The notes under the pieces are model-generated. The model worked only from the letters and a program-made list of their open reading frames with translations, was not told where the DNA came from and made no database searches. A DNA stretch of 56,301 bases from Clostridia bacterium. Its GTDB lineage: Bacteria; Bacillota; Clostridia; Christensenellales; Aristaeellaceae. This document shows positions 1-56,301 of this stretch, piece by piece. Numbering within the stretch: position 1 is the first letter of the stretch; every line of letters begins with the position of its first letter. The stretch lies in NCBI GenBank assembly GCA_017508975.1, contig JAFWQU010000011.1, positions 1 through 56,301 of the forward strand. The letters are read 5' to 3'. A program made the translations under genes and the position numbers.

Positions 1-157
1 ATGCATTTCGGTACCTCCCAGTATTGTAGTTTCAGCCTGTTCTTCACTGAGGCGTTCTATTCTACTGTGGGGTACTTTCTCGTGCAACTCCTTTGGCCTG
101 CTTCTCAGCGGTCAGTTTGGATTATACAGGAAGCTCCTTATTATTCAATTCATTCAG
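1..157. other. Left edge, no supported gene
   Basis: I see no convincing gene here. The plus strand is open from the first base, but that frame runs through the repeat copy at 158-278 and then antisense through rmlA, so it is not credible. On the minus strand an open frame without a good start covers about 1-110 and leaves the window. It could be the remnant or end of a neighbouring gene, but nothing recognisable can be read from it. Confidence 0.3.
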
Positions 158-278
158 AATACCCATTCGCAGTAATGGAATTTCGCGGCCTGCGGGCCGC
201 GACCAGGGCTTTCCGATCGCCCTGGACCTTCGGTCGTGATCTTTCCGATGTCCTGTTACTCTTACATGAGAATTGGAT
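158..278 (+). repeat. Dispersed hairpin repeat, copy A
   Basis: The core at 181-233 has hairpin 1 (CGCGGCC, loop TGCG, GGCCGCG), hairpin 2 (CCAGGGC, loop TTTCCGATC, GCCCTGG) and a small GACC-TTC-GGTC hairpin. Degenerate terminal inverted repeats sit at about 158-172 and 264-278. The right end lies 4 bases from the rmlA stop codon. This is the same family as the other 13 copies listed. Confidence 0.85.
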
Positions 279-282
279 CTTC

Positions 283-1167
283 TCAGTAACGCAGCTTTCC
301 CTCGGCCACCGTGCGCAGGTGGGCGCCGTAGGGGGATTTCCCGTAGCGGTCGACGGAGACCAGCAGCTCCTCGCGGCTGATCCAGCCGTTGTGCCAGGCG
401 ATCTCCTCCGGGGCCGAGATCATAATGCCCTGCCGCTCCTCCACCATGCGGACAAAGTCCGAGGCGTCCAGAAGCGCGTCCATGGTGCCGGTGTCCAGCC
501 AGGCGAACCCGCGTCCCAGCAGCTGCACGTCCAGCAGCTGGTCGTTCAGATACATCTCGTTGAGCGTGGTGATCTCCAGCTCGCCGCGTTTGGAGGGCCT
601 GACCTGCTTCGCGCGCCCGGAGACGCCGCGGGGGTAGAAGTACAGGCCTGTGACCGCGTAGTTTGACTTGGGCTGCGCGGGCTTCTCCTCGATGGAGACG
701 GCGTGCCCCTCCTCGTCGAAGGCGACCACGCCGAAGCGCTCCGGATCCTGCACAAAGTAGCCGAAGACGGTGGCGCGCCCGGCCTCCGCCTGCGCAGCGG
801 CGCAGCGCAGCGCTTTCGCGAAGCCGTTGCCGTAGAAAATGTTGTCGCCGAGCACCATCGCGCAGGGCTCGCTGCCGATAAAGTCCTCGCCCAGAATGAA
901 AGCCTGCGCCAGACCGTCCGGGGAGGGCTGCACACAGTAGCTCAGCGAGAGGCCGAACTGGCTGCCGTCGCCCAGCAGCTGCTCAAAGCGCGGGGTATCG
1001 GTGGGGGTGGAGATGATCAGGATCTCCCGGATGCCCGCGAGCATCAGCGTGGAGAGGGGGTAGTAGATCATGGGCTTGTCGTAGACCGGCAGGAGCTGCT
1101 TGGACGTGACCATGGTCAGCGGATACAGCCGGGTGCCGGCGCCGCCCGCGAGGACGATGCCTTTCAT
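283..1167 (-). CDS. rmlA: Glucose-1-phosphate thymidylyltransferase
   Basis: RmlA joins glucose-1-phosphate and dTTP to give dTDP-glucose, the first step to dTDP-L-rhamnose for cell-surface polysaccharide. The 294 residues match the usual family length. The nucleotide-binding signature [13 protein letters not shown] starts near residue 7, followed by [18 protein letters not shown], the LGDNIFYG metal-binding segment near residue 107 and the EEKP motif near 170. The ATG follows a GGGAGG ribosome binding site, and a consensus promoter lies just upstream at 1200-1228. The segment [19 protein letters not shown] is slightly unlike common RmlA, but the catalytic core is intact. rmlB, rmlC and rmlD are not in the window, so the gene stands alone here; the other dTDP-rhamnose genes must lie elsewhere or beyond the left edge. 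Confidence 0.95.
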
Positions 1168-1199
1168 CGGGAAAACCCTCCCTTCAAACTTGCTTTCCT

Positions 1200-1228
1200 A
1201 TTATACACGACTTTCCCTGCGGTGGCAA
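1200..1228 (-). promoter_or_regulatory. Promoter of rmlA
   Basis: On the minus strand TTGCCA (1223-1228) is followed by a 17-bp spacer and a perfect TATAAT (1200-1205). The initiation point would be near 1193, leaving a short leader that contains the rmlA ribosome binding site. Confidence 0.8.
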
Positions 1229-1243
1229 GTGTGCCGGCGCGGT

Positions 1244-2116
1244 TCATTCCTGCGGCGGCATCGCCTTGGGGAGCGTACCGCTGAAGACGGTCTCCCGCTC
1301 GTCCGAGTGCACGGTCAGCGTGCCGCCCGCGCGGGTCAGGGTGCTGCGCGCGATGTAGAGCCCCATGCCGTGGCCGGAGCCCTTGGTCGTGAAGCCGGGC
1401 TGGAAGATGCTCTCCTGGAGCTCCGGCGGGATCGGGCTGCCATTGTTGGCGATATCGAAGCGATAGCCGTGCAGATCCTCCTCCAGGCGGATCCGCAGCC
1501 GGCGCTCGCCGGAGGTCTCGGCCAGCTTTTCCAGCGCGTTGTCGATCAGATTGGAGAGCACCTTGCACATCTCCCAGCCCTCCAGGGGCAGCTCGCGCCA
1601 GTCGGAGAGGATCTCGAGGGTGACCGGGATGCCGGCCTTCTCGGCGGCGGCGAGCTTGACCTGCAGGAGTGCGTTCACCGCGGGATTCGCGGTCTTCATC
1701 GCCCGGCTGAGGGCGTGGATCTTTCCGTAGACCTGCTCGATATAGCGGTTGGCCTCGGCGTAGTCCTGCATCTCGATCAGGCTGTAGACCACCTGGAGAT
1801 GGTTGAGAAAATCATGCCGCTGGGCGCGCAGGGAGTTGTTCATCGCGGCCATGTTGCGGATGGTGGAGTCCATATCCTCGCTGCGCAGGAGAAGCGAGCG
1901 GGTATTCAGCGCGTCGCGGATGTCGAAATACGCGCCGCTGCTCACGATCAGTGCGGCGATGACCGCAAGCACACGCCCGGAGGTGCGGGTGAGCGTCCGC
2001 GCGTGTCCCATAAAAACCAGCACCAGAATCACCGCCATCATGGCGATCTGCAGGCCGTTGATGACGATGACGAAGATGGTGGTTTTCCGGACCTCGACCG
2101 TCCGGCGCTTATCCAT
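1244..2116 (-). CDS. Orphan sensor kinase, Spo0B-like GHKL
   Basis: This is a membrane-bound histidine kinase of the sporulation-kinase/Spo0B type. Two membrane helices occupy about residues 12-35 and 45-65. A helical hairpin follows with the phospho-acceptor box RAQRHDFLNHLQVV near residue 100. A C-terminal GHKL ATPase domain has the N box NLIDNALEKL, the G1-like DIANNGSPIP and the FTTKGSGHGMGL lid. An upstream GTG is in frame, but I chose the ATG at 2116 because AGGGG lies 8 bases before it. No response regulator lies next to it. It follows the 70-residue gene, separated by repeat copy B. The short sensor region suggests it reads a membrane or cytosolic signal rather than a large extracellular ligand; the signal is unknown. 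Confidence 0.85.
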   Translation of the reverse strand: MDKRRTVEVRKTTIFVIVINGLQIAMMAVILVLVFMGHARTLTRTSGRVLAVIAALIVSSGAYFDIRDALNTRSLLLRSEDMDSTIRNMAAMNNSLRAQRHDFLNHLQVVYSLIEMQDYAEANRYIEQVYGKIHALSRAMKTANPAVNALLQVKLAAAEKAGIPVTLEILSDWRELPLEGWEMCKVLSNLIDNALEKLAETSGERRLRIRLEEDLHGYRFDIANNGSPIPPELQESIFQPGFTTKGSGHGMGLYIARSTLTRAGGTLTVHSDERETVFSGTLPKAMPPQE

Positions 2117-2150
2117 GCGAAACACCCCTCTCGGATTGGTTCGGATGCGT

Positions 2151-2290
2151 CATACCAATCTCAGCTTAGAATGCTTATTGTCAACAGTAAGATTTCGCGG
2201 CCTGCGGGCCGCGACCAGGGCTTTCCGATCGCCCTGGACCTTCGGCTGCATGCTGTAATTTGATTTGCAGCTTTTACTTGCGATCAGCAT
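2151..2290 (+). repeat. Dispersed hairpin repeat, copy B
   Basis: A full-length copy of about 140 bp with the core at 2193-2245. The left inverted repeat CATACCAATCTCAG is at 2151-2164 and the degenerate right one is near 2277-2290. The right end touches the stop codon of the 70-residue gene. Confidence 0.9.
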
Positions 2291-2502
2291 CAGCCCTCGT
2301 CCCCCGCGGCGTAGGCGGCGGAGAGCAGATCGCGGATGGGCAGTGTCAGGCGCTGGGGCGGCCGGATGATATAGAGGCGGACCTGATCCCCCTCCATCGC
2401 CTCGACCACCGCGTTCACCTGCCGGATCTTGCCGTCCGGGTGCATCAGGATGACCCGGATTGCCCGGTCGTGTTCCAGCGAGTAGCGCAGAAAGCGTTCC
2501 AT
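2290..2502 (-). CDS. Small conserved-looking protein, 70 aa
   Basis: Function not recognised. The 70 residues are charged and basic/hydrophobic in alternation (MERFLRYSLEHDRAIRVILM at the start, RPPQRLTLPIRDLLSAAYA near the end), a pattern like a small beta-rich fold. A resemblance to short WYL-type domains is possible but weak. It begins 12 bases after the stop of the GT-C-like gene at 2515, with GGAGGG just before the ATG, so the two are probably co-transcribed. Its stop codon coincides with the end of repeat copy B. The tight coupling is the main argument that it is a real gene. Confidence 0.65.
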   Translation of the reverse strand: MERFLRYSLEHDRAIRVILMHPDGKIRQVNAVVEAMEGDQVRLYIIRPPQRLTLPIRDLLSAAYAAGDEG

Positions 2503-2514
2503 ACCGGCCCTCCT

Positions 2515-4566
2515 TCAGCCCACGGGTACTTCCCAGATCGTGATCCAGCCCTCGGAATAGATCCGGGGAAAGAGCCGGTCCAGTGCCTCGGGATCCACCT
2601 CGTAATCCTCGCTGTTGTACTCGTGGGCGGAGACGTAGACATAGTCGACCTGGTATTTCTGCAGAACATCGAGGTTCGCGGCCGGATCGCCGTAGAACCG
2701 CGCGATGTCCGCGTGCGCCTCACGGGTGTCAAAGCCGTGGTAAAACAGCCAGGTGTTGGTTCCGCAGACGATGGTGCGCCCGGCGATCGAGGCGACCGGG
2801 TTCTGCAGCTGATCATAGCCGGTGAGGAAGACGCTGCCCTCGGGCGTGTGCTCCTCAATAAAGTGCGCGGCCTGCACATCCCCCGCGCTGAAGGACTGCA
2901 GATAGTAGCCGCTGCCCTCCGCGGAAAAGTCGAAGGAGGGATAGGCGGTGAAGAGCTGGTAAGGGGAGACGCACTCCCGCGCGAGGGTCAGCGCCGCCGA
3001 GCAGAAGGTCATGAAGATCGCCGCGATCGCAATCAGCGGCCGGGCGCGCAGTCCTTTCAGGCGGTCCCAGAGCCCGAAGGCGAAATCCGCGATGACCGGA
3101 CAGCACAGGAGCCAGGCCAGATAGAAGAGCTTGTTGTTGTCGTACTCGTTGGGCTGAAAACGGACCAGCTCCGCCGTCAGCCAGATCACCCCCGCGCCGG
3201 AGAGCAGCCTGCGGTGCAGCTTGTCCGGCTCGAAGACCGCCAGGAGCAGAATCGCGAAGGGCAGGCCGATGTTCTTCAGGTAGAACCAGAGATAGAAATC
3301 GCGCATGCCGCGCCCGCCGGGATTGTTGACCCAGTTGAACTGCAGCCGGAGGAAACCGCCGTACTCCGGGGGCAGCGTGTCCGGCTGCTGCCCGAGCGCC
3401 TGATAGAAGGTGAAGCAGACGAGCTGCGGCGCAGCCAGAAGCAGGGTGATTCCCGCGTAGCGCAGGTAGCGCAGGAGCGTGTCCCGCCGGTTCTCGCCGT
3501 GGATCAGGTCGTACAGCAGGAAGCCCGCCGAGCACAGGCCCAGGGCAAGAAAAGAGTGCGTGTGGATCAGCGGTAAGCTTCCGGCCCAGACCGCCAGCAG
3601 CAGCTCCGCGCGCAGATTGCCCTGCTTTTCAAATTCCGATGTGCGGAAGGATGTCCAGAGCAGATAAAAGCAGGGGAGGACCATGGTGTAGCCGCCCAGA
3701 AGCGTCCGCTGGGGCACGAAGAGATCGACGATGAGATTCGACCAGCGGAGGTTGTTGGGCTCCGGCTGGTTGGTGGGGGTTGTGTAGTACCCGGAGAGGA
3801 TGTCCATGATCCGCTCCCAGACGTTCGGAACCCAGCTGCCTTCCTGCAGGCCGCCGGCCTGGTCGAAGTCATAGAGGAAGCCGAGGCCGCCGTTCAGCAG
3901 AAAGAGCAGCACGGCGAGCATCAGGCAGCGCCGGCCGCGGGTGAGCGGGCGAAGCAGGCAGAAGAGCCCGGTGCACAGCAGCATCCCCATCAGCACCGCC
4001 GGCACGACCGTGGCCGCCTGCAGGCTCATTCCGAGGAGCAGAAAGGTGGTGGACAGGCTGTCCGCGAGGAAGGGGTAGGTGAGGCGGTGCCCCGGGAAGA
4101 TCGGATACTCCGGCGGAAAGGCCGCGTTCCGCAGTCCCGTGATAAAGGCGGTGTGCATCGGCAGATCGCCGAAGGTGGACTGGCCGACGACCCAGTTCCC
4201 GCGGCCGTCCACGCGATAGACGTGTGTGACCTGCAGAAAAACAAAAAGAATCGTGAAGGGGATCAGGACGATCAGCGTGGATTTCAGAAGGCTGATCTCC
4301 TCCGCGTCCCAGCCGCGGGGCGTCCGGGCGTCTTTGCCGAACCGGCTGCCCAGGGTCAGGAGTGCCAGCGGAATCAGCGCAACCATATGCGCGGCCACGG
4401 AGAACCGCATCCCGAAGGCGCACAGCGTGGGCAGCCACATGAGCAGCAGCACGCCCAGCGAGCCTCCCAGCCAGAGCCGGGTCAGCGGGGAACACCGGGG
4501 CAGCAGCCAGCGGACGATCAGACCGCCGCAGACCAGATAGGGCAACAGGTATAAGATCGCCAGCAC
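2515..4566 (-). CDS. Polytopic GT-C-like membrane protein
   Basis: About 683 residues with roughly a dozen hydrophobic helices over the first 530 and a soluble C-terminal domain (about 535-683). That is the layout of GT-C glycosyltransferases that take sugar from a polyprenyl-phosphate carrier on the outer face of the membrane. The loop after the first helices contains acidic residues (VDGRGNW, then STFGDLPMHTAF), and the C-terminal part resembles the tail of YfhO/DUF2298-like proteins (VFLTGYDQLQNPVASIAGR). The donor and acceptor are unknown. The frame is open upstream through two repeat copies, but that extension is an artefact. The GTG at 4566 has AAAGGAGG 7 bases before it and a TATAAT promoter at 4589-4616. 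It is followed by the 70-residue gene. Confidence 0.75.
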   Translation of the reverse strand: MLAILYLLPYLVCGGLIVRWLLPRCSPLTRLWLGGSLGVLLLMWLPTLCAFGMRFSVAAHMVALIPLALLTLGSRFGKDARTPRGWDAEEISLLKSTLIVLIPFTILFVFLQVTHVYRVDGRGNWVVGQSTFGDLPMHTAFITGLRNAAFPPEYPIFPGHRLTYPFLADSLSTTFLLLGMSLQAATVVPAVLMGMLLCTGLFCLLRPLTRGRRCLMLAVLLFLLNGGLGFLYDFDQAGGLQEGSWVPNVWERIMDILSGYYTTPTNQPEPNNLRWSNLIVDLFVPQRTLLGGYTMVLPCFYLLWTSFRTSEFEKQGNLRAELLLAVWAGSLPLIHTHSFLALGLCSAGFLLYDLIHGENRRDTLLRYLRYAGITLLLAAPQLVCFTFYQALGQQPDTLPPEYGGFLRLQFNWVNNPGGRGMRDFYLWFYLKNIGLPFAILLLAVFEPDKLHRRLLSGAGVIWLTAELVRFQPNEYDNNKLFYLAWLLCCPVIADFAFGLWDRLKGLRARPLIAIAAIFMTFCSAALTLARECVSPYQLFTAYPSFDFSAEGSGYYLQSFSAGDVQAAHFIEEHTPEGSVFLTGYDQLQNPVASIAGRTIVCGTNTWLFYHGFDTREAHADIARFYGDPAANLDVLQKYQVDYVYVSAHEYNSEDYEVDPEALDRLFPRIYSEGWITIWEVPVG

Positions 4567-4588
4567 GGCACCGCCTCCTTTCCCGCCC

Positions 4589-4616
4589 ATTATAGCACAG
4601 GCACGGGCGGCTGCAA
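4589..4616 (-). promoter_or_regulatory. Promoter of GT-C-like gene
   Basis: On the minus strand TTGCAG (4611-4616), a 16-bp spacer and TATAAT (4589-4594) lie just ahead of the AAAGGAGG site and the GTG at 4566. This promoter places the start of the gene downstream of the repeats and argues against the long N-terminal extension. Confidence 0.75.
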
Positions 4617-4647
4617 AGAGGAACGGGACTTCTGAAGAAAACAAGTT

Positions 4648-4796
4648 TAATCTTGTCTCAAGCGAAAGCTGCAAATCAAGCAACAGCATGCACCCGAAGG
4701 TCCAGGGCGATCGGAAAGCCGCCAGTCCGGCCGCGGACCTGGTCGCGGCCCGCAGGCCGCGAAATCTCCCTGTTGACAATAAGCATTCTAAACTGA
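4648..4796 (-). repeat. Dispersed hairpin repeat, copy C (long form)
   Basis: Core at about 4694-4775 in reverse orientation. This copy has about 20 extra bases inside hairpin 2, which themselves form a GTCC/GGAC stem, while the outer CCAGG/CCTGG pairing is kept. Its right end merges directly with the left inverted repeat of copy D, giving a tandem pair. The 4567-5020 interval holds only the promoter at 4589-4616, copies C and D, and the terminator at 4951-4988. Confidence 0.85.
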
Positions 4797-4935
4797 TACC
4801 AATCTCAAGTAAGAAATAAAAATCCAACAACAGCATGTGGCCGAAGGTCCAGGGCGATCGGAAAGCCCTGGTCGCGGCCCGCAGGCCGCGAAATCTCCCT
4901 GTTGACAATAAGCATTCTAAACTGAGATCAGTATG
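4795..4935 (-). repeat. Dispersed hairpin repeat, copy D
   Basis: A canonical 141-bp copy with left inverted repeat GATACCAATCTCAAG (4795-4809) and right CTGAGATCAGTATG (4922-4935). The core at about 4841-4894 is identical in design to copies A, B and F. It is tandem to copy C. Confidence 0.92.
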
Positions 4936-4950
4936 AGACAAGCATTACAC

Positions 4951-4988
4951 AAAAACGGGCGCAGGGGATTGGCCCCAGCGTCCGTTTT
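4951..4988 (-). terminator. Terminator after FGGY kinase
   Basis: On the minus strand a long stem (AAAACGG with CGTTTT on the far side, inner CTGGGG/CCCCTG) is followed by TTTTTGTG. It lies about 30 bases after the stop of the sugar kinase at 5021. Confidence 0.8.
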
Positions 4989-5020
4989 ATAGTATTCCTG
5001 ATACTGGTTTCAGAAAACAA

Positions 5021-6616
5021 TCAGCCCTTGAGCGCCGCGCAGGCCGCTTTCTCCGCGGCGATCGCGGCCTCGTAGCGGCGGCGGTAGGCGTCGAAGCCCG
5101 CCACATCCTCCGCATCGGGCGCCAGGGTGGTCGCGGCGGCGTCCGCGAAGACGCGGCGGTCCAGATAGGCCTCCAGCGTCTCGCCGGCCTCCCTGCGGGC
5201 GGCGTAGGCGGCCAGCAGGGCGATGCCCCAGGCGCCGCCCTCGCCGGCGGTCTCCATCACGGTGACCGGGGAGTGGATCGCGGCAGCCAGCAGTCGCTGG
5301 CCGACCTCCGGGGTCTTGAACAGGCCGCCGTGGCCCAGCACGCGGTCGATGCCCACCTGCTCCTCGACGGTCAGCGTGTCCATGCCGATCGAAAGGGTGG
5401 CCAGAGCGCCCATGATCTGCGCGCGCATGAAGTTCGCGAGGCTCATCGGGAGATCCGGACGGCGGGTGAACAGCGGCACGCCGTCGTCGGTGCCGGTGAC
5501 CGGCTCGCCGGAGTAATAGTTGAAGGAGATCATGCCGCCCGCGTCGCGGTCCCCGGTCAGCGCCAGCTGGAACAGACGGGTGTAGACCTCATTGGCGTCC
5601 GGCTCCGCGCCGAAGGTGCGCAGCGCCTCCCGCAGGAGGCCCACCCAGGCGTTCAGGTCGGAGGTGCAGGTGTTGCAGTGCACCATCGCCACGGGCTTGC
5701 CGGTGGGGGTGGTGACCATGTCGATCTCCGTGTGCAGGCGCTTGAGCGGATGCTCCAGGACGATCATCGCGAAGATGGACGTGCCCGCGGAGACGTTGCC
5801 GGTGCGGGCGGCCACGGAGTTGGTGGCGACCATGCCGGTGCCCGCGTCGCCCTCGGGCGGGCAGACGATCGCGCCGGGCTGCAGGTCCCCCGCGGGGTCG
5901 AGCAGGCGCGCGCCGGCCTCCGTCAGACGGCAGGAGCAGTCTCCGGCGGGCAGCACGCCCGGAAGGAGATCCGTGATCTGCCAGGGCAGGCCGCGGCCAG
6001 CGATCAGCTGGTTATAGCGGGCGATCATCTGCGGGTCCCAGTCGCAGGCGGCGCTGTCGATCGGGAAAAGACCCGCGGCGTCACCCAGACCCAGCACCTT
6101 CTTGCCGGTCAGCATCCAGTGGACATAGCCGGCCAGCGTGGTGAAGAAGGCCAGCCTGCCCAGATGCTCCTCATTGTTGAGCACCGCCTGGTGCAGGTGG
6201 GCGATGGACCAGCGCTGGGGAATATTGAACTGGAACAGCTCGGTCAGCTCGGCGGCCGCCTGGGCGGTGATGGTGTTCCGCCAGGTGCGGAAGGGCACCA
6301 GCAGATTCATGTCCTTGTCAAAGGCTAGGTAGCCGTGCATCATGGCGCTGACGCCCATGGCGCCGAAGGTGGTCAGCGCCTCGCTGTAACGGCGGGAGAC
6401 ATCGGCCTTCAGATCCCGGTAGCAGTCCTGCAGACCCGCCAGGATGGCCTCCTGAGAGTAGGTCCAGATGCCGTTCTCAAGCCGGTCTGCCCACTCGTGG
6501 CTGCCGGAGGCGATGGGCTGGTGGTCCGGTCCGATGAGCACAGCCTTGATGCGGGTCGAGCCGAACTCAATGCCCAGCCAGGTCTGTCCCGTCCGAATGA
6601 TCTCGCGAATCTCCAT
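5021..6616 (-). CDS. FGGY-family carbohydrate kinase
   Basis: An ATP-dependent sugar kinase of the FGGY family, 531 residues and thus full length. The N-terminal phosphate-binding motif [15 protein letters not shown] lies near residue 15, MMHGYLAFD (the MHG segment of xylulokinase-like enzymes) near 90, [14 protein letters not shown] with the likely catalytic Asp near 270, and the adenosine-binding [18 protein letters not shown] towards the C terminus. The substrate cannot be named; xylulokinase- or ribulokinase-like is plausible. The ATG at 6616 is preferred because AAAGGAAGG lies 8 bases before it; an upstream ATG lacks such a site. It begins 29 bases after dacF on the same strand, so the two are probably read together although their roles are not obviously linked. 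A terminator follows. Confidence 0.85.
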
Positions 6617-6645
6617 AGTCGATGCCTTCCTTTCTGTGGTCGATA

Positions 6646-8148
6646 TCACCGCAGGTAGCGGTGACGGATTTTCGGGTTTTTGCGGCTCCGCCGCCGGCCA
6701 ATGATCAGATAACGCAGCAGCAGGATCAGCCCCATGGCGCCCGCCAGGGGGAGCATCAGAAGCAGTACCACCTCAAAGGAGAGCGGCGGGAAGGGGTTCG
6801 GATCGGCGTCCGAGGCCGCGATGATCTCCGAGAGGGTGGGCGGGGCGTTCTCCCGCTTGGCGACGGACCGGGTGGCCACCAGCTCGTAAACCGCGGTCTC
6901 GCCGTTCTCCGGGACGTAGGTCATGGTGCCGATCACCTCGCCCGCCTCGATGGGTGCGATGAAGTCCCGGGTGTACTGGATCAGCATGGTGGTGCGCAGG
7001 TTGCGCGCCATGGCCTCAATCTGCGTGCTGAGGGCGGTGATGCGGGTGATGCGCCCGACCGCGTCGGTCGCCACGCACTGCAGGCGGAGCTTGCCAAACT
7101 GGCTGTCCTGCAGGGAGTAGTTGCTGGTCTCGATCGTGATCGGGTTCATATTGTACAGATCGATCGGCGTGACGCTTTTGTACTTCGCGAACCCGTAGTT
7201 CATCAGCTTGATGGTGTCGGCCCAGCGGGAGTTGTCGCCGGAGTACATGACCACCGAGATCAGCTCCACGTCGTCGCGGATCGCGTCGCCGACAAAGCAG
7301 TACTGCGCTTTCCCGGTGAAGCCCGTCTTCACGCCCTGGATGGCCGGAAAGTAGTATTTGTTGGGCTTCTCCTCGGTGCCGGGCTTGAAGAGATCGTTGG
7401 TGGTGTTGACTGTTTTCGTGCGGCTCTTGCCGTCGATGCCGGTGATGGTGATGGTGACGGACTGCTTCTTGACAATCTCCCGGAAGCGCTCGTTCTGCAT
7501 CGCGACGCGGGCGATGATCGCCAGGTCGCGGGGTGTGGTATAGTGGGCGTCGTCGTGGAGACCATGGGCGTTGGCGAAATGCGTATTGGTGCAGCCGTAG
7601 AGGACCGCGGTCTCGTTCATCAGGTTGACGAAGTTCGGGATGGTGCCGCCCACCGCCTCGGCGATCACGTTCGCGCCGTCGTTGGCGGAGTAGACCAGCG
7701 TGGCCTCGATGAGCTCCAGCAGGTTGACGCTGTCCCCGGCCTTCAGCTTCAGGCTGGTGACGTCCTCCTCCTGCGTGTTGACGGCCACCGCCTGCTCGGT
7801 GCAGAACACGTCGGAATTCAGCTGCTCCTCGTCCAGCATCAGCAGGGCCAGCAGACAGGTCATGATTTTCGTGGTGGAGGCGGGATAGCGGATGTCGTCG
7901 GCGTTCTTCTCGAAGATGACCTCGCCGGATTTTGCCTCGATGAGGATCGCGGACCAGGCGTAGAGCTGCTCGGGCAGGAGCTCCTCGGGCTTGTCGGTAT
8001 TGTAGGGGACGACGTCCCGGGGCAGGGTCGGCTTGGGGTTCGGGTCCGGGGTGGCCGTCACCTTCGGTTTCGCGGCCTGGGCCGGGAGCATCAGGGCTGC
8101 CAGCAGGAGCGCCAAAAGAAGACAGGCCCATCGGCGCGCGTGGTTCAT
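6646..8148 (-). CDS. dacF: D-alanyl-D-alanine carboxypeptidase (PBP5-like)
   Basis: A penicillin-binding protein that trims the terminal D-Ala from peptidoglycan pentapeptides outside the membrane. It has 500 residues with a signal peptide (about 1-26, AQAA cleavage region), a proline-rich linker and the peptidase S11 fold. The motifs are STTK at 91-94 (Ser91 nucleophile), SAN at 154-156 and KTG at 274-276, followed by the C-terminal beta-rich PBP5 domain. A true membrane helix at about 460-487 with a basic RRRSRKNPK tail anchors it. The ATG at 8148 is preceded by GGGAGG. The frame stays open upstream, but that is antisense to rbgA. It is divergent from rbgA with back-to-back promoters, and the FGGY kinase follows 29 bases downstream. 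Confidence 0.93.
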
Positions 8149-8181
8149 AGGCAGCCTCCCTCCTCCGGCATGATCAGATCC

Positions 8182-8210
8182 AGTATAGCATTTTTGCGGG
8201 GCTTTGTACA
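8182..8210 (-). promoter_or_regulatory. Promoter of dacF
   Basis: On the minus strand TGTACA (8205-8210), a 17-bp spacer and an extended -10 TGCTATACT with TATACT at 8182-8187. It is placed properly before the dacF ribosome binding site. Confidence 0.7.
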
Positions 8211-8266
8211 GCACCGGCGCGGCGGGAAATGTAAACAAAGTTCTGCGGCAGGGAGGCCCGGCAGGG

Positions 8267-8295
8267 TTGCATTTTTGCGGGAAGGATGGTTTAAT
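8267..8295 (+). promoter_or_regulatory. Promoter of rbgA operon
   Basis: TTGCAT (8267-8272), a 17-bp spacer and TTTAAT (8290-8295). Initiation near 8302 would leave only about 15 bases before the rbgA GTG at 8317, enough for the GAGGGGGG site. This probably drives the whole run up to the epimerase. Confidence 0.75.
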
Positions 8296-8316
8296 GGGAG
8301 GCGAGGGGGGAGCACT

Positions 8317-9204
8317 GTGGAAATCAACTGGTATCCCGGACATATGGCCCGGGCCAAGCGCCTGCTGGCGGATCAATTGGGCCGGGTGGACGTCGTGCTG
8401 GAGCTGTGCGACGCGCGGCTGCCGGACAGCAGCCGGAATCCGGACCTGGAGCGGCTGATCCGCGGAAAAAGCCGCGTGCTGCTCCTGAACAAATCGGACC
8501 TGGCCAACCCGAACGTGACCGCGGCCTGGCTCCGGTATTACAGGGCGCAGGGCGTGCAGGCGGCTCCCTTCAGCGCGGTGGGCAGCCGCCCCAAGGAGGC
8601 GCTTGCCCTGATCGATACCGCCGCCCGCGAGGCGGTGGAGCGCGCCGCTGCCAAGGGCGTGCGCAAGATCGTCCGCGCGATGGTGGTCGGCGTGCCCAAC
8701 GTGGGCAAGAGCACCCTGATCAACCGGCTCCACGGCAGCGGCATCGCCAAGACCGGCGACAAGCCGGGCGTGACCCGGGCGAACCAGTGGGTGAATATCA
8801 GCCCCTATCTGCAGCTGATGGACTCCCCGGGCCTCATGTGGCCGAAGCTGGAGGACCAGCTGGCGGCCCGGCGGCTGTGTTATATCGGGTCGGTGAAGGA
8901 CGACGTGGTGGATCTGCCGATGCTGACGATCCATCTGCTGGAGGATCTCCTGCAGGCCGCGCCGGAGATGGCCTGCCAGCGCTACCGGATCCCGGACCGC
9001 GAGCTCCGGGGCGAGGCGCTGCTGGAGGCGGTGTGCCGCGGGCGCGGGTTCCTGATGAAGGGCGGCGTGTGCGACTATGACCGCTGCTGCGCGGTGGTGC
9101 TGGACGAGTTCCGGGCCGGAAAATGCGGAAGGATCACGCTGGAATTCCCGCCCCGCACGCGGGAGACGGAGGAGGAGAAACATGCCGGGAATCAGCCGGA
9201 GTGA
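8317..9204 (+). CDS. rbgA: Ribosome biogenesis GTPase RbgA (YlqF)
   Basis: RbgA is a circularly permuted GTPase needed for late assembly of the 50S ribosomal subunit. The 295 residues show the permuted order of G motifs: NKSD (G4) at 58-61, GVPNVGKST (G1) from 125, PGVT (G2) and DSPG (G3) at 169-172. The N terminus begins WYPGHMARAKR, typical of the family, and a C-terminal RNA-binding ANTAR-like domain follows. The start is a GTG at 8317 with GAGGGGGG just before it and a promoter at 8267-8295; a long open extension upstream is antisense to dacF. Its end overlaps the rnhB start by 23 bases, as often seen for rbgA-rnhB pairs. Confidence 0.95.
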   Translation: MEINWYPGHMARAKRLLADQLGRVDVVLELCDARLPDSSRNPDLERLIRGKSRVLLLNKSDLANPNVTAAWLRYYRAQGVQAAPFSAVGSRPKEALALIDTAAREAVERAAAKGVRKIVRAMVVGVPNVGKSTLINRLHGSGIAKTGDKPGVTRANQWVNISPYLQLMDSPGLMWPKLEDQLAARRLCYIGSVKDDVVDLPMLTIHLLEDLLQAAPEMACQRYRIPDRELRGEALLEAVCRGRGFLMKGGVCDYDRCCAVVLDEFRAGKCGRITLEFPPRTRETEEEKHAGNQPE

Positions 9205-9805
9205 GCGCTGCGCCGCGCTGTGCGCCTTTGATCGGCAGTGGCGCGGGGAGGGCCTCGCGGTGGCAGGAATGGACGAGGCCGGCCGCGGCCCGCTGGCGGG
9301 GCCGGTGGTGGCCGCCTGCGTGGTGATGCCGCCGGAGTCCGCGATCCTCTGGGTCGATGACTCCAAGAAACTCTCCGAGACGCGGCGGGAGAAGCTGTAC
9401 GACGAGATCTGCCGCGAGGCCATGGCCTGGGGCGTCGGGATGGCGGACCCGGAGGAGATCGACCGGATCAACATCCTCGAGGCGACCCGCGAGGCCATGC
9501 GCCGCGCGGCCGCGCAGGTGCGGGCGGACGTGTTCCTGATCGACGCGGTGCAGGGGCTGGGACTGGCTGGCCGGGAGGTGCCCATCATCCGCGGGGACGC
9601 TTCCTCCTACAGCATCGCCGCGGCGAGCATCCTGGCGAAGGTCACCCGGGACCGGATGATGCGCGAGCTGGACAGCCGCCATCCGGCCTATGGCTTCGCG
9701 CGCAACAAGGGCTACGGCACGGCGGAGCATATCCGGGCCCTGCGGGAGATCGGCCCCTGCGAGATCCACCGCCGGAGCTTCATCGGCCATTTTGTCGCGC
9801 CATGA
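9182..9805 (+). CDS. rnhB: Ribonuclease HII
   Basis: RNase HII cuts the RNA strand of RNA-DNA hybrids and removes single ribonucleotides from DNA. The 207 residues include the GMDEAGRGPLAGPV motif with catalytic Asp31 and Glu32, followed by VDDSKKLSE, the internal LIDAV Asp and the C-terminal KVTRDRMM segment with the last metal-binding Asp. The ATG at 9182 has GGAGGAG before it and lies inside the end of rbgA, so translation is coupled. The next gene starts in a 4-bp ATGA overlap at 9802. The gene fits the usual Bacillota order rbgA-rnhB-yraN. Confidence 0.95.
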   Translation: MPGISRSERCAALCAFDRQWRGEGLAVAGMDEAGRGPLAGPVVAACVVMPPESAILWVDDSKKLSETRREKLYDEICREAMAWGVGMADPEEIDRINILEATREAMRRAAAQVRADVFLIDAVQGLGLAGREVPIIRGDASSYSIAAASILAKVTRDRMMRELDSRHPAYGFARNKGYGTAEHIRALREIGPCEIHRRSFIGHFVAP

Positions 9806-10152
9806 GCGGGCAGTATACCGAGGGCGTCGCGGGGGAGCAGGCGGCGCTCGACTATCTGCGGCAGAAGGGCATGGTCCTGCTGAAGCGGCGCTTCCGGGCG
9901 GCGGACGGGGAGATTGACCTGATCCTCCGGGACGGGGAGACGATCGTCTTCGTCGAGGTCAAAGCCCGCCCGACGGGGCGGCGCGGGGACGGCCTGTATG
10001 CCGTGACCCCTGCCAAGCGCCGGCGGATGGTGCACGCGGCGAAAGTTTATCTGGTCAGCCGGGATGCTCTGGACGCGCCGGTTCGTTTTGATATTGTGGA
10101 AATCACCTGCGAAGGTCTGCTGCACGTGCCGAACGCGTTCTGGGCAGACTGA
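9802..10152 (+). CDS. yraN: YraN family (UPF0102) endonuclease-like protein
   Basis: A 116-residue protein of the YraN/UPF0102 family, a restriction-endonuclease-like fold whose role is not settled. The family core is visible: an N-terminal GEQAALDYL helix, GEIDLILRDGETIVFVEVKARP with the Asp...ExK triad typical of PD-(D/E)xK enzymes near residues 37-54, and PAKRRRM after it. It starts in an ATGA overlap with rnhB and is followed after 32 bases by the large GT-C fusion. A possible role in recombination or natural transformation is inferred from family context only. Confidence 0.9.
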   Translation: MSGQYTEGVAGEQAALDYLRQKGMVLLKRRFRAADGEIDLILRDGETIVFVEVKARPTGRRGDGLYAVTPAKRRRMVHAAKVYLVSRDALDAPVRFDIVEITCEGLLHVPNAFWAD

Positions 10153-10184
10153 CGCGTCATCATGCGATATAAAGAAGGGTTGTT

Positions 10185-13100
10185 ATGGGGCTTTCCCGGA
10201 GATGGGGGCTGTGGCTGGCACTGCTGCTGGTCCTGCTGGCGGCGTCCGCGGCGGCGGAGGAGAATCTGCTGATCAATCCCGGCTTTGAGGAGCGGGGAGA
10301 GGAGGGCCTGCCGACCGGCTGGGAGACGGAGGCCTATTTCGGCCTGGACGGCTATACCCTCTACGGCCTCTCCGCCGAGACGCACGAGGGATCCTACAGT
10401 GCGATGCTGCAGAACCTGGACAACAACGACGCGCGCTATTACCAGACGGTCGAGGTGGAGCCGGAGGAGCTATACCGCCTCTCCGGCTGGATCCGCGCGG
10501 AGGGAATCACCCCGACGGGGGAGTGGGGCGCCAATCTCTCCGTCAAAAACCTCTATGTGCACACCGAGGCGATCCGGGACACGGAGGGCGGCTGGCGCTA
10601 TGTCGAGCTCTACGGCGAGACCGGTCCCGGCCAGACGGAGGTCACGGTCTGCGCCCGGCTGGGCGGCTACAGCGGGGAGGTCTCCGGCAAAGCCTGGTTC
10701 GACGATCTCTCCCTGGTCCGCGTGGAGGAGATTCCCGGGGACACGGTGGCCGAGCTCTGGTTCTCGCCGGATTACGACTGGGGAGACGAATCCTGGGAGG
10801 AGACGGACTGGGACGAGGACATGGACGAGCCCCAGCGGGCAGCCTGGCCGATGCTGGTCGGCATCGCGGCGGGCTTTGTCCTGATCGCGCTGCTGCTCTG
10901 GGCCAACCGAAACCGCTTTGACCGGAAAACGGAGGAGAAGGCGTATCCCTGGTTCTGGACCGCGCTGATGCTCCTGGCGGGCCTGGCCGTGCGCCTCTGG
11001 GTCGGAATCCGGGTGGAAGGCTATCCGGTGGATATCAGCTGCTTCACCGCGTGGGGAGAGCGCCTCCTCTCGGTCGGAACCGCGAGGTTCTATCAGGAGG
11101 GCGTTTTCTGCGACTATCCGCCCGCCTACATGCTGGTGCTCGGCCTGGGGCAGCTGTGCGCACGGGCTCTCGGCGGGGGTCGGGCGGTGCAGGTCATGAT
11201 GATCAAGCTCCCGGCCATGCTGGCGGACCTGGGCATCGCGGTCCTGGCCGGACGTGAGGCCCGGAGGCGGCACAGCAGCCGCTTCACCACCGTCTTCCTG
11301 ACGGCGCTCCTGGCCCTGAATCCCCTGATGATCCTCAACAGCGCGGCGTGGGGACAGATCGACTCCGTGCTGACGCTGCTGCTGGTGCTGGTGGCGATCC
11401 TGGCCATGCGGGGACAGTGGCAGGCGGTGCTGCCGGTTTACGTGCTGGCGGTGCTCACCAAGCCGCAGGCGCTGATGCTGGGCTTCCTGGGCCTGGCGGC
11501 GATTGTCGTGGAGGCTGCACGCAACCCGAAGTGCCGGGAGAAGATGCTGATCGGCCTGGGCGCGAGCGCCTGGGTGGCGGCGGGCATCATCGTTCCATTC
11601 GCGATCAACCATCAGCCGGGCTGGCTGATTCAGATCTACAGCGATACCCTGAGCTCCTACCCCTACGCGACGGTCAACGCGTCCAACCTGAACTATCTGC
11701 TGGGCGCAAACTGGAAAGCCCTGACGCTGACCGCGTCGCCCTGGGTGGACGCAGTCCTGGCGCTGCTCTCGGCCGGATGGGGCGCGGCCTGCTGGCTGCG
11801 GGGGCAGAAACGGAAATGGAAGCTTCCCGGGCTGGAACTGTCTCTCTGCGGGGCGTTCTTCCTGTTCTTCCTGCTGTGCATCCCGCTGAAGCTGAGCTGG
11901 CGGGTCATGGGGATCGGCTCCATGGCGCTGGCCTTCGCGGTGGTGCTGCCCCTGTGGCTCCGCTCCACCCGGCTGGAGGATCTGTCCGTCTGCGGGGCGC
12001 TGCTGTTTCTGGTCCTTTTCGCGCTGGGCATCAAGATGCACGAGCGCTATCTCTTCCCGGCGATCGCCTTCCTGGCGCTGGCCTTCGCGATCCGCCGCGA
12101 CTGGCGGTTGCTGCTCGCGCTGCTGCTGGTGAGCGCGGCCATGCTCGTCAATGTGGGCATTCCGCTGGACAACGCGCTCCGGCTGGGCAGCGAGTCCGGC
12201 CATCTCAACAGCGACACGGCGGTTCAGGCCTCTGCCGCGGCGATCATCAACCTGCTGGCGATGGGGCTGACCGCCTGGGCCGCGCTGGACCTGTGCGACC
12301 CGGAGGGGCCGCGGAGCGTCCCGCTCCGCAGCCTGTTGACGGATCCCCAGCCCGCCAGGCCGGACGGCCCCGTCAGAAGGGATCCGCTCCTGCACTGGAG
12401 AAAGCTGGACACCCTGCTGATCCTCGGCATCACCCTTTCGTACAGCGCCGTGGGCCTGTGGAACCTGGGCAGCACCCGCGCGCCGCAGACCTTCTGGACC
12501 TCCTCCAAATCGGACGAACAGGTGATCCTGGACCTGGGGGCGCGCCACGAGGACTTCTCCATGCTCTACTACTGCGGCGTCAGCTATCGGCCCTTCACGG
12601 TGGCCGTGAGCGACGACGGGAAGAGCTGGTCGGAGGAGTACTGGGCGCAGATGGACCAGGGCCAGTGCTTCCGCTGGAAGTACCTTGTGCCCTCCTACGC
12701 CCAGGGCAACGGACAGCGGACCTACTCTTCCAGCCGTGAGTACGGCGGCGTTCAGCTTCTCAGCGGCCGCTATGTCCGGATCAGTGCCCAGCAGACGGCC
12801 CTGCGCCTCGGCGAGGTAATCTTCCGGGAGACTGTGCGGCGCGGGGTGTTCCGCGAGGACGAGGAGACCGGCGAAACCGTGGCGGAGACCCTGCTGGAGC
12901 CCGGCGCGGAGATCCCGGTGACCTTCCTGCGCGGCGCGGGCGGGAACCCGGATTCGCCTTACGCCTCGAGCGGCGCGCTGACCGTGGACGAGCCTGGCAC
13001 CTGCGAGGGGGACCCGGGCTGGTTCAACTCCACCTACTTTGACGAGATCTACCACGCGCGGACCGGGTACGAGCACCTGCACGGCATGACGCCCTACGAG

Positions 13101-14303
13101 AACACGCATCCGCCGCTGGGCAAGCTCCTGATGGCGCTGTGCATCGGAATCTTCGGCATGACGCCCTTCGGCTGGCGGCTGGCGGGCTGCCTCGCGGGCA
13201 TCGCGATGGTGCCGGTGATGTACCTGATGGGGAAGCAGCTGACCAAGAAAACGGTTCCCGCGGCCGCGGCGGCGCTGATGATCGCGCTGGACTGCATGCA
13301 TTACACCCAGACGCGGATCGCGACCATCGACTCCTTCCCGGTGCTGTTCATCCTGCTGGCCTGCTTCTTCATGCTGCGGTTTATCCAGCGGGATCTGCGG
13401 CAGACCGAATGGTCTCTGGCGGATCTGGCCTGCAGCGGGTTCTTCATGGGCTGCGCGTGCGCGTCCAAATGGATCGGCATCTACGCGGGCGTAGGGCTCG
13501 CGGTGATGTATTTCTGGGCGCTGGCCCGGGAGATCCGGGCAACGAAGCCCGGGCCCGAGCGGAGCAATATCTGGCGGATCATCCTGCTGGACTGCGCCTC
13601 CTGTCTGGTGTTCTTTATCCTGGTGCCCGCGGTGCTCTACCTGCTGTGCTATATCCCGTACTTCGCGGCGGAGAAGCCGCAGAGCCTGGGTGATCTGATC
13701 CGCATGACGATCGAGGCGCAGCAGGGGATGCTCAACTACCATTCGACTCCCGGGCTGGGCATGGACCATCCGTTCTACTCACCCTGGTACGAGTGGCCGC
13801 TGATCGTGCGCCCGATGTACTACGCGATGTCGGCCTACACCCGGGAGGGGTACAACTACTCGATCTTCTGCTTCGGCAACCCGGCGGTGTGGTATGTGGG
13901 CCTGGCCGGCGTCGGCTATGTGGTATGGCGCTATCTGCTCGGACACCGGTACACCCTGGAGGAGAGCTCCTATCGCTGGCACCTGCGGGCGAGCGGGGAG
14001 GAGACGGAGACGACCTTCCTGCTGATCGGGCTTCTGGCGCAGTTCCTGCCCTGGGTGCTGGTGCCGCGCGGAACCTATATCTATCACTATTTCGCCTCGG
14101 TGCCCTTCCTGATTCTCTGCACCATGTGGCTCCTGCACCGGCTGATGCTGCTGAGCCCGGTGGGTGGTCAGCGGCTGACCTGGGGATACCTCGCGGTCTG
14201 CCTGGCCTTCTTTGTCATTCTCTTCCCCTACGCGAGCGGTGTGGAGGTTCCCGTCGCGTGGCTGGACTTCTGCAAGAACTTCCTGCATCTCTATTACGCG
14301 TAA
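10185..14303 (+). CDS. Giant fusion: CBM + two GT-C glycosyltransferase modules
   Basis: A 1372-residue membrane protein. In order: a signal peptide (about 1-25); a carbohydrate-binding-like beta domain (about 30-185, starting NLLINPGFEERG); an acidic linker (about 200-217); a first GT-C module with about 10 helices (about 220-720; GYPVDISCFTAWG near 280, and KMHERYLFP near 610); a second extracytoplasmic domain resembling a discoidin fold (about 770-895); and a C-terminal protein O-mannosyltransferase-like GT39 module (about 945-1372). The last contains NSTYFDEIYHARTGYEHL with the paired acidic DE expected of PMT enzymes, and THPPLGK. It likely moves sugar from a polyprenyl carrier to protein or glycan outside the cell. 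The start has only a weak GAAGGGTTGTT site. It lies between yraN and ydcF in the same operon. Confidence 0.85.
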   Translation: MGLSRRWGLWLALLLVLLAASAAAEENLLINPGFEERGEEGLPTGWETEAYFGLDGYTLYGLSAETHEGSYSAMLQNLDNNDARYYQTVEVEPEELYRLSGWIRAEGITPTGEWGANLSVKNLYVHTEAIRDTEGGWRYVELYGETGPGQTEVTVCARLGGYSGEVSGKAWFDDLSLVRVEEIPGDTVAELWFSPDYDWGDESWEETDWDEDMDEPQRAAWPMLVGIAAGFVLIALLLWANRNRFDRKTEEKAYPWFWTALMLLAGLAVRLWVGIRVEGYPVDISCFTAWGERLLSVGTARFYQEGVFCDYPPAYMLVLGLGQLCARALGGGRAVQVMMIKLPAMLADLGIAVLAGREARRRHSSRFTTVFLTALLALNPLMILNSAAWGQIDSVLTLLLVLVAILAMRGQWQAVLPVYVLAVLTKPQALMLGFLGLAAIVVEAARNPKCREKMLIGLGASAWVAAGIIVPFAINHQPGWLIQIYSDTLSSYPYATVNASNLNYLLGANWKALTLTASPWVDAVLALLSAGWGAACWLRGQKRKWKLPGLELSLCGAFFLFFLLCIPLKLSWRVMGIGSMALAFAVVLPLWLRSTRLEDLSVCGALLFLVLFALGIKMHERYLFPAIAFLALAFAIRRDWRLLLALLLVSAAMLVNVGIPLDNALRLGSESGHLNSDTAVQASAAAIINLLAMGLTAWAALDLCDPEGPRSVPLRSLLTDPQPARPDGPVRRDPLLHWRKLDTLLILGITLSYSAVGLWNLGSTRAPQTFWTSSKSDEQVILDLGARHEDFSMLYYCGVSYRPFTVAVSDDGKSWSEEYWAQMDQGQCFRWKYLVPSYAQGNGQRTYSSSREYGGVQLLSGRYVRISAQQTALRLGEVIFRETVRRGVFREDEETGETVAETLLEPGAEIPVTFLRGAGGNPDSPYASSGALTVDEPGTCEGDPGWFNSTYFDEIYHARTGYEHLHGMTPYENTHPPLGKLLMALCIGIFGMTPFGWRLAGCLAGIAMVPVMYLMGKQLTKKTVPAAAAALMIALDCMHYTQTRIATIDSFPVLFILLACFFMLRFIQRDLRQTEWSLADLACSGFFMGCACASKWIGIYAGVGLAVMYFWALAREIRATKPGPERSNIWRIILLDCASCLVFFILVPAVLYLLCYIPYFAAEKPQSLGDLIRMTIEAQQGMLNYHSTPGLGMDHPFYSPWYEWPLIVRPMYYAMSAYTREGYNYSIFCFGNPAVWYVGLAGVGYVVWRYLLGHRYTLEESSYRWHLRASGEETETTFLLIGLLAQFLPWVLVPRGTYIYHYFASVPFLILCTMWLLHRLMLLSPVGGQRLTWGYLAVCLAFFVILFPYASGVEVPVAWLDFCKNFLHLYYA

Positions 14304-14321
14304 GCCGGAGGAGAACCGACC

Positions 14322-14918
14322 ATGGATACGCTGACATCCTTCTGGCGGGCGGTCACGGAGCTTGTGTTTATCCGGGACGAACCGGTGCCGGCGGATGTGA
14401 TTTTCGTCCCCGGCTCGGAGCGGCGGCTGCATGTGGACCGGGCGGCGGAACTGTGGAAGAAGGGCTATGCGCCCTGGGTGCTGCCCAGCGGCTGCCACGC
14501 CATCGGCCAGACCCTCGGCATTCCGGACATGCCCTCCGAGTGGGCCTGGATGCGGCGGATCCTGCTGGAGCAGGGCGTGCCAGACCGGGCAATCTTGCGG
14601 GAGAACCGGGCCACCTACACCTGGGAGAACGCGAAATTCTCCCGCGCGGTCTGTGATGAGCACGGCCTCACGGTTCGGCGGGGCCTGCTCTGCTGCAAGA
14701 GCTATCATGCCCGCCGGGCGCTGATCTACTATCAGACGGCGTTCCCGGAGACCGTCTTCTCGGTCTGCCCGGCGGACGAGCCCGGCTTCGGCCCGGAGGA
14801 CTGGTTCCGGACGCCGGAGGGGCGGGAGCGGATTCTGGGCGAGGTACGCCGCCTGGGGGACCAGATCACCCCACAGCTGAAGGAGCTGATCGACTGTGTC
14901 GGAAACGGAGAACGTTAA
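14322..14918 (+). CDS. YdcF/DUF218 family protein
   Basis: A 198-residue cytosolic protein of the YdcF (DUF218) family, Rossmann-like and proposed to bind nucleotides or SAM; the biochemical role is unproven. Visible marks are DVIFVPGSERRLHVDRAAEL near residue 25, LPSGCHAIGQ near 60, ENRATYTWENAKFSR near 100 and LLCCKSYHARRALIYY near 130, which together form the family's conserved pocket. The ATG at 14322 follows GGAGGAG and sits 18 bases after the GT-C fusion. Its 3' end overlaps radC by 23 bases. A second family member, membrane-anchored, lies just beyond radC. Confidence 0.85.
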   Translation: MDTLTSFWRAVTELVFIRDEPVPADVIFVPGSERRLHVDRAAELWKKGYAPWVLPSGCHAIGQTLGIPDMPSEWAWMRRILLEQGVPDRAILRENRATYTWENAKFSRAVCDEHGLTVRRGLLCCKSYHARRALIYYQTAFPETVFSVCPADEPGFGPEDWFRTPEGRERILGEVRRLGDQITPQLKELIDCVGNGER

Positions 14919-15630
14919 GTGTGAGAAACCCGCCGGGGGCGTCCACGCAGGCCACCGCAGGCGCCTGCGGCAGCGCTATCTCGAGGAGGGGTTGGAGGCC
15001 TTCGAGCCCCACCAGGTGCTGGAGCTGCTGCTGCACTTCGCGATTCCGCAGCGTGATACCAACCCGATCGCGCATGCGCTGCTGGACCGGTTCGGCTCCC
15101 TGAAAGGCGTGCTGGAGGCATCCCCGGAGCAGCTGATGACGGTGCAGGGAATGACTGAGACGTCGGCGACGCTGGTCTCGCTGATGATCCCCATGTTCCG
15201 CCGCTATTCCCTGGCGGCGGCGGAGGAGCAGCCGAGGGTCGAATCCACGGTGCAGTCCAAGGCGCTGGGGCTGGCGCTGCTGGCCGGAAAGCGGACGGAA
15301 CACTTCTATGTGATCTGTCTGGGGGCGAACCGAAGAATTCTGGGACGACAGCTGATCGCGGAGGGGACCGTGACGGAAGTCAGTGCCTATCCCCGCCTGG
15401 TGGTGGAGACCGCCTTCAACCTGAACGCGCAGTCGGTGATCCTCTGCCACAACCATCCGGACGGCCTCTGCGAGCCCTCCGCGGAGGATCTCGCGCTGAC
15501 ACACCGGCTGGATACCCTGCTGGGGGAGCTCGGCATCCAGCTGCTGGACCATGTGATCGTCGCGCGGGATCAGGCGTGTTCGATGGCGGAGCGCAAAGAG
15601 CTGAAACCTCGCCGCCGAGGAGGAAAATGA
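14896..15630 (+). CDS. radC: RadC family JAB/JAMM domain protein
   Basis: RadC-type protein of 244 residues with an N-terminal helix-hairpin-helix region (about 25-110) and a C-terminal JAB/JAMM metalloprotease-like domain. The metal site is present as CHNHPDG near residue 184 with the downstream Asp near 198. RadC was once linked to DNA repair, but that role is disputed and its function remains open. The start is a GTG at 14896 inside the end of the ydcF gene, with AAGGAG 10 bases before it. It is followed 4 bases later by a second YdcF-like gene. Confidence 0.93.
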   Translation: MSETENVKCEKPAGGVHAGHRRRLRQRYLEEGLEAFEPHQVLELLLHFAIPQRDTNPIAHALLDRFGSLKGVLEASPEQLMTVQGMTETSATLVSLMIPMFRRYSLAAAEEQPRVESTVQSKALGLALLAGKRTEHFYVICLGANRRILGRQLIAEGTVTEVSAYPRLVVETAFNLNAQSVILCHNHPDGLCEPSAEDLALTHRLDTLLGELGIQLLDHVIVARDQACSMAERKELKPRRRGGK

Positions 15631-15634
15631 AAAA

Positions 15635-16303
15635 GTGAGCGGAAAAGGAAAACACGGAAAAAGAAAACACCCGGTCTGGCGGGTCTTGCTGATTCTTTTT
15701 CTGGCGGCGCTGACGGCTTATCTGGGGGTGGTCGGGATGGTAGTCTGGAAGAAGCATCACCTTCCGCCGGTGGAGGACTATGGCGCGATCGTCGTACTGG
15801 GCGCGCAGGTCAAACCGGACGGCACGCCGAACATCCAGCTCCAGTGGCGGCTGGACGCGGCGCTGGAGGCCTGGAAGAAGACACCCTGCTGGATCGTGGT
15901 CTGCGGCGCGCAGGGCTTTAACGAGCCCGCCCCGGAGGGCGAGGTCATGCGCACCTACCTGATGGCGCACGGCGTTCCGGAGGAGCAGATTCTGGTGGAT
16001 GTGGAATCCTTCAACACCCGGGAGAACCTGCGCAACGCCGCGCAGCTCCTCGAGGGGAAGGATGTCTCGCGCGTCTGCGTCGTGACGAGCGACTACCATG
16101 TGCCCCGGGCGCTGGCGCTGGCGGAGGACGAGGGTTTCGAGGCCTGCGGCATCCCCTCACCGACGCTGGGCGGCTGGTGGCTGGTCAAGAACCATGCCCG
16201 GGAGGCCATCGCCTGGATCAAATACTGGTGCGAAAAGATCACCGGCGCGGAATTCTACAGCATCACGGCGCTGCTGGGCGGCGCCGGGGAGCGCAAGCCA
16301 TGA
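15635..16303 (+). CDS. Membrane-anchored YdcF/SanA-like protein
   Basis: A 222-residue DUF218 protein, distinct from the one upstream. A basic N terminus (KGKHGKRKHPVWR) and one membrane helix at about 16-38 anchor it, as in SanA/VanZ-neighbour proteins implicated in envelope barrier function. The soluble domain carries DYGAIVVLGAQVKPDGTPN near residue 48, ESFNTRENLRNAA near 130 and VVTSDYHVPRALALA near 150, the conserved pocket of the family. The GTG at 15635 follows GAGGAGGA; a closer ATG reads only two codons before a stop. The end overlaps rsmG by 4 bases (ATGA). Confidence 0.88.
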   Translation: MSGKGKHGKRKHPVWRVLLILFLAALTAYLGVVGMVVWKKHHLPPVEDYGAIVVLGAQVKPDGTPNIQLQWRLDAALEAWKKTPCWIVVCGAQGFNEPAPEGEVMRTYLMAHGVPEEQILVDVESFNTRENLRNAAQLLEGKDVSRVCVVTSDYHVPRALALAEDEGFEACGIPSPTLGGWWLVKNHAREAIAWIKYWCEKITGAEFYSITALLGGAGERKP

Positions 16304-17034
16304 GGGCGGCGGAGATCCGCGAGCGGCTGCAGACGCTGGGGCTGTCCTGCGGGGAGTCCCTCGCGGAACAGCTCGAGTGCTATCTGCGTCTGCTGCTGGA
16401 GTGGAATCAGCGGATGGACCTGACCGCCGTGACGGAGGAGCCGGAGATCCTGGAGCGGCATTTCGCGGACAGCCTGACCGCGCTGCAGGTCCCGGGGATG
16501 ATCCCGGAGACCGGCAGCCTGATTGATGTGGGCACCGGCGCGGGCTTTCCGGGCATGGTGCTGGCGCTGGCGCGGCCGGACCTGCGGGTGACGCTCCTGG
16601 ACGCGCTGGGAAAGCGGCTGGACTTTCTCGCGGCGGTTGCGGAGGCGGTCGGCGCGCGGAACGTGACGCTGGTGCACGCCCGGGCGGAGGACGCCGCGCG
16701 GCAGCCCGCGCACCGCGGACAGTACGACCGGGCCGCGGCGCGGGCGGTGGCGCAGCTGCCGGTGCTCCTGGAATACCTGCTGCCCTATGTCCGGATCGGC
16801 GGAGCGGCGCTGTGCTGGAAGGGCCCCTCCGTGCTCCAGGAACTGGAGGCGGGCCGCCGGGCCGCGCACCTGCTGGGCGGCAGCCTGCAGGAGCCGGTCC
16901 GCACGGAGCTGCGGGGCCTTGCCTGGGACCATCTGATTCTTCCGGTGGAGAAGAAACAAAAAACGCCGTCTGCCTATCCCCGCAAGGCGGGAACTCCGAA
17001 CAGACAGCCCCTGGGTGTCAAAGGGTCAGAATAA
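16300..17034 (+). CDS. rsmG: 16S rRNA m7G527 methyltransferase
   Basis: RsmG (GidB) methylates N7 of G527 in 16S rRNA using SAM; loss gives low-level streptomycin resistance in several bacteria. The 244 residues contain the N-terminal YLRLLLEWNQRMDLTAV helix, the RHFADSL segment near residue 48, the SAM-binding IDVGTGAGFPGMVLA near 70 and LLDALGKRLDFL near 100. The ATG at 16300 overlaps the previous stop (ATGA), which decides the start; the frame is open further upstream but without support. The C-terminal 30 residues (KKQKTPSAYPRKAGTPNRQP) are the usual RsmG tail. Confidence 0.95.
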   Translation: MRAAEIRERLQTLGLSCGESLAEQLECYLRLLLEWNQRMDLTAVTEEPEILERHFADSLTALQVPGMIPETGSLIDVGTGAGFPGMVLALARPDLRVTLLDALGKRLDFLAAVAEAVGARNVTLVHARAEDAARQPAHRGQYDRAAARAVAQLPVLLEYLLPYVRIGGAALCWKGPSVLQELEAGRRAAHLLGGSLQEPVRTELRGLAWDHLILPVEKKQKTPSAYPRKAGTPNRQPLGVKGSE

Positions 17035-17045
17035 GGAGGAGTACC

Positions 17046-18080
17046 ATGAAGAAACAGAGAGCCTTGTTTATCGGCGGAACCGGAACCATCAGCGCCGCGA
17101 TCGTGCGGCAGCTGGCCCGGGACCCCCTCTGGGAGGTCTGGGTGCTCAACCGCGGCAACCGCGCCGCGATCGTCCCGGAGGGTGTGCACACGATCCAGCT
17201 GGACATCTCGGATGAACAGCGGGCGGCGGCCGCTCTGGAGGGGATGACCTTCGACACGGTCTGCGAGTTCATCGGCTTCGTGCCGTCGCAGGTGGAGCGC
17301 GACTGGCGGCTCTTCCGCGGGAAGACCAGGCAGTACATCTACATCAGCTCCGCCTCGGCCTACCACAAGCCGGCCCGGTCCTACCTGATCACGGAGGGGA
17401 CCGCGATGGTCAATCCGCACTGGGAGTACTCCCGCAACAAGATCGCCTGCGAGGAGTTCCTGATGGCAAAATACCGGGAGGAGGGCTTCCCGGTGACGAT
17501 CGTGCGGCCCAGCCACACCTACGACGAGCGGACGATCCCGGTGGGCGTCCACGGCGCGAAGGGATGCTGGCAGGTGCTCAAGCGGATGATGGACGGCAAG
17601 CCCGTGATCATCCAGGGTGACGGCAGCTCCCTGTGGACGCTGACGTTCAACACGGATTTCGCCGTGGGCTTTGTCGGCCTGATGGCCAACCCCCACGCCA
17701 TCGGCGAGGCGTTCCAGATCACCTCGGACGAGACGCTGACCTGGGACCAGATCCACGCGACGATCGCGGACGCGCTGGGCGTGGAACTCCACGCGGTGCA
17801 TGTCTCCTCCGAGTTCCTCGCGGAGGCGGGCAAGAGCATGGGCTATGATCTCGGAGGCGCGCTGCTCGGGGACAAGGCGGTGTCGGTGGTGTTCGACAAC
17901 CGTAAGCTCAAGCGCGCGGTGCCGACGATGCAGACCACGGTGCCTTTCCACCGCGGTGTGCGGATCTCCCTGGACTACATGCTCTCGCATCCCGAGTGCC
18001 AGCAGGAGGACCCGGACTTCGACCGCTGGTGCGACCGGATCATTGAGGCCCGGGAGAAGGCCCTGCGGGAGTTCTGCTGA
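17046..18080 (+). CDS. NAD-dependent epimerase/dehydratase (extended SDR)
   Basis: An extended short-chain dehydrogenase of 344 residues. A glycine-rich NAD(P) site FIGGTGTISAAIVRQL near residue 8, an ISSASAYH segment with the catalytic Ser near 103, and YSRNK (Tyr and Lys of the active site) near 127 are present, followed by a variable C-terminal substrate domain. It resembles nucleotide-sugar epimerases and CSP41-like proteins; the substrate is unknown. The ATG at 17046 is preceded by AAGGAGGA. It is the last gene of the plus-strand run that starts at rbgA, and its stop abuts the degenerate repeat copy E, which may act as terminator. Confidence 0.85.
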   Translation: MKKQRALFIGGTGTISAAIVRQLARDPLWEVWVLNRGNRAAIVPEGVHTIQLDISDEQRAAAALEGMTFDTVCEFIGFVPSQVERDWRLFRGKTRQYIYISSASAYHKPARSYLITEGTAMVNPHWEYSRNKIACEEFLMAKYREEGFPVTIVRPSHTYDERTIPVGVHGAKGCWQVLKRMMDGKPVIIQGDGSSLWTLTFNTDFAVGFVGLMANPHAIGEAFQITSDETLTWDQIHATIADALGVELHAVHVSSEFLAEAGKSMGYDLGGALLGDKAVSVVFDNRKLKRAVPTMQTTVPFHRGVRISLDYMLSHPECQQEDPDFDRWCDRIIEAREKALREFC

Positions 18081-18150
18081 GACTGATCTCAGTTTAATGC
18101 AGATGATTTAACAGGATTTCGCGCCTGCGGGCGCGGAATCTCTTTCCTGA
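18081..18150 (+). repeat. Degenerate hairpin repeat, copy E
   Basis: The left inverted repeat GACTGATCTCAG starts directly after the epimerase stop. Only hairpin 1 remains (GATTTCGCGCC, loop TGC, GGGCGCGGAATC); hairpin 2 has been lost. The stem is followed by TCTCTTTCC, so on the plus strand it could end transcription between the convergent epimerase and mfd genes. The right boundary is uncertain. Confidence 0.75.
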
Positions 18151-18191
18151 AAAAACATTCATTCCCGCATAAAGCACAATCCCGGAGCCGC

Positions 18192-21100
18192 TCAGGAGTC
18201 GGAACCCTCCTGGGCGGTCTTTTTCTTTTGCTCCGCTTCCAGCTCATCCAGCCGGGCAAGCAGACGCCGGAAGACCGGGATAGCCTCCTTGAGCAGGGTG
18301 GTATCGTCGGCCCAGGAGCCCTTCCAGAGCAGCGTATTCTGCGGCCGCTGAGGCACGGTCAGGCGGCGGTCGGTCTCCCACATAGCCTGCATCAGCAGCA
18401 GGGGATCAGGCACGAAGCGGCTGTCCACCCGCATCATCAGCGCGCCGCCCTCCCGCCGGGCCTGGGTGATGCCCAGCCGGCTGAGCATCGCGCGGAACTG
18501 GCTGACGTCCAGCAGGCGCTGCACGACCTCCGGCGGCTCGCCGTAGCGGTCCACCAGCTCGTCGGTGATATCCATGCGGTCGGACTCGGTGCGCAGGGAG
18601 GCGATGCGGCGGTAGATCTCCATGCGCTGCATCTCGTCCTCCACATAATCGTTCGGCAGATAGGCGTCCACGTTCAGGCCGACGCGCGTCTCCAGCTCGC
18701 TGCGGCTGGGGATGCCCTTCGCCTCGATCATGGTCTCCTCCATCAGCTTGCAGTAGGTCTCATAGCCGACGGTGGCCAGATGCCCGTGCTGCTCCGGCCC
18801 GAGGATGTCGCCGGCGCCGCGGATCTCCAGGTCCCGCAGGGCAATGCGGAAGCCCGCGCCGAACTCGGTGAACTCCCGGATGGCGCTGAGCCGCTGCTCG
18901 GCGGTCTCGGAGAGAATCTTGTCCTCCCGGACGGTGAAGTAGGCGTAGGCCTGCTGGGAGGAACGGCCGACCCGGCCCCGCAGCTGGTAGAGCTGGCTCA
19001 GGCCGAAGCGGTCCGCGTCGAAGACGATCAGGGTGTTGGCGGTGGGGATGTCCAGACCGCTCTCGATGATGGTGGTGCACAGCAGAATGTCGTAGCTGCC
19101 GGCGTAGAAGTCCATCATCACGTCCTCCAGGGCCTGCTCGCGCATCTGCCCGTGCGCCACGCCGATCCTGGCCTCGGGCACCAGAGCGCTCAGCCGCTGG
19201 TAGAAGCGCTCGATGGACTGGACGCGGTTGTAGAGGAAATAGACCTGCCCGCCGCGGCTCAGCTCCCGGAGAATCGCCTCACGCACCAGCGCGTCGGAGT
19301 ACTCGATCACATGGGTCTGCACCGGCAGGCGGTCCTCCGGCGGTGTCTCCAGGACGGACATGTCGCGGATGCCGATCATGGACATGTGCAGCGTCCGCGG
19401 GATGGGCGTGGCGGAGAGCGTCAGCACGTCCATCTGGCTCTTCATGTTCTTGATGATCTCTTTGTGCTGCACGCCGAAGCGCTGCTCCTCGTCCACGATC
19501 AGCAGGCCGAGATCCTTGAACTTCACATCCTTGGCCAGCAGACGGTGCGTGCCCACCAGAATGTCGATCTTGCCGATGCTCAGATCCGCCAGGACCTGCT
19601 TCTGCTCCTTGGGCGTCCGGAAGCGGGAGAGCACGTCCGCCCGGATCGGAAAGCCCTCGAAGCGCTGCACGATGGTCCGGTAGTGCTGCTGGGCGAGAAT
19701 GGTGGTGGGCGCGAGAAGGGCGACCTGCTTGCCGTCCATGACCGCCTTGAAGGCCGCGCGGAGACTGACCTCGGTCTTGCCGTAGCCGACGTCGCCGACC
19801 AGCAGGCGGTCCATGTTGTGGGGCGCCTCCATGTCCTGCGTGATCTCCCGGACGCTCTGCTCCTGGTCCGGGGTCAGCTCATAGGGAAAATGGTCCTCGA
19901 ACTCGCGCTGCCAGGGGGTGTCCGGCGGGAACGCATGGCCGGGCTCGCGCATCCGGCGGGCGTAGAGCGCGGTGAGGTCGAAGGCGATCTTCCGCAGCCC
20001 CTCCTTGACCTTGCTCTTCTGGCGCCGCCACTCCGCGCCGCCCAGTTTGTTGATCTTCGGGGGCTGGCTCGGGTTGCCGATATAGCGCTGGATCCGCTGG
20101 AACTGGTCTACGGGGACGTAGAGCCTGTCCGAGCCAGCGTACTGGATCGCCATGTAATCCTGCCAGGCGCCGCCCGCGAACATCCGGGTGATGCCCTGAA
20201 AGATGCCGATGCCGTTGTCCTCGTGCACGACGTAGTCGCCGGGATGCAGCTCGGTAAAGGTGGAGAGCTTCTGGCCCTCATTCCGGCGGGACTTGGACTT
20301 CCGGTAGCTCGCGCCCCAGATGTCCGCGTCGGAGACCACCGCCAGGGACGCGTCGGGCCAGAGAAAACCGTGGGCCATGGAGAGTGGAAGAATAGAGATT
20401 GCCTGCGCGTCGGGGGACTCATCCTCCTGCAGGAAGCGGGCCTCGACGCCGAGCTCGTGCAGGGCGCCGGAGAGCCGCTGGCCGCGGGCGGCGCCGCCCG
20501 AGAGCAGCAGGACTGTCCAGTTCTGGGCGCGCCAGTTCTTCAGATCCTTGGCCAGGATGGCGATCTGTCCGTGGTAGCCATCGAGGGCCGTGGCGTGCAG
20601 GTTCTCCACGGCCTTGGGCTGGAAACCGCCCTGGGAGCGCAGCAGCGATGAACAGAGCACGCAGGGCAGTGTTTGCAGGCTTTGGAAAACCTCGTCCCAG
20701 TCGCAGTAGAGGGGCTCCAGCGCCTGGACCGCCTCGCCGCGCTCGATGGCCGCGGTCAGGTCCTGGGCATAGCTCGCGCGCTTGTCCGCGGTGCGCAGAC
20801 GGAGCGTCTCCGGCTCCCAGAGGAGGATCAGCTGGGGCTTGTACCAGTCGAGCAGACCGGTCATGCCCTCCGGGTCCAGTACGGGCAGCCAGGCGCGGAT
20901 CCGCCGGAAGGGGAGCCCCTGGGCGACCAGCTCCGCGTCCGCCTGCAGGGCGGCCAGACGGCGGTCCAGCTCCGCCTGCCGGGTCACGGAGACAGGCTCC
21001 TCCTCATCTTCCGGCAGCGGCGGGAGATCTTCCTCTGTTTCAGCTGCGACGGGATCCGGGTTCAGTGCCTCAAGCGCCCGGCGCATCCGCCCGGCGGCCT

Positions 21101-21800
21101 CGCCGCGCAGGGCTTCCGGCAGGATGACCTCGGCGGCGGGGGAGAGCAGGGCGCTCTCGGCGCGCTCAAGAGTCCGCTGGCTCAGCACGTCGATGCTGCG
21201 GATCGAGTCGATCTCGTCGTCGAAATACTCGATCCGCCACGCGTTCGCGCCGCAGGGCGGGAACACGTCCACGATATCGCCCCGGCGGGCGCATTGGCCC
21301 CGGCCTTCCACCATTTTCACGCGCTCATAGCCCACACGGATCAGCCGCGCGAGCAGCTCCTCGGGCGGCAGGCGGTCGCCGACGCGCAGCCGCAGCGTGC
21401 CCGCGCGGAATTCCTCCGGGTTTCCCATGCGCATCGTCAGCGCGTCGAGGGAGGCGCACAGGAGGGAAACGCCCCCCTGTACAATCCGGGTCAGCGCGTC
21501 CAGCCGCCGCCAGGTCTGCTCCTGGCTGACCGCGCCGCGGGTCAGGTCGATCTGCGCGCCGTTCAGGCAGCAGACGCCGTCGCCGCCCAGCTGGGAGGCG
21601 CTCTCATAGGCACGGACCGCGGCCAGATCGTTGGGCAGGATCAGCAAAACCCGCCGGCCGGTTTTCTGCGCCAGTGCGGCGGCGGTCCAGTGGGCGAGCG
21701 TCTCGCTGAGCCCGGTCAGCGCCACGGGCGCGCCGGGGGCGGCGTCCGAGAGGCGGCTCAGCGCGGGCTGATCCAGAAACTGCAGAAGGGATGAGACCAT
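18192..21800 (-). CDS. mfd: Transcription-repair coupling factor
   Basis: Mfd pushes stalled RNA polymerase off DNA lesions and recruits UvrA. The 1202 residues are full length: UvrB-like N-terminal modules (about 1-340), an RNA-polymerase-interacting domain around HPGDYVVHEDNGIGIFQG near residue 518, an SF2 translocase with Walker A GDVGYGKTEV near 667 and DEEQRFG near 768, the RGRVGRSSQQAYAYF motif near 945, and the C-terminal TRCF domain. The ATG at 21800 has AAAGGAG 7 bases before it. The frame is open upstream through repeat copy F, but that 66-residue extension is repeat translation, not protein. Copy F lies 18 bases before the start and the SRP RNA gene lies beyond it. Confidence 0.97.
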   Translation of the reverse strand: MVSSLLQFLDQPALSRLSDAAPGAPVALTGLSETLAHWTAAALAQKTGRRVLLILPNDLAAVRAYESASQLGGDGVCCLNGAQIDLTRGAVSQEQTWRRLDALTRIVQGGVSLLCASLDALTMRMGNPEEFRAGTLRLRVGDRLPPEELLARLIRVGYERVKMVEGRGQCARRGDIVDVFPPCGANAWRIEYFDDEIDSIRSIDVLSQRTLERAESALLSPAAEVILPEALRGEAAGRMRRALEALNPDPVAAETEEDLPPLPEDEEEPVSVTRQAELDRRLAALQADAELVAQGLPFRRIRAWLPVLDPEGMTGLLDWYKPQLILLWEPETLRLRTADKRASYAQDLTAAIERGEAVQALEPLYCDWDEVFQSLQTLPCVLCSSLLRSQGGFQPKAVENLHATALDGYHGQIAILAKDLKNWRAQNWTVLLLSGGAARGQRLSGALHELGVEARFLQEDESPDAQAISILPLSMAHGFLWPDASLAVVSDADIWGASYRKSKSRRNEGQKLSTFTELHPGDYVVHEDNGIGIFQGITRMFAGGAWQDYMAIQYAGSDRLYVPVDQFQRIQRYIGNPSQPPKINKLGGAEWRRQKSKVKEGLRKIAFDLTALYARRMREPGHAFPPDTPWQREFEDHFPYELTPDQEQSVREITQDMEAPHNMDRLLVGDVGYGKTEVSLRAAFKAVMDGKQVALLAPTTILAQQHYRTIVQRFEGFPIRADVLSRFRTPKEQKQVLADLSIGKIDILVGTHRLLAKDVKFKDLGLLIVDEEQRFGVQHKEIIKNMKSQMDVLTLSATPIPRTLHMSMIGIRDMSVLETPPEDRLPVQTHVIEYSDALVREAILRELSRGGQVYFLYNRVQSIERFYQRLSALVPEARIGVAHGQMREQALEDVMMDFYAGSYDILLCTTIIESGLDIPTANTLIVFDADRFGLSQLYQLRGRVGRSSQQAYAYFTVREDKILSETAEQRLSAIREFTEFGAGFRIALRDLEIRGAGDILGPEQHGHLATVGYETYCKLMEETMIEAKGIPSRSELETRVGLNVDAYLPNDYVEDEMQRMEIYRRIASLRTESDRMDITDELVDRYGEPPEVVQRLLDVSQFRAMLSRLGITQARREGGALMMRVDSRFVPDPLLLMQAMWETDRRLTVPQRPQNTLLWKGSWADDTTLLKEAIPVFRRLLARLDELEAEQKKKTAQEGSDS

Positions 21801-21818
21801 GGGCGCTCCTTTCGGTTT

Positions 21819-21958
21819 CATACGAATCTCAGGCAAAAACTGCCTATTCAGTAACAGCATGCATCCGAAGGTCCAGGGCGATCGGAAAGCCCTGGTCGCG
21901 GCCCGCAGGCCGCGAAATCCCACTCCTGACAATATGCATACGAAACTGAGATCAGTAC
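21819..21958 (-). repeat. Dispersed hairpin repeat, copy F
   Basis: A canonical 140-bp copy: left inverted repeat CATACGAATCTCAG (21819-21832), right CTGAGATCAGTAC (21946-21958), core about 21865-21918. It fills almost all the space between the SRP RNA 3' end and the mfd ribosome binding site, so any mfd promoter must lie in or beyond it. Confidence 0.92.
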
Positions 21959-21976
21959 AAGAAGGACAAAACAAAA

Positions 21977-22101
21977 CCGTACCGCTCAGGCTGGGCAATC
22001 CCGCAGCACATCAACCTAATGCTTACTGCTGCTGCCTTCCGGCCCTGACAGGGTTCACACCGGCAAATCGCACGGGACCCAACCTTCATCGCAGATACGG
22101 C
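21977..22101 (-). ncRNA. ffs: Signal recognition particle RNA (small bacterial type)
   Basis: The SRP RNA binds Ffh and targets membrane proteins to FtsY. On the minus strand the apical helix 8 signature is clear: GTCAGGGCCGGAAGGCAGCA, close to the universal GTCAGGTCCGGAAGGAAGCA. The flanking arms GGTTGGGTCCCG and CGGGATTGCCCAGCC pair, and the outermost CCGTA/TACGG pair closes the rod. A promoter lies at 22108-22136, and a T-rich run (TTTTGTTTTG) after the closing stem can serve as terminator. The exact ends are estimated from the pairing. It lies between the zinc-ribbon gene and mfd. The wider 21801-22165 interval contains only this RNA, its promoter and repeat copy F. Confidence 0.93.
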
Positions 22102-22107
22102 TTGTGT

Positions 22108-22136
22108 AGTATAACCGATGAGAGAAGAAAATGCAA
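22108..22136 (-). promoter_or_regulatory. Promoter of SRP RNA
   Basis: On the minus strand TTGCAT (22131-22136), a 17-bp spacer and TATACT (22108-22113). Initiation about 7 bases later falls at the start of the folded RNA. Confidence 0.8.
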
Positions 22137-22165
22137 GTTATTTCGGGAAAAAGGCGTGAAAGGGT

Positions 22166-22870
22166 TTACTTGATCAGAATCCGGCCGCAGTTCTCACACT
22201 CGACGTAGGAGTCCCCGGCGTCGATTTTCCGCAGGGCGGCGCTGGGCAGCGCGGTGTTGCAGCCGCTGCACTGGGAGCCCACGAGCCGCGCCATGGGCGG
22301 CCAAGTGTGCTTCTTGGCGTTGGAGTACAGCTGCATGAGATCCTCGGGAATCCCCTGTGCCTGGGCGTCCGCGGCGGCACGCGCCTCCTGGTAGGCGGTC
22401 TTGCGGCTGGCCAGCTCCTCGGTGTAGCGGTCCTTCATCTCCATGAACTGCTGGCGGGCGCGGGCGGTCTCGGAGCGGATGGTCTGCGCGCGGCTGGTGA
22501 AGCCCTTGGCATCCGCGAAGATCCGCTCAAGCTCGTGCTGATACTCGGAGATGCGGCGCTGGCAGCGCTTGATCTCCTCGATCATCGCGTCCACCTGCTC
22601 GGTGTCCTGGGGCGGCTGCTGGGCGAAGCGCTGCTCGAGGGCCTCGAGCTGTCCCTTCGCGCGCTGGAGCACGTCCTGCAGGGCGTCCTTGCGGTCCGCG
22701 TGGTTCGCGACCTGCTGTTCCATGGTCTTGTAGGCCTGCTGCCGCTCGAGAATATAGGTCTGCATTTTTTCGAGCTTCTGCCGCAGCGGCGAGCTGCGAA
22801 GCTCCCGGTTGATTTGTTCGGCCTTGCTGTCGGCCTGCATATAGGTCCAGAGTTTTTCCATCATTTCCAT
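22166..22870 (-). CDS. Coiled-coil zinc-ribbon protein (CdsZ/DUF164-like)
   Basis: A 234-residue protein made of a long coiled coil (about 5-175, rich in Gln, Glu and Arg) and a C-terminal zinc ribbon with CSGC near residue 205 and CENC near 226. This is the layout of the DUF164/C4-type zinc-ribbon family, commonly found beside Nif3-like genes; its function is uncertain, with nucleic-acid binding proposed. The ATG at 22870 lies within the end of the Nif3-like gene (10-base overlap) and has AAGGAG 10 bases before it. It is the last gene of the dnaG-rpoD operon here. Confidence 0.9.
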   Translation of the reverse strand: MEMMEKLWTYMQADSKAEQINRELRSSPLRQKLEKMQTYILERQQAYKTMEQQVANHADRKDALQDVLQRAKGQLEALEQRFAQQPPQDTEQVDAMIEEIKRCQRRISEYQHELERIFADAKGFTSRAQTIRSETARARQQFMEMKDRYTEELASRKTAYQEARAAADAQAQGIPEDLMQLYSNAKKHTWPPMARLVGSQCSGCNTALPSAALRKIDAGDSYVECENCGRILIK

Positions 22871-23667
22871 GAACTGAGCGCTCCTTCTGATTCCAGCCGT
22901 GAGGGCGGTGCGTAGCCGCCGCTGGAGGATATTGTGACACGCAAATTACATTGTATCGTATCCAGGCGCTTTTGTAAAGTGTCGGCCAGGGCGAAAATCC
23001 CGGGCTCCTCCGTGGCAAAATGCCCGCCCTCCAGAATCAGGAGGCCTGCGTCCGCCGCCGCGAGGGCATGGTGGTGCTTGACCTCGCCGGTCAGATAGGC
23101 GTCCGCGCCCAGCGCGAGAGCCTGCTCCCAGTCCTCGCTGTCGGCGCCGCCCACGAGGCCCATGCGGCGGATCAGCCTGTCCTCCGGGAACTGTCCCATG
23201 ACCCGGATAGTAGTGTGCAGCGCATCGGAGAGGCGCCGCACCAGCTCCCCCGCCGGGCAGGGCGGTACCAGACTGCCCACGCGGAGAAAATCGCAGGCGG
23301 TGACGTCGGTGAGTCCGCAGCGGGCGGCCAGAGCGTCGTTGATGCCGCCCTCGGCGCGGTCCAGGTTCGTGTGCGCGGCGATCAGATTCATGCGCAGACG
23401 GAGCATCCGGGCGATCAGCCGGGACTCGTAGTCCTCCTCGACAATCCGCTTGCAGCCGTGGAAGAGGATCGGGTGGTGGGTCACGATCAGGTTCGCGCCG
23501 GCCGCCTCGGCCTCGTCGATCACGCGCTCCGTGAGATCCAGCGCCGCGTGAATGCCCGTGACCTCGCTGCGGGCGGAGCCGAGAAGCAGCCCGGAATTGT
23601 CGAAGGCCTCCTGGGTCTCAAAGGACGCCAGGCTGTTGATCATCGCGTAGAGATCCGATACGAGCAT
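22861..23667 (-). CDS. Nif3-like dinuclear metal center protein
   Basis: A member of the Nif3/YqfO family (annotated by some as GTP cyclohydrolase 1 type 2), 268 residues. The dimetal-site segments are present: ETQEAFDNSGLLLGS near residue 17, VTHHPILFHG near 62, AAHTNLD near 97, TGEVKHHHALAA near 190 and the GGHFATE segment near 214. The molecular function is not firmly established. An in-frame TTG lies 6 bases upstream, but the ATG at 23667 is better spaced from AAGGAG. It is 22 bases downstream of trmK and overlaps the zinc-ribbon gene, a very common order in Bacillota after rpoD. Confidence 0.92.
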   Translation of the reverse strand: MLVSDLYAMINSLASFETQEAFDNSGLLLGSARSEVTGIHAALDLTERVIDEAEAAGANLIVTHHPILFHGCKRIVEEDYESRLIARMLRLRMNLIAAHTNLDRAEGGINDALAARCGLTDVTACDFLRVGSLVPPCPAGELVRRLSDALHTTIRVMGQFPEDRLIRRMGLVGGADSEDWEQALALGADAYLTGEVKHHHALAAADAGLLILEGGHFATEEPGIFALADTLQKRLDTIQCNLRVTISSSGGYAPPSRLESEGALSSWK

Positions 23668-23689
23668 CCCCAAAAAACTCCTTCCGGTA

Positions 23690-24370
23690 TTACAGTTTGT
23701 CCCACAGCGCCCGGTAGAAGGCCAGATCCTCCTCCAGCTCCGCGCGCTTCGGCGAACCGGTGCGCGTGTCCTCCAGCTGGCGGGCGACGGCGCGCAGGCG
23801 GGCGGCGAGATAGGGCCGCAGCTCCGGGGACCGGCTCTCCGCCAGCAGCGGTCCGACCCGCAGCTCCTGCGGGGTCAGAACCATCCCGCCGGGCTCGGCG
23901 CGCCAGACGAGATAGGCGTATCCCCGGCAGACGCAGGGTTCCTCCCGCACCAGCCGGTAGCCGATCTCCGCCAGGGCCTGCCGGACGAGAAAGGGCTGCG
24001 TGTGCGCAGAGAGAATGAGGGTGGCACCGGAGAGTCTCCGGATGCCACTCCTCAATATATCGGCGATGGTCTGTCCGCCCATGCCCATGACGGAGACGCA
24101 GCCGCAGGGCTCGGTGACTGCGTCAAGCCCGTCGGCGCAGCGGATCAGCGCGCGCTCCTCCAGGTGCAGCCGCCGGACGCGCTCCGCCGCGTGCCGGAGC
24201 GCTTTCTCGCTGCGGTCCGCGAGAATCATCCGCTCGCAGACGCCGTGCTCCAGCAGCCAGCAGGGGAGCAGCCCGTGGTCGGTGCCGATGTCGGCGCCCA
24301 GGGCGCAGTGCGGGTAAAGGGATGCGGCGAGGCGCAGCCGCGCGTCCAGCGCCTCAGCTGCGCATGCCAC
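23690..24370 (-). CDS. trmK: tRNA (adenine(22)-N1)-methyltransferase
   Basis: TrmK methylates N1 of A22 in tRNA with SAM. The 226 residues include [17 protein letters not shown] (SAM-binding loop) near residue 23, [13 protein letters not shown] near 48, RCADGLDAV near 75 and [12 protein letters not shown] near 95, the family marks. It starts with GTG at 24370 and overlaps the end of rpoD by 17 bases; no clear ribosome binding site is seen, so translation is probably coupled to rpoD. The C-terminal coiled segment is typical. Confidence 0.93.
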
Positions 24371-25676
24371 GGACTTGACGGTTTGCGCGGAGCTTGCGCA
24401 GGGCTTTCGCTTCGATCTGACGGATCCGCTCGCGGGTGACGTGAAATTTCTCGCCGACCTCCTCCAGCGTGTAGGAGCGGCCGCCGTCGAGCCCGTAGCG
24501 GAGGATCAGCACCTTCTTCTCGCGCTCGGTCAGCGTGTCGAGCACCTCCATCAGCTGCTCGCGCTGCAGGGAGTAGAAGGCGGCGTCCGCGGGGGCCGGG
24601 GCCGAGTCGTCGGGGATGAAGTCGCCCAGATGGCTGTCCTCCTCCTCGCCGATGGGGGTCTCCAGACTCACGGGATCCTGCGCGATCTTGCGGATCTCCT
24701 GCACGCGCTGCTCGGTCAGGTTCATGGCCTGCGCGACCTCGGCGGTCGTGGGCTCCCGGCCGTACTCCTGCTGGAGCTGCCGGCTGGTGCGGATCATGCG
24801 GTTGATGGTCTCCACCATGTGGACCGGGATCCGGATCGTGCGGGCCTGGTCGGCCAGCGCGCGGGTGATGGACTGCCGGATCCACCAGGTGGCGTAGGTG
24901 GAGAACTTGAAGCCCTTGGAGTGGTCGAACTTGTCGGCGGCCTTGATCAGGCCCAGGTTGCCCTCCTGGATCAGGTCCAGATACTGCATGCCGCGGCCGT
25001 TGTAGTGTCCGGCGATGGAGACCACCAGGCGCAGGTTGGCGTTGATCAGCTCCTGCTTGGCGGCCTGTCCGTCGCGGACGATGCGCTGGTCCTCCAGCAG
25101 CTGGGCCTGCGCGGCCTTGCCGGCCTCGACAACGGCCCGCAGACCGGCCTTCTCCTTCTCCGTGAGGGAGGCGCTTGCATCCGGGTGGATCAGGGTTTCC
25201 CGCGCGGCCTTGGCCTGCGCGATCTGATCCGCCAGCGTGCTGTCCTTGCCGTCCCGGAACTTGCGGAGCTCCTCCTGCGCGGCGACACCGGCCTCGATCC
25301 GCTTGGCGAGAGCGACCTCCTCCTCGCCGGTGATCAGGCGGTAGCGTCCGATCTCCTTCAGATACATCCGGATCGGATCGGACATATTGATCTCGTCCGC
25401 CTGGCCGGCAGGCGCCTTGCCTGCGCCGGCGATATCCTTCTCCGGAGCATCCTCGGAGGCGAGCTCCTCCGGCAGATCCGACGCGGGGACATCCTGTTCC
25501 ACAATCCGCACGCCAGCGGCTTCCAGGCGGTCGATGATGTTCTCCAGCTGATCCGGATCCACATCCAGATCGTTCAGCTGGTTCATCACGTCCGTGTAGG
25601 TGACAAAGCCCTTTGCCTTGCCGCTTTCACACAGTTCGTTGATGCGCTGTTCGAGGGTTTCAGGCGTGTAAGTCAA
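24354..25676 (-). CDS. rpoD: Primary sigma factor, RpoD/SigA
   Basis: The housekeeping sigma factor that directs RNA polymerase to the -35/-10 promoters seen across this window. The 440 residues show a short region 1.1, region 1.2 ([16 protein letters not shown] near 100), region 2 ([20 protein letters not shown], then [15 protein letters not shown]), region 3 and the region 4 helix-turn-helix ([20 protein letters not shown]). Between regions 1.2 and 2.1 (about residues 131-205) lies an insertion of roughly 70 residues, rich in Ala, Gln, Lys and Glu, absent from typical Bacillota SigA. The start is TTG at 25676, with AAAGGAG 8 bases before it, inside the end of dnaG (17-base overlap). Confidence 0.97.
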
Positions 25677-27477
25677 GATTGTCGCTCCTTTCGGGGTGGT
25701 CGCCGGACCGGGACTGGCGAAGACGCATGATCTCCGCGAGATCGCGCTGCTTTTCCTCGCCGGTTTTTTCGTTGATGTGGGACATGATCTCCCGGATCCG
25801 CTCCGCGGCCCGGCTGGCCTGCAGGGTTGCCACGCACTGCCGGGCCATCTCCAGGAGTTCGCCGGTCTGGTCGCTGGTGGGCAGCTGGAGAATCCGGGCT
25901 GCCCGCGCGCGGTCCGCGTCGCTGGAGAGAAGTTCCATCAGGCCGGGGATGGTCGTGCCCTCCTGCAGGGCACCAAAGATATATTTCAACAGAGGGTCCT
26001 CAAAATCCTCTTGCGTTGCGAGATCTTTCGGCAGTCTTCCGCTGGCCAGGATGGCGATCAGCGTTTCCTGCGCCCGGACGCGGTCGAGTGCCTCGTCCTT
26101 CGGCAGCTCCTCGCGCACCGGCGAGGGGCGCGGACGCGGCGCCGTCTCCGGGGAGGCGGGGAGGGCGTTCTGCCGGATCTGCGCGAGCAGCACCTCCCGC
26201 GTGAAGCCGGTCTGGACGCTCAGCCGCTGGAGATAGCCCTCCAGCTCGACGGGGTCCAGGGGCCGCAGGATTTTGGCGCAGGCGCGGGCGTACTCGGTCT
26301 TGCCCTCAGGGGTGGTCAGGTCGTACTGTTCGGCGAGGCGCTGGATGCGGTAGGCTTCCGGCGGGATGGCCTTCAGCTGATGGAAAGCCTCCGTGCCCTT
26401 CTGCCGGATGAACTCGTCCGGGTCCAGTCCGTCCGGGAATACCAGCACCCGCGCGGGAATCTGCTCCTGGGTGAGGATCTCCAGGCCGCGCTCGATCGCG
26501 TGCTGTCCGGCGCTGTCGCCGTCGTAGGACAGCACGATGGTCGGGGCGAAGCGGTGGATGAGCCGCGCCTGCTCGTTGGTCAGCGCGGTTCCGAGCGTCG
26601 CACAGACACCCTTGACGCCGAACTGGCTCAGGGAGACCACGTCCAGATAGCCCTCCACCAGGAACGCGCGCTCCAGACCGCGTTCCTTGGCGAGCAGGTT
26701 TCCTGCGAAGATCTCCTTGCGTTTGTGGAAGACCGGAGTCTCGGAGGTGTTGACGTATTTCGGGCCGTCGCCCTGGATGATGCGTCCGCCGAAGCCGAGC
26801 ACGTTGCCGCGCGCGTCAATGATGGGGAAGATCACCCGGCGGTAGAAGACATCGCGGACGCGGCGTTCCCGGGCGGGCGTCAGCTCGGTGGCCGGCTGGG
26901 CCTCCTGCACGCGGATGAGGTCGGCGAGCCGCAGCTCCTCTTCGGAGAAGCCCTTCTCCCGGAGATGCCGGAAGAGCCCGTCCGACTGCGGCGGCGCGGC
27001 GCCGATGCCGAAGCGGCGGATCACGTTGTCGTTGAGCCCGCGCTTGCGCATATAGGCGAGGTAGGGCTCGCCGGCGTCGGAGTAGAGTGTCTGGTGGAAG
27101 AACTGCGCGGCGGTGCGGTTTGCCTCGAGAATCCGCTCCCGCTCTGTCTTGCGCTGCTGCCAGAGCGGGTCCTCCACCATCTGCGGCAGGGGCATGTGGG
27201 CGCGCTCGGCCAGCAGGGTCACCGCCTCGGAGAAGTCCAGATGTTCAATCTCCATCACAAACTGGATCACGTTTCCGGTGGCCTTGCAGCCGAAGCAATA
27301 GTAGAACCCCTTCTCCGGGGAGACGGAAAAAGACGCCGTCTTCTCCCCGTGGAAAGGACACAGGCCCCAGTAGTTCCGTCCGTTTTTCTTCAGCGGGACA
27401 TAGGCGGAGACGGTCTGAACGATGTCGGTGTTCGCCCGAAGCTGCTCCAGCCACTCCGGCGGAAATCTTCTGGCCAA
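25660..27477 (-). CDS. dnaG: DNA primase
   Basis: DnaG makes RNA primers for replication. The 605 residues contain the CHC2 zinc finger (Cys40, His43, Cys61, Cys64), the RNA polymerase domain, and a TOPRIM fold with VEGYLDVV near 270 and [12 protein letters not shown] near 315. A proline-rich linker (about 430-450) leads to the C-terminal helicase-binding domain. The start is TTG at 27477, with AAGGAGG 7 bases before it. It overlaps rpoD by 17 bases and heads the operon dnaG-rpoD-trmK-Nif3-zinc ribbon. Repeat copy G begins 16 bases upstream of the start, so the promoter lies in or beyond the repeat. Confidence 0.97.
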
Positions 27478-27493
27478 AGCTCAGCCTCCTTCT

Positions 27494-27651
27494 CATGCTG
27501 ATCTCTTGCAAAACGACAGATCAGACAACGGTATGCGACCGAAGGTCCAGGGCGATCGGAAAGCCGCCAGTCCGGCTGCGGACCTGGTCGCGGCCCGCAG
27601 GCCGCGAAATCTCTCAGTTGACATTTGGCACACGCAGTTGAGATCAGGATC
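27494..27651 (-). repeat. Dispersed hairpin repeat, copy G (long form)
   Basis: A copy of about 158 bp with the same 20-base expansion of hairpin 2 as copy C. Left inverted repeat CATGCTGATCTC (27494-27505), right TTGAGATCAGGAT (27638-27650). It fills the space between the dnaG start and the stop codon of the dGTPase-like gene. Confidence 0.9.
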
Positions 27652-27655
27652 AGAG

Positions 27656-28678
27656 TCACTCCGAATCCAGTGTGAAGTCCACCGGATATCCGCTGGGGAC
27701 AAACAGGTGCTGGAAAAGACGGATCGCGTAGCGGTCGGTCATTCCGGAGAGGAAATCGCAGACGCCGCGCTGGCTGCCCTCCTGGTAGACGATCATCAGA
27801 TAATCCTCCGGCAGCTCGCCGGGGTGCTCGCAGTAATAGCCGAACAGGGCCTTCATCACATAGTCGCAGCGGAGCTCCTCCGCGGCGCGCCAGCTGTTGC
27901 GGTAGACCTTCTCAAACATGAACTCCCGCAGCCCGTCGGTGGCGGACTGCACCAGGGGACTCATCTGCAGCGTGTCCCGGTCCTGGCTCTCCTGGATGAT
28001 GTCCAGAATCATGGTGTTGATGCGCTCGCTGTGTGTCCGGCCCAGGATCCGCAGGCAGTCCGCGGGAATGTCGAAATCGCGGAGGACCTTGCTGCGCAGC
28101 GCGTCGTCCAGATCGTGGTTCAGATAGGCGATGCGGTCCGCGCGGCGGACACAGGCGCCCTCCAGCGTGGCCGGCTGCTCCGGGCCTGAGTGACAGAGGA
28201 TGCCGTTGCGCACCTCCCAGGTCAGGTTCAGCCCGTTCCCGCCGGCCTCCAGGCGCTCGACCACCCGCTTGCTCTGCTCGTTGTGCCGGAAACCTTCCGG
28301 CATCAGCTGGTTCAGGGAGCGCTCGCCGATGTGCCCGAAGGGCGTGTGGCCGAGATCGTGCCCCAGGGCGATGGCCTCGGTGAGGTCCTCGTTGAGCCGC
28401 AGCGCGCGGGCCAGGGTACGGGCGATCTGCGCCACCGCGAGGGTGTGGGTCAGACGGGTGGTGAAGTGGTCGCCCTCGGGCGCGATGTAGACCTGCGTTT
28501 TGCCCTGCAGGCGGCGGAAACCCTTGGAGTGGAGAATCCGGTCGCGGTCGCGCTGAAAAGCGGTGCGCGTCTGGCAGGGCTCCTCGGCGCGCTCGCGTCC
28601 ACGGCTGGCGGTGCTCAGGCAGGCATGGGGGGATAGCCACTGCGCCTCCCGCATCTCGGTCAGCTCTCGGTTTGTCAT
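27656..28678 (-). CDS. dGTPase-like HD hydrolase
   Basis: A deoxyguanosinetriphosphate triphosphohydrolase-like protein (340 residues) of the HD superfamily, which cleaves dNTPs to deoxynucleoside and triphosphate. The HD metal site is read as RLTHTLAVAQIARTLAR (His78) and GHDLGHTPFGHIGE (His107, Asp108), with the later YLNHDLDDALR Asp near 180. The N-terminal RTAFQRDRDRILHSKGFRRL is typical. An upstream in-frame start exists, but ATG 28678 follows GGGGAGCGG. Substrate preference is not predictable. It often sits before dnaG in Bacillota, as here, and could balance dNTP pools during replication. Confidence 0.93.
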   Translation of the reverse strand: MTNRELTEMREAQWLSPHACLSTASRGRERAEEPCQTRTAFQRDRDRILHSKGFRRLQGKTQVYIAPEGDHFTTRLTHTLAVAQIARTLARALRLNEDLTEAIALGHDLGHTPFGHIGERSLNQLMPEGFRHNEQSKRVVERLEAGGNGLNLTWEVRNGILCHSGPEQPATLEGACVRRADRIAYLNHDLDDALRSKVLRDFDIPADCLRILGRTHSERINTMILDIIQESQDRDTLQMSPLVQSATDGLREFMFEKVYRNSWRAAEELRCDYVMKALFGYYCEHPGELPEDYLMIVYQEGSQRGVCDFLSGMTDRYAIRLFQHLFVPSGYPVDFTLDSE

Positions 28679-28792
28679 CCCGATTCCGCTCCCCTCTGCA
28701 GCTTGGATGGTGTAACAGTTTGACAAAGAAGCGCGAAATCCTTTTTTTGTGCAAAACTTCTTTGGATTCCCATGGAAAAAAGTGAAAAACGC

Positions 28793-28821
28793 TTGCCTTT
28801 CGGCGAGGGTTGTGCTATGAT
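28793..28821 (+). promoter_or_regulatory. Promoter of secG
   Basis: TTGCCT (28793-28798), a 17-bp spacer and TATGAT (28816-28821). The start of transcription near 28828 gives a leader of about 23 bases with TAAGGAGGG. Confidence 0.8.
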
Positions 28822-28850
28822 GCCTGCGGAAACTTAAGGAGGGTTATGCT

Positions 28851-29078
28851 ATGACGATTGCTTTCTCGGTTGTGGTGATTCTTGCGGCGCTGTTCATGAT
28901 CGTGACGGTGCTGCTGCAGAGCAGCAACAATAAGGGCCTCGGCGCGATCGCCGGCGAGGTGACCCAGAACATGAACAAGGCGCAGGCGGCCTCCGTCGAC
29001 GCCAAGCTGGCGCTGGGCACAAAGATCGCCGCGGCCGTGTTCGTGGTCTTCTCCCTGCTCCTGTGGATGTTCAGCTGA
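28851..29078 (+). CDS. secG: Preprotein translocase subunit SecG
   Basis: SecG is the small third subunit of the SecYEG channel. The 75 residues give two membrane helices (about 3-21 and 52-73) joined by the conserved loop LLQSSNNKGLGAIAGE. The ATG follows TAAGGAGGG, and the gene has its own promoter and a rho-independent terminator, so it is a single-gene unit. The gene is divergent from the dGTPase-like gene. Confidence 0.95.
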   Translation: MTIAFSVVVILAALFMIVTVLLQSSNNKGLGAIAGEVTQNMNKAQAASVDAKLALGTKIAAAVFVVFSLLLWMFS

Positions 29079-29094
29079 ACAAAAGGATCCCTTG

Positions 29095-29125
29095 AAAGCC
29101 CTCTCCAAGCGGGAGGGCTTTTTGC
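29095..29125 (+). terminator. Terminator after secG
   Basis: A stem AAAGCCCTC / GGAGGGCTTT with loop TCCAAGC, followed by TTTTTG, lies about 17 bases after the secG stop. Confidence 0.88.
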
Positions 29126-29130
29126 TGCGC

Positions 29131-29285
29131 GTATACTGTTTTCAGAAATAATACAAATCAAAAAACGGCATGTGACCGAAGGTCCAGGGCGATCGAAAAG
29201 CCGCCAGTCCGGCTGCGGACCTGGTCGCGGCCGAAGGCCGCGAAATCGCGCTATTGCAAATACACATGAAAATGAGATCAACATG
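29131..29285 (-). repeat. Dispersed hairpin repeat, copy H (long form)
   Basis: A copy of about 155 bp with the expanded hairpin 2. Hairpin 1 keeps its 8-bp stem, but the loop is GAA instead of CGCA. The left inverted repeat GTATACTGTTTTCAG is at 29131-29145 and the right AATGAGATCAACATG is near 29271-29285. It lies between the secG and yebC terminators, in a convergent spacer. Confidence 0.88.
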
Positions 29286-29315
29286 AAAAACCCTGCGCGT
29301 TGACTGCGCAGGGCT
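29286..29315 (-). terminator. Terminator after yebC
   Basis: On the minus strand AAGCCCTGCGC and GCGCAGGG pair around a short loop, followed by TTTTTCAT. It lies about 15 bases after the yebC stop. Confidence 0.85.
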
Positions 29316-29329
29316 TATCGGGAAGGGAA

Positions 29330-30076
29330 TCAGTCGTCCTCTTCCTCCTCGGGCAGATCCGCATTGTGGAACACGTTCTGCACATTGTCGCTCTCCTCGA
29401 GCAGATCCAGCATCTTCTGGATCTTGACCAGGGTGTCGGGATCGGTGACGGAGACCAGGTTCTGCGGGATGCGCTGCACCTCCGCGGAGAGGAAGGACAG
29501 CCCCTGCTGCTCCAGCGCCTCGCGGACGTTGTGGAAATCGTTGGGGGCGGTGTAGATCTCGAAGGCGTCGTCCAGCACCTTCATATCCTCGGCGCCGGCG
29601 TCCAGGGCGATCATCATCATCTCGTCCTCATCCTGGCCCGGGGCGCGCTCCACCACGATAACACCCTTCTCGTCAAACATGAAGGACACGGAGCCGGTGG
29701 TGCCCATGTTGCCGTCGTACTTGGCGAAGCAGTGGCGCACGTCGCTGGCGGTGCGGTTGCGGTTGTCGGTGATGGCCTCGACGATCACGGCAACGCCGCC
29801 GGGGGCGTAGCCCTCGTAGGTGATCTGCTCATAGACCACGTTGGACAGTTCGCCGCTGGCCTTCTTGATCGAGCGCTGAATGTTGTCGTTAGGCATGTTC
29901 GCGGCCTTGGCCTTGGCGATCACGTCGCGCAGCTTGCCGTTGCTGTCGGGGTTCGCTCCGCCCTCGCGCACGGCGATGGCGATCTCGCGGCCGATCTTGG
30001 TGAAAATGGCGCCGCGCGCGGCGTCCGCCTTGCCTTTTTTAGCCTGAATGTTATGCCACTTGGAATGTCCGGACAT
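29330..30076 (-). CDS. yebC: YebC/PmpR family protein
   Basis: A 248-residue YebC family protein, widely conserved. It was described as a transcription regulator, and some members have been shown to help ribosomes pass difficult stretches such as polyproline. The N terminus [19 protein letters not shown] is the family hallmark, followed by [25 protein letters not shown] and [19 protein letters not shown], and an acidic C terminus. It has its own promoter at 30112-30141 and its own terminator. Confidence 0.96.
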
Positions 30077-30111
30077 GGTATTCCTCCTCCTGAAGACAGA
30101 ATGATCAATTG

Positions 30112-30141
30112 ATTATAGCACGCCGGAGTCCGGAGCGTCAA
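30112..30141 (-). promoter_or_regulatory. Promoter of yebC
   Basis: On the minus strand TTGACG (30136-30141), an 18-bp spacer and TATAAT (30112-30117). The -35 box overlaps the stop codon of the upstream yigZ gene. Confidence 0.75.
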
Positions 30142-30782
30142 GCGTTTTGTTCTTCGGCCTCCCAGGCGCGGAAGGAGGTCTCCTCCAGAAGCATCTCCAC
30201 GCGGCCGTTGGTCAGCAGCTGCAGCTCCTCCGTCACCCGGGGACTGTCCGTTTTGCGGACCAGCAGGGTGAAGGCCACCGCGGCGGTGAACTCGGTATGC
30301 AGGAGCTGCACCGGCAGGCCGCGGAGCAGGTGCTGCACCGGGTCCCAGAGCGTGTAGGGCACCTCGCAGAGCCACTGCTCGCTCTCCTCCATGGTGACGA
30401 TCCGCGCCGCGGTCAGCGCGAGGGCGGTGGTGTGGCTGTAGGCCCGCACCAGACCGCCCGCGCCCAGCAGCACGCCGCCGAAATACCGCGTGACCACTAC
30501 CGCGCAGTCGCAGACCTTGCGCTGCTTGATGACCTCCATCATGGGCAGCCCCGCGGTCCCGCCGGGCTCGCCGTCGTCCGAGTAGCGCATGACGCCCATG
30601 TTTTTTCCCAGGGTGTAGGCGTAGCAGTTGTGGGAGGCGTCGCGGTAGGCCCGGCGCATCTCGTCCAGAAAGGCCAGCGCCTCCTCCTCGGTGGAGACGG
30701 GGCGCGCGTGGCCGAGAAAGCGGCTTTTCCGGTCGACAAACTCGACCTCCCCGCGCTGCCCCAGGGTCTGATAGGCGCTCAT
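30138..30782 (-). CDS. yigZ: YigZ/IMPACT family protein
   Basis: A 214-residue protein of the YigZ (UPF0029/IMPACT) family, with an N-terminal ribosomal S5-like fold and a C-terminal DUF1949-type domain. Marks are [18 protein letters not shown] near residue 13, [11 protein letters not shown] near 48, [15 protein letters not shown] near 66 and [21 protein letters not shown] near 95. Its role in bacteria is unclear. The ATG at 30782 overlaps the tyrS stop (ATGA), which decides the start; a long open frame upstream is an antisense reading inside tyrS. It is the third gene of the T-box operon. Confidence 0.9.
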
Positions 30783-32008
30783 GCCCGCACGAGCCGGATA
30801 TAGTTCTTCTTGCCCTTGCGGAGCAGCACGCCGTCGGGGCCGATCTGCTCCCAGGTGACCACGGCGTTCAGGTCGGTGACCTTCTCGTCGCCCAGCGCCA
30901 CCGCGCCGGCCTGGACATCCTGGCGGGCGAGGCTGCGGCTCTTGCACAGGCCGCAGAGGTTCAGCAGGGTCGTGACGCGGGCGTCCTCCTGCAGCTGCGC
31001 TTCGGTGACGGCGAAGGTGGGCACGCCCTCCCCGCTGCCGCCGCTGGCGAACAGCGCGAGCGCGGCGTCCGCGGCCTTCTTGGCCTCCTCCTCGCCGTGG
31101 ACCAGCTTGGTGACCTCGAAGGCCAGAACCTTCTTGGCCTCGTTGATCTCCGCGCCCTCCAGGGCGGATAGACGGCGAACCTCGTCCATGGGCAGGAAGG
31201 TGAGCAGACCCAGGCACTTGCCCACGTCCTGGTCGTCCACGTTCCGCCAGTACTGGTAGAAGGTGAAGGGCTTGCACTTGACGGGATCCAGCCACAGCGC
31301 GCCGGCCTCGGTCTTGCCCATCTTGCGGCCGTCGTGGGTGAGCAGCAGCTGGAAGGTGCAGGCGAAGGCGCGCTCGCGGTCCTTGCGGCGGATCAGATCC
31401 GCGCCGTGCATCATGTTCGACCACTGGTCGTTGCCGCCCATCTGCAGCCGGCAGCCGTAGCGGTGGAAGAGCTCCAGGAAGTCGTAGCTCTGCAGGAGCA
31501 TGTAGGTGAACTCCAGGAAGGAGAGACCGTTGTCGGTGGCCATGCGGGCCTTGTAGGCGTCGGCGGTCAGCATCTCGTTGACGGAGAACATGGAGCCGAT
31601 GTCCCGCATGAAATCAATGTAGTTCAGTGAACGGAGCCAGTCGCCGTTGTTGACGATGATGGCCTTGCCCTCGCCGAAGTCGAGGAAGCGGGACATCTGC
31701 TTCTTGATGCACTCGACGTTCTGGTCGATGGTCTCGACGGTCATCATTTTGCGCATGTCGGTTTTGCCGGAGGGGTCGCCGATCATCGCGGTGCCGCCGC
31801 CCATCAGCGCGATGGGCTTGTGCCCGGCGCGCTGCATGTGCGCCATGGCCATGATCGGGATGTAGTGGCCGATGTGCAGGGAGTCGGCGGTGGGGTCGAA
31901 GCCGACGTAGAAGGTGGTGGGCTCCTCCAGCTGCTTGTAGAGCTCGTCCTCAAAGGTCATCTGCGCGATGAATCCGCGCTCTTTCAGGGTATCGAGAATG
32001 TGGGCCAT
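30779..32008 (-). CDS. tyrS: Tyrosyl-tRNA synthetase
   Basis: TyrRS attaches tyrosine to its tRNA. The 409 residues show [17 protein letters not shown] with the HIGH signature near residue 46, the tyrosine-binding QMGGNDQW near 190 and the KMGKTEAG version of KMSKS near 230, followed by an anticodon-binding and a C-terminal S4-like domain ([20 protein letters not shown]). The ATG at 32008 follows an AAAGGAAG site. It lies 27 bases after the aminotransferase gene and is controlled by the same T-box leader, whose specifier matches tyrosine. Confidence 0.96.
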
Positions 32009-32035
32009 GAGGGAATCTTCCTTTCTGTTGTTCGT

Positions 32036-33205
32036 TTATGCGAGCAGCTCCCGCAGGGCGGTCATGCCGGTGTGGATCTGCTCCAGGGTGCTGTTGGAGA
32101 AGTTCAGGCGCAGGGTGTTCTCGTGCCCGCCCAGCGCGTAGAAGTGGGTGCCCGGGACGAAAGCGACCTTGCGCTCGATCGCCCTGGGCAGGAGTTCCAG
32201 TGCGTTGACGCCCTCGGGGAGCTCCACCCAGATGAAGAGCCCGCCCTCGGGCTTCGTATATCGGACACCCTCCGGGAACTTCGCCAGCTCCGCGAGCATC
32301 GCCTCGCACTGCACGGCGTAGTCCTTGCGGATGCGCGCGATGTGCCCGGGGAGAAGCCCCTCCCGCAGGAAGCGGTCGACGACCGCCTGGGTGAGGTTCG
32401 CCGTGTGCAGGTCGGAGCTCTGCTTGCCGAGGGTGCACTTGCGCACGATGTCCGCGTCGCCCGCGAGATAGCCCACGCGCATGCCGGGGGAGATGATCTT
32501 GGAGAAGGACCCCAGGAAGACTACCCAGCCCTCGGTGTCATAGCTCTTGATGGACGGCAGGAACTCCCCGGTATAGCGCAGGTCGCGGTAGGGGTCGTCC
32601 TCGGCGACCACGACCTGATAGCGCGCGGCCAGCTCCGCGATCAGCGGGCGGCGCTCGGCGGCCAGGGTCTTGCCGGTGGGGTTCTGGAAGTTCGGGATGA
32701 CGTACAGGATCTTCGGGCGGTGGACCCGCATGGCCTCCTCGAGCGCCTCGGGGATCAGCCCGTTCTCGTCGCTGGGGACCGGCACGAGCTTCGCCTGGTA
32801 GAGCTTCATGCACTGCAGATTTCCCAGGAAGGAGGGATCCTCCACCAGGATCGCGTCACCGGGATCGATCATGGCCTTGCAGAGCAGGTCCATCGCCTGG
32901 GTGGAGCCGGTGACCGGCAGGACCGCGGGCACCTCTGTGCCCAGCTGCTGCCGGACGTAGCCCTTCAGACTCTCCACGAAGGGCGGGTAACCCTCGGTGG
33001 CGCCGTACTGCAGGATCCGCTTGCCGTCCTCCCGCAGGACCTGCTCCGCGATGCGGGCGGCCTCCGCGTCGGGCAGCGCGGACGGGGACGGATTTCCGCC
33101 CGCGAAAGAGATCATGTCCGGCTGGGCGATCAGCTTGAAGATCTCGCGGATCGCGCTGCCGCTGATGCCGTTGAAGCGCTGGGCAAACCGGATGTTCTGA
33201 GGCAT
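32036..33205 (-). CDS. PLP aminotransferase, class I (LysN/aromatic-like)
   Basis: A fold-type I aminotransferase of 389 residues, similar to the 2-aminoadipate/aromatic aminotransferases related to MocR enzymes. Visible are ISFAGGNPSPSALPD near 32, LPVTGSTQAMDLL near 97, NFQNPTGKT near 170, AEDDPYRDLRY near 203 and the PLP lysine in GSFSKIISPGMRVGY near 234. Specificity cannot be read from sequence alone. The ATG 33205 follows AAGGAGGG. It is the first gene after a tyrosine T-box and is read with tyrS, so a role in tyrosine or phenylalanine formation is likely (inference). Confidence 0.85.
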   Translation of the reverse strand: MPQNIRFAQRFNGISGSAIREIFKLIAQPDMISFAGGNPSPSALPDAEAARIAEQVLREDGKRILQYGATEGYPPFVESLKGYVRQQLGTEVPAVLPVTGSTQAMDLLCKAMIDPGDAILVEDPSFLGNLQCMKLYQAKLVPVPSDENGLIPEALEEAMRVHRPKILYVIPNFQNPTGKTLAAERRPLIAELAARYQVVVAEDDPYRDLRYTGEFLPSIKSYDTEGWVVFLGSFSKIISPGMRVGYLAGDADIVRKCTLGKQSSDLHTANLTQAVVDRFLREGLLPGHIARIRKDYAVQCEAMLAELAKFPEGVRYTKPEGGLFIWVELPEGVNALELLPRAIERKVAFVPGTHFYALGGHENTLRLNFSNSTLEQIHTGMTALRELLA

Positions 33206-33228
33206 AGGGTTCCCTCCTTCGGTGTGTC

Positions 33229-33495
33229 TCTGAATAAAGAAAGCCCGGATCAGCAAACGCTGTCCGGGAAGGTGACGGAAACCGCCACGGTACCACTTCC
33301 ACATTCAGCTGTCGCGAAGACAGCTCTCGTCAGTCGCTGTAACCGGCGCACCGGATCCGTCCTACGCAGCCGCACGGCCTTCGGCGGATAGCTCGGAGAG
33401 GTAATTCAGCGGAACACGACGGCTTCCTCGCACCCTCCGGAAGCTCTCTGTACGCCGGGAACGCCCCGCTTACTGGGTCTCCTCATCGCCCATGG
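33229..33495 (-). promoter_or_regulatory. T-box riboswitch, specifier UAC (Tyr)
   Basis: This is a leader that senses uncharged tRNA. On the minus strand one sees in order: the AGTA element of stem I; ACAGAGAGCTTCCGGAGGGTG, the stem I apical and bulge motif; the specifier loop GAATTACC with TAC at 33401-33403; and the T-box sequence GGAAGTGGTACCGTGGC at about 33280-33300. Last comes a terminator hairpin (CCCGGACAGC/GCTGATCCGGG at 33244-33268) followed by TTTCTTT. The T-box sequence can pair with the left part of the terminator region to form the antiterminator. UAC is a tyrosine codon and tyrS lies in the operon, which supports the assignment. The 33206-33551 gap holds only this leader and its promoter. 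Confidence 0.93.
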
Positions 33496-33499
33496 CGGC

Positions 33500-33528
33500 A
33501 TGATAACACAACGATTTCCAAAAGGCAA
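33500..33528 (-). promoter_or_regulatory. Promoter of T-box operon
   Basis: On the minus strand TTGCCT (33523-33528), a 17-bp spacer and TATCAT (33500-33505). Initiation near 33493 places the first bases at the foot of stem I of the T-box leader. Confidence 0.8.
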
Positions 33529-33551
33529 GGGGAAAATGGAAGACGGAGCGG

Positions 33552-35162
33552 TCAATAATTGTATTCGACCGTCTCCTGGTAGGCCTTGTAGGTCGAGTGG
33601 CACAGCAGCTTCCGGTCGATTACCTCGCCGTAGCGGTACCAGACCTGCCAGGTGTCGACCTCATAGCCTTTGCGGGCGGTGACGGTGGTCTGGCGGGTGT
33701 GGAAGGGAAGCTCTGGGTTGTAGACCTCCTTGATGCCCGTGGGCTTGGGGATTGTGCGGGTGACCTCGCTCTCCAGCTCGATGGTGATGCCTTCGCCGAG
33801 CTGGACGCCGTAGAGCTCCACGGTCACCTGCCGGTCCGCGTAGGCCGCCACGATGTAGACGGGGTAATCCGAGTTGTTCCGCCACTGGAAGTCCAGCCCG
33901 GGCCAGTTGACCGTCGCGTCCAGCCCCTTCTCCACATAGGAGGAGGGCCAGGCGTGCGGGCTGCGGGAGATGATCTCGAAGTTTCCGCGCGCCACCGCGT
34001 TGAACAGGGTGGAGGAGGTCTGGCAGACGCCGCCGCCGATCTCCTCGATGCTCTGCCCGCCCGAGATGGCGGCGGCAGGCTTGTAGCCCGCGCGCTCGGT
34101 GCGCTGGCCGGTCGTCATGTTGAAGGAGAAGAGCATGCCGGGCTCCACGCAGAAGCCGTTGATCGCCTCCGCGGAGAGGCGAATGTTGGTGTTGCGGTTT
34201 TTGTTGCTGGTGGTCTTGGTGGTGTAGCCGGAGATGCGTCCCAGCCGGCCGCGCAGCTCCTCCGCGGTGACCGGCGGCAGCACCGTCGAGAGCTCCATCG
34301 TGACCACTCCGTAGAGATCGCCGCTGTCGAGCCGGGCGAGGGTGAGCCGGTGCAGCTCGTCCGCGTCCAGGTAGATGCCGTTCTGGTCCTGGGACACGGT
34401 GAACTGGCGGGTCTGCGGGTCAAAGCCGGTGATCGCGGCGCTGACGGGCTCGATGACCAGCTGCCGGGCGATGGCGTCCGTCAGGGCGCGGATTGAGTCC
34501 CGGTCAAAGCTCCAGCGGGTCTGGTAGTGGTGCGGGTTCGCCTCCCGCTCCTCGAGGGTGCGCAGCTGCGCATGCAGGAGGGTCTCGCCGGGCAGCTGGA
34601 CCACGGGCGTCAGGTGGATGCCCCAGGCCTCGAAGAGGACCTCCTCGGTGTTGCGGGTCATGGGCACCTGGTCCGAGGTGATGTGCCAGGTCAGACTGTC
34701 GATCTGGATGGTGAGGTTGAAGGTGCCGCCGCCGCTCGCGGGGACCTCCGCCAGCGCGGCGCGGGCCTCCTCGAGGGTCATGTCGGACACGTCCAGGTCG
34801 TCGATCACGATGCCCGGGCCGAAGACGCCGGTGGCGGCGCCCAGGGCGGAGCGGTCCTGCGCCAGCGCCTGGAGATCGGCCTCCCGGCGGCTGACCAGCT
34901 CCCGGCCCACAAAGGCGATCTTCGGGAGCCCGGGCTCGGAAAAGCCGGTGAGCTGGGGGAGCGCCACGTACGCGCACAGCAGGATCCCCGCGAGGCTGAA
35001 CAGCGACAGGAGCAGCCAGGCGGCGGTGTGATTGCTGCGGCGGTGCCGCGGCGCGGCGCGGACCGCGCGGGGCTCCCGGTCCCGCTTTGCGCGCTGTTCC
35101 TCCTCCCACTGCAAAAGAGGCGTCCGTCCCATGGCCTCCCGATGCCGTCTGGGTCTGCTCAT
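33552..35162 (-). CDS. VanW family protein
   Basis: A 536-residue envelope protein of the VanW/YoaR type. A basic cytoplasmic N terminus (about 1-40) and one membrane helix (about 45-66) are followed by an extracellular peptidoglycan-binding-like region (about 90-300). The VanW domain follows (about 310-440: NTNIRLSAEAINGFCVEPG, then GGGVCQTSSTLFNAV), and then a G5-like tail. VanW domains occur in Gram-positive surface proteins, and their role in glycopeptide resistance is unproven; this one should be read as a cell-wall protein, not a resistance gene. An upstream GTG is in frame, but ATG 35162 fits GGGAGG better. Its promoter overlaps the terminator of the preceding gene. Confidence 0.88.
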   Translation of the reverse strand: MSRPRRHREAMGRTPLLQWEEEQRAKRDREPRAVRAAPRHRRSNHTAAWLLLSLFSLAGILLCAYVALPQLTGFSEPGLPKIAFVGRELVSRREADLQALAQDRSALGAATGVFGPGIVIDDLDVSDMTLEEARAALAEVPASGGGTFNLTIQIDSLTWHITSDQVPMTRNTEEVLFEAWGIHLTPVVQLPGETLLHAQLRTLEEREANPHHYQTRWSFDRDSIRALTDAIARQLVIEPVSAAITGFDPQTRQFTVSQDQNGIYLDADELHRLTLARLDSGDLYGVVTMELSTVLPPVTAEELRGRLGRISGYTTKTTSNKNRNTNIRLSAEAINGFCVEPGMLFSFNMTTGQRTERAGYKPAAAISGGQSIEEIGGGVCQTSSTLFNAVARGNFEIISRSPHAWPSSYVEKGLDATVNWPGLDFQWRNNSDYPVYIVAAYADRQVTVELYGVQLGEGITIELESEVTRTIPKPTGIKEVYNPELPFHTRQTTVTARKGYEVDTWQVWYRYGEVIDRKLLCHSTYKAYQETVEYNY

Positions 35163-35198
35163 CTCCTCCAACCTCCCGGTGCGATGTTTCACTTAACA

Positions 35199-35226
35199 AT
35201 GATACCACAAACCGGGGCGATCGCAA
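35199..35226 (-). promoter_or_regulatory. Probable promoter of vanW-like gene
   Basis: On the minus strand TTGCGA (35221-35226), a 16-bp spacer and TATCAT (35199-35204). The -35 box lies in the terminator stem of the upstream gene. Moderate match only. Confidence 0.5.
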
Positions 35227-35247
35227 AGCATTCCGCGACCGCCCCGG
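35212..35247 (-). terminator. Terminator after DUF6273 gene
   Basis: Two 13-base arms (35212-35224 and 35235-35247) pair with one mismatch-type position around a 10-base loop, followed on the minus strand by TTTGTGG. The stem contains GCGATCG, as the dispersed repeat does, but the rest is unrelated. Confidence 0.7.
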
Positions 35248-35268
35248 GAAGGATTTACAAATCGGACA

Positions 35269-36396
35269 TCACCAGGTCTGTACGGCGTCCTGCGGGAGCC
35301 ACACGCGAACCTTCTCCTTCTGCTGCATGAACTCGAAGCACACCCAGCCGTTCTCGTACTTCAGGACGGTGCCCGAGGTCCCCGCGGCGGGGGTCAGCCG
35401 CGCGGGCTGCCGCTTGTAGTAGGTTCCCGGGCCGTAGTAGGCGGAGGCGTTATAGGACACCGTGCCGGAAGCGATGGGCCAGTAGTTCGCGTCGGGGACG
35501 CGGCTGATGCTGACATTGACGCGCTTCAGACCGGTGTAGCAGCGGATGATCTCGCTGTTGTACTCAAATTCGACCTCCAGCCACCAGATCGAGCCGTCGC
35601 TCTCGCGGGAGAGCACCTTGACCATGGGAATGTTGTTGTAGCTGCCCAGCCCGTTGAAGCCGGTGGAGGGGCCGGAGCGGGTGGCGATGGTCGAGATGAG
35701 CGTCTTGGCGAACAGCGGGAAGCCGTAATCCCAGACCTCCCCGCCGATCGCGCTCAGCCGGATCCACATGGCCGGGCGCACGACGTTGTCCGCCGAGGTC
35801 AGGTAGTTGGTTCCCCTGGTCTCGGGGGTGTACAGCGCGCCGCCGCCGCCGACCCAGGAGATCTTCTTGTAGGCGACGTCCCGGCGGAGCAGCCAGGAGC
35901 TGGCGCCGGTGGACTCGTTGACGTAGGCGCCCTGCTCGCCGTGACCCAGCGCCCAGGGCGTGGCGTAGCAGAGATAGGGATAGCTCAGGTAGCGCTGGAG
36001 CTGGTACTCGTCCAGCAGGAAGCAGTAGTCCCAGGAACCGCTGACCATGCCGGGCACGATCTGCGAGCGCTCATAGGACGAGAAGCTCGACAGGAAATTG
36101 GTGTTCAGCCACTGGCGGACGTCGGTGTCGCCCCAGCTGGTCCGGTTGTTGCTGCGGTGGTACTTCATGGTGTACAGACCGGCCTCCGCCAGCACGAGCG
36201 CGGTTCCGGCGCTGGAATCGACATCCAGCACGCGCCAGATGATCGGCTCCTGTCCGTTGACCATGAAACCGTCCTGCTCGAAATGCCCGAAGGCGAAGTG
36301 ATACCCGGGATAGACGGACTGTCCGAGGGCCGGGCTGACGGGGAGCAGGGCCAGGACAAGGGCCAGCGCGAGGACTGCCGCGGTTGTTCTCTTCAT
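35269..36396 (-). CDS. Secreted DUF6273-type protein
   Basis: A 375-residue exported protein. It has a signal peptide (about 1-25, PALGQS cleavage region), then a DUF6273-like domain (about 35-225) recognised by IIWRVLDVDSSAGTALVLAE, SWGDTDVRQWLN and WALGHGEQGAYVNES. SH3-like beta repeats make up the C-terminal third (TRSGPSTGFNGLGSY near 240; SYNASAYYGPGTYYKR near 325; final VRVWLPQDAVQTW). The latter suggests binding to the cell wall. The function is unknown. The ATG follows AGAAAGGAT. It is followed by a terminator and stands as its own unit. Confidence 0.82.
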   Translation of the reverse strand: MKRTTAAVLALALVLALLPVSPALGQSVYPGYHFAFGHFEQDGFMVNGQEPIIWRVLDVDSSAGTALVLAEAGLYTMKYHRSNNRTSWGDTDVRQWLNTNFLSSFSSYERSQIVPGMVSGSWDYCFLLDEYQLQRYLSYPYLCYATPWALGHGEQGAYVNESTGASSWLLRRDVAYKKISWVGGGGALYTPETRGTNYLTSADNVVRPAMWIRLSAIGGEVWDYGFPLFAKTLISTIATRSGPSTGFNGLGSYNNIPMVKVLSRESDGSIWWLEVEFEYNSEIIRCYTGLKRVNVSISRVPDANYWPIASGTVSYNASAYYGPGTYYKRQPARLTPAAGTSGTVLKYENGWVCFEFMQQKEKVRVWLPQDAVQTW

Positions 36397-36556
36397 AGGG
36401 TCAGATCCTTTCTGAAATCATACGGAATGGAAAAAGCATCCGGCTTTACCGCCATTATAGCCGAGCGGAACAAAGAGCCGTAACCCGGATTATCTCTGCC
36501 ACCATCTTACTCAGAGTTTTCCACGCAGTCAAGGGCCGCGGCGGGCGAGTTTTCTC

Positions 36557-36585
36557 TTGCGGGAACGGCCGGTTTCTGCTACCAT
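36557..36585 (+). promoter_or_regulatory. Promoter of feoAB
   Basis: TTGCGG (36557-36562), a 17-bp spacer and TACCAT (36580-36585), followed by a short leader with AAGGGGGCGG. No clear iron box is visible. Confidence 0.65.
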
Positions 36586-36613
36586 AGAGGCGAAGACAAG
36601 GGGGCGGTCGGAC

Positions 36614-38956
36614 ATGAGACTGAACGAACTGAAACCGGCGGAATCCGCGCGGATCCTGGAGGTCGGCGGGGAGGGCGCGCTGCGGCAGCATTTCCTGGAT
36701 ATGGGCGTGATTCCCGGCGCGGAGGTCACGCTGATCAAGCTGGCGCCGATGGGCGACCCGATGGAGCTGCGCATCCACGGGTATGAGCTGACCCTCCGGC
36801 TGGCGGACGCGGAGAAGATCACCATTACGCCTGTGGAGAAGGAAGCGGCAGAGGAGGCGCAGAAGCCGAAGCGGAAGCGCACCGCCCACCCGGGCCTGGG
36901 CGAGGAGGGCAAATTCCACCCGAAGGGGAGCGGCGATCCCCTGCCGGAGGGCACGATGCTGACCTTCGCGCTGGTGGGCAACCAGAACAGCGGCAAGACC
37001 ACGCTGTTCAACCAGCTGACGGGCTCGAACCAGCATGTGGGCAACTTCCCGGGCGTGACCGTCGACCGCAAGGACGGCGCGATCCGCGGGCAGAGCGGCA
37101 CCCTCATCACCGACCTTCCGGGCATCTACTCCATGTCCCCCTATTCCAGCGAGGAGCGGGTGTCCCGCAATTTCGTGCTGGACGAGAAGCCGAAGGCGAT
37201 CATCAATATCGTGGACGCCACGAACATCGAGCGCAATCTGTATCTGACCATGCAGCTGCTGGAGATGGGCGTGCCGATGGTGGTGGCGCTCAACATGATG
37301 GACGAACTGCGGGGCAACGGCGGCACGGTGGACGTGAACGCGATGGAGGCCATGCTGGGCGTCCCGGTCGTGCCGATCTCCGCGGCGAAGAACGAGGGTG
37401 TGGACGAGCTGGTGCGCCACGCGGTGCACATCGCCAAGTATCAGGAGAAGCCCCTGGAGCAGGACTACTGCGGCGCGGAGGACCACGGCGGCGCGGTCCA
37501 CCGGGCGCTGCACGCGGTGGAGCACCTGATTGAGGACCATGCCGCGGCGTCCGGCCTGCCGCTGCGCTTTGCCGCCAGCAAGCTGATCGAGGGCGACCCG
37601 CTGATCGCCGACCAGCTGGCGCTGGACCAGAACGAGAAGGAACTGCTGGAGCATATTATTCTTCAGATGGAGAAGGAGCGCGGTCTGGACCACAGCGCGG
37701 CCGTGGCGGACATGCGCTTTGCCTTCATCCGCAAGGTCTGCGACGCCTGCGTGATCCGGCCGCACGAGAGCCGGGAGCACCAGCGCAGCCGGAAGATCGA
37801 CGAGGTGCTGACGGGCCGGTTCACGGCAATCCCGATGTTCATTGCCATCATGGGCCTGGTGTTCTACCTGACGTTCTTCCTGATCGGACCTTTCCTGCAG
37901 GACCTGCTGGAAAAAGGCATCGGGGCGCTCAGGGTGCTGACGCTGCAGGGCATGGAGTCGGTCCATGTGAATGAGACAATCCAGAGCCTGGTGCTGGAGG
38001 GCATTTTCGAGGGCGTGGGGACGGTGGTCAGCTTCCTGCCGATCATCGTGATCCTGTTCTTCTTCCTGTCCATGCTGGAGGACAGCGGCTATATCGCGCG
38101 CGTGGCTTTTGTGATGGACAAGCTGCTGCGGCGCATCGGCCTGTCCGGACGCAGCATCGTGCCCATGCTGCTGGGTTTCGGCTGCACCGTGCCCGCCGTG
38201 ATGAGCACGCGGACGCTGCCCAGCGAGCGGGACCGGCGGATGACCATTCTTCTGACACCCTTCATGTCCTGCACAGCCAAGCTGCCGATCTACGGCTTCT
38301 TCGTCCGGGAGCTCTTCCCGGAGTGGAGCTGGCTGATCATCACGGGACTGTATCTGCTGGGCATCGTGATCGGGGTGCTGGCGGCGCTGCTGTTCAAGGG
38401 CACGCTGTTCAGGGGTGAGGCGGTCCCCTTTGTGATGGAGCTCCCCAACTACCGTATCCCGAGCCCCCGGAACGTGGCGCAGCTCCTGTGGGAGAAGTCC
38501 AAGGACTTCCTGCACCGGGCGTTCACGATCATCCTGATCGCCACGATCGTAGTCTGGTTCCTGCGGAGCTTTGACTTCCGATTCAACCTGGTGGATAATT
38601 CGCACGAGAGCATGCTGGCCGCGATCTCCGGCATGCTGGTGCCGCTGCTGCGGCCTGTCGGGCTGGGCGACTGGCGGATCGTGACCTCGCTGATCAGCGG
38701 CTTCCTGGCGAAGGAGAGCGTGGTCTCGGTCATGGAGACGCTCTTCGTCGACGGCATCACCTCGATCGGCGGGCTCACCGCGGCGTGCATGCTGGTGTTC
38801 AGCCTGCTGTACACGCCCTGTGTGGCGGCGGTGGCCGCCATCCGCCGGGAGCTGGGACGGCGCTGGTCGCTCGGCGTGGTGTTCTGGCAGTGCGGAATCG
38901 CCTGGCTCATGACGCTGGTGGTCCACCTGATCGGACAGGCGCTGGGCCTGGGCTGA
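36614..38956 (+). CDS. feoB: FeoA-FeoB fusion ferrous iron transporter
   Basis: FeoB imports ferrous iron under anaerobic conditions. The 780 residues contain an N-terminal SH3-like FeoA domain (about 1-75, LNELKPAESARILEVGG), a basic linker (about 76-112), and the G domain with G1 GNQNSGKTT at 122-130, FPGVTVD near 145, DLPG at 167-170 and NMMD near 235. The membrane part follows, with about 8-10 helices and the Cys-containing GFGCTVPAVMSTRTL and FMSCTAKLPIYGFF motifs of the permeation path. FeoA is usually a separate protein, so the fusion is notable though known. ATG 36614 is preferred by its ribosome binding site and family alignment over an open upstream extension. A Cys-rich small partner follows after 12 bases. 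Confidence 0.95.
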   Translation: MRLNELKPAESARILEVGGEGALRQHFLDMGVIPGAEVTLIKLAPMGDPMELRIHGYELTLRLADAEKITITPVEKEAAEEAQKPKRKRTAHPGLGEEGKFHPKGSGDPLPEGTMLTFALVGNQNSGKTTLFNQLTGSNQHVGNFPGVTVDRKDGAIRGQSGTLITDLPGIYSMSPYSSEERVSRNFVLDEKPKAIINIVDATNIERNLYLTMQLLEMGVPMVVALNMMDELRGNGGTVDVNAMEAMLGVPVVPISAAKNEGVDELVRHAVHIAKYQEKPLEQDYCGAEDHGGAVHRALHAVEHLIEDHAAASGLPLRFAASKLIEGDPLIADQLALDQNEKELLEHIILQMEKERGLDHSAAVADMRFAFIRKVCDACVIRPHESREHQRSRKIDEVLTGRFTAIPMFIAIMGLVFYLTFFLIGPFLQDLLEKGIGALRVLTLQGMESVHVNETIQSLVLEGIFEGVGTVVSFLPIIVILFFFLSMLEDSGYIARVAFVMDKLLRRIGLSGRSIVPMLLGFGCTVPAVMSTRTLPSERDRRMTILLTPFMSCTAKLPIYGFFVRELFPEWSWLIITGLYLLGIVIGVLAALLFKGTLFRGEAVPFVMELPNYRIPSPRNVAQLLWEKSKDFLHRAFTIILIATIVVWFLRSFDFRFNLVDNSHESMLAAISGMLVPLLRPVGLGDWRIVTSLISGFLAKESVVSVMETLFVDGITSIGGLTAACMLVFSLLYTPCVAAVAAIRRELGRRWSLGVVFWQCGIAWLMTLVVHLIGQALGLG

Positions 38957-38968
38957 GGAGGAAACCTC

Positions 38969-39157
38969 ATGAACGGATGGGATATCGGAATCCTGGCGGT
39001 GATCGCGGCGGCGGTGGTGCTCGCCGTCCGGAGTTACCGTGGAAAGAAGGGCGGCTGCCACGGCTGCGCGGGCTGCGGCATGGCGGGACAGTGTCCGTCC
39101 GCCAAGAACGGCTCGGGAGGGGAGAAACCATGCTGCAGGCCCAAAACGGACGCCTGA
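38969..39157 (+). CDS. FeoB-associated Cys-rich membrane protein
   Basis: A 62-residue protein with one membrane helix (about 5-21) and a Cys-rich tail (GGCHGCAGCGMAGQC, later CC). This is the typical small partner encoded directly after feoB in Bacillota; it may bind iron or stabilise FeoB, but its role is unproven. GGAGGAAACC precedes the ATG. The last 28 bases overlap the start of the hydrolase gene, indicating translational coupling. Confidence 0.9.
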   Translation: MNGWDIGILAVIAAAVVLAVRSYRGKKGGCHGCAGCGMAGQCPSAKNGSGGEKPCCRPKTDA

Positions 39158-39930
39158 CGATCGACGGCGCGACGATGGATTACATCCGCTTCGGGAGCGG
39201 AAGCCGCAGCCTGGTCATGATCCCGGGCGTCGGGGACGGCCTGAAGACGGTGAAGTGCATGGCGCTGCCCTTCGCGTGGATGTACCGCGCGCTGGCGAAG
39301 GACTTCACGGTCACTGTGTTCAGCCGCCGCAACGAGCTCGTGCCCGGCACGGGCACGCGGGAGATGGCGGCGGATCTGAGCCGTGCTTTTGAGCAGCTGA
39401 ATCTCCGCGGCGCGGCGGTAGTCGGCGTCTCCCAGGGCGGCATGATCGCGCAGTGGCTGGCGATCGACCACCCGGAGCTGGTGCGTAAGCTGGTCCTGAC
39501 GGTCACCCTGAGCCGGAGCAACCCGACGGCGGAGGACGTGATCGGCCGCTGGCTGAAGATGGCGGAGAACGGGGACTACAGGGGTATCATGCTGGACACC
39601 GCGGAGCGCTCCTACTCCCCGAAGCGGATCGCGCAGGCGAGGAAGACCTACGGCCTGCTGGGCAATCTCGGAAAGCCGAAGTCCTTCGACCGCTTCCGGA
39701 TCCAGGCGGAATCCTGTCTGACCCACAACGCCTGGGAGGCGCTTCCGCGGATTGCCTGCCCGACGCTGGTGATCGGCGGCGAGGAGGACCGGATCGTCAC
39801 CGGGGAGGCCTCCCGGGAGATCGCGGCGCGGATTCCCGGCAGCGAGCTGGTGATGGTCCCCGGGCTGGGACACGGCCTGTACGAGGAGGATCCGGAATTC
39901 CTGAAACGGGTGATCGCCTTCTGTCAGTGA
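39130..39930 (+). CDS. Alpha/beta hydrolase
   Basis: A 266-residue alpha/beta hydrolase. The nucleophile elbow GVSQGG lies near residue 98, an Asp in GGEEDRIV near 218 and the catalytic His in GLGHG near 245; the oxyanion region IPGVGDGLKT is near 32. The substrate is unknown. The ATG at 39130 has GGGAGGGGAG before it and lies within the end of the Cys-rich gene. The frame extends upstream inside feoB in another phase, which is not real. It likely belongs to the feo transcript by position only. Confidence 0.88.
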   Translation: MLQAQNGRLTIDGATMDYIRFGSGSRSLVMIPGVGDGLKTVKCMALPFAWMYRALAKDFTVTVFSRRNELVPGTGTREMAADLSRAFEQLNLRGAAVVGVSQGGMIAQWLAIDHPELVRKLVLTVTLSRSNPTAEDVIGRWLKMAENGDYRGIMLDTAERSYSPKRIAQARKTYGLLGNLGKPKSFDRFRIQAESCLTHNAWEALPRIACPTLVIGGEEDRIVTGEASREIAARIPGSELVMVPGLGHGLYEEDPEFLKRVIAFCQ

Positions 39931-39943
39931 GGAGGTTCTTTCC

Positions 39944-40669
39944 ATGAGAAAAAGGATCTGCCTGGGGCTGGTTCTGCTGCTCTGCTGGATGAGCTGCGCG
40001 GGGGCGGAGATCGTCTCCTTCGACTACGCGTACTCCACCGATCTTCCGACGGTCCACTATGAGATCTTCCGACTGGGGGACACGCCCTGCCTCTGGCGGG
40101 ACCGGACGCTCGCGCAGCCGGTGGACGCAGAAACCCTGGTGGCGCTGGAGGAGATCGTGGAGCGCTTCGAGATGCGTTCCTGGGACGGCTTCGACCGGTC
40201 GAATCCCTATGTGATGGACGGTGAGATGTTCCGCCTGGACATCGTGTTCGCCGACGGGACCGAGGTGCACGCCACCGGAGACAACGCCTTTCCGCAGCAC
40301 TATCGGGAGGCGGTCGCGGCGATCACCACTCTGCTCCAGGATCTCCCGGAGGAGTCCGACGGGACGGTCCCCGGCACCTACCGCTACGAAGGCGAAGGCT
40401 TCGGCGGCGACTTCACCCTCACCCTGCTGGAGGATGGCACTTACACCTTTTACGAGGGTCTGCTCAGCAGCTACATGGGAGGCGGGGAGTGGAGCATGGA
40501 ACAGCGATTCATCTACCTGAGCGAGGCAAACGGCCTGTCTCTCTACAATACGCTGATTCCGATGAAGGACACGCTGGTCTTCGTCGCGGAGGGCTCCGAT
40601 GGTTTCCTCTACGTGCAAGTCCCAGACGGCGGACGCTTCGTCAGAGTCCAGGATACAGCGTCAGAGTAA
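39944..40669 (+). CDS. Secreted protein of unknown function
   Basis: Not recognised. It has 241 residues with a signal peptide (about 1-21; the sequence LLCWMSCAGAE could also be read as a poor lipobox). An alpha/beta-rich body follows, with many acidic residues and aromatic residues, and a second half (about 145-241) that looks like a small beta-barrel sheet (FGGDFTLTLLEDGTYTFYEG, WSMEQRFIYLSE), similar in style to lipocalin or DUF-type stress proteins. It follows the hydrolase by 13 bases with GAGGAGG before the ATG, so it is probably the last gene of the feo transcript. The stop is followed 3 bases later by repeat copy I. Confidence 0.75.
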   Translation: MRKRICLGLVLLLCWMSCAGAEIVSFDYAYSTDLPTVHYEIFRLGDTPCLWRDRTLAQPVDAETLVALEEIVERFEMRSWDGFDRSNPYVMDGEMFRLDIVFADGTEVHATGDNAFPQHYREAVAAITTLLQDLPEESDGTVPGTYRYEGEGFGGDFTLTLLEDGTYTFYEGLLSSYMGGGEWSMEQRFIYLSEANGLSLYNTLIPMKDTLVFVAEGSDGFLYVQVPDGGRFVRVQDTASE

Positions 40670-40672
40670 TCA

Positions 40673-40810
40673 GATACCGGTCTCAGTATCGTGTGCAAAT
40701 GTCAGCAGAGGATTTCGCGGCCTGCGGGCCGCGACCAGGGCTTTCCGATCGCCCTGGACCTTCGGTTACATGCTTTAGCTGGATTTGGAATTCTTACTTG
40801 AGATTGGTAT
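40673..40810 (+). repeat. Dispersed hairpin repeat, copy I
   Basis: A canonical 138-bp copy with left inverted repeat GATACCGGTCTCAG and right CTTGAGATTGGTAT, the clearest terminal inverted repeats of the family. Core about 40713-40765. It is joined head-to-tail with copy J. The interval 40670-41150 holds only copies I, J and K and the flavodoxin terminator. Confidence 0.95.
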
Positions 40811-40950
40811 GATACCGATCTCAGTATCGTGTGCAAATGTCAGCAAAGAGTTTTCGCGGCCTGCGGGCCGCGACCAGGGCTTTCCGATCGCCCTGGACCT
40901 TCGGTCACATGCTGCTGCTGGATTTGCAGTTTTAGTATGAGAACAGTGTT
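40811..40950 (+). repeat. Dispersed hairpin repeat, copy J
   Basis: Left inverted repeat GATACCGATCTCAG starts exactly where copy I ends. Core about 40853-40904. Copies I and J share the first 25 bases almost exactly (GATACC-GTCTCAGTATC region and GTGTGCAAATGTCAGC), which suggests recent duplication. The right end is near 40950, though a second inverted-repeat-like stretch CTTGAGATTGGCA follows at 40952-40964. Confidence 0.88.
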
Positions 40951-40965
40951 GCTTGAGATTGGCAA

Positions 40966-41095
40966 CAGACTAATCTTCCATTCCCATCAAAACACAGACT
41001 CCTCCAAAAAAGTGCATTGCCGAAGGTCCAGGGCGATCGGAAAGCCCTGGTCGCGCCCGCAGGCGCGAAATCCTTCTGTGAAAAACCATACATTT
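40966..41095 (-). repeat. Dispersed hairpin repeat, copy K (short stem)
   Basis: Core at about 41030-41071 in reverse orientation to I and J. Hairpin 1 is the short form (TCGCGCC, CGCA, GGCGCGA). Outer boundaries are uncertain because the inverted repeats are eroded. Confidence 0.75.
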
Positions 41096-41110
41096 GAAAA
41101 ATCTCTACAT

Positions 41111-41148
41111 AAAAGGGACATCGGCTCAAAGCGCCAATGTCCCTTTTG
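41111..41148 (-). terminator. Terminator after flavodoxin gene
   Basis: On the minus strand AAAAGGGACAT and ATGTCCCTTTT pair around an 16-base loop and are followed by a T-containing stretch. It starts 3 bases after the flavodoxin stop. Confidence 0.85.
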
Positions 41149-41150
41149 CG

Positions 41151-41564
41151 TTATTCTTCCACAATCTGCTTCGCAAACGTCGCGGCGGCCTTACAGTCCT
41201 CCTCATTGGGACGACCCTTGTGCGCGCCCTTGAACTGCCCCTTGCAGTGGAACTCCCGCGGCTCCATCGGGATGCCCACGCGGTCGGCCTCGGCCTTGAC
41301 CTTCCTGTAGGTGGAGTTCAGCATCGCCGCAGAGCCGAAATTGACAATCCTGCAGACCTTGTCCTTCTCCAGACTCCGCACGAAATTCCGCACCTCCGGA
41401 TCGATGGTGAAGGCGTAATAGGAGTTTCCGAGAAAGAGGATGTCCACCGGCTCCCGGATGGGCTCGCTGATGGGCAGCGCCTCCGCGCCCACCGCCGCGG
41501 CGACGGCCTCCGCGAGACGCTTGGTGTTGCCTGTCTTGGTGTAGTAACGGACTGCGATTTTCAT
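41151..41564 (-). CDS. Flavodoxin-like protein
   Basis: A 137-residue flavodoxin-family protein. The FMN phosphate loop YYTKTGNTKRLAEAV is near residue 8, LFLGNSYYAF near 45 and VNFGSAAMLNSTYRK near 75. It could carry electrons or act as an NAD(P)H-flavin reductase partner. It is somewhat shorter than classical flavodoxins. The ATG follows AAAGGAG. It stands alone with its own terminator; repeat copy L lies directly upstream. Confidence 0.88.
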   Translation of the reverse strand: MKIAVRYYTKTGNTKRLAEAVAAAVGAEALPISEPIREPVDILFLGNSYYAFTIDPEVRNFVRSLEKDKVCRIVNFGSAAMLNSTYRKVKAEADRVGIPMEPREFHCKGQFKGAHKGRPNEEDCKAAATFAKQIVEE

Positions 41565-41581
41565 GAGATAATGCTCCTTTC

Positions 41582-41705
41582 GTATCAGCCGAGTTTATAG
41601 TATATTCAGCAGAAGGGTTTCGCGCCTGCGGGCGCGACCAGGGCTTTCCGATCGCCCTGGACCTTCGGGAACGAACCTCTTTTGTAGAAGTATAGGGTTT
41701 GGTTG
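41582..41705 (+). repeat. Dispersed hairpin repeat, copy L (short stem)
   Basis: Core at about 41618-41670 with the 7-bp hairpin 1 (TCGCGCC, TGCG, GGCGCGA) and canonical hairpin 2. The left edge begins 3 bases beyond the flavodoxin ribosome binding site; both inverted repeats are eroded, so the ends are approximate. Confidence 0.8.
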
Positions 41706-41721
41706 AAAAATGAATGATGAA

Positions 41722-42162
41722 TCACGTGTCGATCCGGATCAGTTCGGAGAGGGCGCGGTTGCGGTAGAGAACGTCTTCCCGGGCGGTGAAGCCGTTCTTC
41801 TCCCAGAAGGCGTTCCCGATCTCGTTGCGGCGGAACACCAGCAGCGCGGTCTTGTGGATGTCCTCGGCCTTCAGGGCCGCGAGACAGCAGTTCAGCAGCG
41901 CGGAGCCGATGCCCTGCCCCCGGAAGGCCTCCGCGACACACATGTGGTGGATGAACCCGCGCCGCCCGTCGTGCCCGCAGAGGACCACGCCGACCACGGC
42001 GTCTCCCTCCACGGCCACGAAGGAGGTGGCTGGGTTGCGCCGCAGATACCGCGCAATGCCCTCCCGAGAATCGTCCACGTTGTTGAAGCCCATGTTTTTG
42101 CTGGACATCCAGAGCGCCCAGACAGAATCATAGTCCTCCATGGTCATGGTGCGGATGGTCAT
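41722..42162 (-). CDS. GNAT N-acetyltransferase
   Basis: A 146-residue GNAT-fold acetyltransferase that uses acetyl-CoA. The acetyl-CoA loop GQGIGSALLNCCL (Q/RxxGxG/A type) is near residue 82, preceded by the beta strand MCVAEAFR; the C-terminal FWEKNGF near 120 is typical. The substrate is unknown. It starts 21 bases after the phosphotransferase gene (stop at 42184) with AAAGGAGGC before the ATG, so they are likely co-transcribed. The pairing of an acetyltransferase and a phosphotransferase is suggestive of small-molecule modification. Confidence 0.88.
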   Translation of the reverse strand: MTIRTMTMEDYDSVWALWMSSKNMGFNNVDDSREGIARYLRRNPATSFVAVEGDAVVGVVLCGHDGRRGFIHHMCVAEAFRGQGIGSALLNCCLAALKAEDIHKTALLVFRRNEIGNAFWEKNGFTAREDVLYRNRALSELIRIDT

Positions 42163-42183
42163 GAAGCCGCCTCCTTTGGTTTG

Positions 42184-42966
42184 TCAGAAGAGTTCATCCA
42201 ACAGCAGATAGTACCGCAGCCGCTCCCGGTCCAGGGGAACCCCGGCCGCGCGGAAGAGGTCGTCCGGGTGGATATCCGGGTAGATTTTTCCGTAGTGTCC
42301 GTCGCTGTTGTGCTTCAGGCTCCGCCAGCCCAGCGACAGGTCGCGCCAGGGGTCGGCGACGCCGCAGCTGCCCAGGTCGATGATGCCGGAGAGGCGCACG
42401 CCGTCCGTGAAGAGATTCGGCAGGCAGAAATCCCCGTGGGTGAGGACGAGGTGCTCCTGCGGCTTGTTCTCACGCAGCCACGCCAGCAGGGCCGGCGGGT
42501 CCCGGAAACCGTTGGGACCGAAGGTCTCCGGCTCACAGTCGGAGGGATCGTAGGTGCCGTCACGGATCGCCTTCTCCGCCTGCGCGAACTCGTCCTCGAG
42601 TGTCCGCCGGGAGGGGAAATCCTCGCATGGGATTTCCCAGAACCGGTGCAGGGCCTCCGCCATGCAGTCCAGCAGGAGCGCAGGTTTCCGCATCACCGCG
42701 GGATCGCAGAGCATCTGCCCCCGCACCCGGGTCATCAGCAGCCAGTCCTGTCCGTCCTCGACCGCGTGTGCGGCGATCTCCGGCACCGGAAGCCTGCCCC
42801 GGAGCCACGCAAGCACGTCGACGTCCCGAACCTCCCAGCTGTCGGCGGGGCGGATCTTCAGCACATAGTCCGGGAAGAGCAGCACCTGCGCGCGGGATTT
42901 GCCGGTGCTGTCCGGCTGACAGGCGGCATCGCCCAGCACGGCGGCGATTTCGGAAGGATAGGTCAT
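42184..42966 (-). CDS. Aminoglycoside phosphotransferase-like kinase (APH(3')-type)
   Basis: A 260-residue kinase of the APH family. The ATP lysine is in YVLKI (Lys37), the Brenner-type HGDFCLPN gives catalytic Asp179 and Asn184, and IIDLGSCGVADPWRD gives the metal-binding Asp197. The spacing and HGDxCLPN / IDxGxxGxADxxxD pattern match APH(3') enzymes, which phosphorylate the 3'-OH of kanamycin-type drugs. Resistance is inferred, not shown; such genes also serve other small-molecule substrates. ATG 42966 follows GAGGAGG. Repeat copy M lies 15 bases upstream. Confidence 0.85.
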   Translation of the reverse strand: MTYPSEIAAVLGDAACQPDSTGKSRAQVLLFPDYVLKIRPADSWEVRDVDVLAWLRGRLPVPEIAAHAVEDGQDWLLMTRVRGQMLCDPAVMRKPALLLDCMAEALHRFWEIPCEDFPSRRTLEDEFAQAEKAIRDGTYDPSDCEPETFGPNGFRDPPALLAWLRENKPQEHLVLTHGDFCLPNLFTDGVRLSGIIDLGSCGVADPWRDLSLGWRSLKHNSDGHYGKIYPDIHPDDLFRAAGVPLDRERLRYYLLLDELF

Positions 42967-42981
42967 GAGGATTCCTCCTCT

Positions 42982-43120
42982 CATGCCAATCTCAAAGTAA
43001 AACAACAAATCCAGCAACAGCATGTGGCCGAAGGTCCAGGGCGATCGGAAAGCCCTGGTCGCGCCCGCAGGCGCGAAATCCCACTACTGACAATAAGCAT
43101 CCTAAACTGAGATTAGTATC
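42982..43120 (-). repeat. Dispersed hairpin repeat, copy M (short stem)
   Basis: A 139-bp copy with left inverted repeat CATGCCAATCTCA and right CTGAGATTAGTATC; core about 43028-43080 with the 7-bp hairpin 1. The right inverted repeat contains the stop codon of the double acetyltransferase gene, and the left end lies at the ribosome binding site of the phosphotransferase gene. Confidence 0.93.
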
Positions 43121-44162
43121 AGAGCTTCATCTCCAGATACCTGCGGAAGACGGAGAAGCCCGCCGCCTCGTAGAAGGCCAGGGCACCGCGGTTGAACTCC
43201 CACATGTTCAGCTCCAGCCGCCGGAATCCCTGCTCCTGCGCGTACGTCCGGATGAAGCGGATCATTTCCGAGGCGACGCCCCGGCGGCGGAAGGCCTTGT
43301 CCACGCCGAACTCATCGATGTCCAGGTAGTCGCGCTCGAACATGAAGGGGTTCTCCGGCCGCGTGATATGATTCAGCACCGCGAAGCCGCAGACCGCGCC
43401 GTCCGCCTCCGCGACCACGAAAGCCTGCCGGGGATCCCGCCAGATGACCTGTAGATAATCCCGCAGCTCGCCGCCGAAGCCGGGCTTGAAGACCTCCGGC
43501 TTGCCGGCCACGTGCAGCTCGTTGACCTGCCGGCGCAGCTCGTTGACACGGGGCAGGTCCTCCTCCCGGGCGAGACGGACGCTCACGGAGGCAGGCGACG
43601 GCGGGGCGGGCGGAGTCCGGTCGTCGCGGATCGCCGCGTACCAGACCTCGTCGCAGATGCCCAGGTTATTCCTGCCTGCTCTGCGGAGAATGCCCTCGAA
43701 CTTCATGCCGGCCTTCTGCATCACGCGGCCGGACTTGGGATTGTTCACATCGTGGCAGGCGGCCACCCGGTTGAGTCCCACGGTGTCGAACAGATAGTCC
43801 ATGACCGCCCGCAGAGCCTCCGGCATGATGCCGCGGCCCCAGAAAGCCCTGCTCATGCAGTAGCCGATGTCCGCGGCTTCCTTTGTCTCATCCAGCTTCA
43901 CCACGGCGATGCTGCCGATGACGCTGCCGGTCTCCTTCCACTCGATTCCCCAGTTGAAGAAGCTGCCGTTGGGGTACTGCGCGATCCAGCTCTGCAGCAC
44001 CGCGCGGGTGACCTCGACGCCCGCGTGGACCGGCCAGGTCAGAAAGCGGGTCACCTCCGGGTCCGAGGCCCAGTGGTTATACATATCCTCCGCGTCCTCG
44101 ATCCGGAAGGGTCTCAGGATCAGGCGGTGTGTCTCGATGCGCTGCGTTCCGGTTTTGTTCAT
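43119..44162 (-). CDS. Two-domain GNAT acetyltransferase fusion
   Basis: A 347-residue protein with two acetyltransferase domains. The N-terminal one (about 1-180) is RimJ/RimL-like: ETHRLILRPFRIEDAEDM, then GYCMSRAFWGRGIMPEAL for CoA binding, and GMKFEGILRRA. A proline-rich linker (TPPAPPSPAS, about 184-193) leads to a second GNAT (about 194-347) with DKAFRRRGVASEMIRFI as CoA loop and FYEAAGF. Both loops look intact, so both may be active. Only a weak ribosome binding site precedes the ATG. The stop codon lies in the inverted repeat of copy M. Confidence 0.85.
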   Translation of the reverse strand: MNKTGTQRIETHRLILRPFRIEDAEDMYNHWASDPEVTRFLTWPVHAGVEVTRAVLQSWIAQYPNGSFFNWGIEWKETGSVIGSIAVVKLDETKEAADIGYCMSRAFWGRGIMPEALRAVMDYLFDTVGLNRVAACHDVNNPKSGRVMQKAGMKFEGILRRAGRNNLGICDEVWYAAIRDDRTPPAPPSPASVSVRLAREEDLPRVNELRRQVNELHVAGKPEVFKPGFGGELRDYLQVIWRDPRQAFVVAEADGAVCGFAVLNHITRPENPFMFERDYLDIDEFGVDKAFRRRGVASEMIRFIRTYAQEQGFRRLELNMWEFNRGALAFYEAAGFSVFRRYLEMKL

Positions 44163-44225
44163 GGAAATCCGTCCATTCTTTGCTGCGAAAATACAATGTC
44201 CTGACGTTGTTTTTTGATGATGATT

Positions 44226-44777
44226 TCAGTCAAGGGGCTTGTACATCAGGATCTCGTCGTGGTAGGTACCGTCGTCGAACAGCATCCCGTTGTGCCGGCG
44301 GCCGCTCTCCACGAAGCCGCTCCTGGTGTAGAGCGCCTGTGCCCGCTCGTTGTCCGCCACGACCTCGAGATCCATCTGCCGGTAGCCGATCTGCCGGGCC
44401 AGCTCGGTCAGGTACTGTATCAGCGCGGTGCCGATGCCCAGACGCCAGAATTCCCGCTTCAGCGCGATGCCCAGGCTGCAGCGGTGGCGGACCTTGCGCT
44501 TGGACGCATTACCGCCGATGGAGGCGTTCCCGGCGACGTTCCCGTCCACGACGGCCACCATCATGGCGGAGGCGGGATCCTCGAGGATGCGCCCAAGAAT
44601 CTCCTGCTCCTGCTCGAGCGTGAAAGTCACTTCATCGGGACAGCGCAGCAGGAAGTCCGTCTCGCCGGCGACCTGCCGGAGAAACGCGATCATCTCCGGG
44701 GCATCCTCCGGCGTGACGGGCCGCAGCAGACAGGTCCGGCCGTCCTTCAGTCTGATTTCCCGGGGCTGAAAACGCAT
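44226..44777 (-). CDS. GNAT N-acetyltransferase
   Basis: A 183-residue GNAT protein. The N terminus (EIRLKDGRTCLLRPVTPEDA) and REFWRLGIGTALIQYLTELA as CoA loop near residue 110 resemble YhhY/PhnO-like or spermidine-type acetyltransferases; the substrate is unknown. AAGGAGGG precedes the ATG. The downstream double GNAT gene begins 63 bases later, so the two may be read together. A promoter with extended -10 (TGGTATGAT, about 44810-44818) lies upstream. Confidence 0.87.
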   Translation of the reverse strand: MRFQPREIRLKDGRTCLLRPVTPEDAPEMIAFLRQVAGETDFLLRCPDEVTFTLEQEQEILGRILEDPASAMMVAVVDGNVAGNASIGGNASKRKVRHRCSLGIALKREFWRLGIGTALIQYLTELARQIGYRQMDLEVVADNERAQALYTRSGFVESGRRHNGMLFDDGTYHDEILMYKPLD

Positions 44778-44809
44778 AGAGATCCCTCCTTCGTTCAGAT
44801 ACAGTCCCC

Positions 44810-44818
44810 ATCATACCA
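44810..44818 (-). promoter_or_regulatory. Extended -10 of GNAT gene
   Basis: On the minus strand TGGTATGAT, with the -10 hexamer at 44810-44815. No good -35 is seen, as expected for extended -10 promoters. Confidence 0.5.
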
Positions 44819-44853
44819 TATTCCGCATGCCTGCGCCAGCCCCTTTTCAGCGC

Positions 44854-44882
44854 TTGTCTTCCGGGACGGATCGCGGTATCAT
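44854..44882 (+). promoter_or_regulatory. Promoter of P-loop kinase gene
   Basis: TTGTCT (44854-44859), a 17-bp spacer and TATCAT (44877-44882), with GGGGAGGAGGG in the short leader that follows. Confidence 0.75.
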
Positions 44883-44909
44883 GGAGGGCAGGGGAGGAGG
44901 GATTCCGGC

Positions 44910-45428
44910 ATGAACGGCAGGCTCATTGTCTGCGGCCTCAACGGCAGCGGAAAAAGCACCCTCGGACGCGCGCTCGCGGCGGCTCTGGGGTGCCCGTTTC
45001 TGGATGTGGAGACCTACTGGTTCGGAGAACCCGCGGGCGGCTACAACTATGCCCGCCCGCGGACCCGGGAGGAGGTCGAAGCTCTGCTGACCCGCGATCT
45101 CCGGGAAAACCCATCCTGCGTCCTGGCCGCGGTGACCGCGGATTACGGCGCGGCGGCGGAAGCCCTGCTCGACCAGGCGATCTTTCTTCATGTGCCCCGG
45201 GAGATCCGGATGCAGCGGATCCGAGACCGCTCCTTCCGGAAGTTTGGCGCCCGGATGCTCCCCGGCGGGGACCTCCATGCCTCCGAGGAGCGCTTCTTCG
45301 CGATGTGCGCGTCCCGGGAGGAGGCGTATGTCACAGCCTGGCTGCAAAAGGTCGGCCTTCCGGTGATCCACCTGGACGGAACAGCGGATGTGGGGGAGAA
45401 TGTGGAGAAGGCGAAAGGTCTGCTGTAG
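44910..45428 (+). CDS. P-loop nucleotide/small-molecule kinase
   Basis: A 172-residue P-loop kinase of the AAA_18/adenylate- or shikimate-kinase type. Walker A GLNGSGKST is near residue 9, a DVETYWFGE acidic pair near 32, and an Arg-rich lid region (IRMQRIRDRSFRKFG) near 103. The substrate is unknown. The ATG 44910 follows GGGGAGGAGGG; an open frame upstream, through the GNAT antisense, is not used. It has its own promoter and a shared terminator with dapL downstream. Confidence 0.82.
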   Translation: MNGRLIVCGLNGSGKSTLGRALAAALGCPFLDVETYWFGEPAGGYNYARPRTREEVEALLTRDLRENPSCVLAAVTADYGAAAEALLDQAIFLHVPREIRMQRIRDRSFRKFGARMLPGGDLHASEERFFAMCASREEAYVTAWLQKVGLPVIHLDGTADVGENVEKAKGLL

Positions 45429-45436
45429 GGCAATCA

Positions 45437-45486
45437 AAAAGCTCAGTCTCGATCCCGTATACGGAGAGGAAACTGAGCTTTTTTGA
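45437..45486. terminator. Bidirectional terminator
   Basis: AAAAAGCTCAGT and ACTGAGCTTTTTT pair around a mid-length loop. Poly-T runs occur on both strands, so it can stop both the kinase transcript and the dapF-dapL transcript. Confidence 0.9.
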
Positions 45487-45492
45487 CGGCAT

Positions 45493-46719
45493 TTATCCCA
45501 GCCGGTCCAGCCGAGCGATAGCCTCTTTGGTTTTCTCCAGACTGTTGAACGCGGTGAGGCGGAAATAGCCCTCGCCGCTGGGGCCGAAACCGGCGCCGGG
45601 GGTGCCGACGACCTGGCAGTCGGCCAGAAGCTTGTCGAAGAAGGTCCAGCTGTCCATGCCGCCGGGGGTGCGCAGCCAGATATAGGGGGCGTCGACACCG
45701 CCGAAGACCTCAAACCCGCGGGCCTGCAGCCCCTCGCGAATCACCCGGGCGTTCTCCAGATAGCCGCGGATGACCTCGTGAATCTGCTCCTGCCCCTCCG
45801 GGGTGAAGACAGCCGCCGCGGCGCGCTGCACCGGATAGCTGACGCCGTTGAACTTCGTGGCCATGCGGCGCTTCCACAGGGCGTTGAGCTCGGCCGGTTC
45901 CCCGCCGCGCCCGATGCCGCGCACCTCGTGGGGCACGATCGTGTAGGCGCAGCGCGTGCCGGTGAAGCCTGCGGTCTTGCTGAAGGAGCAGCACTCGATG
46001 GCTACCTCGCGGGCACCCTCGATCTCGTAGATGGAGCGCGGAATGCCCGGGGTCGTGATGAAAGCGCGGTAGGCCGCGTCGTAGACGATCAGCGCGCCGT
46101 TTGCCCGGGCCCAGTCCACAAAGCGCTTGAGCTGTTCGCGGGTCAGCACGGTGCCCGTGGGATTGTTCGGGTAGCAGAGGTAGACGACGTCCACCGGCCG
46201 GTCCGGCAGCGGGGGCACAAAGCCGTTCTCCGCATTGCAGGGCAGGTAGACCAGCCGGTCCCAGCGCTCGCCGTTCCAGTCGCCGGCGCGCCCAGCCATT
46301 GCGTTGGAGTCCACATAAACCGGGTAGACCGGGTCGGTGACCGCGATGAGCGCGTCGGGGGAGAAGAGCTCCTGGATGTTGCCCACGTCGGACTTGGCGC
46401 CGTCGGAGACAAACACCTCGTCGTAGGCCAGCTCGACGCCGAGCGGGGCGTAGTCCCCCTCCCGGATGGCGTTGACCAGGAAGTCGTAGCCGAAGTCCGG
46501 CCCGTAGCCCCGGAAGGTCTCCGCCACGCCCATCTCCGCCACGGCCTTCTGCATGGCCTCAATGACCGCCGGCACCAGCGGCCGGGTCACGTCGCCGATG
46601 CCCAGGCGGATGACCTCCTGCTCCGGGTGCTCCTGCTGATAGACCCTGGTGCGCCGCGCGGTCTCCGCGAAGAGGTAGGAGCCGGGCAATTTCTGATAGT
46701 TTTCATTGATATGCAGCAT
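45493..46719 (-). CDS. dapL: LL-diaminopimelate aminotransferase
   Basis: DapL converts tetrahydrodipicolinate directly to LL-diaminopimelate with glutamate as amino donor, replacing DapC/D/E in lysine and peptidoglycan synthesis. The 408 residues include [14 protein letters not shown] near 38, [13 protein letters not shown] near 72, [10 protein letters not shown] near 175 and the PLP lysine in [13 protein letters not shown] near 246, all typical of DapL. The ATG 46719 follows GAGGAG and is 11 bases downstream of the dapF stop, so both share one transcript. Confidence 0.96.
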
Positions 46720-46730
46720 GTTATTACTCC

Positions 46731-47549
46731 TCACTCAAGCCAGTCGCCGTCATAAACAAATTCGGCAGGCCCCTCCTGGGTGACGTGTCCGTCGGGCAGC
46801 CAGGAGACCCGCAGCGAGCCGCCGGGCAGCGCAACTTCCGCGCTGCGCTCGCACAGCCCGCAGAGATTCGCCGCCACCAGCGCCGCGCAGGCGCCGGTTC
46901 CGCAGGCAAGCGTCTCCCCGACGCCGCGCTCCCAGACCCGGACGCGCAGCCGGTCGGGTGCTTCCACCCGGACAAACTCCACATTCGTACGGTGCGGGAA
47001 GAGCGGATGGTGCTCGAGCTTCGGCCCCAGACGGGCGACGGTCTCGTCGCTCAGGTCCTCCGTGAAAAGCACCGCGTGGGGGTTGCCCATCGAGACACAG
47101 GTGAGCTCGAGCCCGTCCACCGGCAGCCGCACCGCGCGCGTTCCCGGCGCGTTCACCGGAATCCGGACGGGGTTCAGCTCCGGACGTCCCATATCCACCC
47201 GCACATGGTCGACCTTGCCCTCCGATACCGTCAGCGCGAGGCCGCGCATGCCGGCGGGGGTTTCCAGCGTGAGCTGCGTCCTGTCGGTCAGCCCGCGCTC
47301 GTAGACGTATTTCCCGACGCAGCGGCAGGCGTTCCCGCACATCTCGCTCTCGGAGCCGTCCGGGTTGAAGATGCGCATCGAGAAATCGGCCTTTTCGGAA
47401 GGCCCGATAAGCACCAGCCCGTCCGCGCCGATGCCGAAATGCGGCCGCGATATGGCCACCGCGAGCGAGGATGGGTCTTCCACCCGCTCGGTAAAGAGAC
47501 TGACATAGATATAGTCGTTGCCGATCCCCTGCATCTTGCTGAACCGCAC
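46731..47549 (-). CDS. dapF: Diaminopimelate epimerase
   Basis: DapF turns LL-DAP into meso-DAP, needed for lysine and cell wall. The 272 residues carry the two catalytic cysteines in MCGNACRC (Cys71) and ACGTGACA (near 225), with GNDYIYV near 10 and FNPDGSESE near 61. The start is GTG at 47549 after GGGAGG with a promoter at 47575-47603; a frame extension upstream lacks support. It precedes dapL; together they convert tetrahydrodipicolinate to meso-DAP in two steps. Confidence 0.95.
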
Positions 47550-47574
47550 GGCGCGCTCACCTCCCGACCTGTGC

Positions 47575-47603
47575 AGTATAGCCGCAAGCCGGGGCGCGCG
47601 CAA
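47575..47603 (-). promoter_or_regulatory. Promoter of dapF-dapL
   Basis: On the minus strand TTGCGC (47598-47603), a 17-bp spacer and TATACT (47575-47580), just beyond the terminator of the preceding module. Confidence 0.75.
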
Positions 47604-47616
47604 GACAAAATGCACG

Positions 47617-47643
47617 AAAAAGACAAGGCGCGCGGCCTTGTCT
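47617..47643 (-). terminator. Terminator after membrane module
   Basis: On the minus strand AGACAAGG and CCTTGTCT pair around a GC loop, followed by TTTTCGTG. It lies about 16 bases after the stop of the 170-residue membrane gene. Confidence 0.8.
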
Positions 47644-47658
47644 GAAAAGAATCCGGAA

Positions 47659-48171
47659 TTACTCGATGCGCAGCAGTTCCCCGGGAATCGCCTTCGGCGC
47701 GGGTTCCTTCGGGGCGTCCCGCTGTTCCAACTGTTCCCGCAGGGCGGTCAGCCGCTCGGTGCGGGCCTTGAGCCGGCGCCCGGTCAGCAGGCGGCTCTTG
47801 TAGCGGTCCATCAGCACGCGCACGCCCAGCGTCGCGGGCAGCGCGCCGAGCACGCCCAGCGTGGGCATCAGCAGCGCGCCGACCCCCAGCGCCGCGCCGG
47901 TCTTGGCGGCCCGGAAGGCGCCGTCGTGCACGCCGAGCTTGCCCGGCTTGCGGCCGAGGATCACCTTGGCGCCCTCGGTCGCGGCGATGATCACAAAGGG
48001 CAGCGCGGTGCAGACCGAGGAGGTGAGCTCGGCCATCAGTCCGGTCTCCTCCAGAATGCCGCTGTCCACAGCAATCTCGTCGGCGTAGGTCAGCGAGGTC
48101 GCGATACTGTCCACCAGCGTATCCCGCTGACGGCGCTCATACCCTTTCACAATCTCCCGATAGCTCTTCAT
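47659..48171 (-). CDS. Membrane protein of unknown function, 170 aa
   Basis: Not recognised. The N terminus is a charged helical stretch (about 1-50), followed by a hydrophobic segment (TSSVCTALPFVIIAATEGA, about 51-70) and a Gly/Ala-rich segment (AAKTGAALGVGALLMPTLGV, about 90-110), then a basic helix (RLKARTERLTALREQLEQR) and a proline-rich tail. This looks like a membrane-embedded glycine-zipper type protein. ATG 48171 follows GGGAGGAGGG. It lies 23 bases after the coiled-coil gene upstream and shares its transcript, so the two may act together. Confidence 0.7.
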   Translation of the reverse strand: MKSYREIVKGYERRQRDTLVDSIATSLTYADEIAVDSGILEETGLMAELTSSVCTALPFVIIAATEGAKVILGRKPGKLGVHDGAFRAAKTGAALGVGALLMPTLGVLGALPATLGVRVLMDRYKSRLLTGRRLKARTERLTALREQLEQRDAPKEPAPKAIPGELLRIE

Positions 48172-48194
48172 CGCATTGCCCTCCTCCCGTTTTG

Positions 48195-48623
48195 TTATTT
48201 GAACAGTTGCAGGACGGTTACCAGCACCCAGGAGCCGCAGACGATCGCCGCCAGGATGATCAGCGAGCGCATCAGACCGCCCGGAATCTTCTCTTTTTTG
48301 CGCAGCTTCTGCCGGGACTCCTCCGCGCGCTGCATCGTCTGCAGCTGCCTGCGGAGCTCCTCGACCTGCTCCTCCAGCTCCCGGATCTGCTGCTCGGTGG
48401 CCTGCAGATCGCTGTCGGAGTGCTGCCGGTCGCGCTCCTGCCGCTGTTCCAGCTCGTCCAGTTTGCCCCGGAGCCGGGCCTGGTCGTCGCACAGTCCCTC
48501 CGCCACCAACGTCATCTCGGCGGAGAAATTCTCCACCAGCGCCTGGGTGTTGTCGCCCTTGACTGCTCGCAGCGCGGTTTCCAGCAGCTTGCGCGGGCCG
48601 CTCACGGTTTTTTCCTCAGACAT
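48195..48623 (-). CDS. Tail-anchored coiled-coil protein, 142 aa
   Basis: Not recognised. The 142 residues form a short N-terminal helix, a long coiled coil (about 45-105, rich in Gln, Glu, Arg and Leu), a basic segment (RQKLRKKEK) and a single C-terminal membrane helix (about 118-139). The topology suggests a cytosolic coiled coil tethered to the membrane. The ATG 48623 follows GAGGAGG; the extension upstream is unsupported. It has an extended -10 (TGATATAAT) upstream and is divergent from malQ. Confidence 0.75.
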   Translation of the reverse strand: MSEEKTVSGPRKLLETALRAVKGDNTQALVENFSAEMTLVAEGLCDDQARLRGKLDELEQRQERDRQHSDSDLQATEQQIRELEEQVEELRRQLQTMQRAEESRQKLRKKEKIPGGLMRSLIILAAIVCGSWVLVTVLQLFK

Positions 48624-48650
48624 GGCCGACCTCCTCTCCTCCGGTAAATC

Positions 48651-48659
48651 TATTATATC
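48651..48659 (-). promoter_or_regulatory. Extended -10 of coiled-coil gene
   Basis: On the minus strand TGATATAAT, with the perfect TATAAT hexamer at about 48651-48656. The spacing to any TTGACA is not standard, so it would rely on the extended -10. Confidence 0.55.
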
Positions 48660-48682
48660 ATATTTGTCAATGCCCGGGAAGG

Positions 48683-48711
48683 TTGACAAATTCCTTCCGA
48701 TCCGCTACATT
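48683..48711 (+). promoter_or_regulatory. Promoter of malQ operon
   Basis: A perfect TTGACA (48683-48688), a 17-bp spacer and TACATT (48706-48711). It is divergent from the coiled-coil gene promoter. Confidence 0.7.
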
Positions 48712-48796
48712 ATATAGCGACCTGGATGCTGTCGGTCCGTTGAAAGGATAGCATCCGCAGATGAACTCAATACGAAGTGGGAAAGGTGGCTTTTCG

Positions 48797-50278
48797 ATGC
48801 GTCAGAGCGGTGTTTTGATGCACATCTCCTCCTTGCCCGGGCCGGACGGCATCGGCAGTCTGGGTCCGGAAGCCTATGCGTTCGCGGATTTCCTGCACAA
48901 GAGCGGCATGAACATCTGGCAGGTGCTGCCGATGGGTCCGACGGGCTACGGCGAGTCCCCCTACCAGTCCACCAGCGTCTTCGCGGGAAACCCGCTGCTG
49001 ATCTCCATCGACCGGCTGGCGGAGCAGGGACTCCTGGTGCTGCACCCGGAGGAGCGCTTTGTGCCGGAGAACCCGGAGCAGGTGGACTTCCCGGCGGTCC
49101 GCGCGCACAAGATGAAGCTCCTGCGGGAGAGCTTCTGCCGCTCGGAGAACGCGCTCAAGGAGAAAATGCGCGCCTTCGAGCAGGAGAATCCCTGGGCCTG
49201 TGACTTCGCGCTGTTCACCGCGATCAAGGAGCACTACGGCAACGCGCTGTGGACCCAATGGCCGAACGTGCACGCGCGCCTGCGCCGGCCGGACGCGCTG
49301 CGGAAACTGCGCATCGAGCTGAGCGAGGAGATCAGCTTCCACCGGTGGTGCCAGTATATCTTCGCGCAGCAGTGGCAGGACCTGAAGCATTACTGCAACG
49401 ACCTCGGCATCCTGATGCTGGGGGACATGCCCATCTACTGCGCAGAGGACAGCGCGGACACCTGGACGCACCCGGAGGTCTTCCAGCTGGACCGCAACGG
49501 CGTGCCGAAGCGCATCGCGGGCGTACCGCCGGACTACTTCTCCGAGGACGGACAGCTCTGGGGCAATCCGCTCTACCGCTGGACCTGGCTGCGGCTGCAC
49601 AAATACGGCTGGTGGGTGGACCGCATGCGGCACATGGCGAAGATGTACGACATCGTGCGCGTGGACCACTTCATCGGCTTTGCGAATTACTACTCAGTGC
49701 CCCACGGCGCGGAAAACGCCCGCGGCGGCCGCTGGATCATCGGCCCCGGCAAGCATCTCTTCGACCGGCTGAACCAGGTGCTGCCCGGGCTGGACATCGT
49801 GGCGGAGGACCTGGGCGAGGTGAACGACCGGGTTCGCGAGCTGGTGGCCTACACCGGATATCCGGGCATGAAGGTGCTGACCTTCGCCTTCGGGGGCAAG
49901 GAGGAGAACATGCACCTGCCGGAAAACATCCCGGAGAACACCGCCTACTACACCGGCACCCACGACAACGCCACGGCGCTGGCCTGGGCAGAGGACGCCT
50001 CGGATGAGGAGATCAAGTTCGCGGCGAAGCACATCGGCTTCAAGACCCGCAAGGAGGCGCCCTGGGCGCTGATCCAGGCGGTCATGAAGAGCTGCGCGCG
50101 CATCGCGGTGGTACCGATGCAGGATATCCTGGAGCTGCCCGGCTGGGCCACCATGAACCACCCGGGCATCCTGGGCGGCAACTGGCTGTGGCGCATGAAG
50201 CCCGGCGCGGCTACCGACGAGATCGCCGAAAAGCTCAATAAGCTCAACAAGGCGAGCCACAGGGGGAATCCCGCATGA
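48797..50278 (+). CDS. malQ: 4-alpha-glucanotransferase
   Basis: MalQ (amylomaltase, GH77) transfers glucan chains between maltodextrins, making them good substrates for phosphorylase. The 493 residues start RQSGVLMHISSLPG, a family hallmark, with RVDHFIGF (nucleophile Asp near 290), AEDLGEV (acid/base Glu near 337), GTHDNATALAW (Asp near 390) and the terminal GNWLWRM. An earlier ATG at 48761 is in frame, but alignment and the AAAGGTGG site favour 48797. It overlaps glgP by 4 bases (ATGA). Confidence 0.94.
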   Translation: MRQSGVLMHISSLPGPDGIGSLGPEAYAFADFLHKSGMNIWQVLPMGPTGYGESPYQSTSVFAGNPLLISIDRLAEQGLLVLHPEERFVPENPEQVDFPAVRAHKMKLLRESFCRSENALKEKMRAFEQENPWACDFALFTAIKEHYGNALWTQWPNVHARLRRPDALRKLRIELSEEISFHRWCQYIFAQQWQDLKHYCNDLGILMLGDMPIYCAEDSADTWTHPEVFQLDRNGVPKRIAGVPPDYFSEDGQLWGNPLYRWTWLRLHKYGWWVDRMRHMAKMYDIVRVDHFIGFANYYSVPHGAENARGGRWIIGPGKHLFDRLNQVLPGLDIVAEDLGEVNDRVRELVAYTGYPGMKVLTFAFGGKEENMHLPENIPENTAYYTGTHDNATALAWAEDASDEEIKFAAKHIGFKTRKEAPWALIQAVMKSCARIAVVPMQDILELPGWATMNHPGILGGNWLWRMKPGAATDEIAEKLNKLNKASHRGNPA

Positions 50279-52611
50279 AGGACGCGAAATGGATCGTGAC
50301 GCGGGCGGAGGAACTGCTCCTGGCACGGCACCACGCGTCCTGGAAACAGGCGGACGCCCACCAGCTGCACGACGCCATCGCCGGGGCCGCCCTGGAGGCG
50401 CTGACGCCCGTGTGGACCCGGCGGCAGGCGGAGCGCGCGGGAAAGCGGCAGGCCTACTATTTCTCCGCGGAGTTTCTGATCGGCCGGATGGTCTATAACA
50501 ATCTGTTCAACATGGGCTGCCTGGAGGAGGTCCGGATGCTGCTGGCCGAGCGCGGCGTGGACCTGGCGGTGCTGGAGGAGATCGAGGACGCCTCCCTGGG
50601 CAACGGCGGACTCGGACGGCTGGCGGCCTGCTTCATCGACAGCGCGGCAACGCACAGCATCCCGCTGACCGGCTACGGCCTCCGGTACCGCTACGGACTG
50701 TTCCGGCAGCAAATCCGGGACGGCCGGCAGGTGGAGGAGCCGGACGACTGGACGCGCTGGGGGGACCCCTGGTTCCAGCGGCGGGACCGCGAGGCCGTGG
50801 TGGTCCCCATGGCGACCGGGGACGTGCGCGCGGTGCCCTACGACATGCCCGTGGTGGGCTACGGCGCGGAGAACGTCGGCACGCTGCGCCTGTGGCAGTG
50901 CGAGAGCATCCACGGGATCAACATGCGGCTGTTCAACGAGCAGCGCTATCTGGAGGCCTCCGCCGAGAAGACCTGCGCGGAGGACATCACGAAATTCGTC
51001 TATCCCAACGACAGCAAGCGCGAGGGCAAACAGCTGCGGGTCAAGCAGCAGTATGTGCTGGTCTCCGCCTCCCTGCAGGACCTCCTGCGGCGCTACAAAG
51101 CCCGCCATGGGGACGACTGGCGCTTCTTCGCGGAGGAGCACGCGATCCAGCTCAACGACACGCACCCGGTCATGGCGATCCCGGAGTTGATCCGCCTCCT
51201 GCAGTGGGAGGGTATGGACTTTGAGGAGGCCTTCGGGATCGCGTTCCGCACCTTCTCCTACACCAACCACACGGTGATGCAGGAGGCGCTGGAGAAATGG
51301 GATCTGGACCTGCTGGAGTCGGTGTGCCCGGAGATCGCGGCGCTGATCCGCCGGATCGATGAGCGCTTCCGCGCGGAGGCCGAGCCGACGCCGCAGCGCT
51401 GCATCGTGGAGGGCGGGCGCGCGCACATGGCGGAGCTGGCGGTCTACGCGACCCACGCGACCAACGGCGTGGCCGAACTGCACTCGGAGATCCTGAAGAA
51501 AAAGCTTTTCGCGGACTGGTACGCCCTCTATCCGGAGCGCTTCCAGAACAAGACGAACGGCATCACGCAGCGGCGCTGGCTGGGACTGTGCAACCCGGAG
51601 CTGACCGCGATGCTGCGGCGCGAGCTGGGCGAGGACGGCTTTCTGACGGAGCTCGACCGGCTGCAGGCGCTCAAGCCGAAGATCACGCCCGCGCTGTGCC
51701 GCGAGTTCACGGAGATCAAGCGGATCAAGAAGGAGCAGCTCAGCGCGGCGGTGGAGCGGGCCATGGGCGTGCGCATCGCGCCGGACTGGCTCTTTGACGT
51801 GCAGATCAAGCGCCTGCACGAGTACAAGCGGCAGCTGATGAACGCGCTGTCGGCGCTCGCGCTCTATGTACAGCTCAAGGACGGAAGCCTCACGGACTTC
51901 GCGCCGACGGTTTTCCTGTTCGGCGCGAAGGCGGCGGCGGGCTATGTCCGGGCGAAGTCGGTCATCTACCTGATCCATCAGATCGCGGAGCTGGTGAACC
52001 GGGATCCCGAGGTGAACGGCCGGCTGCAGGTGGTCTTTGTGCCAAACTACAACTGCTCCTGGGCAGAGAAGATCATCCCCGCGGCGGACCTCAGCGAACA
52101 GATCTCCCCGGCGGGGACCGAGGCCAGCGGCACCGGCAACATGAAGCTGATGCTCAACGGCGCGGTGACCCTGGGCACCTTCGACGGCGCGAACATCGAG
52201 ATCGTGGAGGCCGCGGGCCGGGAGAACAATTACATCTTCGGCGCCACGGCGGAGGAGCTGGACGCCATCCGCGCGGACTACGACCCGCGGGAGATCTACC
52301 GCTCGGACGCGCTGCTGGCGAAGGTGCTGGATATGCTCGTGGATGGCACGTTCCCGGACCCGGAGGGCGGTCTGCAGGAGCTGTTCGGCTCGCTGCTCGC
52401 GGGCGCGTCCTGGCACCGGCCGGACCACTATTTCATCCTGAAGGATTTCCGGCCCTATCTGGAGGCGAAGCTGCGGGCCAACCGCGACTGGGCGCACGGG
52501 CCGGAGGCCTTCGCGCGCAAGTGTCTGTACAACATCGCGTCCGCCGGACGCTTCTCCTCGGACCGCACCGTGCGCGAGTACGCGCGGGACATCTGGGGAC
52601 TGGAAGAATGA
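50275..52611 (+). CDS. glgP: Glycogen/maltodextrin phosphorylase
   Basis: GlgP releases glucose-1-phosphate from alpha-1,4-glucans with phosphate. The 778 residues show YYFSAEFLIGRMVYNNL near 62, DASLGNGGLGRLAACF near 106, HAIQLNDTHPVMAIPEL near 290, VPNYNCSWAEKIIPAADL near 590 and the PLP site EASGTGNMKLMLNGA (Lys near 624). It starts in an ATGA overlap with malQ. Glucose-1-phosphate made here could feed both glycolysis and the RmlA step at the far left of the window. Confidence 0.95.
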   Translation: MKDAKWIVTRAEELLLARHHASWKQADAHQLHDAIAGAALEALTPVWTRRQAERAGKRQAYYFSAEFLIGRMVYNNLFNMGCLEEVRMLLAERGVDLAVLEEIEDASLGNGGLGRLAACFIDSAATHSIPLTGYGLRYRYGLFRQQIRDGRQVEEPDDWTRWGDPWFQRRDREAVVVPMATGDVRAVPYDMPVVGYGAENVGTLRLWQCESIHGINMRLFNEQRYLEASAEKTCAEDITKFVYPNDSKREGKQLRVKQQYVLVSASLQDLLRRYKARHGDDWRFFAEEHAIQLNDTHPVMAIPELIRLLQWEGMDFEEAFGIAFRTFSYTNHTVMQEALEKWDLDLLESVCPEIAALIRRIDERFRAEAEPTPQRCIVEGGRAHMAELAVYATHATNGVAELHSEILKKKLFADWYALYPERFQNKTNGITQRRWLGLCNPELTAMLRRELGEDGFLTELDRLQALKPKITPALCREFTEIKRIKKEQLSAAVERAMGVRIAPDWLFDVQIKRLHEYKRQLMNALSALALYVQLKDGSLTDFAPTVFLFGAKAAAGYVRAKSVIYLIHQIAELVNRDPEVNGRLQVVFVPNYNCSWAEKIIPAADLSEQISPAGTEASGTGNMKLMLNGAVTLGTFDGANIEIVEAAGRENNYIFGATAEELDAIRADYDPREIYRSDALLAKVLDMLVDGTFPDPEGGLQELFGSLLAGASWHRPDHYFILKDFRPYLEAKLRANRDWAHGPEAFARKCLYNIASAGRFSSDRTVREYARDIWGLEE

Positions 52612-52661
52612 ATGTGAAACACGGATCCAATCGGCTCCGGAACACAGGGAGGAGGATTTCC

Positions 52662-53195
52662 ATGACGAACATCTGGCACGACATCAGCCCCCACCGCATC
52701 ACCCCCGATGACTTCATTGCGGTGATCGAGATCGAGAAGGGCTCCAAGAACAAGTATGAGCTCGACAAGGAGACCGGGCACATCATTCTGGACCGCATTC
52801 TCTATACGTCCACGCACTATCCGGCGAACTACGGCCTGATCCCGCGCACCTACGCGGACGACCACGATCCGCTGGACGTGCTGGTGGTCTCCAGCGAGTC
52901 CATCGCGCCGCTGAGCCTGGTGCGCTGCTATCCGATCGGCGTGATCAACATGCAGGACCAGGGCATGATGGACGAGAAGATCATCGCGATTCCCTTCAAT
53001 GACCCGACCTACAACGGCTACCATTCGATCCACGAGCTGCCGGTCCACATCTTCGAGGAGATGCGCCACTTCTTCTCGGTCTACAAGAGCCTGGAGGAGA
53101 AGACCACGGTGGTCAACGAGGTGCAGGGACCGGAGGAGGCCCGGGAGGTCATCCGCCACTGCCTGGACGCCTACGTGGACAAATTCTGCAGATGA
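52662..53195 (+). CDS. ppa: Inorganic pyrophosphatase (family I)
   Basis: A family I soluble pyrophosphatase that hydrolyses PPi to phosphate. The 177 residues include IEIEKGSKNKYELDKETG near 24, the metal-binding DDHDPLDVLVV near 66 and DEKIIAIPFNDP near 105. The ATG at 52662 follows GGGAGGAGG. It sits in the malQ-glgP run, 50 bases after glgP, and could supply phosphate for the phosphorylase, though the link may be only positional. Confidence 0.93.
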   Translation: MTNIWHDISPHRITPDDFIAVIEIEKGSKNKYELDKETGHIILDRILYTSTHYPANYGLIPRTYADDHDPLDVLVVSSESIAPLSLVRCYPIGVINMQDQGMMDEKIIAIPFNDPTYNGYHSIHELPVHIFEEMRHFFSVYKSLEEKTTVVNEVQGPEEAREVIRHCLDAYVDKFCR

Positions 53196-53204
53196 GGTGC
53201 GGCC

Positions 53205-54743
53205 ATGCGGCAGTATGAGACGTTTGAACTGCGCTTCCAGGGCAAGGTGCTCCAGCGGGACTGGTCCGGGGTGGACCTGACGGCGGAGTTCGTGTGGGGA
53301 GACCGGCGGCGGATCGTCAAGGGCTTCTACGACGGCGACGGACAGTACGTGGTGCGCTTTCTGCCGCAGGCCAGCGGCGTCTACACCTGGCGCGTGACCG
53401 GCGCGGTGACGGCGCAGGGCTTCGAGCGCTGTCTGCCCGCGGAGCCGGGCGCGCACGGCCTTGTGCGGGCGGTCGGAACGCATTTTCAGTATGACGACGG
53501 AACCCGCTATTTGCCATTCGGAACCACGGTGTACGCGCTGGCGCACCAGGAGGACGCCCTCGTCGAGGAGACCCTGGAGAGCCTGCGCAATGCGCCCTTC
53601 AACAAGGTGCGCCTGTGCGTCTTCCCCAAGGACTACGACTACAATCACAACGAGCCGCCCTGCTATCCCTTTCACCGGCGGCAGGACGGGAGCTGGGACT
53701 GCGGCCGGCCGGAGCCTGTGTTCTGGAGGCGGCTGGAGGACATTCTGCACCGGATCGGCGCGCTGGGGATCCAGGCGGATCTGATCCTGTTCCACCCCTA
53801 TGATCGCTGGGGTTTCGCGTCGTTCTCCCAGAGGGACAATCTGCGCTATCTCGACTACCTGCTCCGGCGCTTCTCGGCGATCCCGAACCTGTGGTGGTCG
53901 CTGGCCAATGAGTACGACCTGTGCATGGGCAGCAATAGCCTTTCGGACTGGGAGGAGATCGAGCGCGCGGTGGCGGAGCACGATCCCTACGGTCATCTGC
54001 TCTCATGTCACAACTGCTTCGCGCTGTGGGACTTCAGCCATCCGGCGGTGACCCACGCGAGCATCCAGACCCGGGCGCTGACGGAGATCCCGCGCTGGAT
54101 CCACACCTGGGGCAAGCCGGTGGTGATCGACGAGTGCTGCTATGAGGGGAACCTGCCGCACGCCTGGGGGAATATCTCCGGGCGGGAGATGGTGCGCCGT
54201 TTCTGGCGCTGCTGCGCGAGCGGCGCTTACTGCACGCACGGCGAGACTTTCCTGTCGGAAGACGAGGTGCTCTGGTGGGCAAAAGGCGGCAAGCTGAAAG
54301 GGGAGAGCGTGGAGCGGATCGCGTTCCTGCGCTGGATCCTGGAGCGCCTGCCGGGACCGCTGGAACCCCTGACCCAGGGATGGCAGAAGCTGACCGAGAT
54401 GGCGCCGGAGTCGATCGCCCGCGCGGCGGACGCGGTGCCAGACTGGCAGAAGCTCTTCTACCGCAGCGCCGCCCGCATGAGCGACCAGAACCGCTGGGCG
54501 CAGTTGGCCGGGGAGCACATCTGGGCCGCCCACTGCGGGGAGGATGCCTTTCTCTGGTTCAACGACCAGCAGTGCTGCGCCGAGCAGCGCATCAGTCTTC
54601 CCAAGGACAAGCGCTACCGGGTGGAACTCCTGGATCCCTGGGAGATGACGGTGACTCCGCTCGCCGACAGCGTCAGCGGAGACATCACCCTGCGTATGCC
54701 CGGCCGGGAGGATCTCGCGCTGCTGGCGGTGAGGGTTGGGTGA
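53205..54743 (+). CDS. DUF5060/DUF4038 glycoside hydrolase-like protein
   Basis: A 512-residue protein resembling uncharacterised glycoside hydrolases with an N-terminal DUF5060 beta domain (about 1-90) and a TIM-barrel domain of DUF4038 type (about 95-400), plus a C-terminal beta domain (about 430-512). Clan GH-A-like positions are visible: SLANEYD (Asn235-Glu236, likely acid/base) and VVIDE (Glu310, likely nucleophile). There is no signal peptide, so it likely acts inside the cell on imported oligosaccharides. It starts 9 bases after ppa with weak GAGGTG before the ATG, and closes the malQ-glgP-ppa run. Substrate unknown. Confidence 0.8.
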   Translation: MRQYETFELRFQGKVLQRDWSGVDLTAEFVWGDRRRIVKGFYDGDGQYVVRFLPQASGVYTWRVTGAVTAQGFERCLPAEPGAHGLVRAVGTHFQYDDGTRYLPFGTTVYALAHQEDALVEETLESLRNAPFNKVRLCVFPKDYDYNHNEPPCYPFHRRQDGSWDCGRPEPVFWRRLEDILHRIGALGIQADLILFHPYDRWGFASFSQRDNLRYLDYLLRRFSAIPNLWWSLANEYDLCMGSNSLSDWEEIERAVAEHDPYGHLLSCHNCFALWDFSHPAVTHASIQTRALTEIPRWIHTWGKPVVIDECCYEGNLPHAWGNISGREMVRRFWRCCASGAYCTHGETFLSEDEVLWWAKGGKLKGESVERIAFLRWILERLPGPLEPLTQGWQKLTEMAPESIARAADAVPDWQKLFYRSAARMSDQNRWAQLAGEHIWAAHCGEDAFLWFNDQQCCAEQRISLPKDKRYRVELLDPWEMTVTPLADSVSGDITLRMPGREDLALLAVRVG

Positions 54744-54769
54744 GACGGCCTCTTCGTCGCTGGCGTGAC

Positions 54770-54870
54770 ATCTCCTCAGCAAGCTGGGGCAACAGAGAGG
54801 TTCCGCGCCTGCGGGCGCGGCCAGAGGCTTTCCGATCGCCTCTGGACTCTTCGGGTGCACTCTTTTGGAG
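54770..54870 (+). repeat. Dispersed hairpin repeat, copy N (divergent)
   Basis: Core at about 54800-54857. Both stems differ from other copies but stay paired: hairpin 1 CCGCGCC/GGCGCGG and hairpin 2 CCAGAGGC/GCCTCTGG with the same TTTCCGATC loop, then ACTC-TTC-GGGT. Terminal inverted repeats are not recognisable, so the ends are rough. It lies just after the glycoside-hydrolase-like gene. Confidence 0.8.
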
Positions 54871-54945
54871 TATTTGGGTCAGCATTGTGGAATACCAGGA
54901 TCAGCATTGTCTGGTAACCTATGCCGCCCCAGCTTTGCTGGGACT

Positions 54946-55029
54946 TCATAAACCAGTATTGCTTCGAAAATGGTCCTTATTTCTCTGAAAACCCAGTGTT
55001 CTCAAGGCTTCCGGCGTGATCTCGGTCAC
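54946..55029 (-). CDS. Possible 27-codon ORF after recombinase
   Basis: A short frame starting with GTG overlapping the recombinase stop (GTGA) and preceded by AAAAGGA, reading VTEITPEALRTLGFQ. It may be a real small peptide, the stump of a longer gene cut off when the element inserted, or chance. Nothing recognisable. Beyond it the 54744-54945 stretch contains only repeat copy N and a small CCCAGC/GCTGGG hairpin. Confidence 0.3.
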   Translation of the reverse strand: MTEITPEALRTLGFQRNKDHFRSNTGL

Positions 55030-56301
55030 GCCGTTTCCTTTTCCATCAGTTCGCGGATCGGGATGAAACCGATGCCGTTGTACTTGATGTGGACGTGCTG
55101 CACCCGCATCCCGCTGCTCTTGTCCGGCGCGCTGACTTCGATCCGATCGATCAACTCGTGCAGGATGGTGCCGTCCAGGTGGTCGATCTCAATGGCGTGG
55201 TCCTTGATCCGCTGAATGAACTGTTCCAGGGATTCCGCCTGCTTCTCCTGGGCCGCTAGGGATTCCTGGATTTGGATGGCCTCGGCTTCCAGCTGCTTCT
55301 GCTCCGTTTCATAGGCAGCGCTGAGCATCTCGTAGCGATCATTGCTCAAGCGGCCGGCGGCGTTGTCCTCGTAGATCTTCATGAACAGCCGCTCCAACTC
55401 GGCGATCCGCTTCTCGGCCCGGCTTTGCTGACTGCGGAGGCTTCGGATCTCTTCCTGACTTTGCGCTTGGCGCTGTATATACAGGATCTTCCGGAAATAC
55501 TCTTCATGGAAGAGTATGCAGCCGGTCACAGCCTGGATGTGCTTCAGGACGATCTGACTGAGTACGGACTCGCGGATGTAGTGCCCACTGCAGCCGCCTT
55601 TGCGCTTGTTATGATGGGTACTGCAGTCGAAGAACGCCTGGTCGGTCCGACCCGCGCCTGTTGCGCTGAAGTTCATCCGTGCGCCGCAGTCCGCGCAGTA
55701 CACCAGGCCGGAGAATATGGTGCTGACGCCTGTTCTCGTCCGCCGGTGCCGCTGCTGTCGAATCTCCTGCACACGGTCGAAGATGGCTTTCTCAATGATG
55801 GCCTCATGGCTTTCGGGAAACACCGCCTGCTTCTCCTCCGGGTTCTCCCGCTTTTTCTTATCCCAGATCGAGTTCCGGTATGTGCGGAAGTTCACCGTGC
55901 AGCCAGTATATTCACGCCGTTCCAGGATTTTTGTCACCGTGCTGACGCCCCAGAAGCTGGCCTTCTCCGGCGTAGGGCCGGGGGTGTTCAGCCCCTGCCG
56001 CTGTTTGTAGGCGGTGGGGTTCAGGACGCCTTCCGCTGTCAGTTGCGCGGCAATCTGATGGGGACCTCTGCCTTCCATGCACATCCCGAAGATTCGTTTC
56101 ACGACAGCCGCGGCCTCCGGGTCCACAAGCCAGTGCTTCGGATCTACGGGATCCTTCACGTAGCCGTAGGGCACGTTGGATGTCAGCGGGACGCCCCGCT
56201 GGCCCTTCGCCTGGTTGATCGCTCGGATCTTCCGGCTGGTGTCCTTCGCGAAGAACTCATTAAACCAGTTCCGGATGCCGGCCATGTCGTTGCCAACACT
56301 G
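55026..56301 (-). CDS. Large serine recombinase, partial
   Basis: The C-terminal two thirds of a large serine recombinase (TndX/TnpX-like), which cuts and rejoins DNA at att sites of integrative elements. The frame stays open to the right window edge (SVGNDMAGIRNWF), so the catalytic resolvase domain with the serine is beyond the window and the ATG at 56285 is internal. Seen here are the Recombinase domain (GYVKDPVDPKHWLVDPEAAA, then GRGPHQIAAQLTAEGV), a zinc ribbon (YCADCGARMNF, then CSGHYIRESVL) and a coiled coil used for synapsis. It is followed by no clear terminator. It likely marks the end of a mobile element or prophage that extends to the right. Confidence 0.9.
   Translation of the reverse strand, partial: SVGNDMAGIRNWFNEFFAKDTSRKIRAINQAKGQRGVPLTSNVPYGYVKDPVDPKHWLVDPEAAAVVKRIFGMCMEGRGPHQIAAQLTAEGVLNPTAYKQRQGLNTPGPTPEKASFWGVSTVTKILERREYTGCTVNFRTYRNSIWDKKKRENPEEKQAVFPESHEAIIEKAIFDRVQEIRQQRHRRTRTGVSTIFSGLVYCADCGARMNFSATGAGRTDQAFFDCSTHHNKRKGGCSGHYIRESVLSQIVLKHIQAVTGCILFHEEYFRKILYIQRQAQSQEEIRSLRSQQSRAEKRIAELERLFMKIYEDNAAGRLSNDRYEMLSAAYETEQKQLEAEAIQIQESLAAQEKQAESLEQFIQRIKDHAIEIDHLDGTILHELIDRIEVSAPDKSSGMRVQHVHIKYNGIGFIPIRELMEKETA

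Follow-up and report, generated by a model that had tools for sequence, protein, structure and literature searches.

The repeats along the 56,301-nt Clostridia contig analysed here (the window) share a compact core, and by covariation this core is a hairpin whose 9-nt loop is predicted to pair with its foot, that is, an H-type pseudoknot. We are highly confident of this fold and of its status as cargo of miniature inverted-repeat transposable elements (MITEs), and rather less so of the IS families whose names we attach to some of them. As a rule, each family of short repeats in bacteria is traced to a single transposase, but here the module is constant and the transposons are variable, and the module itself is therefore likely to be functional. 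A bolder reading, which we put forward tentatively and would sooner doubt than accept, is that a portable pseudoknot controlling gene 3′ ends has been exchanged between gut phages and at least three host MITE families with unrelated ends, seeding hundreds of copies, and that the linker acts as a third strand which reads the stem of the module one base at a time.

A repeat family and its distribution

The first-pass annotation had counted at least 14 copies in both orientations, and this count stands: a covariance model recovers 13 cores at E<=0.0011 (the next match has E=0.15), and BLAST adds a coreless partial copy (Table 1). It had also called for a search of the whole genome. In the host metagenome-assembled genome (MAG; 1.52 Mb, 66% complete), the core 15-mer occurs with at most one mismatch at 350 places, against 1 for a reversed-pattern control, and the terminus GATACCAATCTCAG with at most two mismatches at 124, against 0. 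That all copies are intergenic is true, with a simple gene caller, of 145 out of 149 cores sampled, ten of which sit at the end of a stretch; the other four lie inside called genes, including the window core at 43040, whose surrounding call (41710-43110) is probably over-extended.

Table 1. Copies of the repeat in the window
Positions	Strand	Feature	Support
178..233	-	core copy (predicted pseudoknot hairpin P2 + P3), decayed arms, outer ends approximate	E 3.9e-8
2153..2289	-	type I MITE, core inside, TGA both sides	E 2.2e-8
4656..4796	+	type I copy, long core (extra hairpin within P2), left end decayed, tandem with 4797..4933	E 5.4e-5
4797..4933	+	type I MITE, target duplication TGA/TGA	E 1.2e-8
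18082..18143	-	partial copy limited to right arm and P3 hairpin, without pseudoknot core	BLAST
21821..21957	+	type I MITE, flanked by TCA and CAA without an intact duplication	E 2.4e-8
27496..27649	+	type I copy, long core, TCA both sides (read from sequence)	E 5.1e-5
29130..29284	+	type I copy, long core, termini decayed, ends approximate	E 0.0011
40675..40809	-	type I MITE, tandem with 40813..40948, one TCA in common, other flank TCT	E 1.7e-8
40813..40948	-	type I MITE copy with approximate outer end	E 9.3e-9
41019..41073	+	core without MITE termini	E 2.4e-8
41606..41669	-	core without MITE termini	E 9e-9
42984..43118	+	type I MITE, target duplication TCA/TCA	E 6e-9
54797..54862	-	second core type (L1 GAGT, stem CCAGAGGC), without type I termini, outer ends approximate	E 6.4e-10

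When only the best candidates per genome were scored, model R1 matched 8 of 248 genomes of the order, five of them (own genome included) in the family, and 1 of 391 in the class, which was the own genome; one match in the order, G339, has four copies confined to a single contig, and two further matches are weak (E 5e-4 and 7e-4), their sequences being without the loop. The exact core 15-mer is found in 22 of 150 family genomes, at least three of which (L033, L040 and L042) depend on a single match without a foot. An empty-site comparison at one gene pair in the genus, where 12 genomes match the gene (some very weakly), lends weak support to an empty site: of ten other loci two stop short of the region, and only G752 has the neighbouring gene, without a core, while G754 has two cores about 1 kb away and G138 one elsewhere.

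Rfam finds SRP RNA alone in the window and no family matching the repeat above its gathering score; a search of 40600-43200 up to E=5 gave five matches, all far under their gathering scores, and eight phage loci gave none. Searches of open-access papers brought up no description of the motif recognisable from titles and abstracts.

A predicted pseudoknot and its linker

On the strand as first read, the core runs from the foot, [C/G]CGA, through an A and the linker L1 (3-6 nt) to the 5′ strand of stem P2, which ends in GGC; then come the loop GA[T/C]CG[G/C]AAA, GCC with the 3′ strand of P2 and, usually, a further hairpin, P3. In 57 hand-picked phage copies 98.4% of P2 positions are paired and the covariation score is 0.476, against 0.164 shuffled (0 of 500), and 96 of 107 distinct phage copies have at least four stem pairs beyond the fixed GGC/GCC; the MAG set, limited beforehand to those 41 of 53 distinct cores whose stem reaches 6 bp or more, scores 0.409 against 0.133 (0 of 500). 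Foot and loop are complementary in 106 of the 107 phage copies under a pattern that permits mismatches, 17 having G:C instead of C:G. The fourth foot-loop pair (A:T) is missing in 9 of 41 MAG copies, and MAG feet are CCGA or GCGA, with one TCGA and 13 cores lacking a recognised foot. A closing helix, P1, around P2 and P3 (CAACAG/CTGTTG by eye) was rejected, its mean length of 5.01 not being clearly above the 4.82 of shuffled partners, whose maximum was 5.04.

There is also a fixed code by which every L1 base is set against a single pair of P2 (stem G faces G, stem A faces A or T). Among 30 MAG types the code scores z=7.7, at a single offset only (0 of 20000), and among 33 new phage types that played no part in finding it z=7.5 (0 of 10000), or z=6.2 with equal lengths (0 of 5000); a plain mirror rule comes close on the MAG types (z 7.5 vs 7.7). 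Over the first five positions of 45 phage types, stem G faces G in 164 of 167 cases, the first two G of L1 being fixed by the phage search pattern, and stem A faces A 13 times, T 37 times and never G or C. If the fold is an H-type pseudoknot, the path of L1 across the deep groove of P2 would have antiparallel purine-motif polarity. As a predicted contact scheme, the code is closer to a DNA triplex of the purine motif, formed on the other strand, than to any RNA motif known to us, a point against the gene-end function proposed below. That this is a natural folding code, undescribed in the papers found, is a proposal we would sooner doubt than accept, and the paired stems and linkers furnish a natural data set on loops lining a helix groove.

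Phage copies and the ends of genes

The core also occurs alone in phage contigs, as 107 distinct copies, often shortly after the stop codons of head, portal or tail genes in the structural operons of tailed phages; of 30 upstream genes scanned, 24 have structural or packaging roles, 10 of them encoding the major head protein. Some closeness to stops is to be expected because phage intergenic gaps are short. The nearest upstream gene is antisense to the motif strand in 59 of the 107 copies and sense in 25 (p=0.0003), with the antisense distances peaking at 20-29 bp (26 of 59). In the 47 copies with a same-sense stop in reach, the stem starts a median of 4 nt past it, and at 0-10 nt in 26; the other 60 have no such stop at -12 to +60, and of the 84 copies that have a stop in reach, 25 are oriented the opposite way. 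In the own genome, copies under 100 bp from a stop are antisense in 42 cases against 19 (p=0.004), a cut chosen after the distances had been seen; over 400 bp the own MITE copies have no clear strand preference (80 antisense, 67 sense).

It seems to us a serious possibility, if one somewhat short of an even chance, that the core acts as a transcript 3′-end or cistron-boundary element. Phage mRNA would then mostly contain the complementary strand: a stop codon, a few nucleotides, a GC-rich hairpin with loop UUUCCGAUC, a linker and UUCGG, which would close the pseudoknot. Such a compact fold could block 3′ exonucleases or attenuate transcription behind highly expressed genes; the core has no U-tract and is therefore not an ordinary terminator. 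Since the module lies close behind identified phage genes, its function should be testable with a few reporter constructs.

The strongest competitor, which we consider unlikely though by no means far-fetched, makes the core a DNA signal: the motif strand would fold as single-stranded DNA into the H-type pseudoknot, L1 would lie in the major groove of P2 and serve there as third strand (G.G-C, A.A-T, T.A-T), and the resulting triplex would be recognised by a replication, recombination or transposition factor. The stem-facing counts given above, which are those of the antiparallel purine-motif code, speak for it, as does the P3 loop, which reads C(CGCA)G in 271 of 372 cases; however, the mirror-identity rule scores almost as well, and a DNA signal has no need of the placement by stop codons and the lean in gene strand that the phage copies display.

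MITEs as vehicles

Where both ends are present, type I copies have the terminal inverted repeat (TIR) TACCAATCTCA and a 3-bp target duplication, TNA, whose N is identical in 34 of 49 copies against 14.8 expected and a maximum of 26 in 5000 shuffles. Most are 134-138 or 151-155 bp long, and the few at 116-130 probably reflect a wrongly assigned end. By these signatures the complete copies are MITEs carrying a self-contained core. The inverted termini described for complete copies are real, but both are present in no more than 49 of the 145 copies sampled (24 have the left only, 13 the right only and 59 neither). No transposase with TACCAATCTCA ends was found in searches reaching beyond the window, in agreement with the first-pass annotation, and type I is likely to be mobilised in trans. 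Eight terminus-like sites without a nearby core, in the sampled quarter of the 66%-complete MAG, yielded no transposase, and the only PF01609 match in that MAG is an IS1380 relic, which leaves type I unexplained by DDE transposases of that kind.

In addition, the core recurs in related genomes within MITEs that have other ends, and in phage contigs it stands alone; it is independent of the type I element. One such MITE, in G099, has an 8-bp target duplication (22 elements, identity 0.636 vs 0.322, 0 of 5000, peak at 8 bp), the length known for the ISL3 family. Its ends resemble the end beside a fragment of an ISL3 transposase (PF01610, E 1.6e-8) at L231 in the own MAG, with 11 identical bases plus GGGAAA, although BLAST gives an E of only 2.7 for those 11 bases; PF01610 was not found in G099 itself. 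Another, in G032 and G033, has an end that matches 15 of 16 bases (BLAST E 0.53) at the start of the contig encoding a 483-aa IS1182 transposase in G032 (L236; NF033551, 440 bits against a cut-off of 270); PF13751 occurs in 4 of 14 genomes and is most frequent in G033 and G032. These matches suggest that the core rides in one ISL3-like and one IS1182-like MITE. By eye, hairpins flanking the IS1182-like MITE appear duplicated. In G099, 61 of 108 neighbouring core pairs stand head-to-head less than 350 bp apart, within an element with TIR and 8-bp duplication; a larger element with a gene between paired cores was considered, and none is listed at spacings of 350-4500 bp.

Could the core simply be neutral cargo of a plain MITE, conserved only through recent expansion or homogenisation by gene conversion? 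Hundreds of near-identical cores, and mosaic copies with exchanged arms, might be taken that way, yet we regard it as improbable. An early comparison of core and arm identities (0.98-0.996 vs 0.48-0.76) was biased, its copies having been picked by their cores, and we replaced it by selection on the arm: a search with only the left arm, at up to 14/37 mismatches, found 61 own-genome elements, and their core 15-mer is perfect in 58 and has a single mismatch in three, so that the core is intact where the arms have decayed. Neutrality also sits badly with a loop that stays the same across phages and several kinds of MITE, on stems that vary by compensating changes. We therefore return to the gene-end reading, in which core-bearing MITEs might insert downstream of genes at little cost or even with benefit, and hence be amplified repeatedly. 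Taken whole, this explanation, a MITE cargo pseudoknot that serves as a portable gene-end element, is in our view about evenly balanced between right and wrong.

Relation to known systems

It is very improbable that the core is a recruitment site for a specialised NusG paralogue, as in LoaP-like antitermination. At L174 of the own genome tandem cores at 144 and 201 do precede a LoaP-like gene that starts at 296 (NF033641 at E 9e-12, though with 45 bits vs a cut-off of 125), but only one of two homologues in the examined loci adjoins cores, and we dropped the link; LoaP is described, in the available text of PMC12691694, as binding a UNCG hairpin in leaders, whereas copies are scarce between divergent genes (14, vs 37 between convergent ones).

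Least probable of all, to the point of near dismissal, is that a Y1 (RAYT) transposase moves the core as a REP/BIME system, for although the head-to-head pairs of G099 and the presence of PF01797 in 7 of 20 genomes searched (four of them among the 12 core-bearing ones) might invite it, those pairs lie inside an element with TIR and 8-bp duplication, the foot has no GT[AG]G guide (it is CCGA or GCGA), and PF01797 is missing in 13 of the 20, including G000, G099, G024 and G033, the four searched genomes with at least 90 exact cores (G032 lay outside this search). Of the earlier description as a MITE crossed with REP/BIME, the first half is borne out for complete copies and the second survives only as a resemblance: inverted core pairs exist, but the guide is absent and the RAYT that was to be sought is missing from those four genomes.

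That resemblance to REP/BIME (REPIN) systems, with REPs as defined in the available text of PMC6006769, extends to small intergenic hairpins, inverted pairs, hundreds of copies and a conserved 5′ foot; the differences are that our foot, [C/G]CGAAGG, is predicted to pair with the loop, that guide and RAYT are lacking as above, and that spread is explained by MITE ends where this is testable. The CGTC-tagged REPs of PMC3733652 are likewise short, abundant palindromes that carry an unpaired tag and lack a dedicated transposase, but tag, loop and stem rules differ, and the available text describes no pseudoknot. Like IS-family MITEs, our elements are short and numerous, with TIRs and, where tested, target duplications of fixed length; unlike them, they have as interior a conserved pseudoknot module, common to unrelated ends, instead of a decayed transposon. 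T7 provides a phage terminator, T-phi, behind its major capsid gene, and the core resembles it as a hairpin immediately after the most expressed late gene, but differs in lacking a U-tract, in its pseudoknot and in also following portal, terminase and tail genes. The intrastrand purine-motif triplex repeats (TM/PIT; PMC4666352) are also repeated intergenic DNA with a third-strand code of the G.G-C type; in the available text of that paper the order of TM is Y-R-R with 9-nt consensus arms, and the search covered stems of 6-15 nt. A TM/PIT triplex takes three arms of at least 6 nt, whereas the core is R-R-Y, has a third strand of 3-6 nt, and adds a pseudoknot.

What is the repeat?

The repeat in this contig is a family of MITEs that carry a pseudoknot module, the core, which is spread more widely than the MITE itself. 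The first-pass annotation's count of at least 14 copies holds up: a covariance model finds 13 cores in the window (E ≤ 0.0011), to which one core-less fragment is added, and a search of Rfam gave no family matching the repeat copies. In the contig's own MAG (1.52 Mb in 26 contigs, 66% complete) the core occurs at 350 places with at most one mismatch, against 1 for a reversed control pattern, and the termini at 124, against 0. The data throughout are MAG and viral contigs with simple gene calls, in which exact-pattern searches fix parts of the motif, and our readings of transposition, structure and phage position rest on sequence statistics.

Features in the window; the long core is a variant with an extra hairpin, GTCCGgctGCGGAC, within stem P2 beside the loop
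Feature	Position	Strand	Remark
Core-less fragment	18082-18143		
Long core	4693-4764		
Long core	27538-27610		
Long core	29175-29245		
Bacterial small SRP RNA	21986-22084	-	about 30 bp from a MITE copy
Large serine recombinase (PF07508, PF13408, PF14287)	55026-56285	-	near the core copy at 54797-54862

How do the elements move, and what else carries the core?

When the MITE termini were scored at 145 cores (the window and 20 other stretches of the MAG, 447 kb), both were present in 49, the left only in 24, the right only in 13 and neither in 59. The 49 two-ended copies are flanked by TNA, whose T and A are nearly invariant and thus uninformative, and N is identical on both sides in 34 of them, where shuffled flanks give a mean of 14.8 and a maximum of 26 in 5000; positions farther out carry no signal. 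Complete copies have therefore moved by transposition, duplicating a 3-bp TNA target, and the single TCA common to both tandem copies at 40675-40948 fits a second insertion at a target already duplicated. No transposase with the ends of the window's MITE was found, and PF01609 has a single match in the MAG, an IS1380 relic.

The core is kept where the surrounding MITE has decayed. In the MAG's own stretches, a search with the left arm only (at most 14 mismatches in 37) finds 61 elements, with the core 15-mer perfect in 58 and one mismatch in 3, and a right-arm-only search finds 70 matches, with the 15-mer perfect in 61 and one mismatch in 2; the remainder are five matches on elements that keep only the second hairpin, P3, and two with the core in opposite orientation. 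Palindromic elements made of right arm and P3 only lie at 5208-5321 and 11495-11598 of one such stretch (L024).

In a scan of named genomes, at least 77 matching stretches were listed, mostly from Clostridia MAGs, many titled omasum or rumen, with one titled Ruminococcus and one Bacteroidales among the matches listed. The core sits in quite different elements. In genome G099, 61 of 108 neighbouring core pairs stand head-to-head (<350 bp) inside an element of 272-352 bp with ends GGTTCTTCACG..., and the flanks of 22 distinct elements agree best over 8 bp (identity 0.636 vs 0.322, 0/5000, maximum at 8). PF01610 was not found in G099; in the window's own MAG an end like that of the G099 element (11 identical bases plus GGGAAA) adjoins an ISL3 transposase fragment, a likeness that is not significant by BLAST of the 11 bases alone (E 2.7). 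In genomes G032 and G033 the cores stand singly, each in a 180-223 bp element whose ends read CAG[AC]CTGTCAAAAA or similar; of the 26 copies listed (two places counted twice), 17 have both ends. A G032 contig that holds an IS1182 transposase (NF033551, 440 bits) agrees with such an end in 15/16 bases at its start (E 0.53 for this match by itself). By eye, near-identical terminator-like hairpins often stand on both sides of these IS1182-like MITEs (L217-L224), as if the whole hairpin had been duplicated upon insertion. In G024 the cores form mosaic inverted pairs. A search of 20 genomes for the Y1/RAYT transposase found none in 13, including all four with at least 90 exact cores (G032 lay outside this search), and found it in 4 of the 12 core-bearing ones.

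Several observations stand beside these. G099 (stretches L171 and L172) has a chimeric core with another hairpin (CTGTCCGG..GGACAG) in place of all that lies 5' of CGATCGG, seen in 27 of 154 typed cores, some counted twice. Four cores of the G099 kind lie on one contig (G339:C25) of a MAG from another family, and a Bacteroidales MAG (L107) has core matches by search; binning error or transfer is possible for both. At L174:144-790 a LoaP-like NusG paralogue, with two tandem cores just upstream, lies beside an IS1380 transposase relic.

Is the core a pseudoknot?

Judged by covariation, the core is an H-type pseudoknot, with a foot, a linker (L1) and a stem (P2) closed by a 9-nt loop. Across related genomes the stem sequence varies freely yet stays paired, with loop and foot constant. 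In an alignment of 41 of the 53 distinct cores, chosen in advance for having a stem of 6 bp or more, 6 of the 9 pairs in the stem vary on both sides, and the covariation score is 0.409 vs 0.133 shuffled and at most 0.138 in slid register. Exact patterns also match IMG/VR contigs, in 45 and 86 stretches, giving 107 distinct phage copies, and since these are unselected beyond the fixed GGC/GCC pairs next to the loop, they are the better test of pairing: 96 of the 107 form at least 4 further pairs, and 57 hand-picked copies are 98.4% paired, with a score of 0.476 vs 0.164.

The first foot base covaries with the loop, CCGA pairing off with CGG and GCGA with CGC, and is complementary to its loop partner in 106 of 107 phage copies (G:C in 17 of those). 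Exceptions in MAG copies are one GCGA with CCGG, one TCGA foot and 13 copies with no recognised foot, and the fourth foot-loop pair (A:T) is missing in 9 of the 41 aligned cores. P3 need not be present: a P3 of 5 bp or longer is lacking in 84 of 456 distinct copies. Among the other 372 the loop is C(CGCA)G in 271, though in some of the 372 the hairpin counted is the long core's extra one. A P3-like hairpin was seen in 7 of 47 phage copies.

Where does the core lie relative to genes?

Leaving aside six of the 107 phage copies that fall inside a gene call and 17 that lack a stop within reach (300 bp), the closest gene upstream runs antisense to the motif strand (the strand first printed) for 59 copies and in the same sense for 25 (p=0.0003), antisense distances peaking at 20-29 bp (26 copies) and sense ones being scattered. 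On the transcribed strand, a same-sense stop lies between -12 and +60 relative to the stem start in 47 of the 107, at a median of 4 nt (26 at 0-10, 11 at exactly 0), some closeness being expected from the short gaps between phage genes. Six copies overlap a same-sense stop codon, and the next gene starts at a median of 61.5 nt. The 30 scanned of the 59 antisense upstream genes encode major head protein (10), portal (6), terminase, tape measure and major tail (2 each), baseplate, neck (weak) and primase (1 each), with 5 unknown or unmatched; the carriers are thus tailed phages, in which the element tends to lie where late genes end. The core is also present in human faecal phage records (unverified entries), with model matches in all 3 examined.

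In the window's own MAG, copies are over-represented in gaps where genes converge (37 convergent, 14 divergent, vs a background of 36 and 40; Fisher p=0.006), and those at most 100 bp from a stop show the same lean as in phage (42 vs 19, p=0.004, a cut chosen after seeing the distances), the figures over 400 bp being 80 vs 67. We infer that the core may act as a transcript 3'-end element, and where it lies in phages favours RNA complementary to the motif as the acting strand.

What does the linker encode?

Each base of L1, between foot and stem, faces one stem base at an offset of one, counted outward from the loop end, as in GGT with ..AGGGC, GGAGT with ..AGAGGGC and GGTTT with ..AAAGGGC. Among 30 MAG types whose stem forms and whose foot complements the loop, 4.1 of 5 positions match vs 3.05 shuffled (z=7.7, 0/20000), with z at most 1.4 at other offsets. 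The code recurs in 33 new, previously unused phage types (4.79 vs 3.70, z=7.5, 0/10000), also when shuffled within equal lengths only (z=6.2, 0/5000), with a weak signal at offset 2 (z=2.9). Across all 45 phage types, a stem G has G opposite it 164 times, A once and T twice, a G:G count partly built in because the search pattern fixes the first two G of L1. Stem A, at positions that the pattern leaves free, faces T 37 times, A 13 times and never G or C; stem C faces C 6 times and T twice. Similar z values come from a plain rule of mirror identity (7.5 for the MAG types; 9.7 vs 9.8 for the code over all phage types), but it matches fewer positions (4.07 vs 4.76), because A mostly faces T. The linker code argues for the motif strand as DNA and is that of the antiparallel purine-motif triplex, a structure predicted here from sequence.
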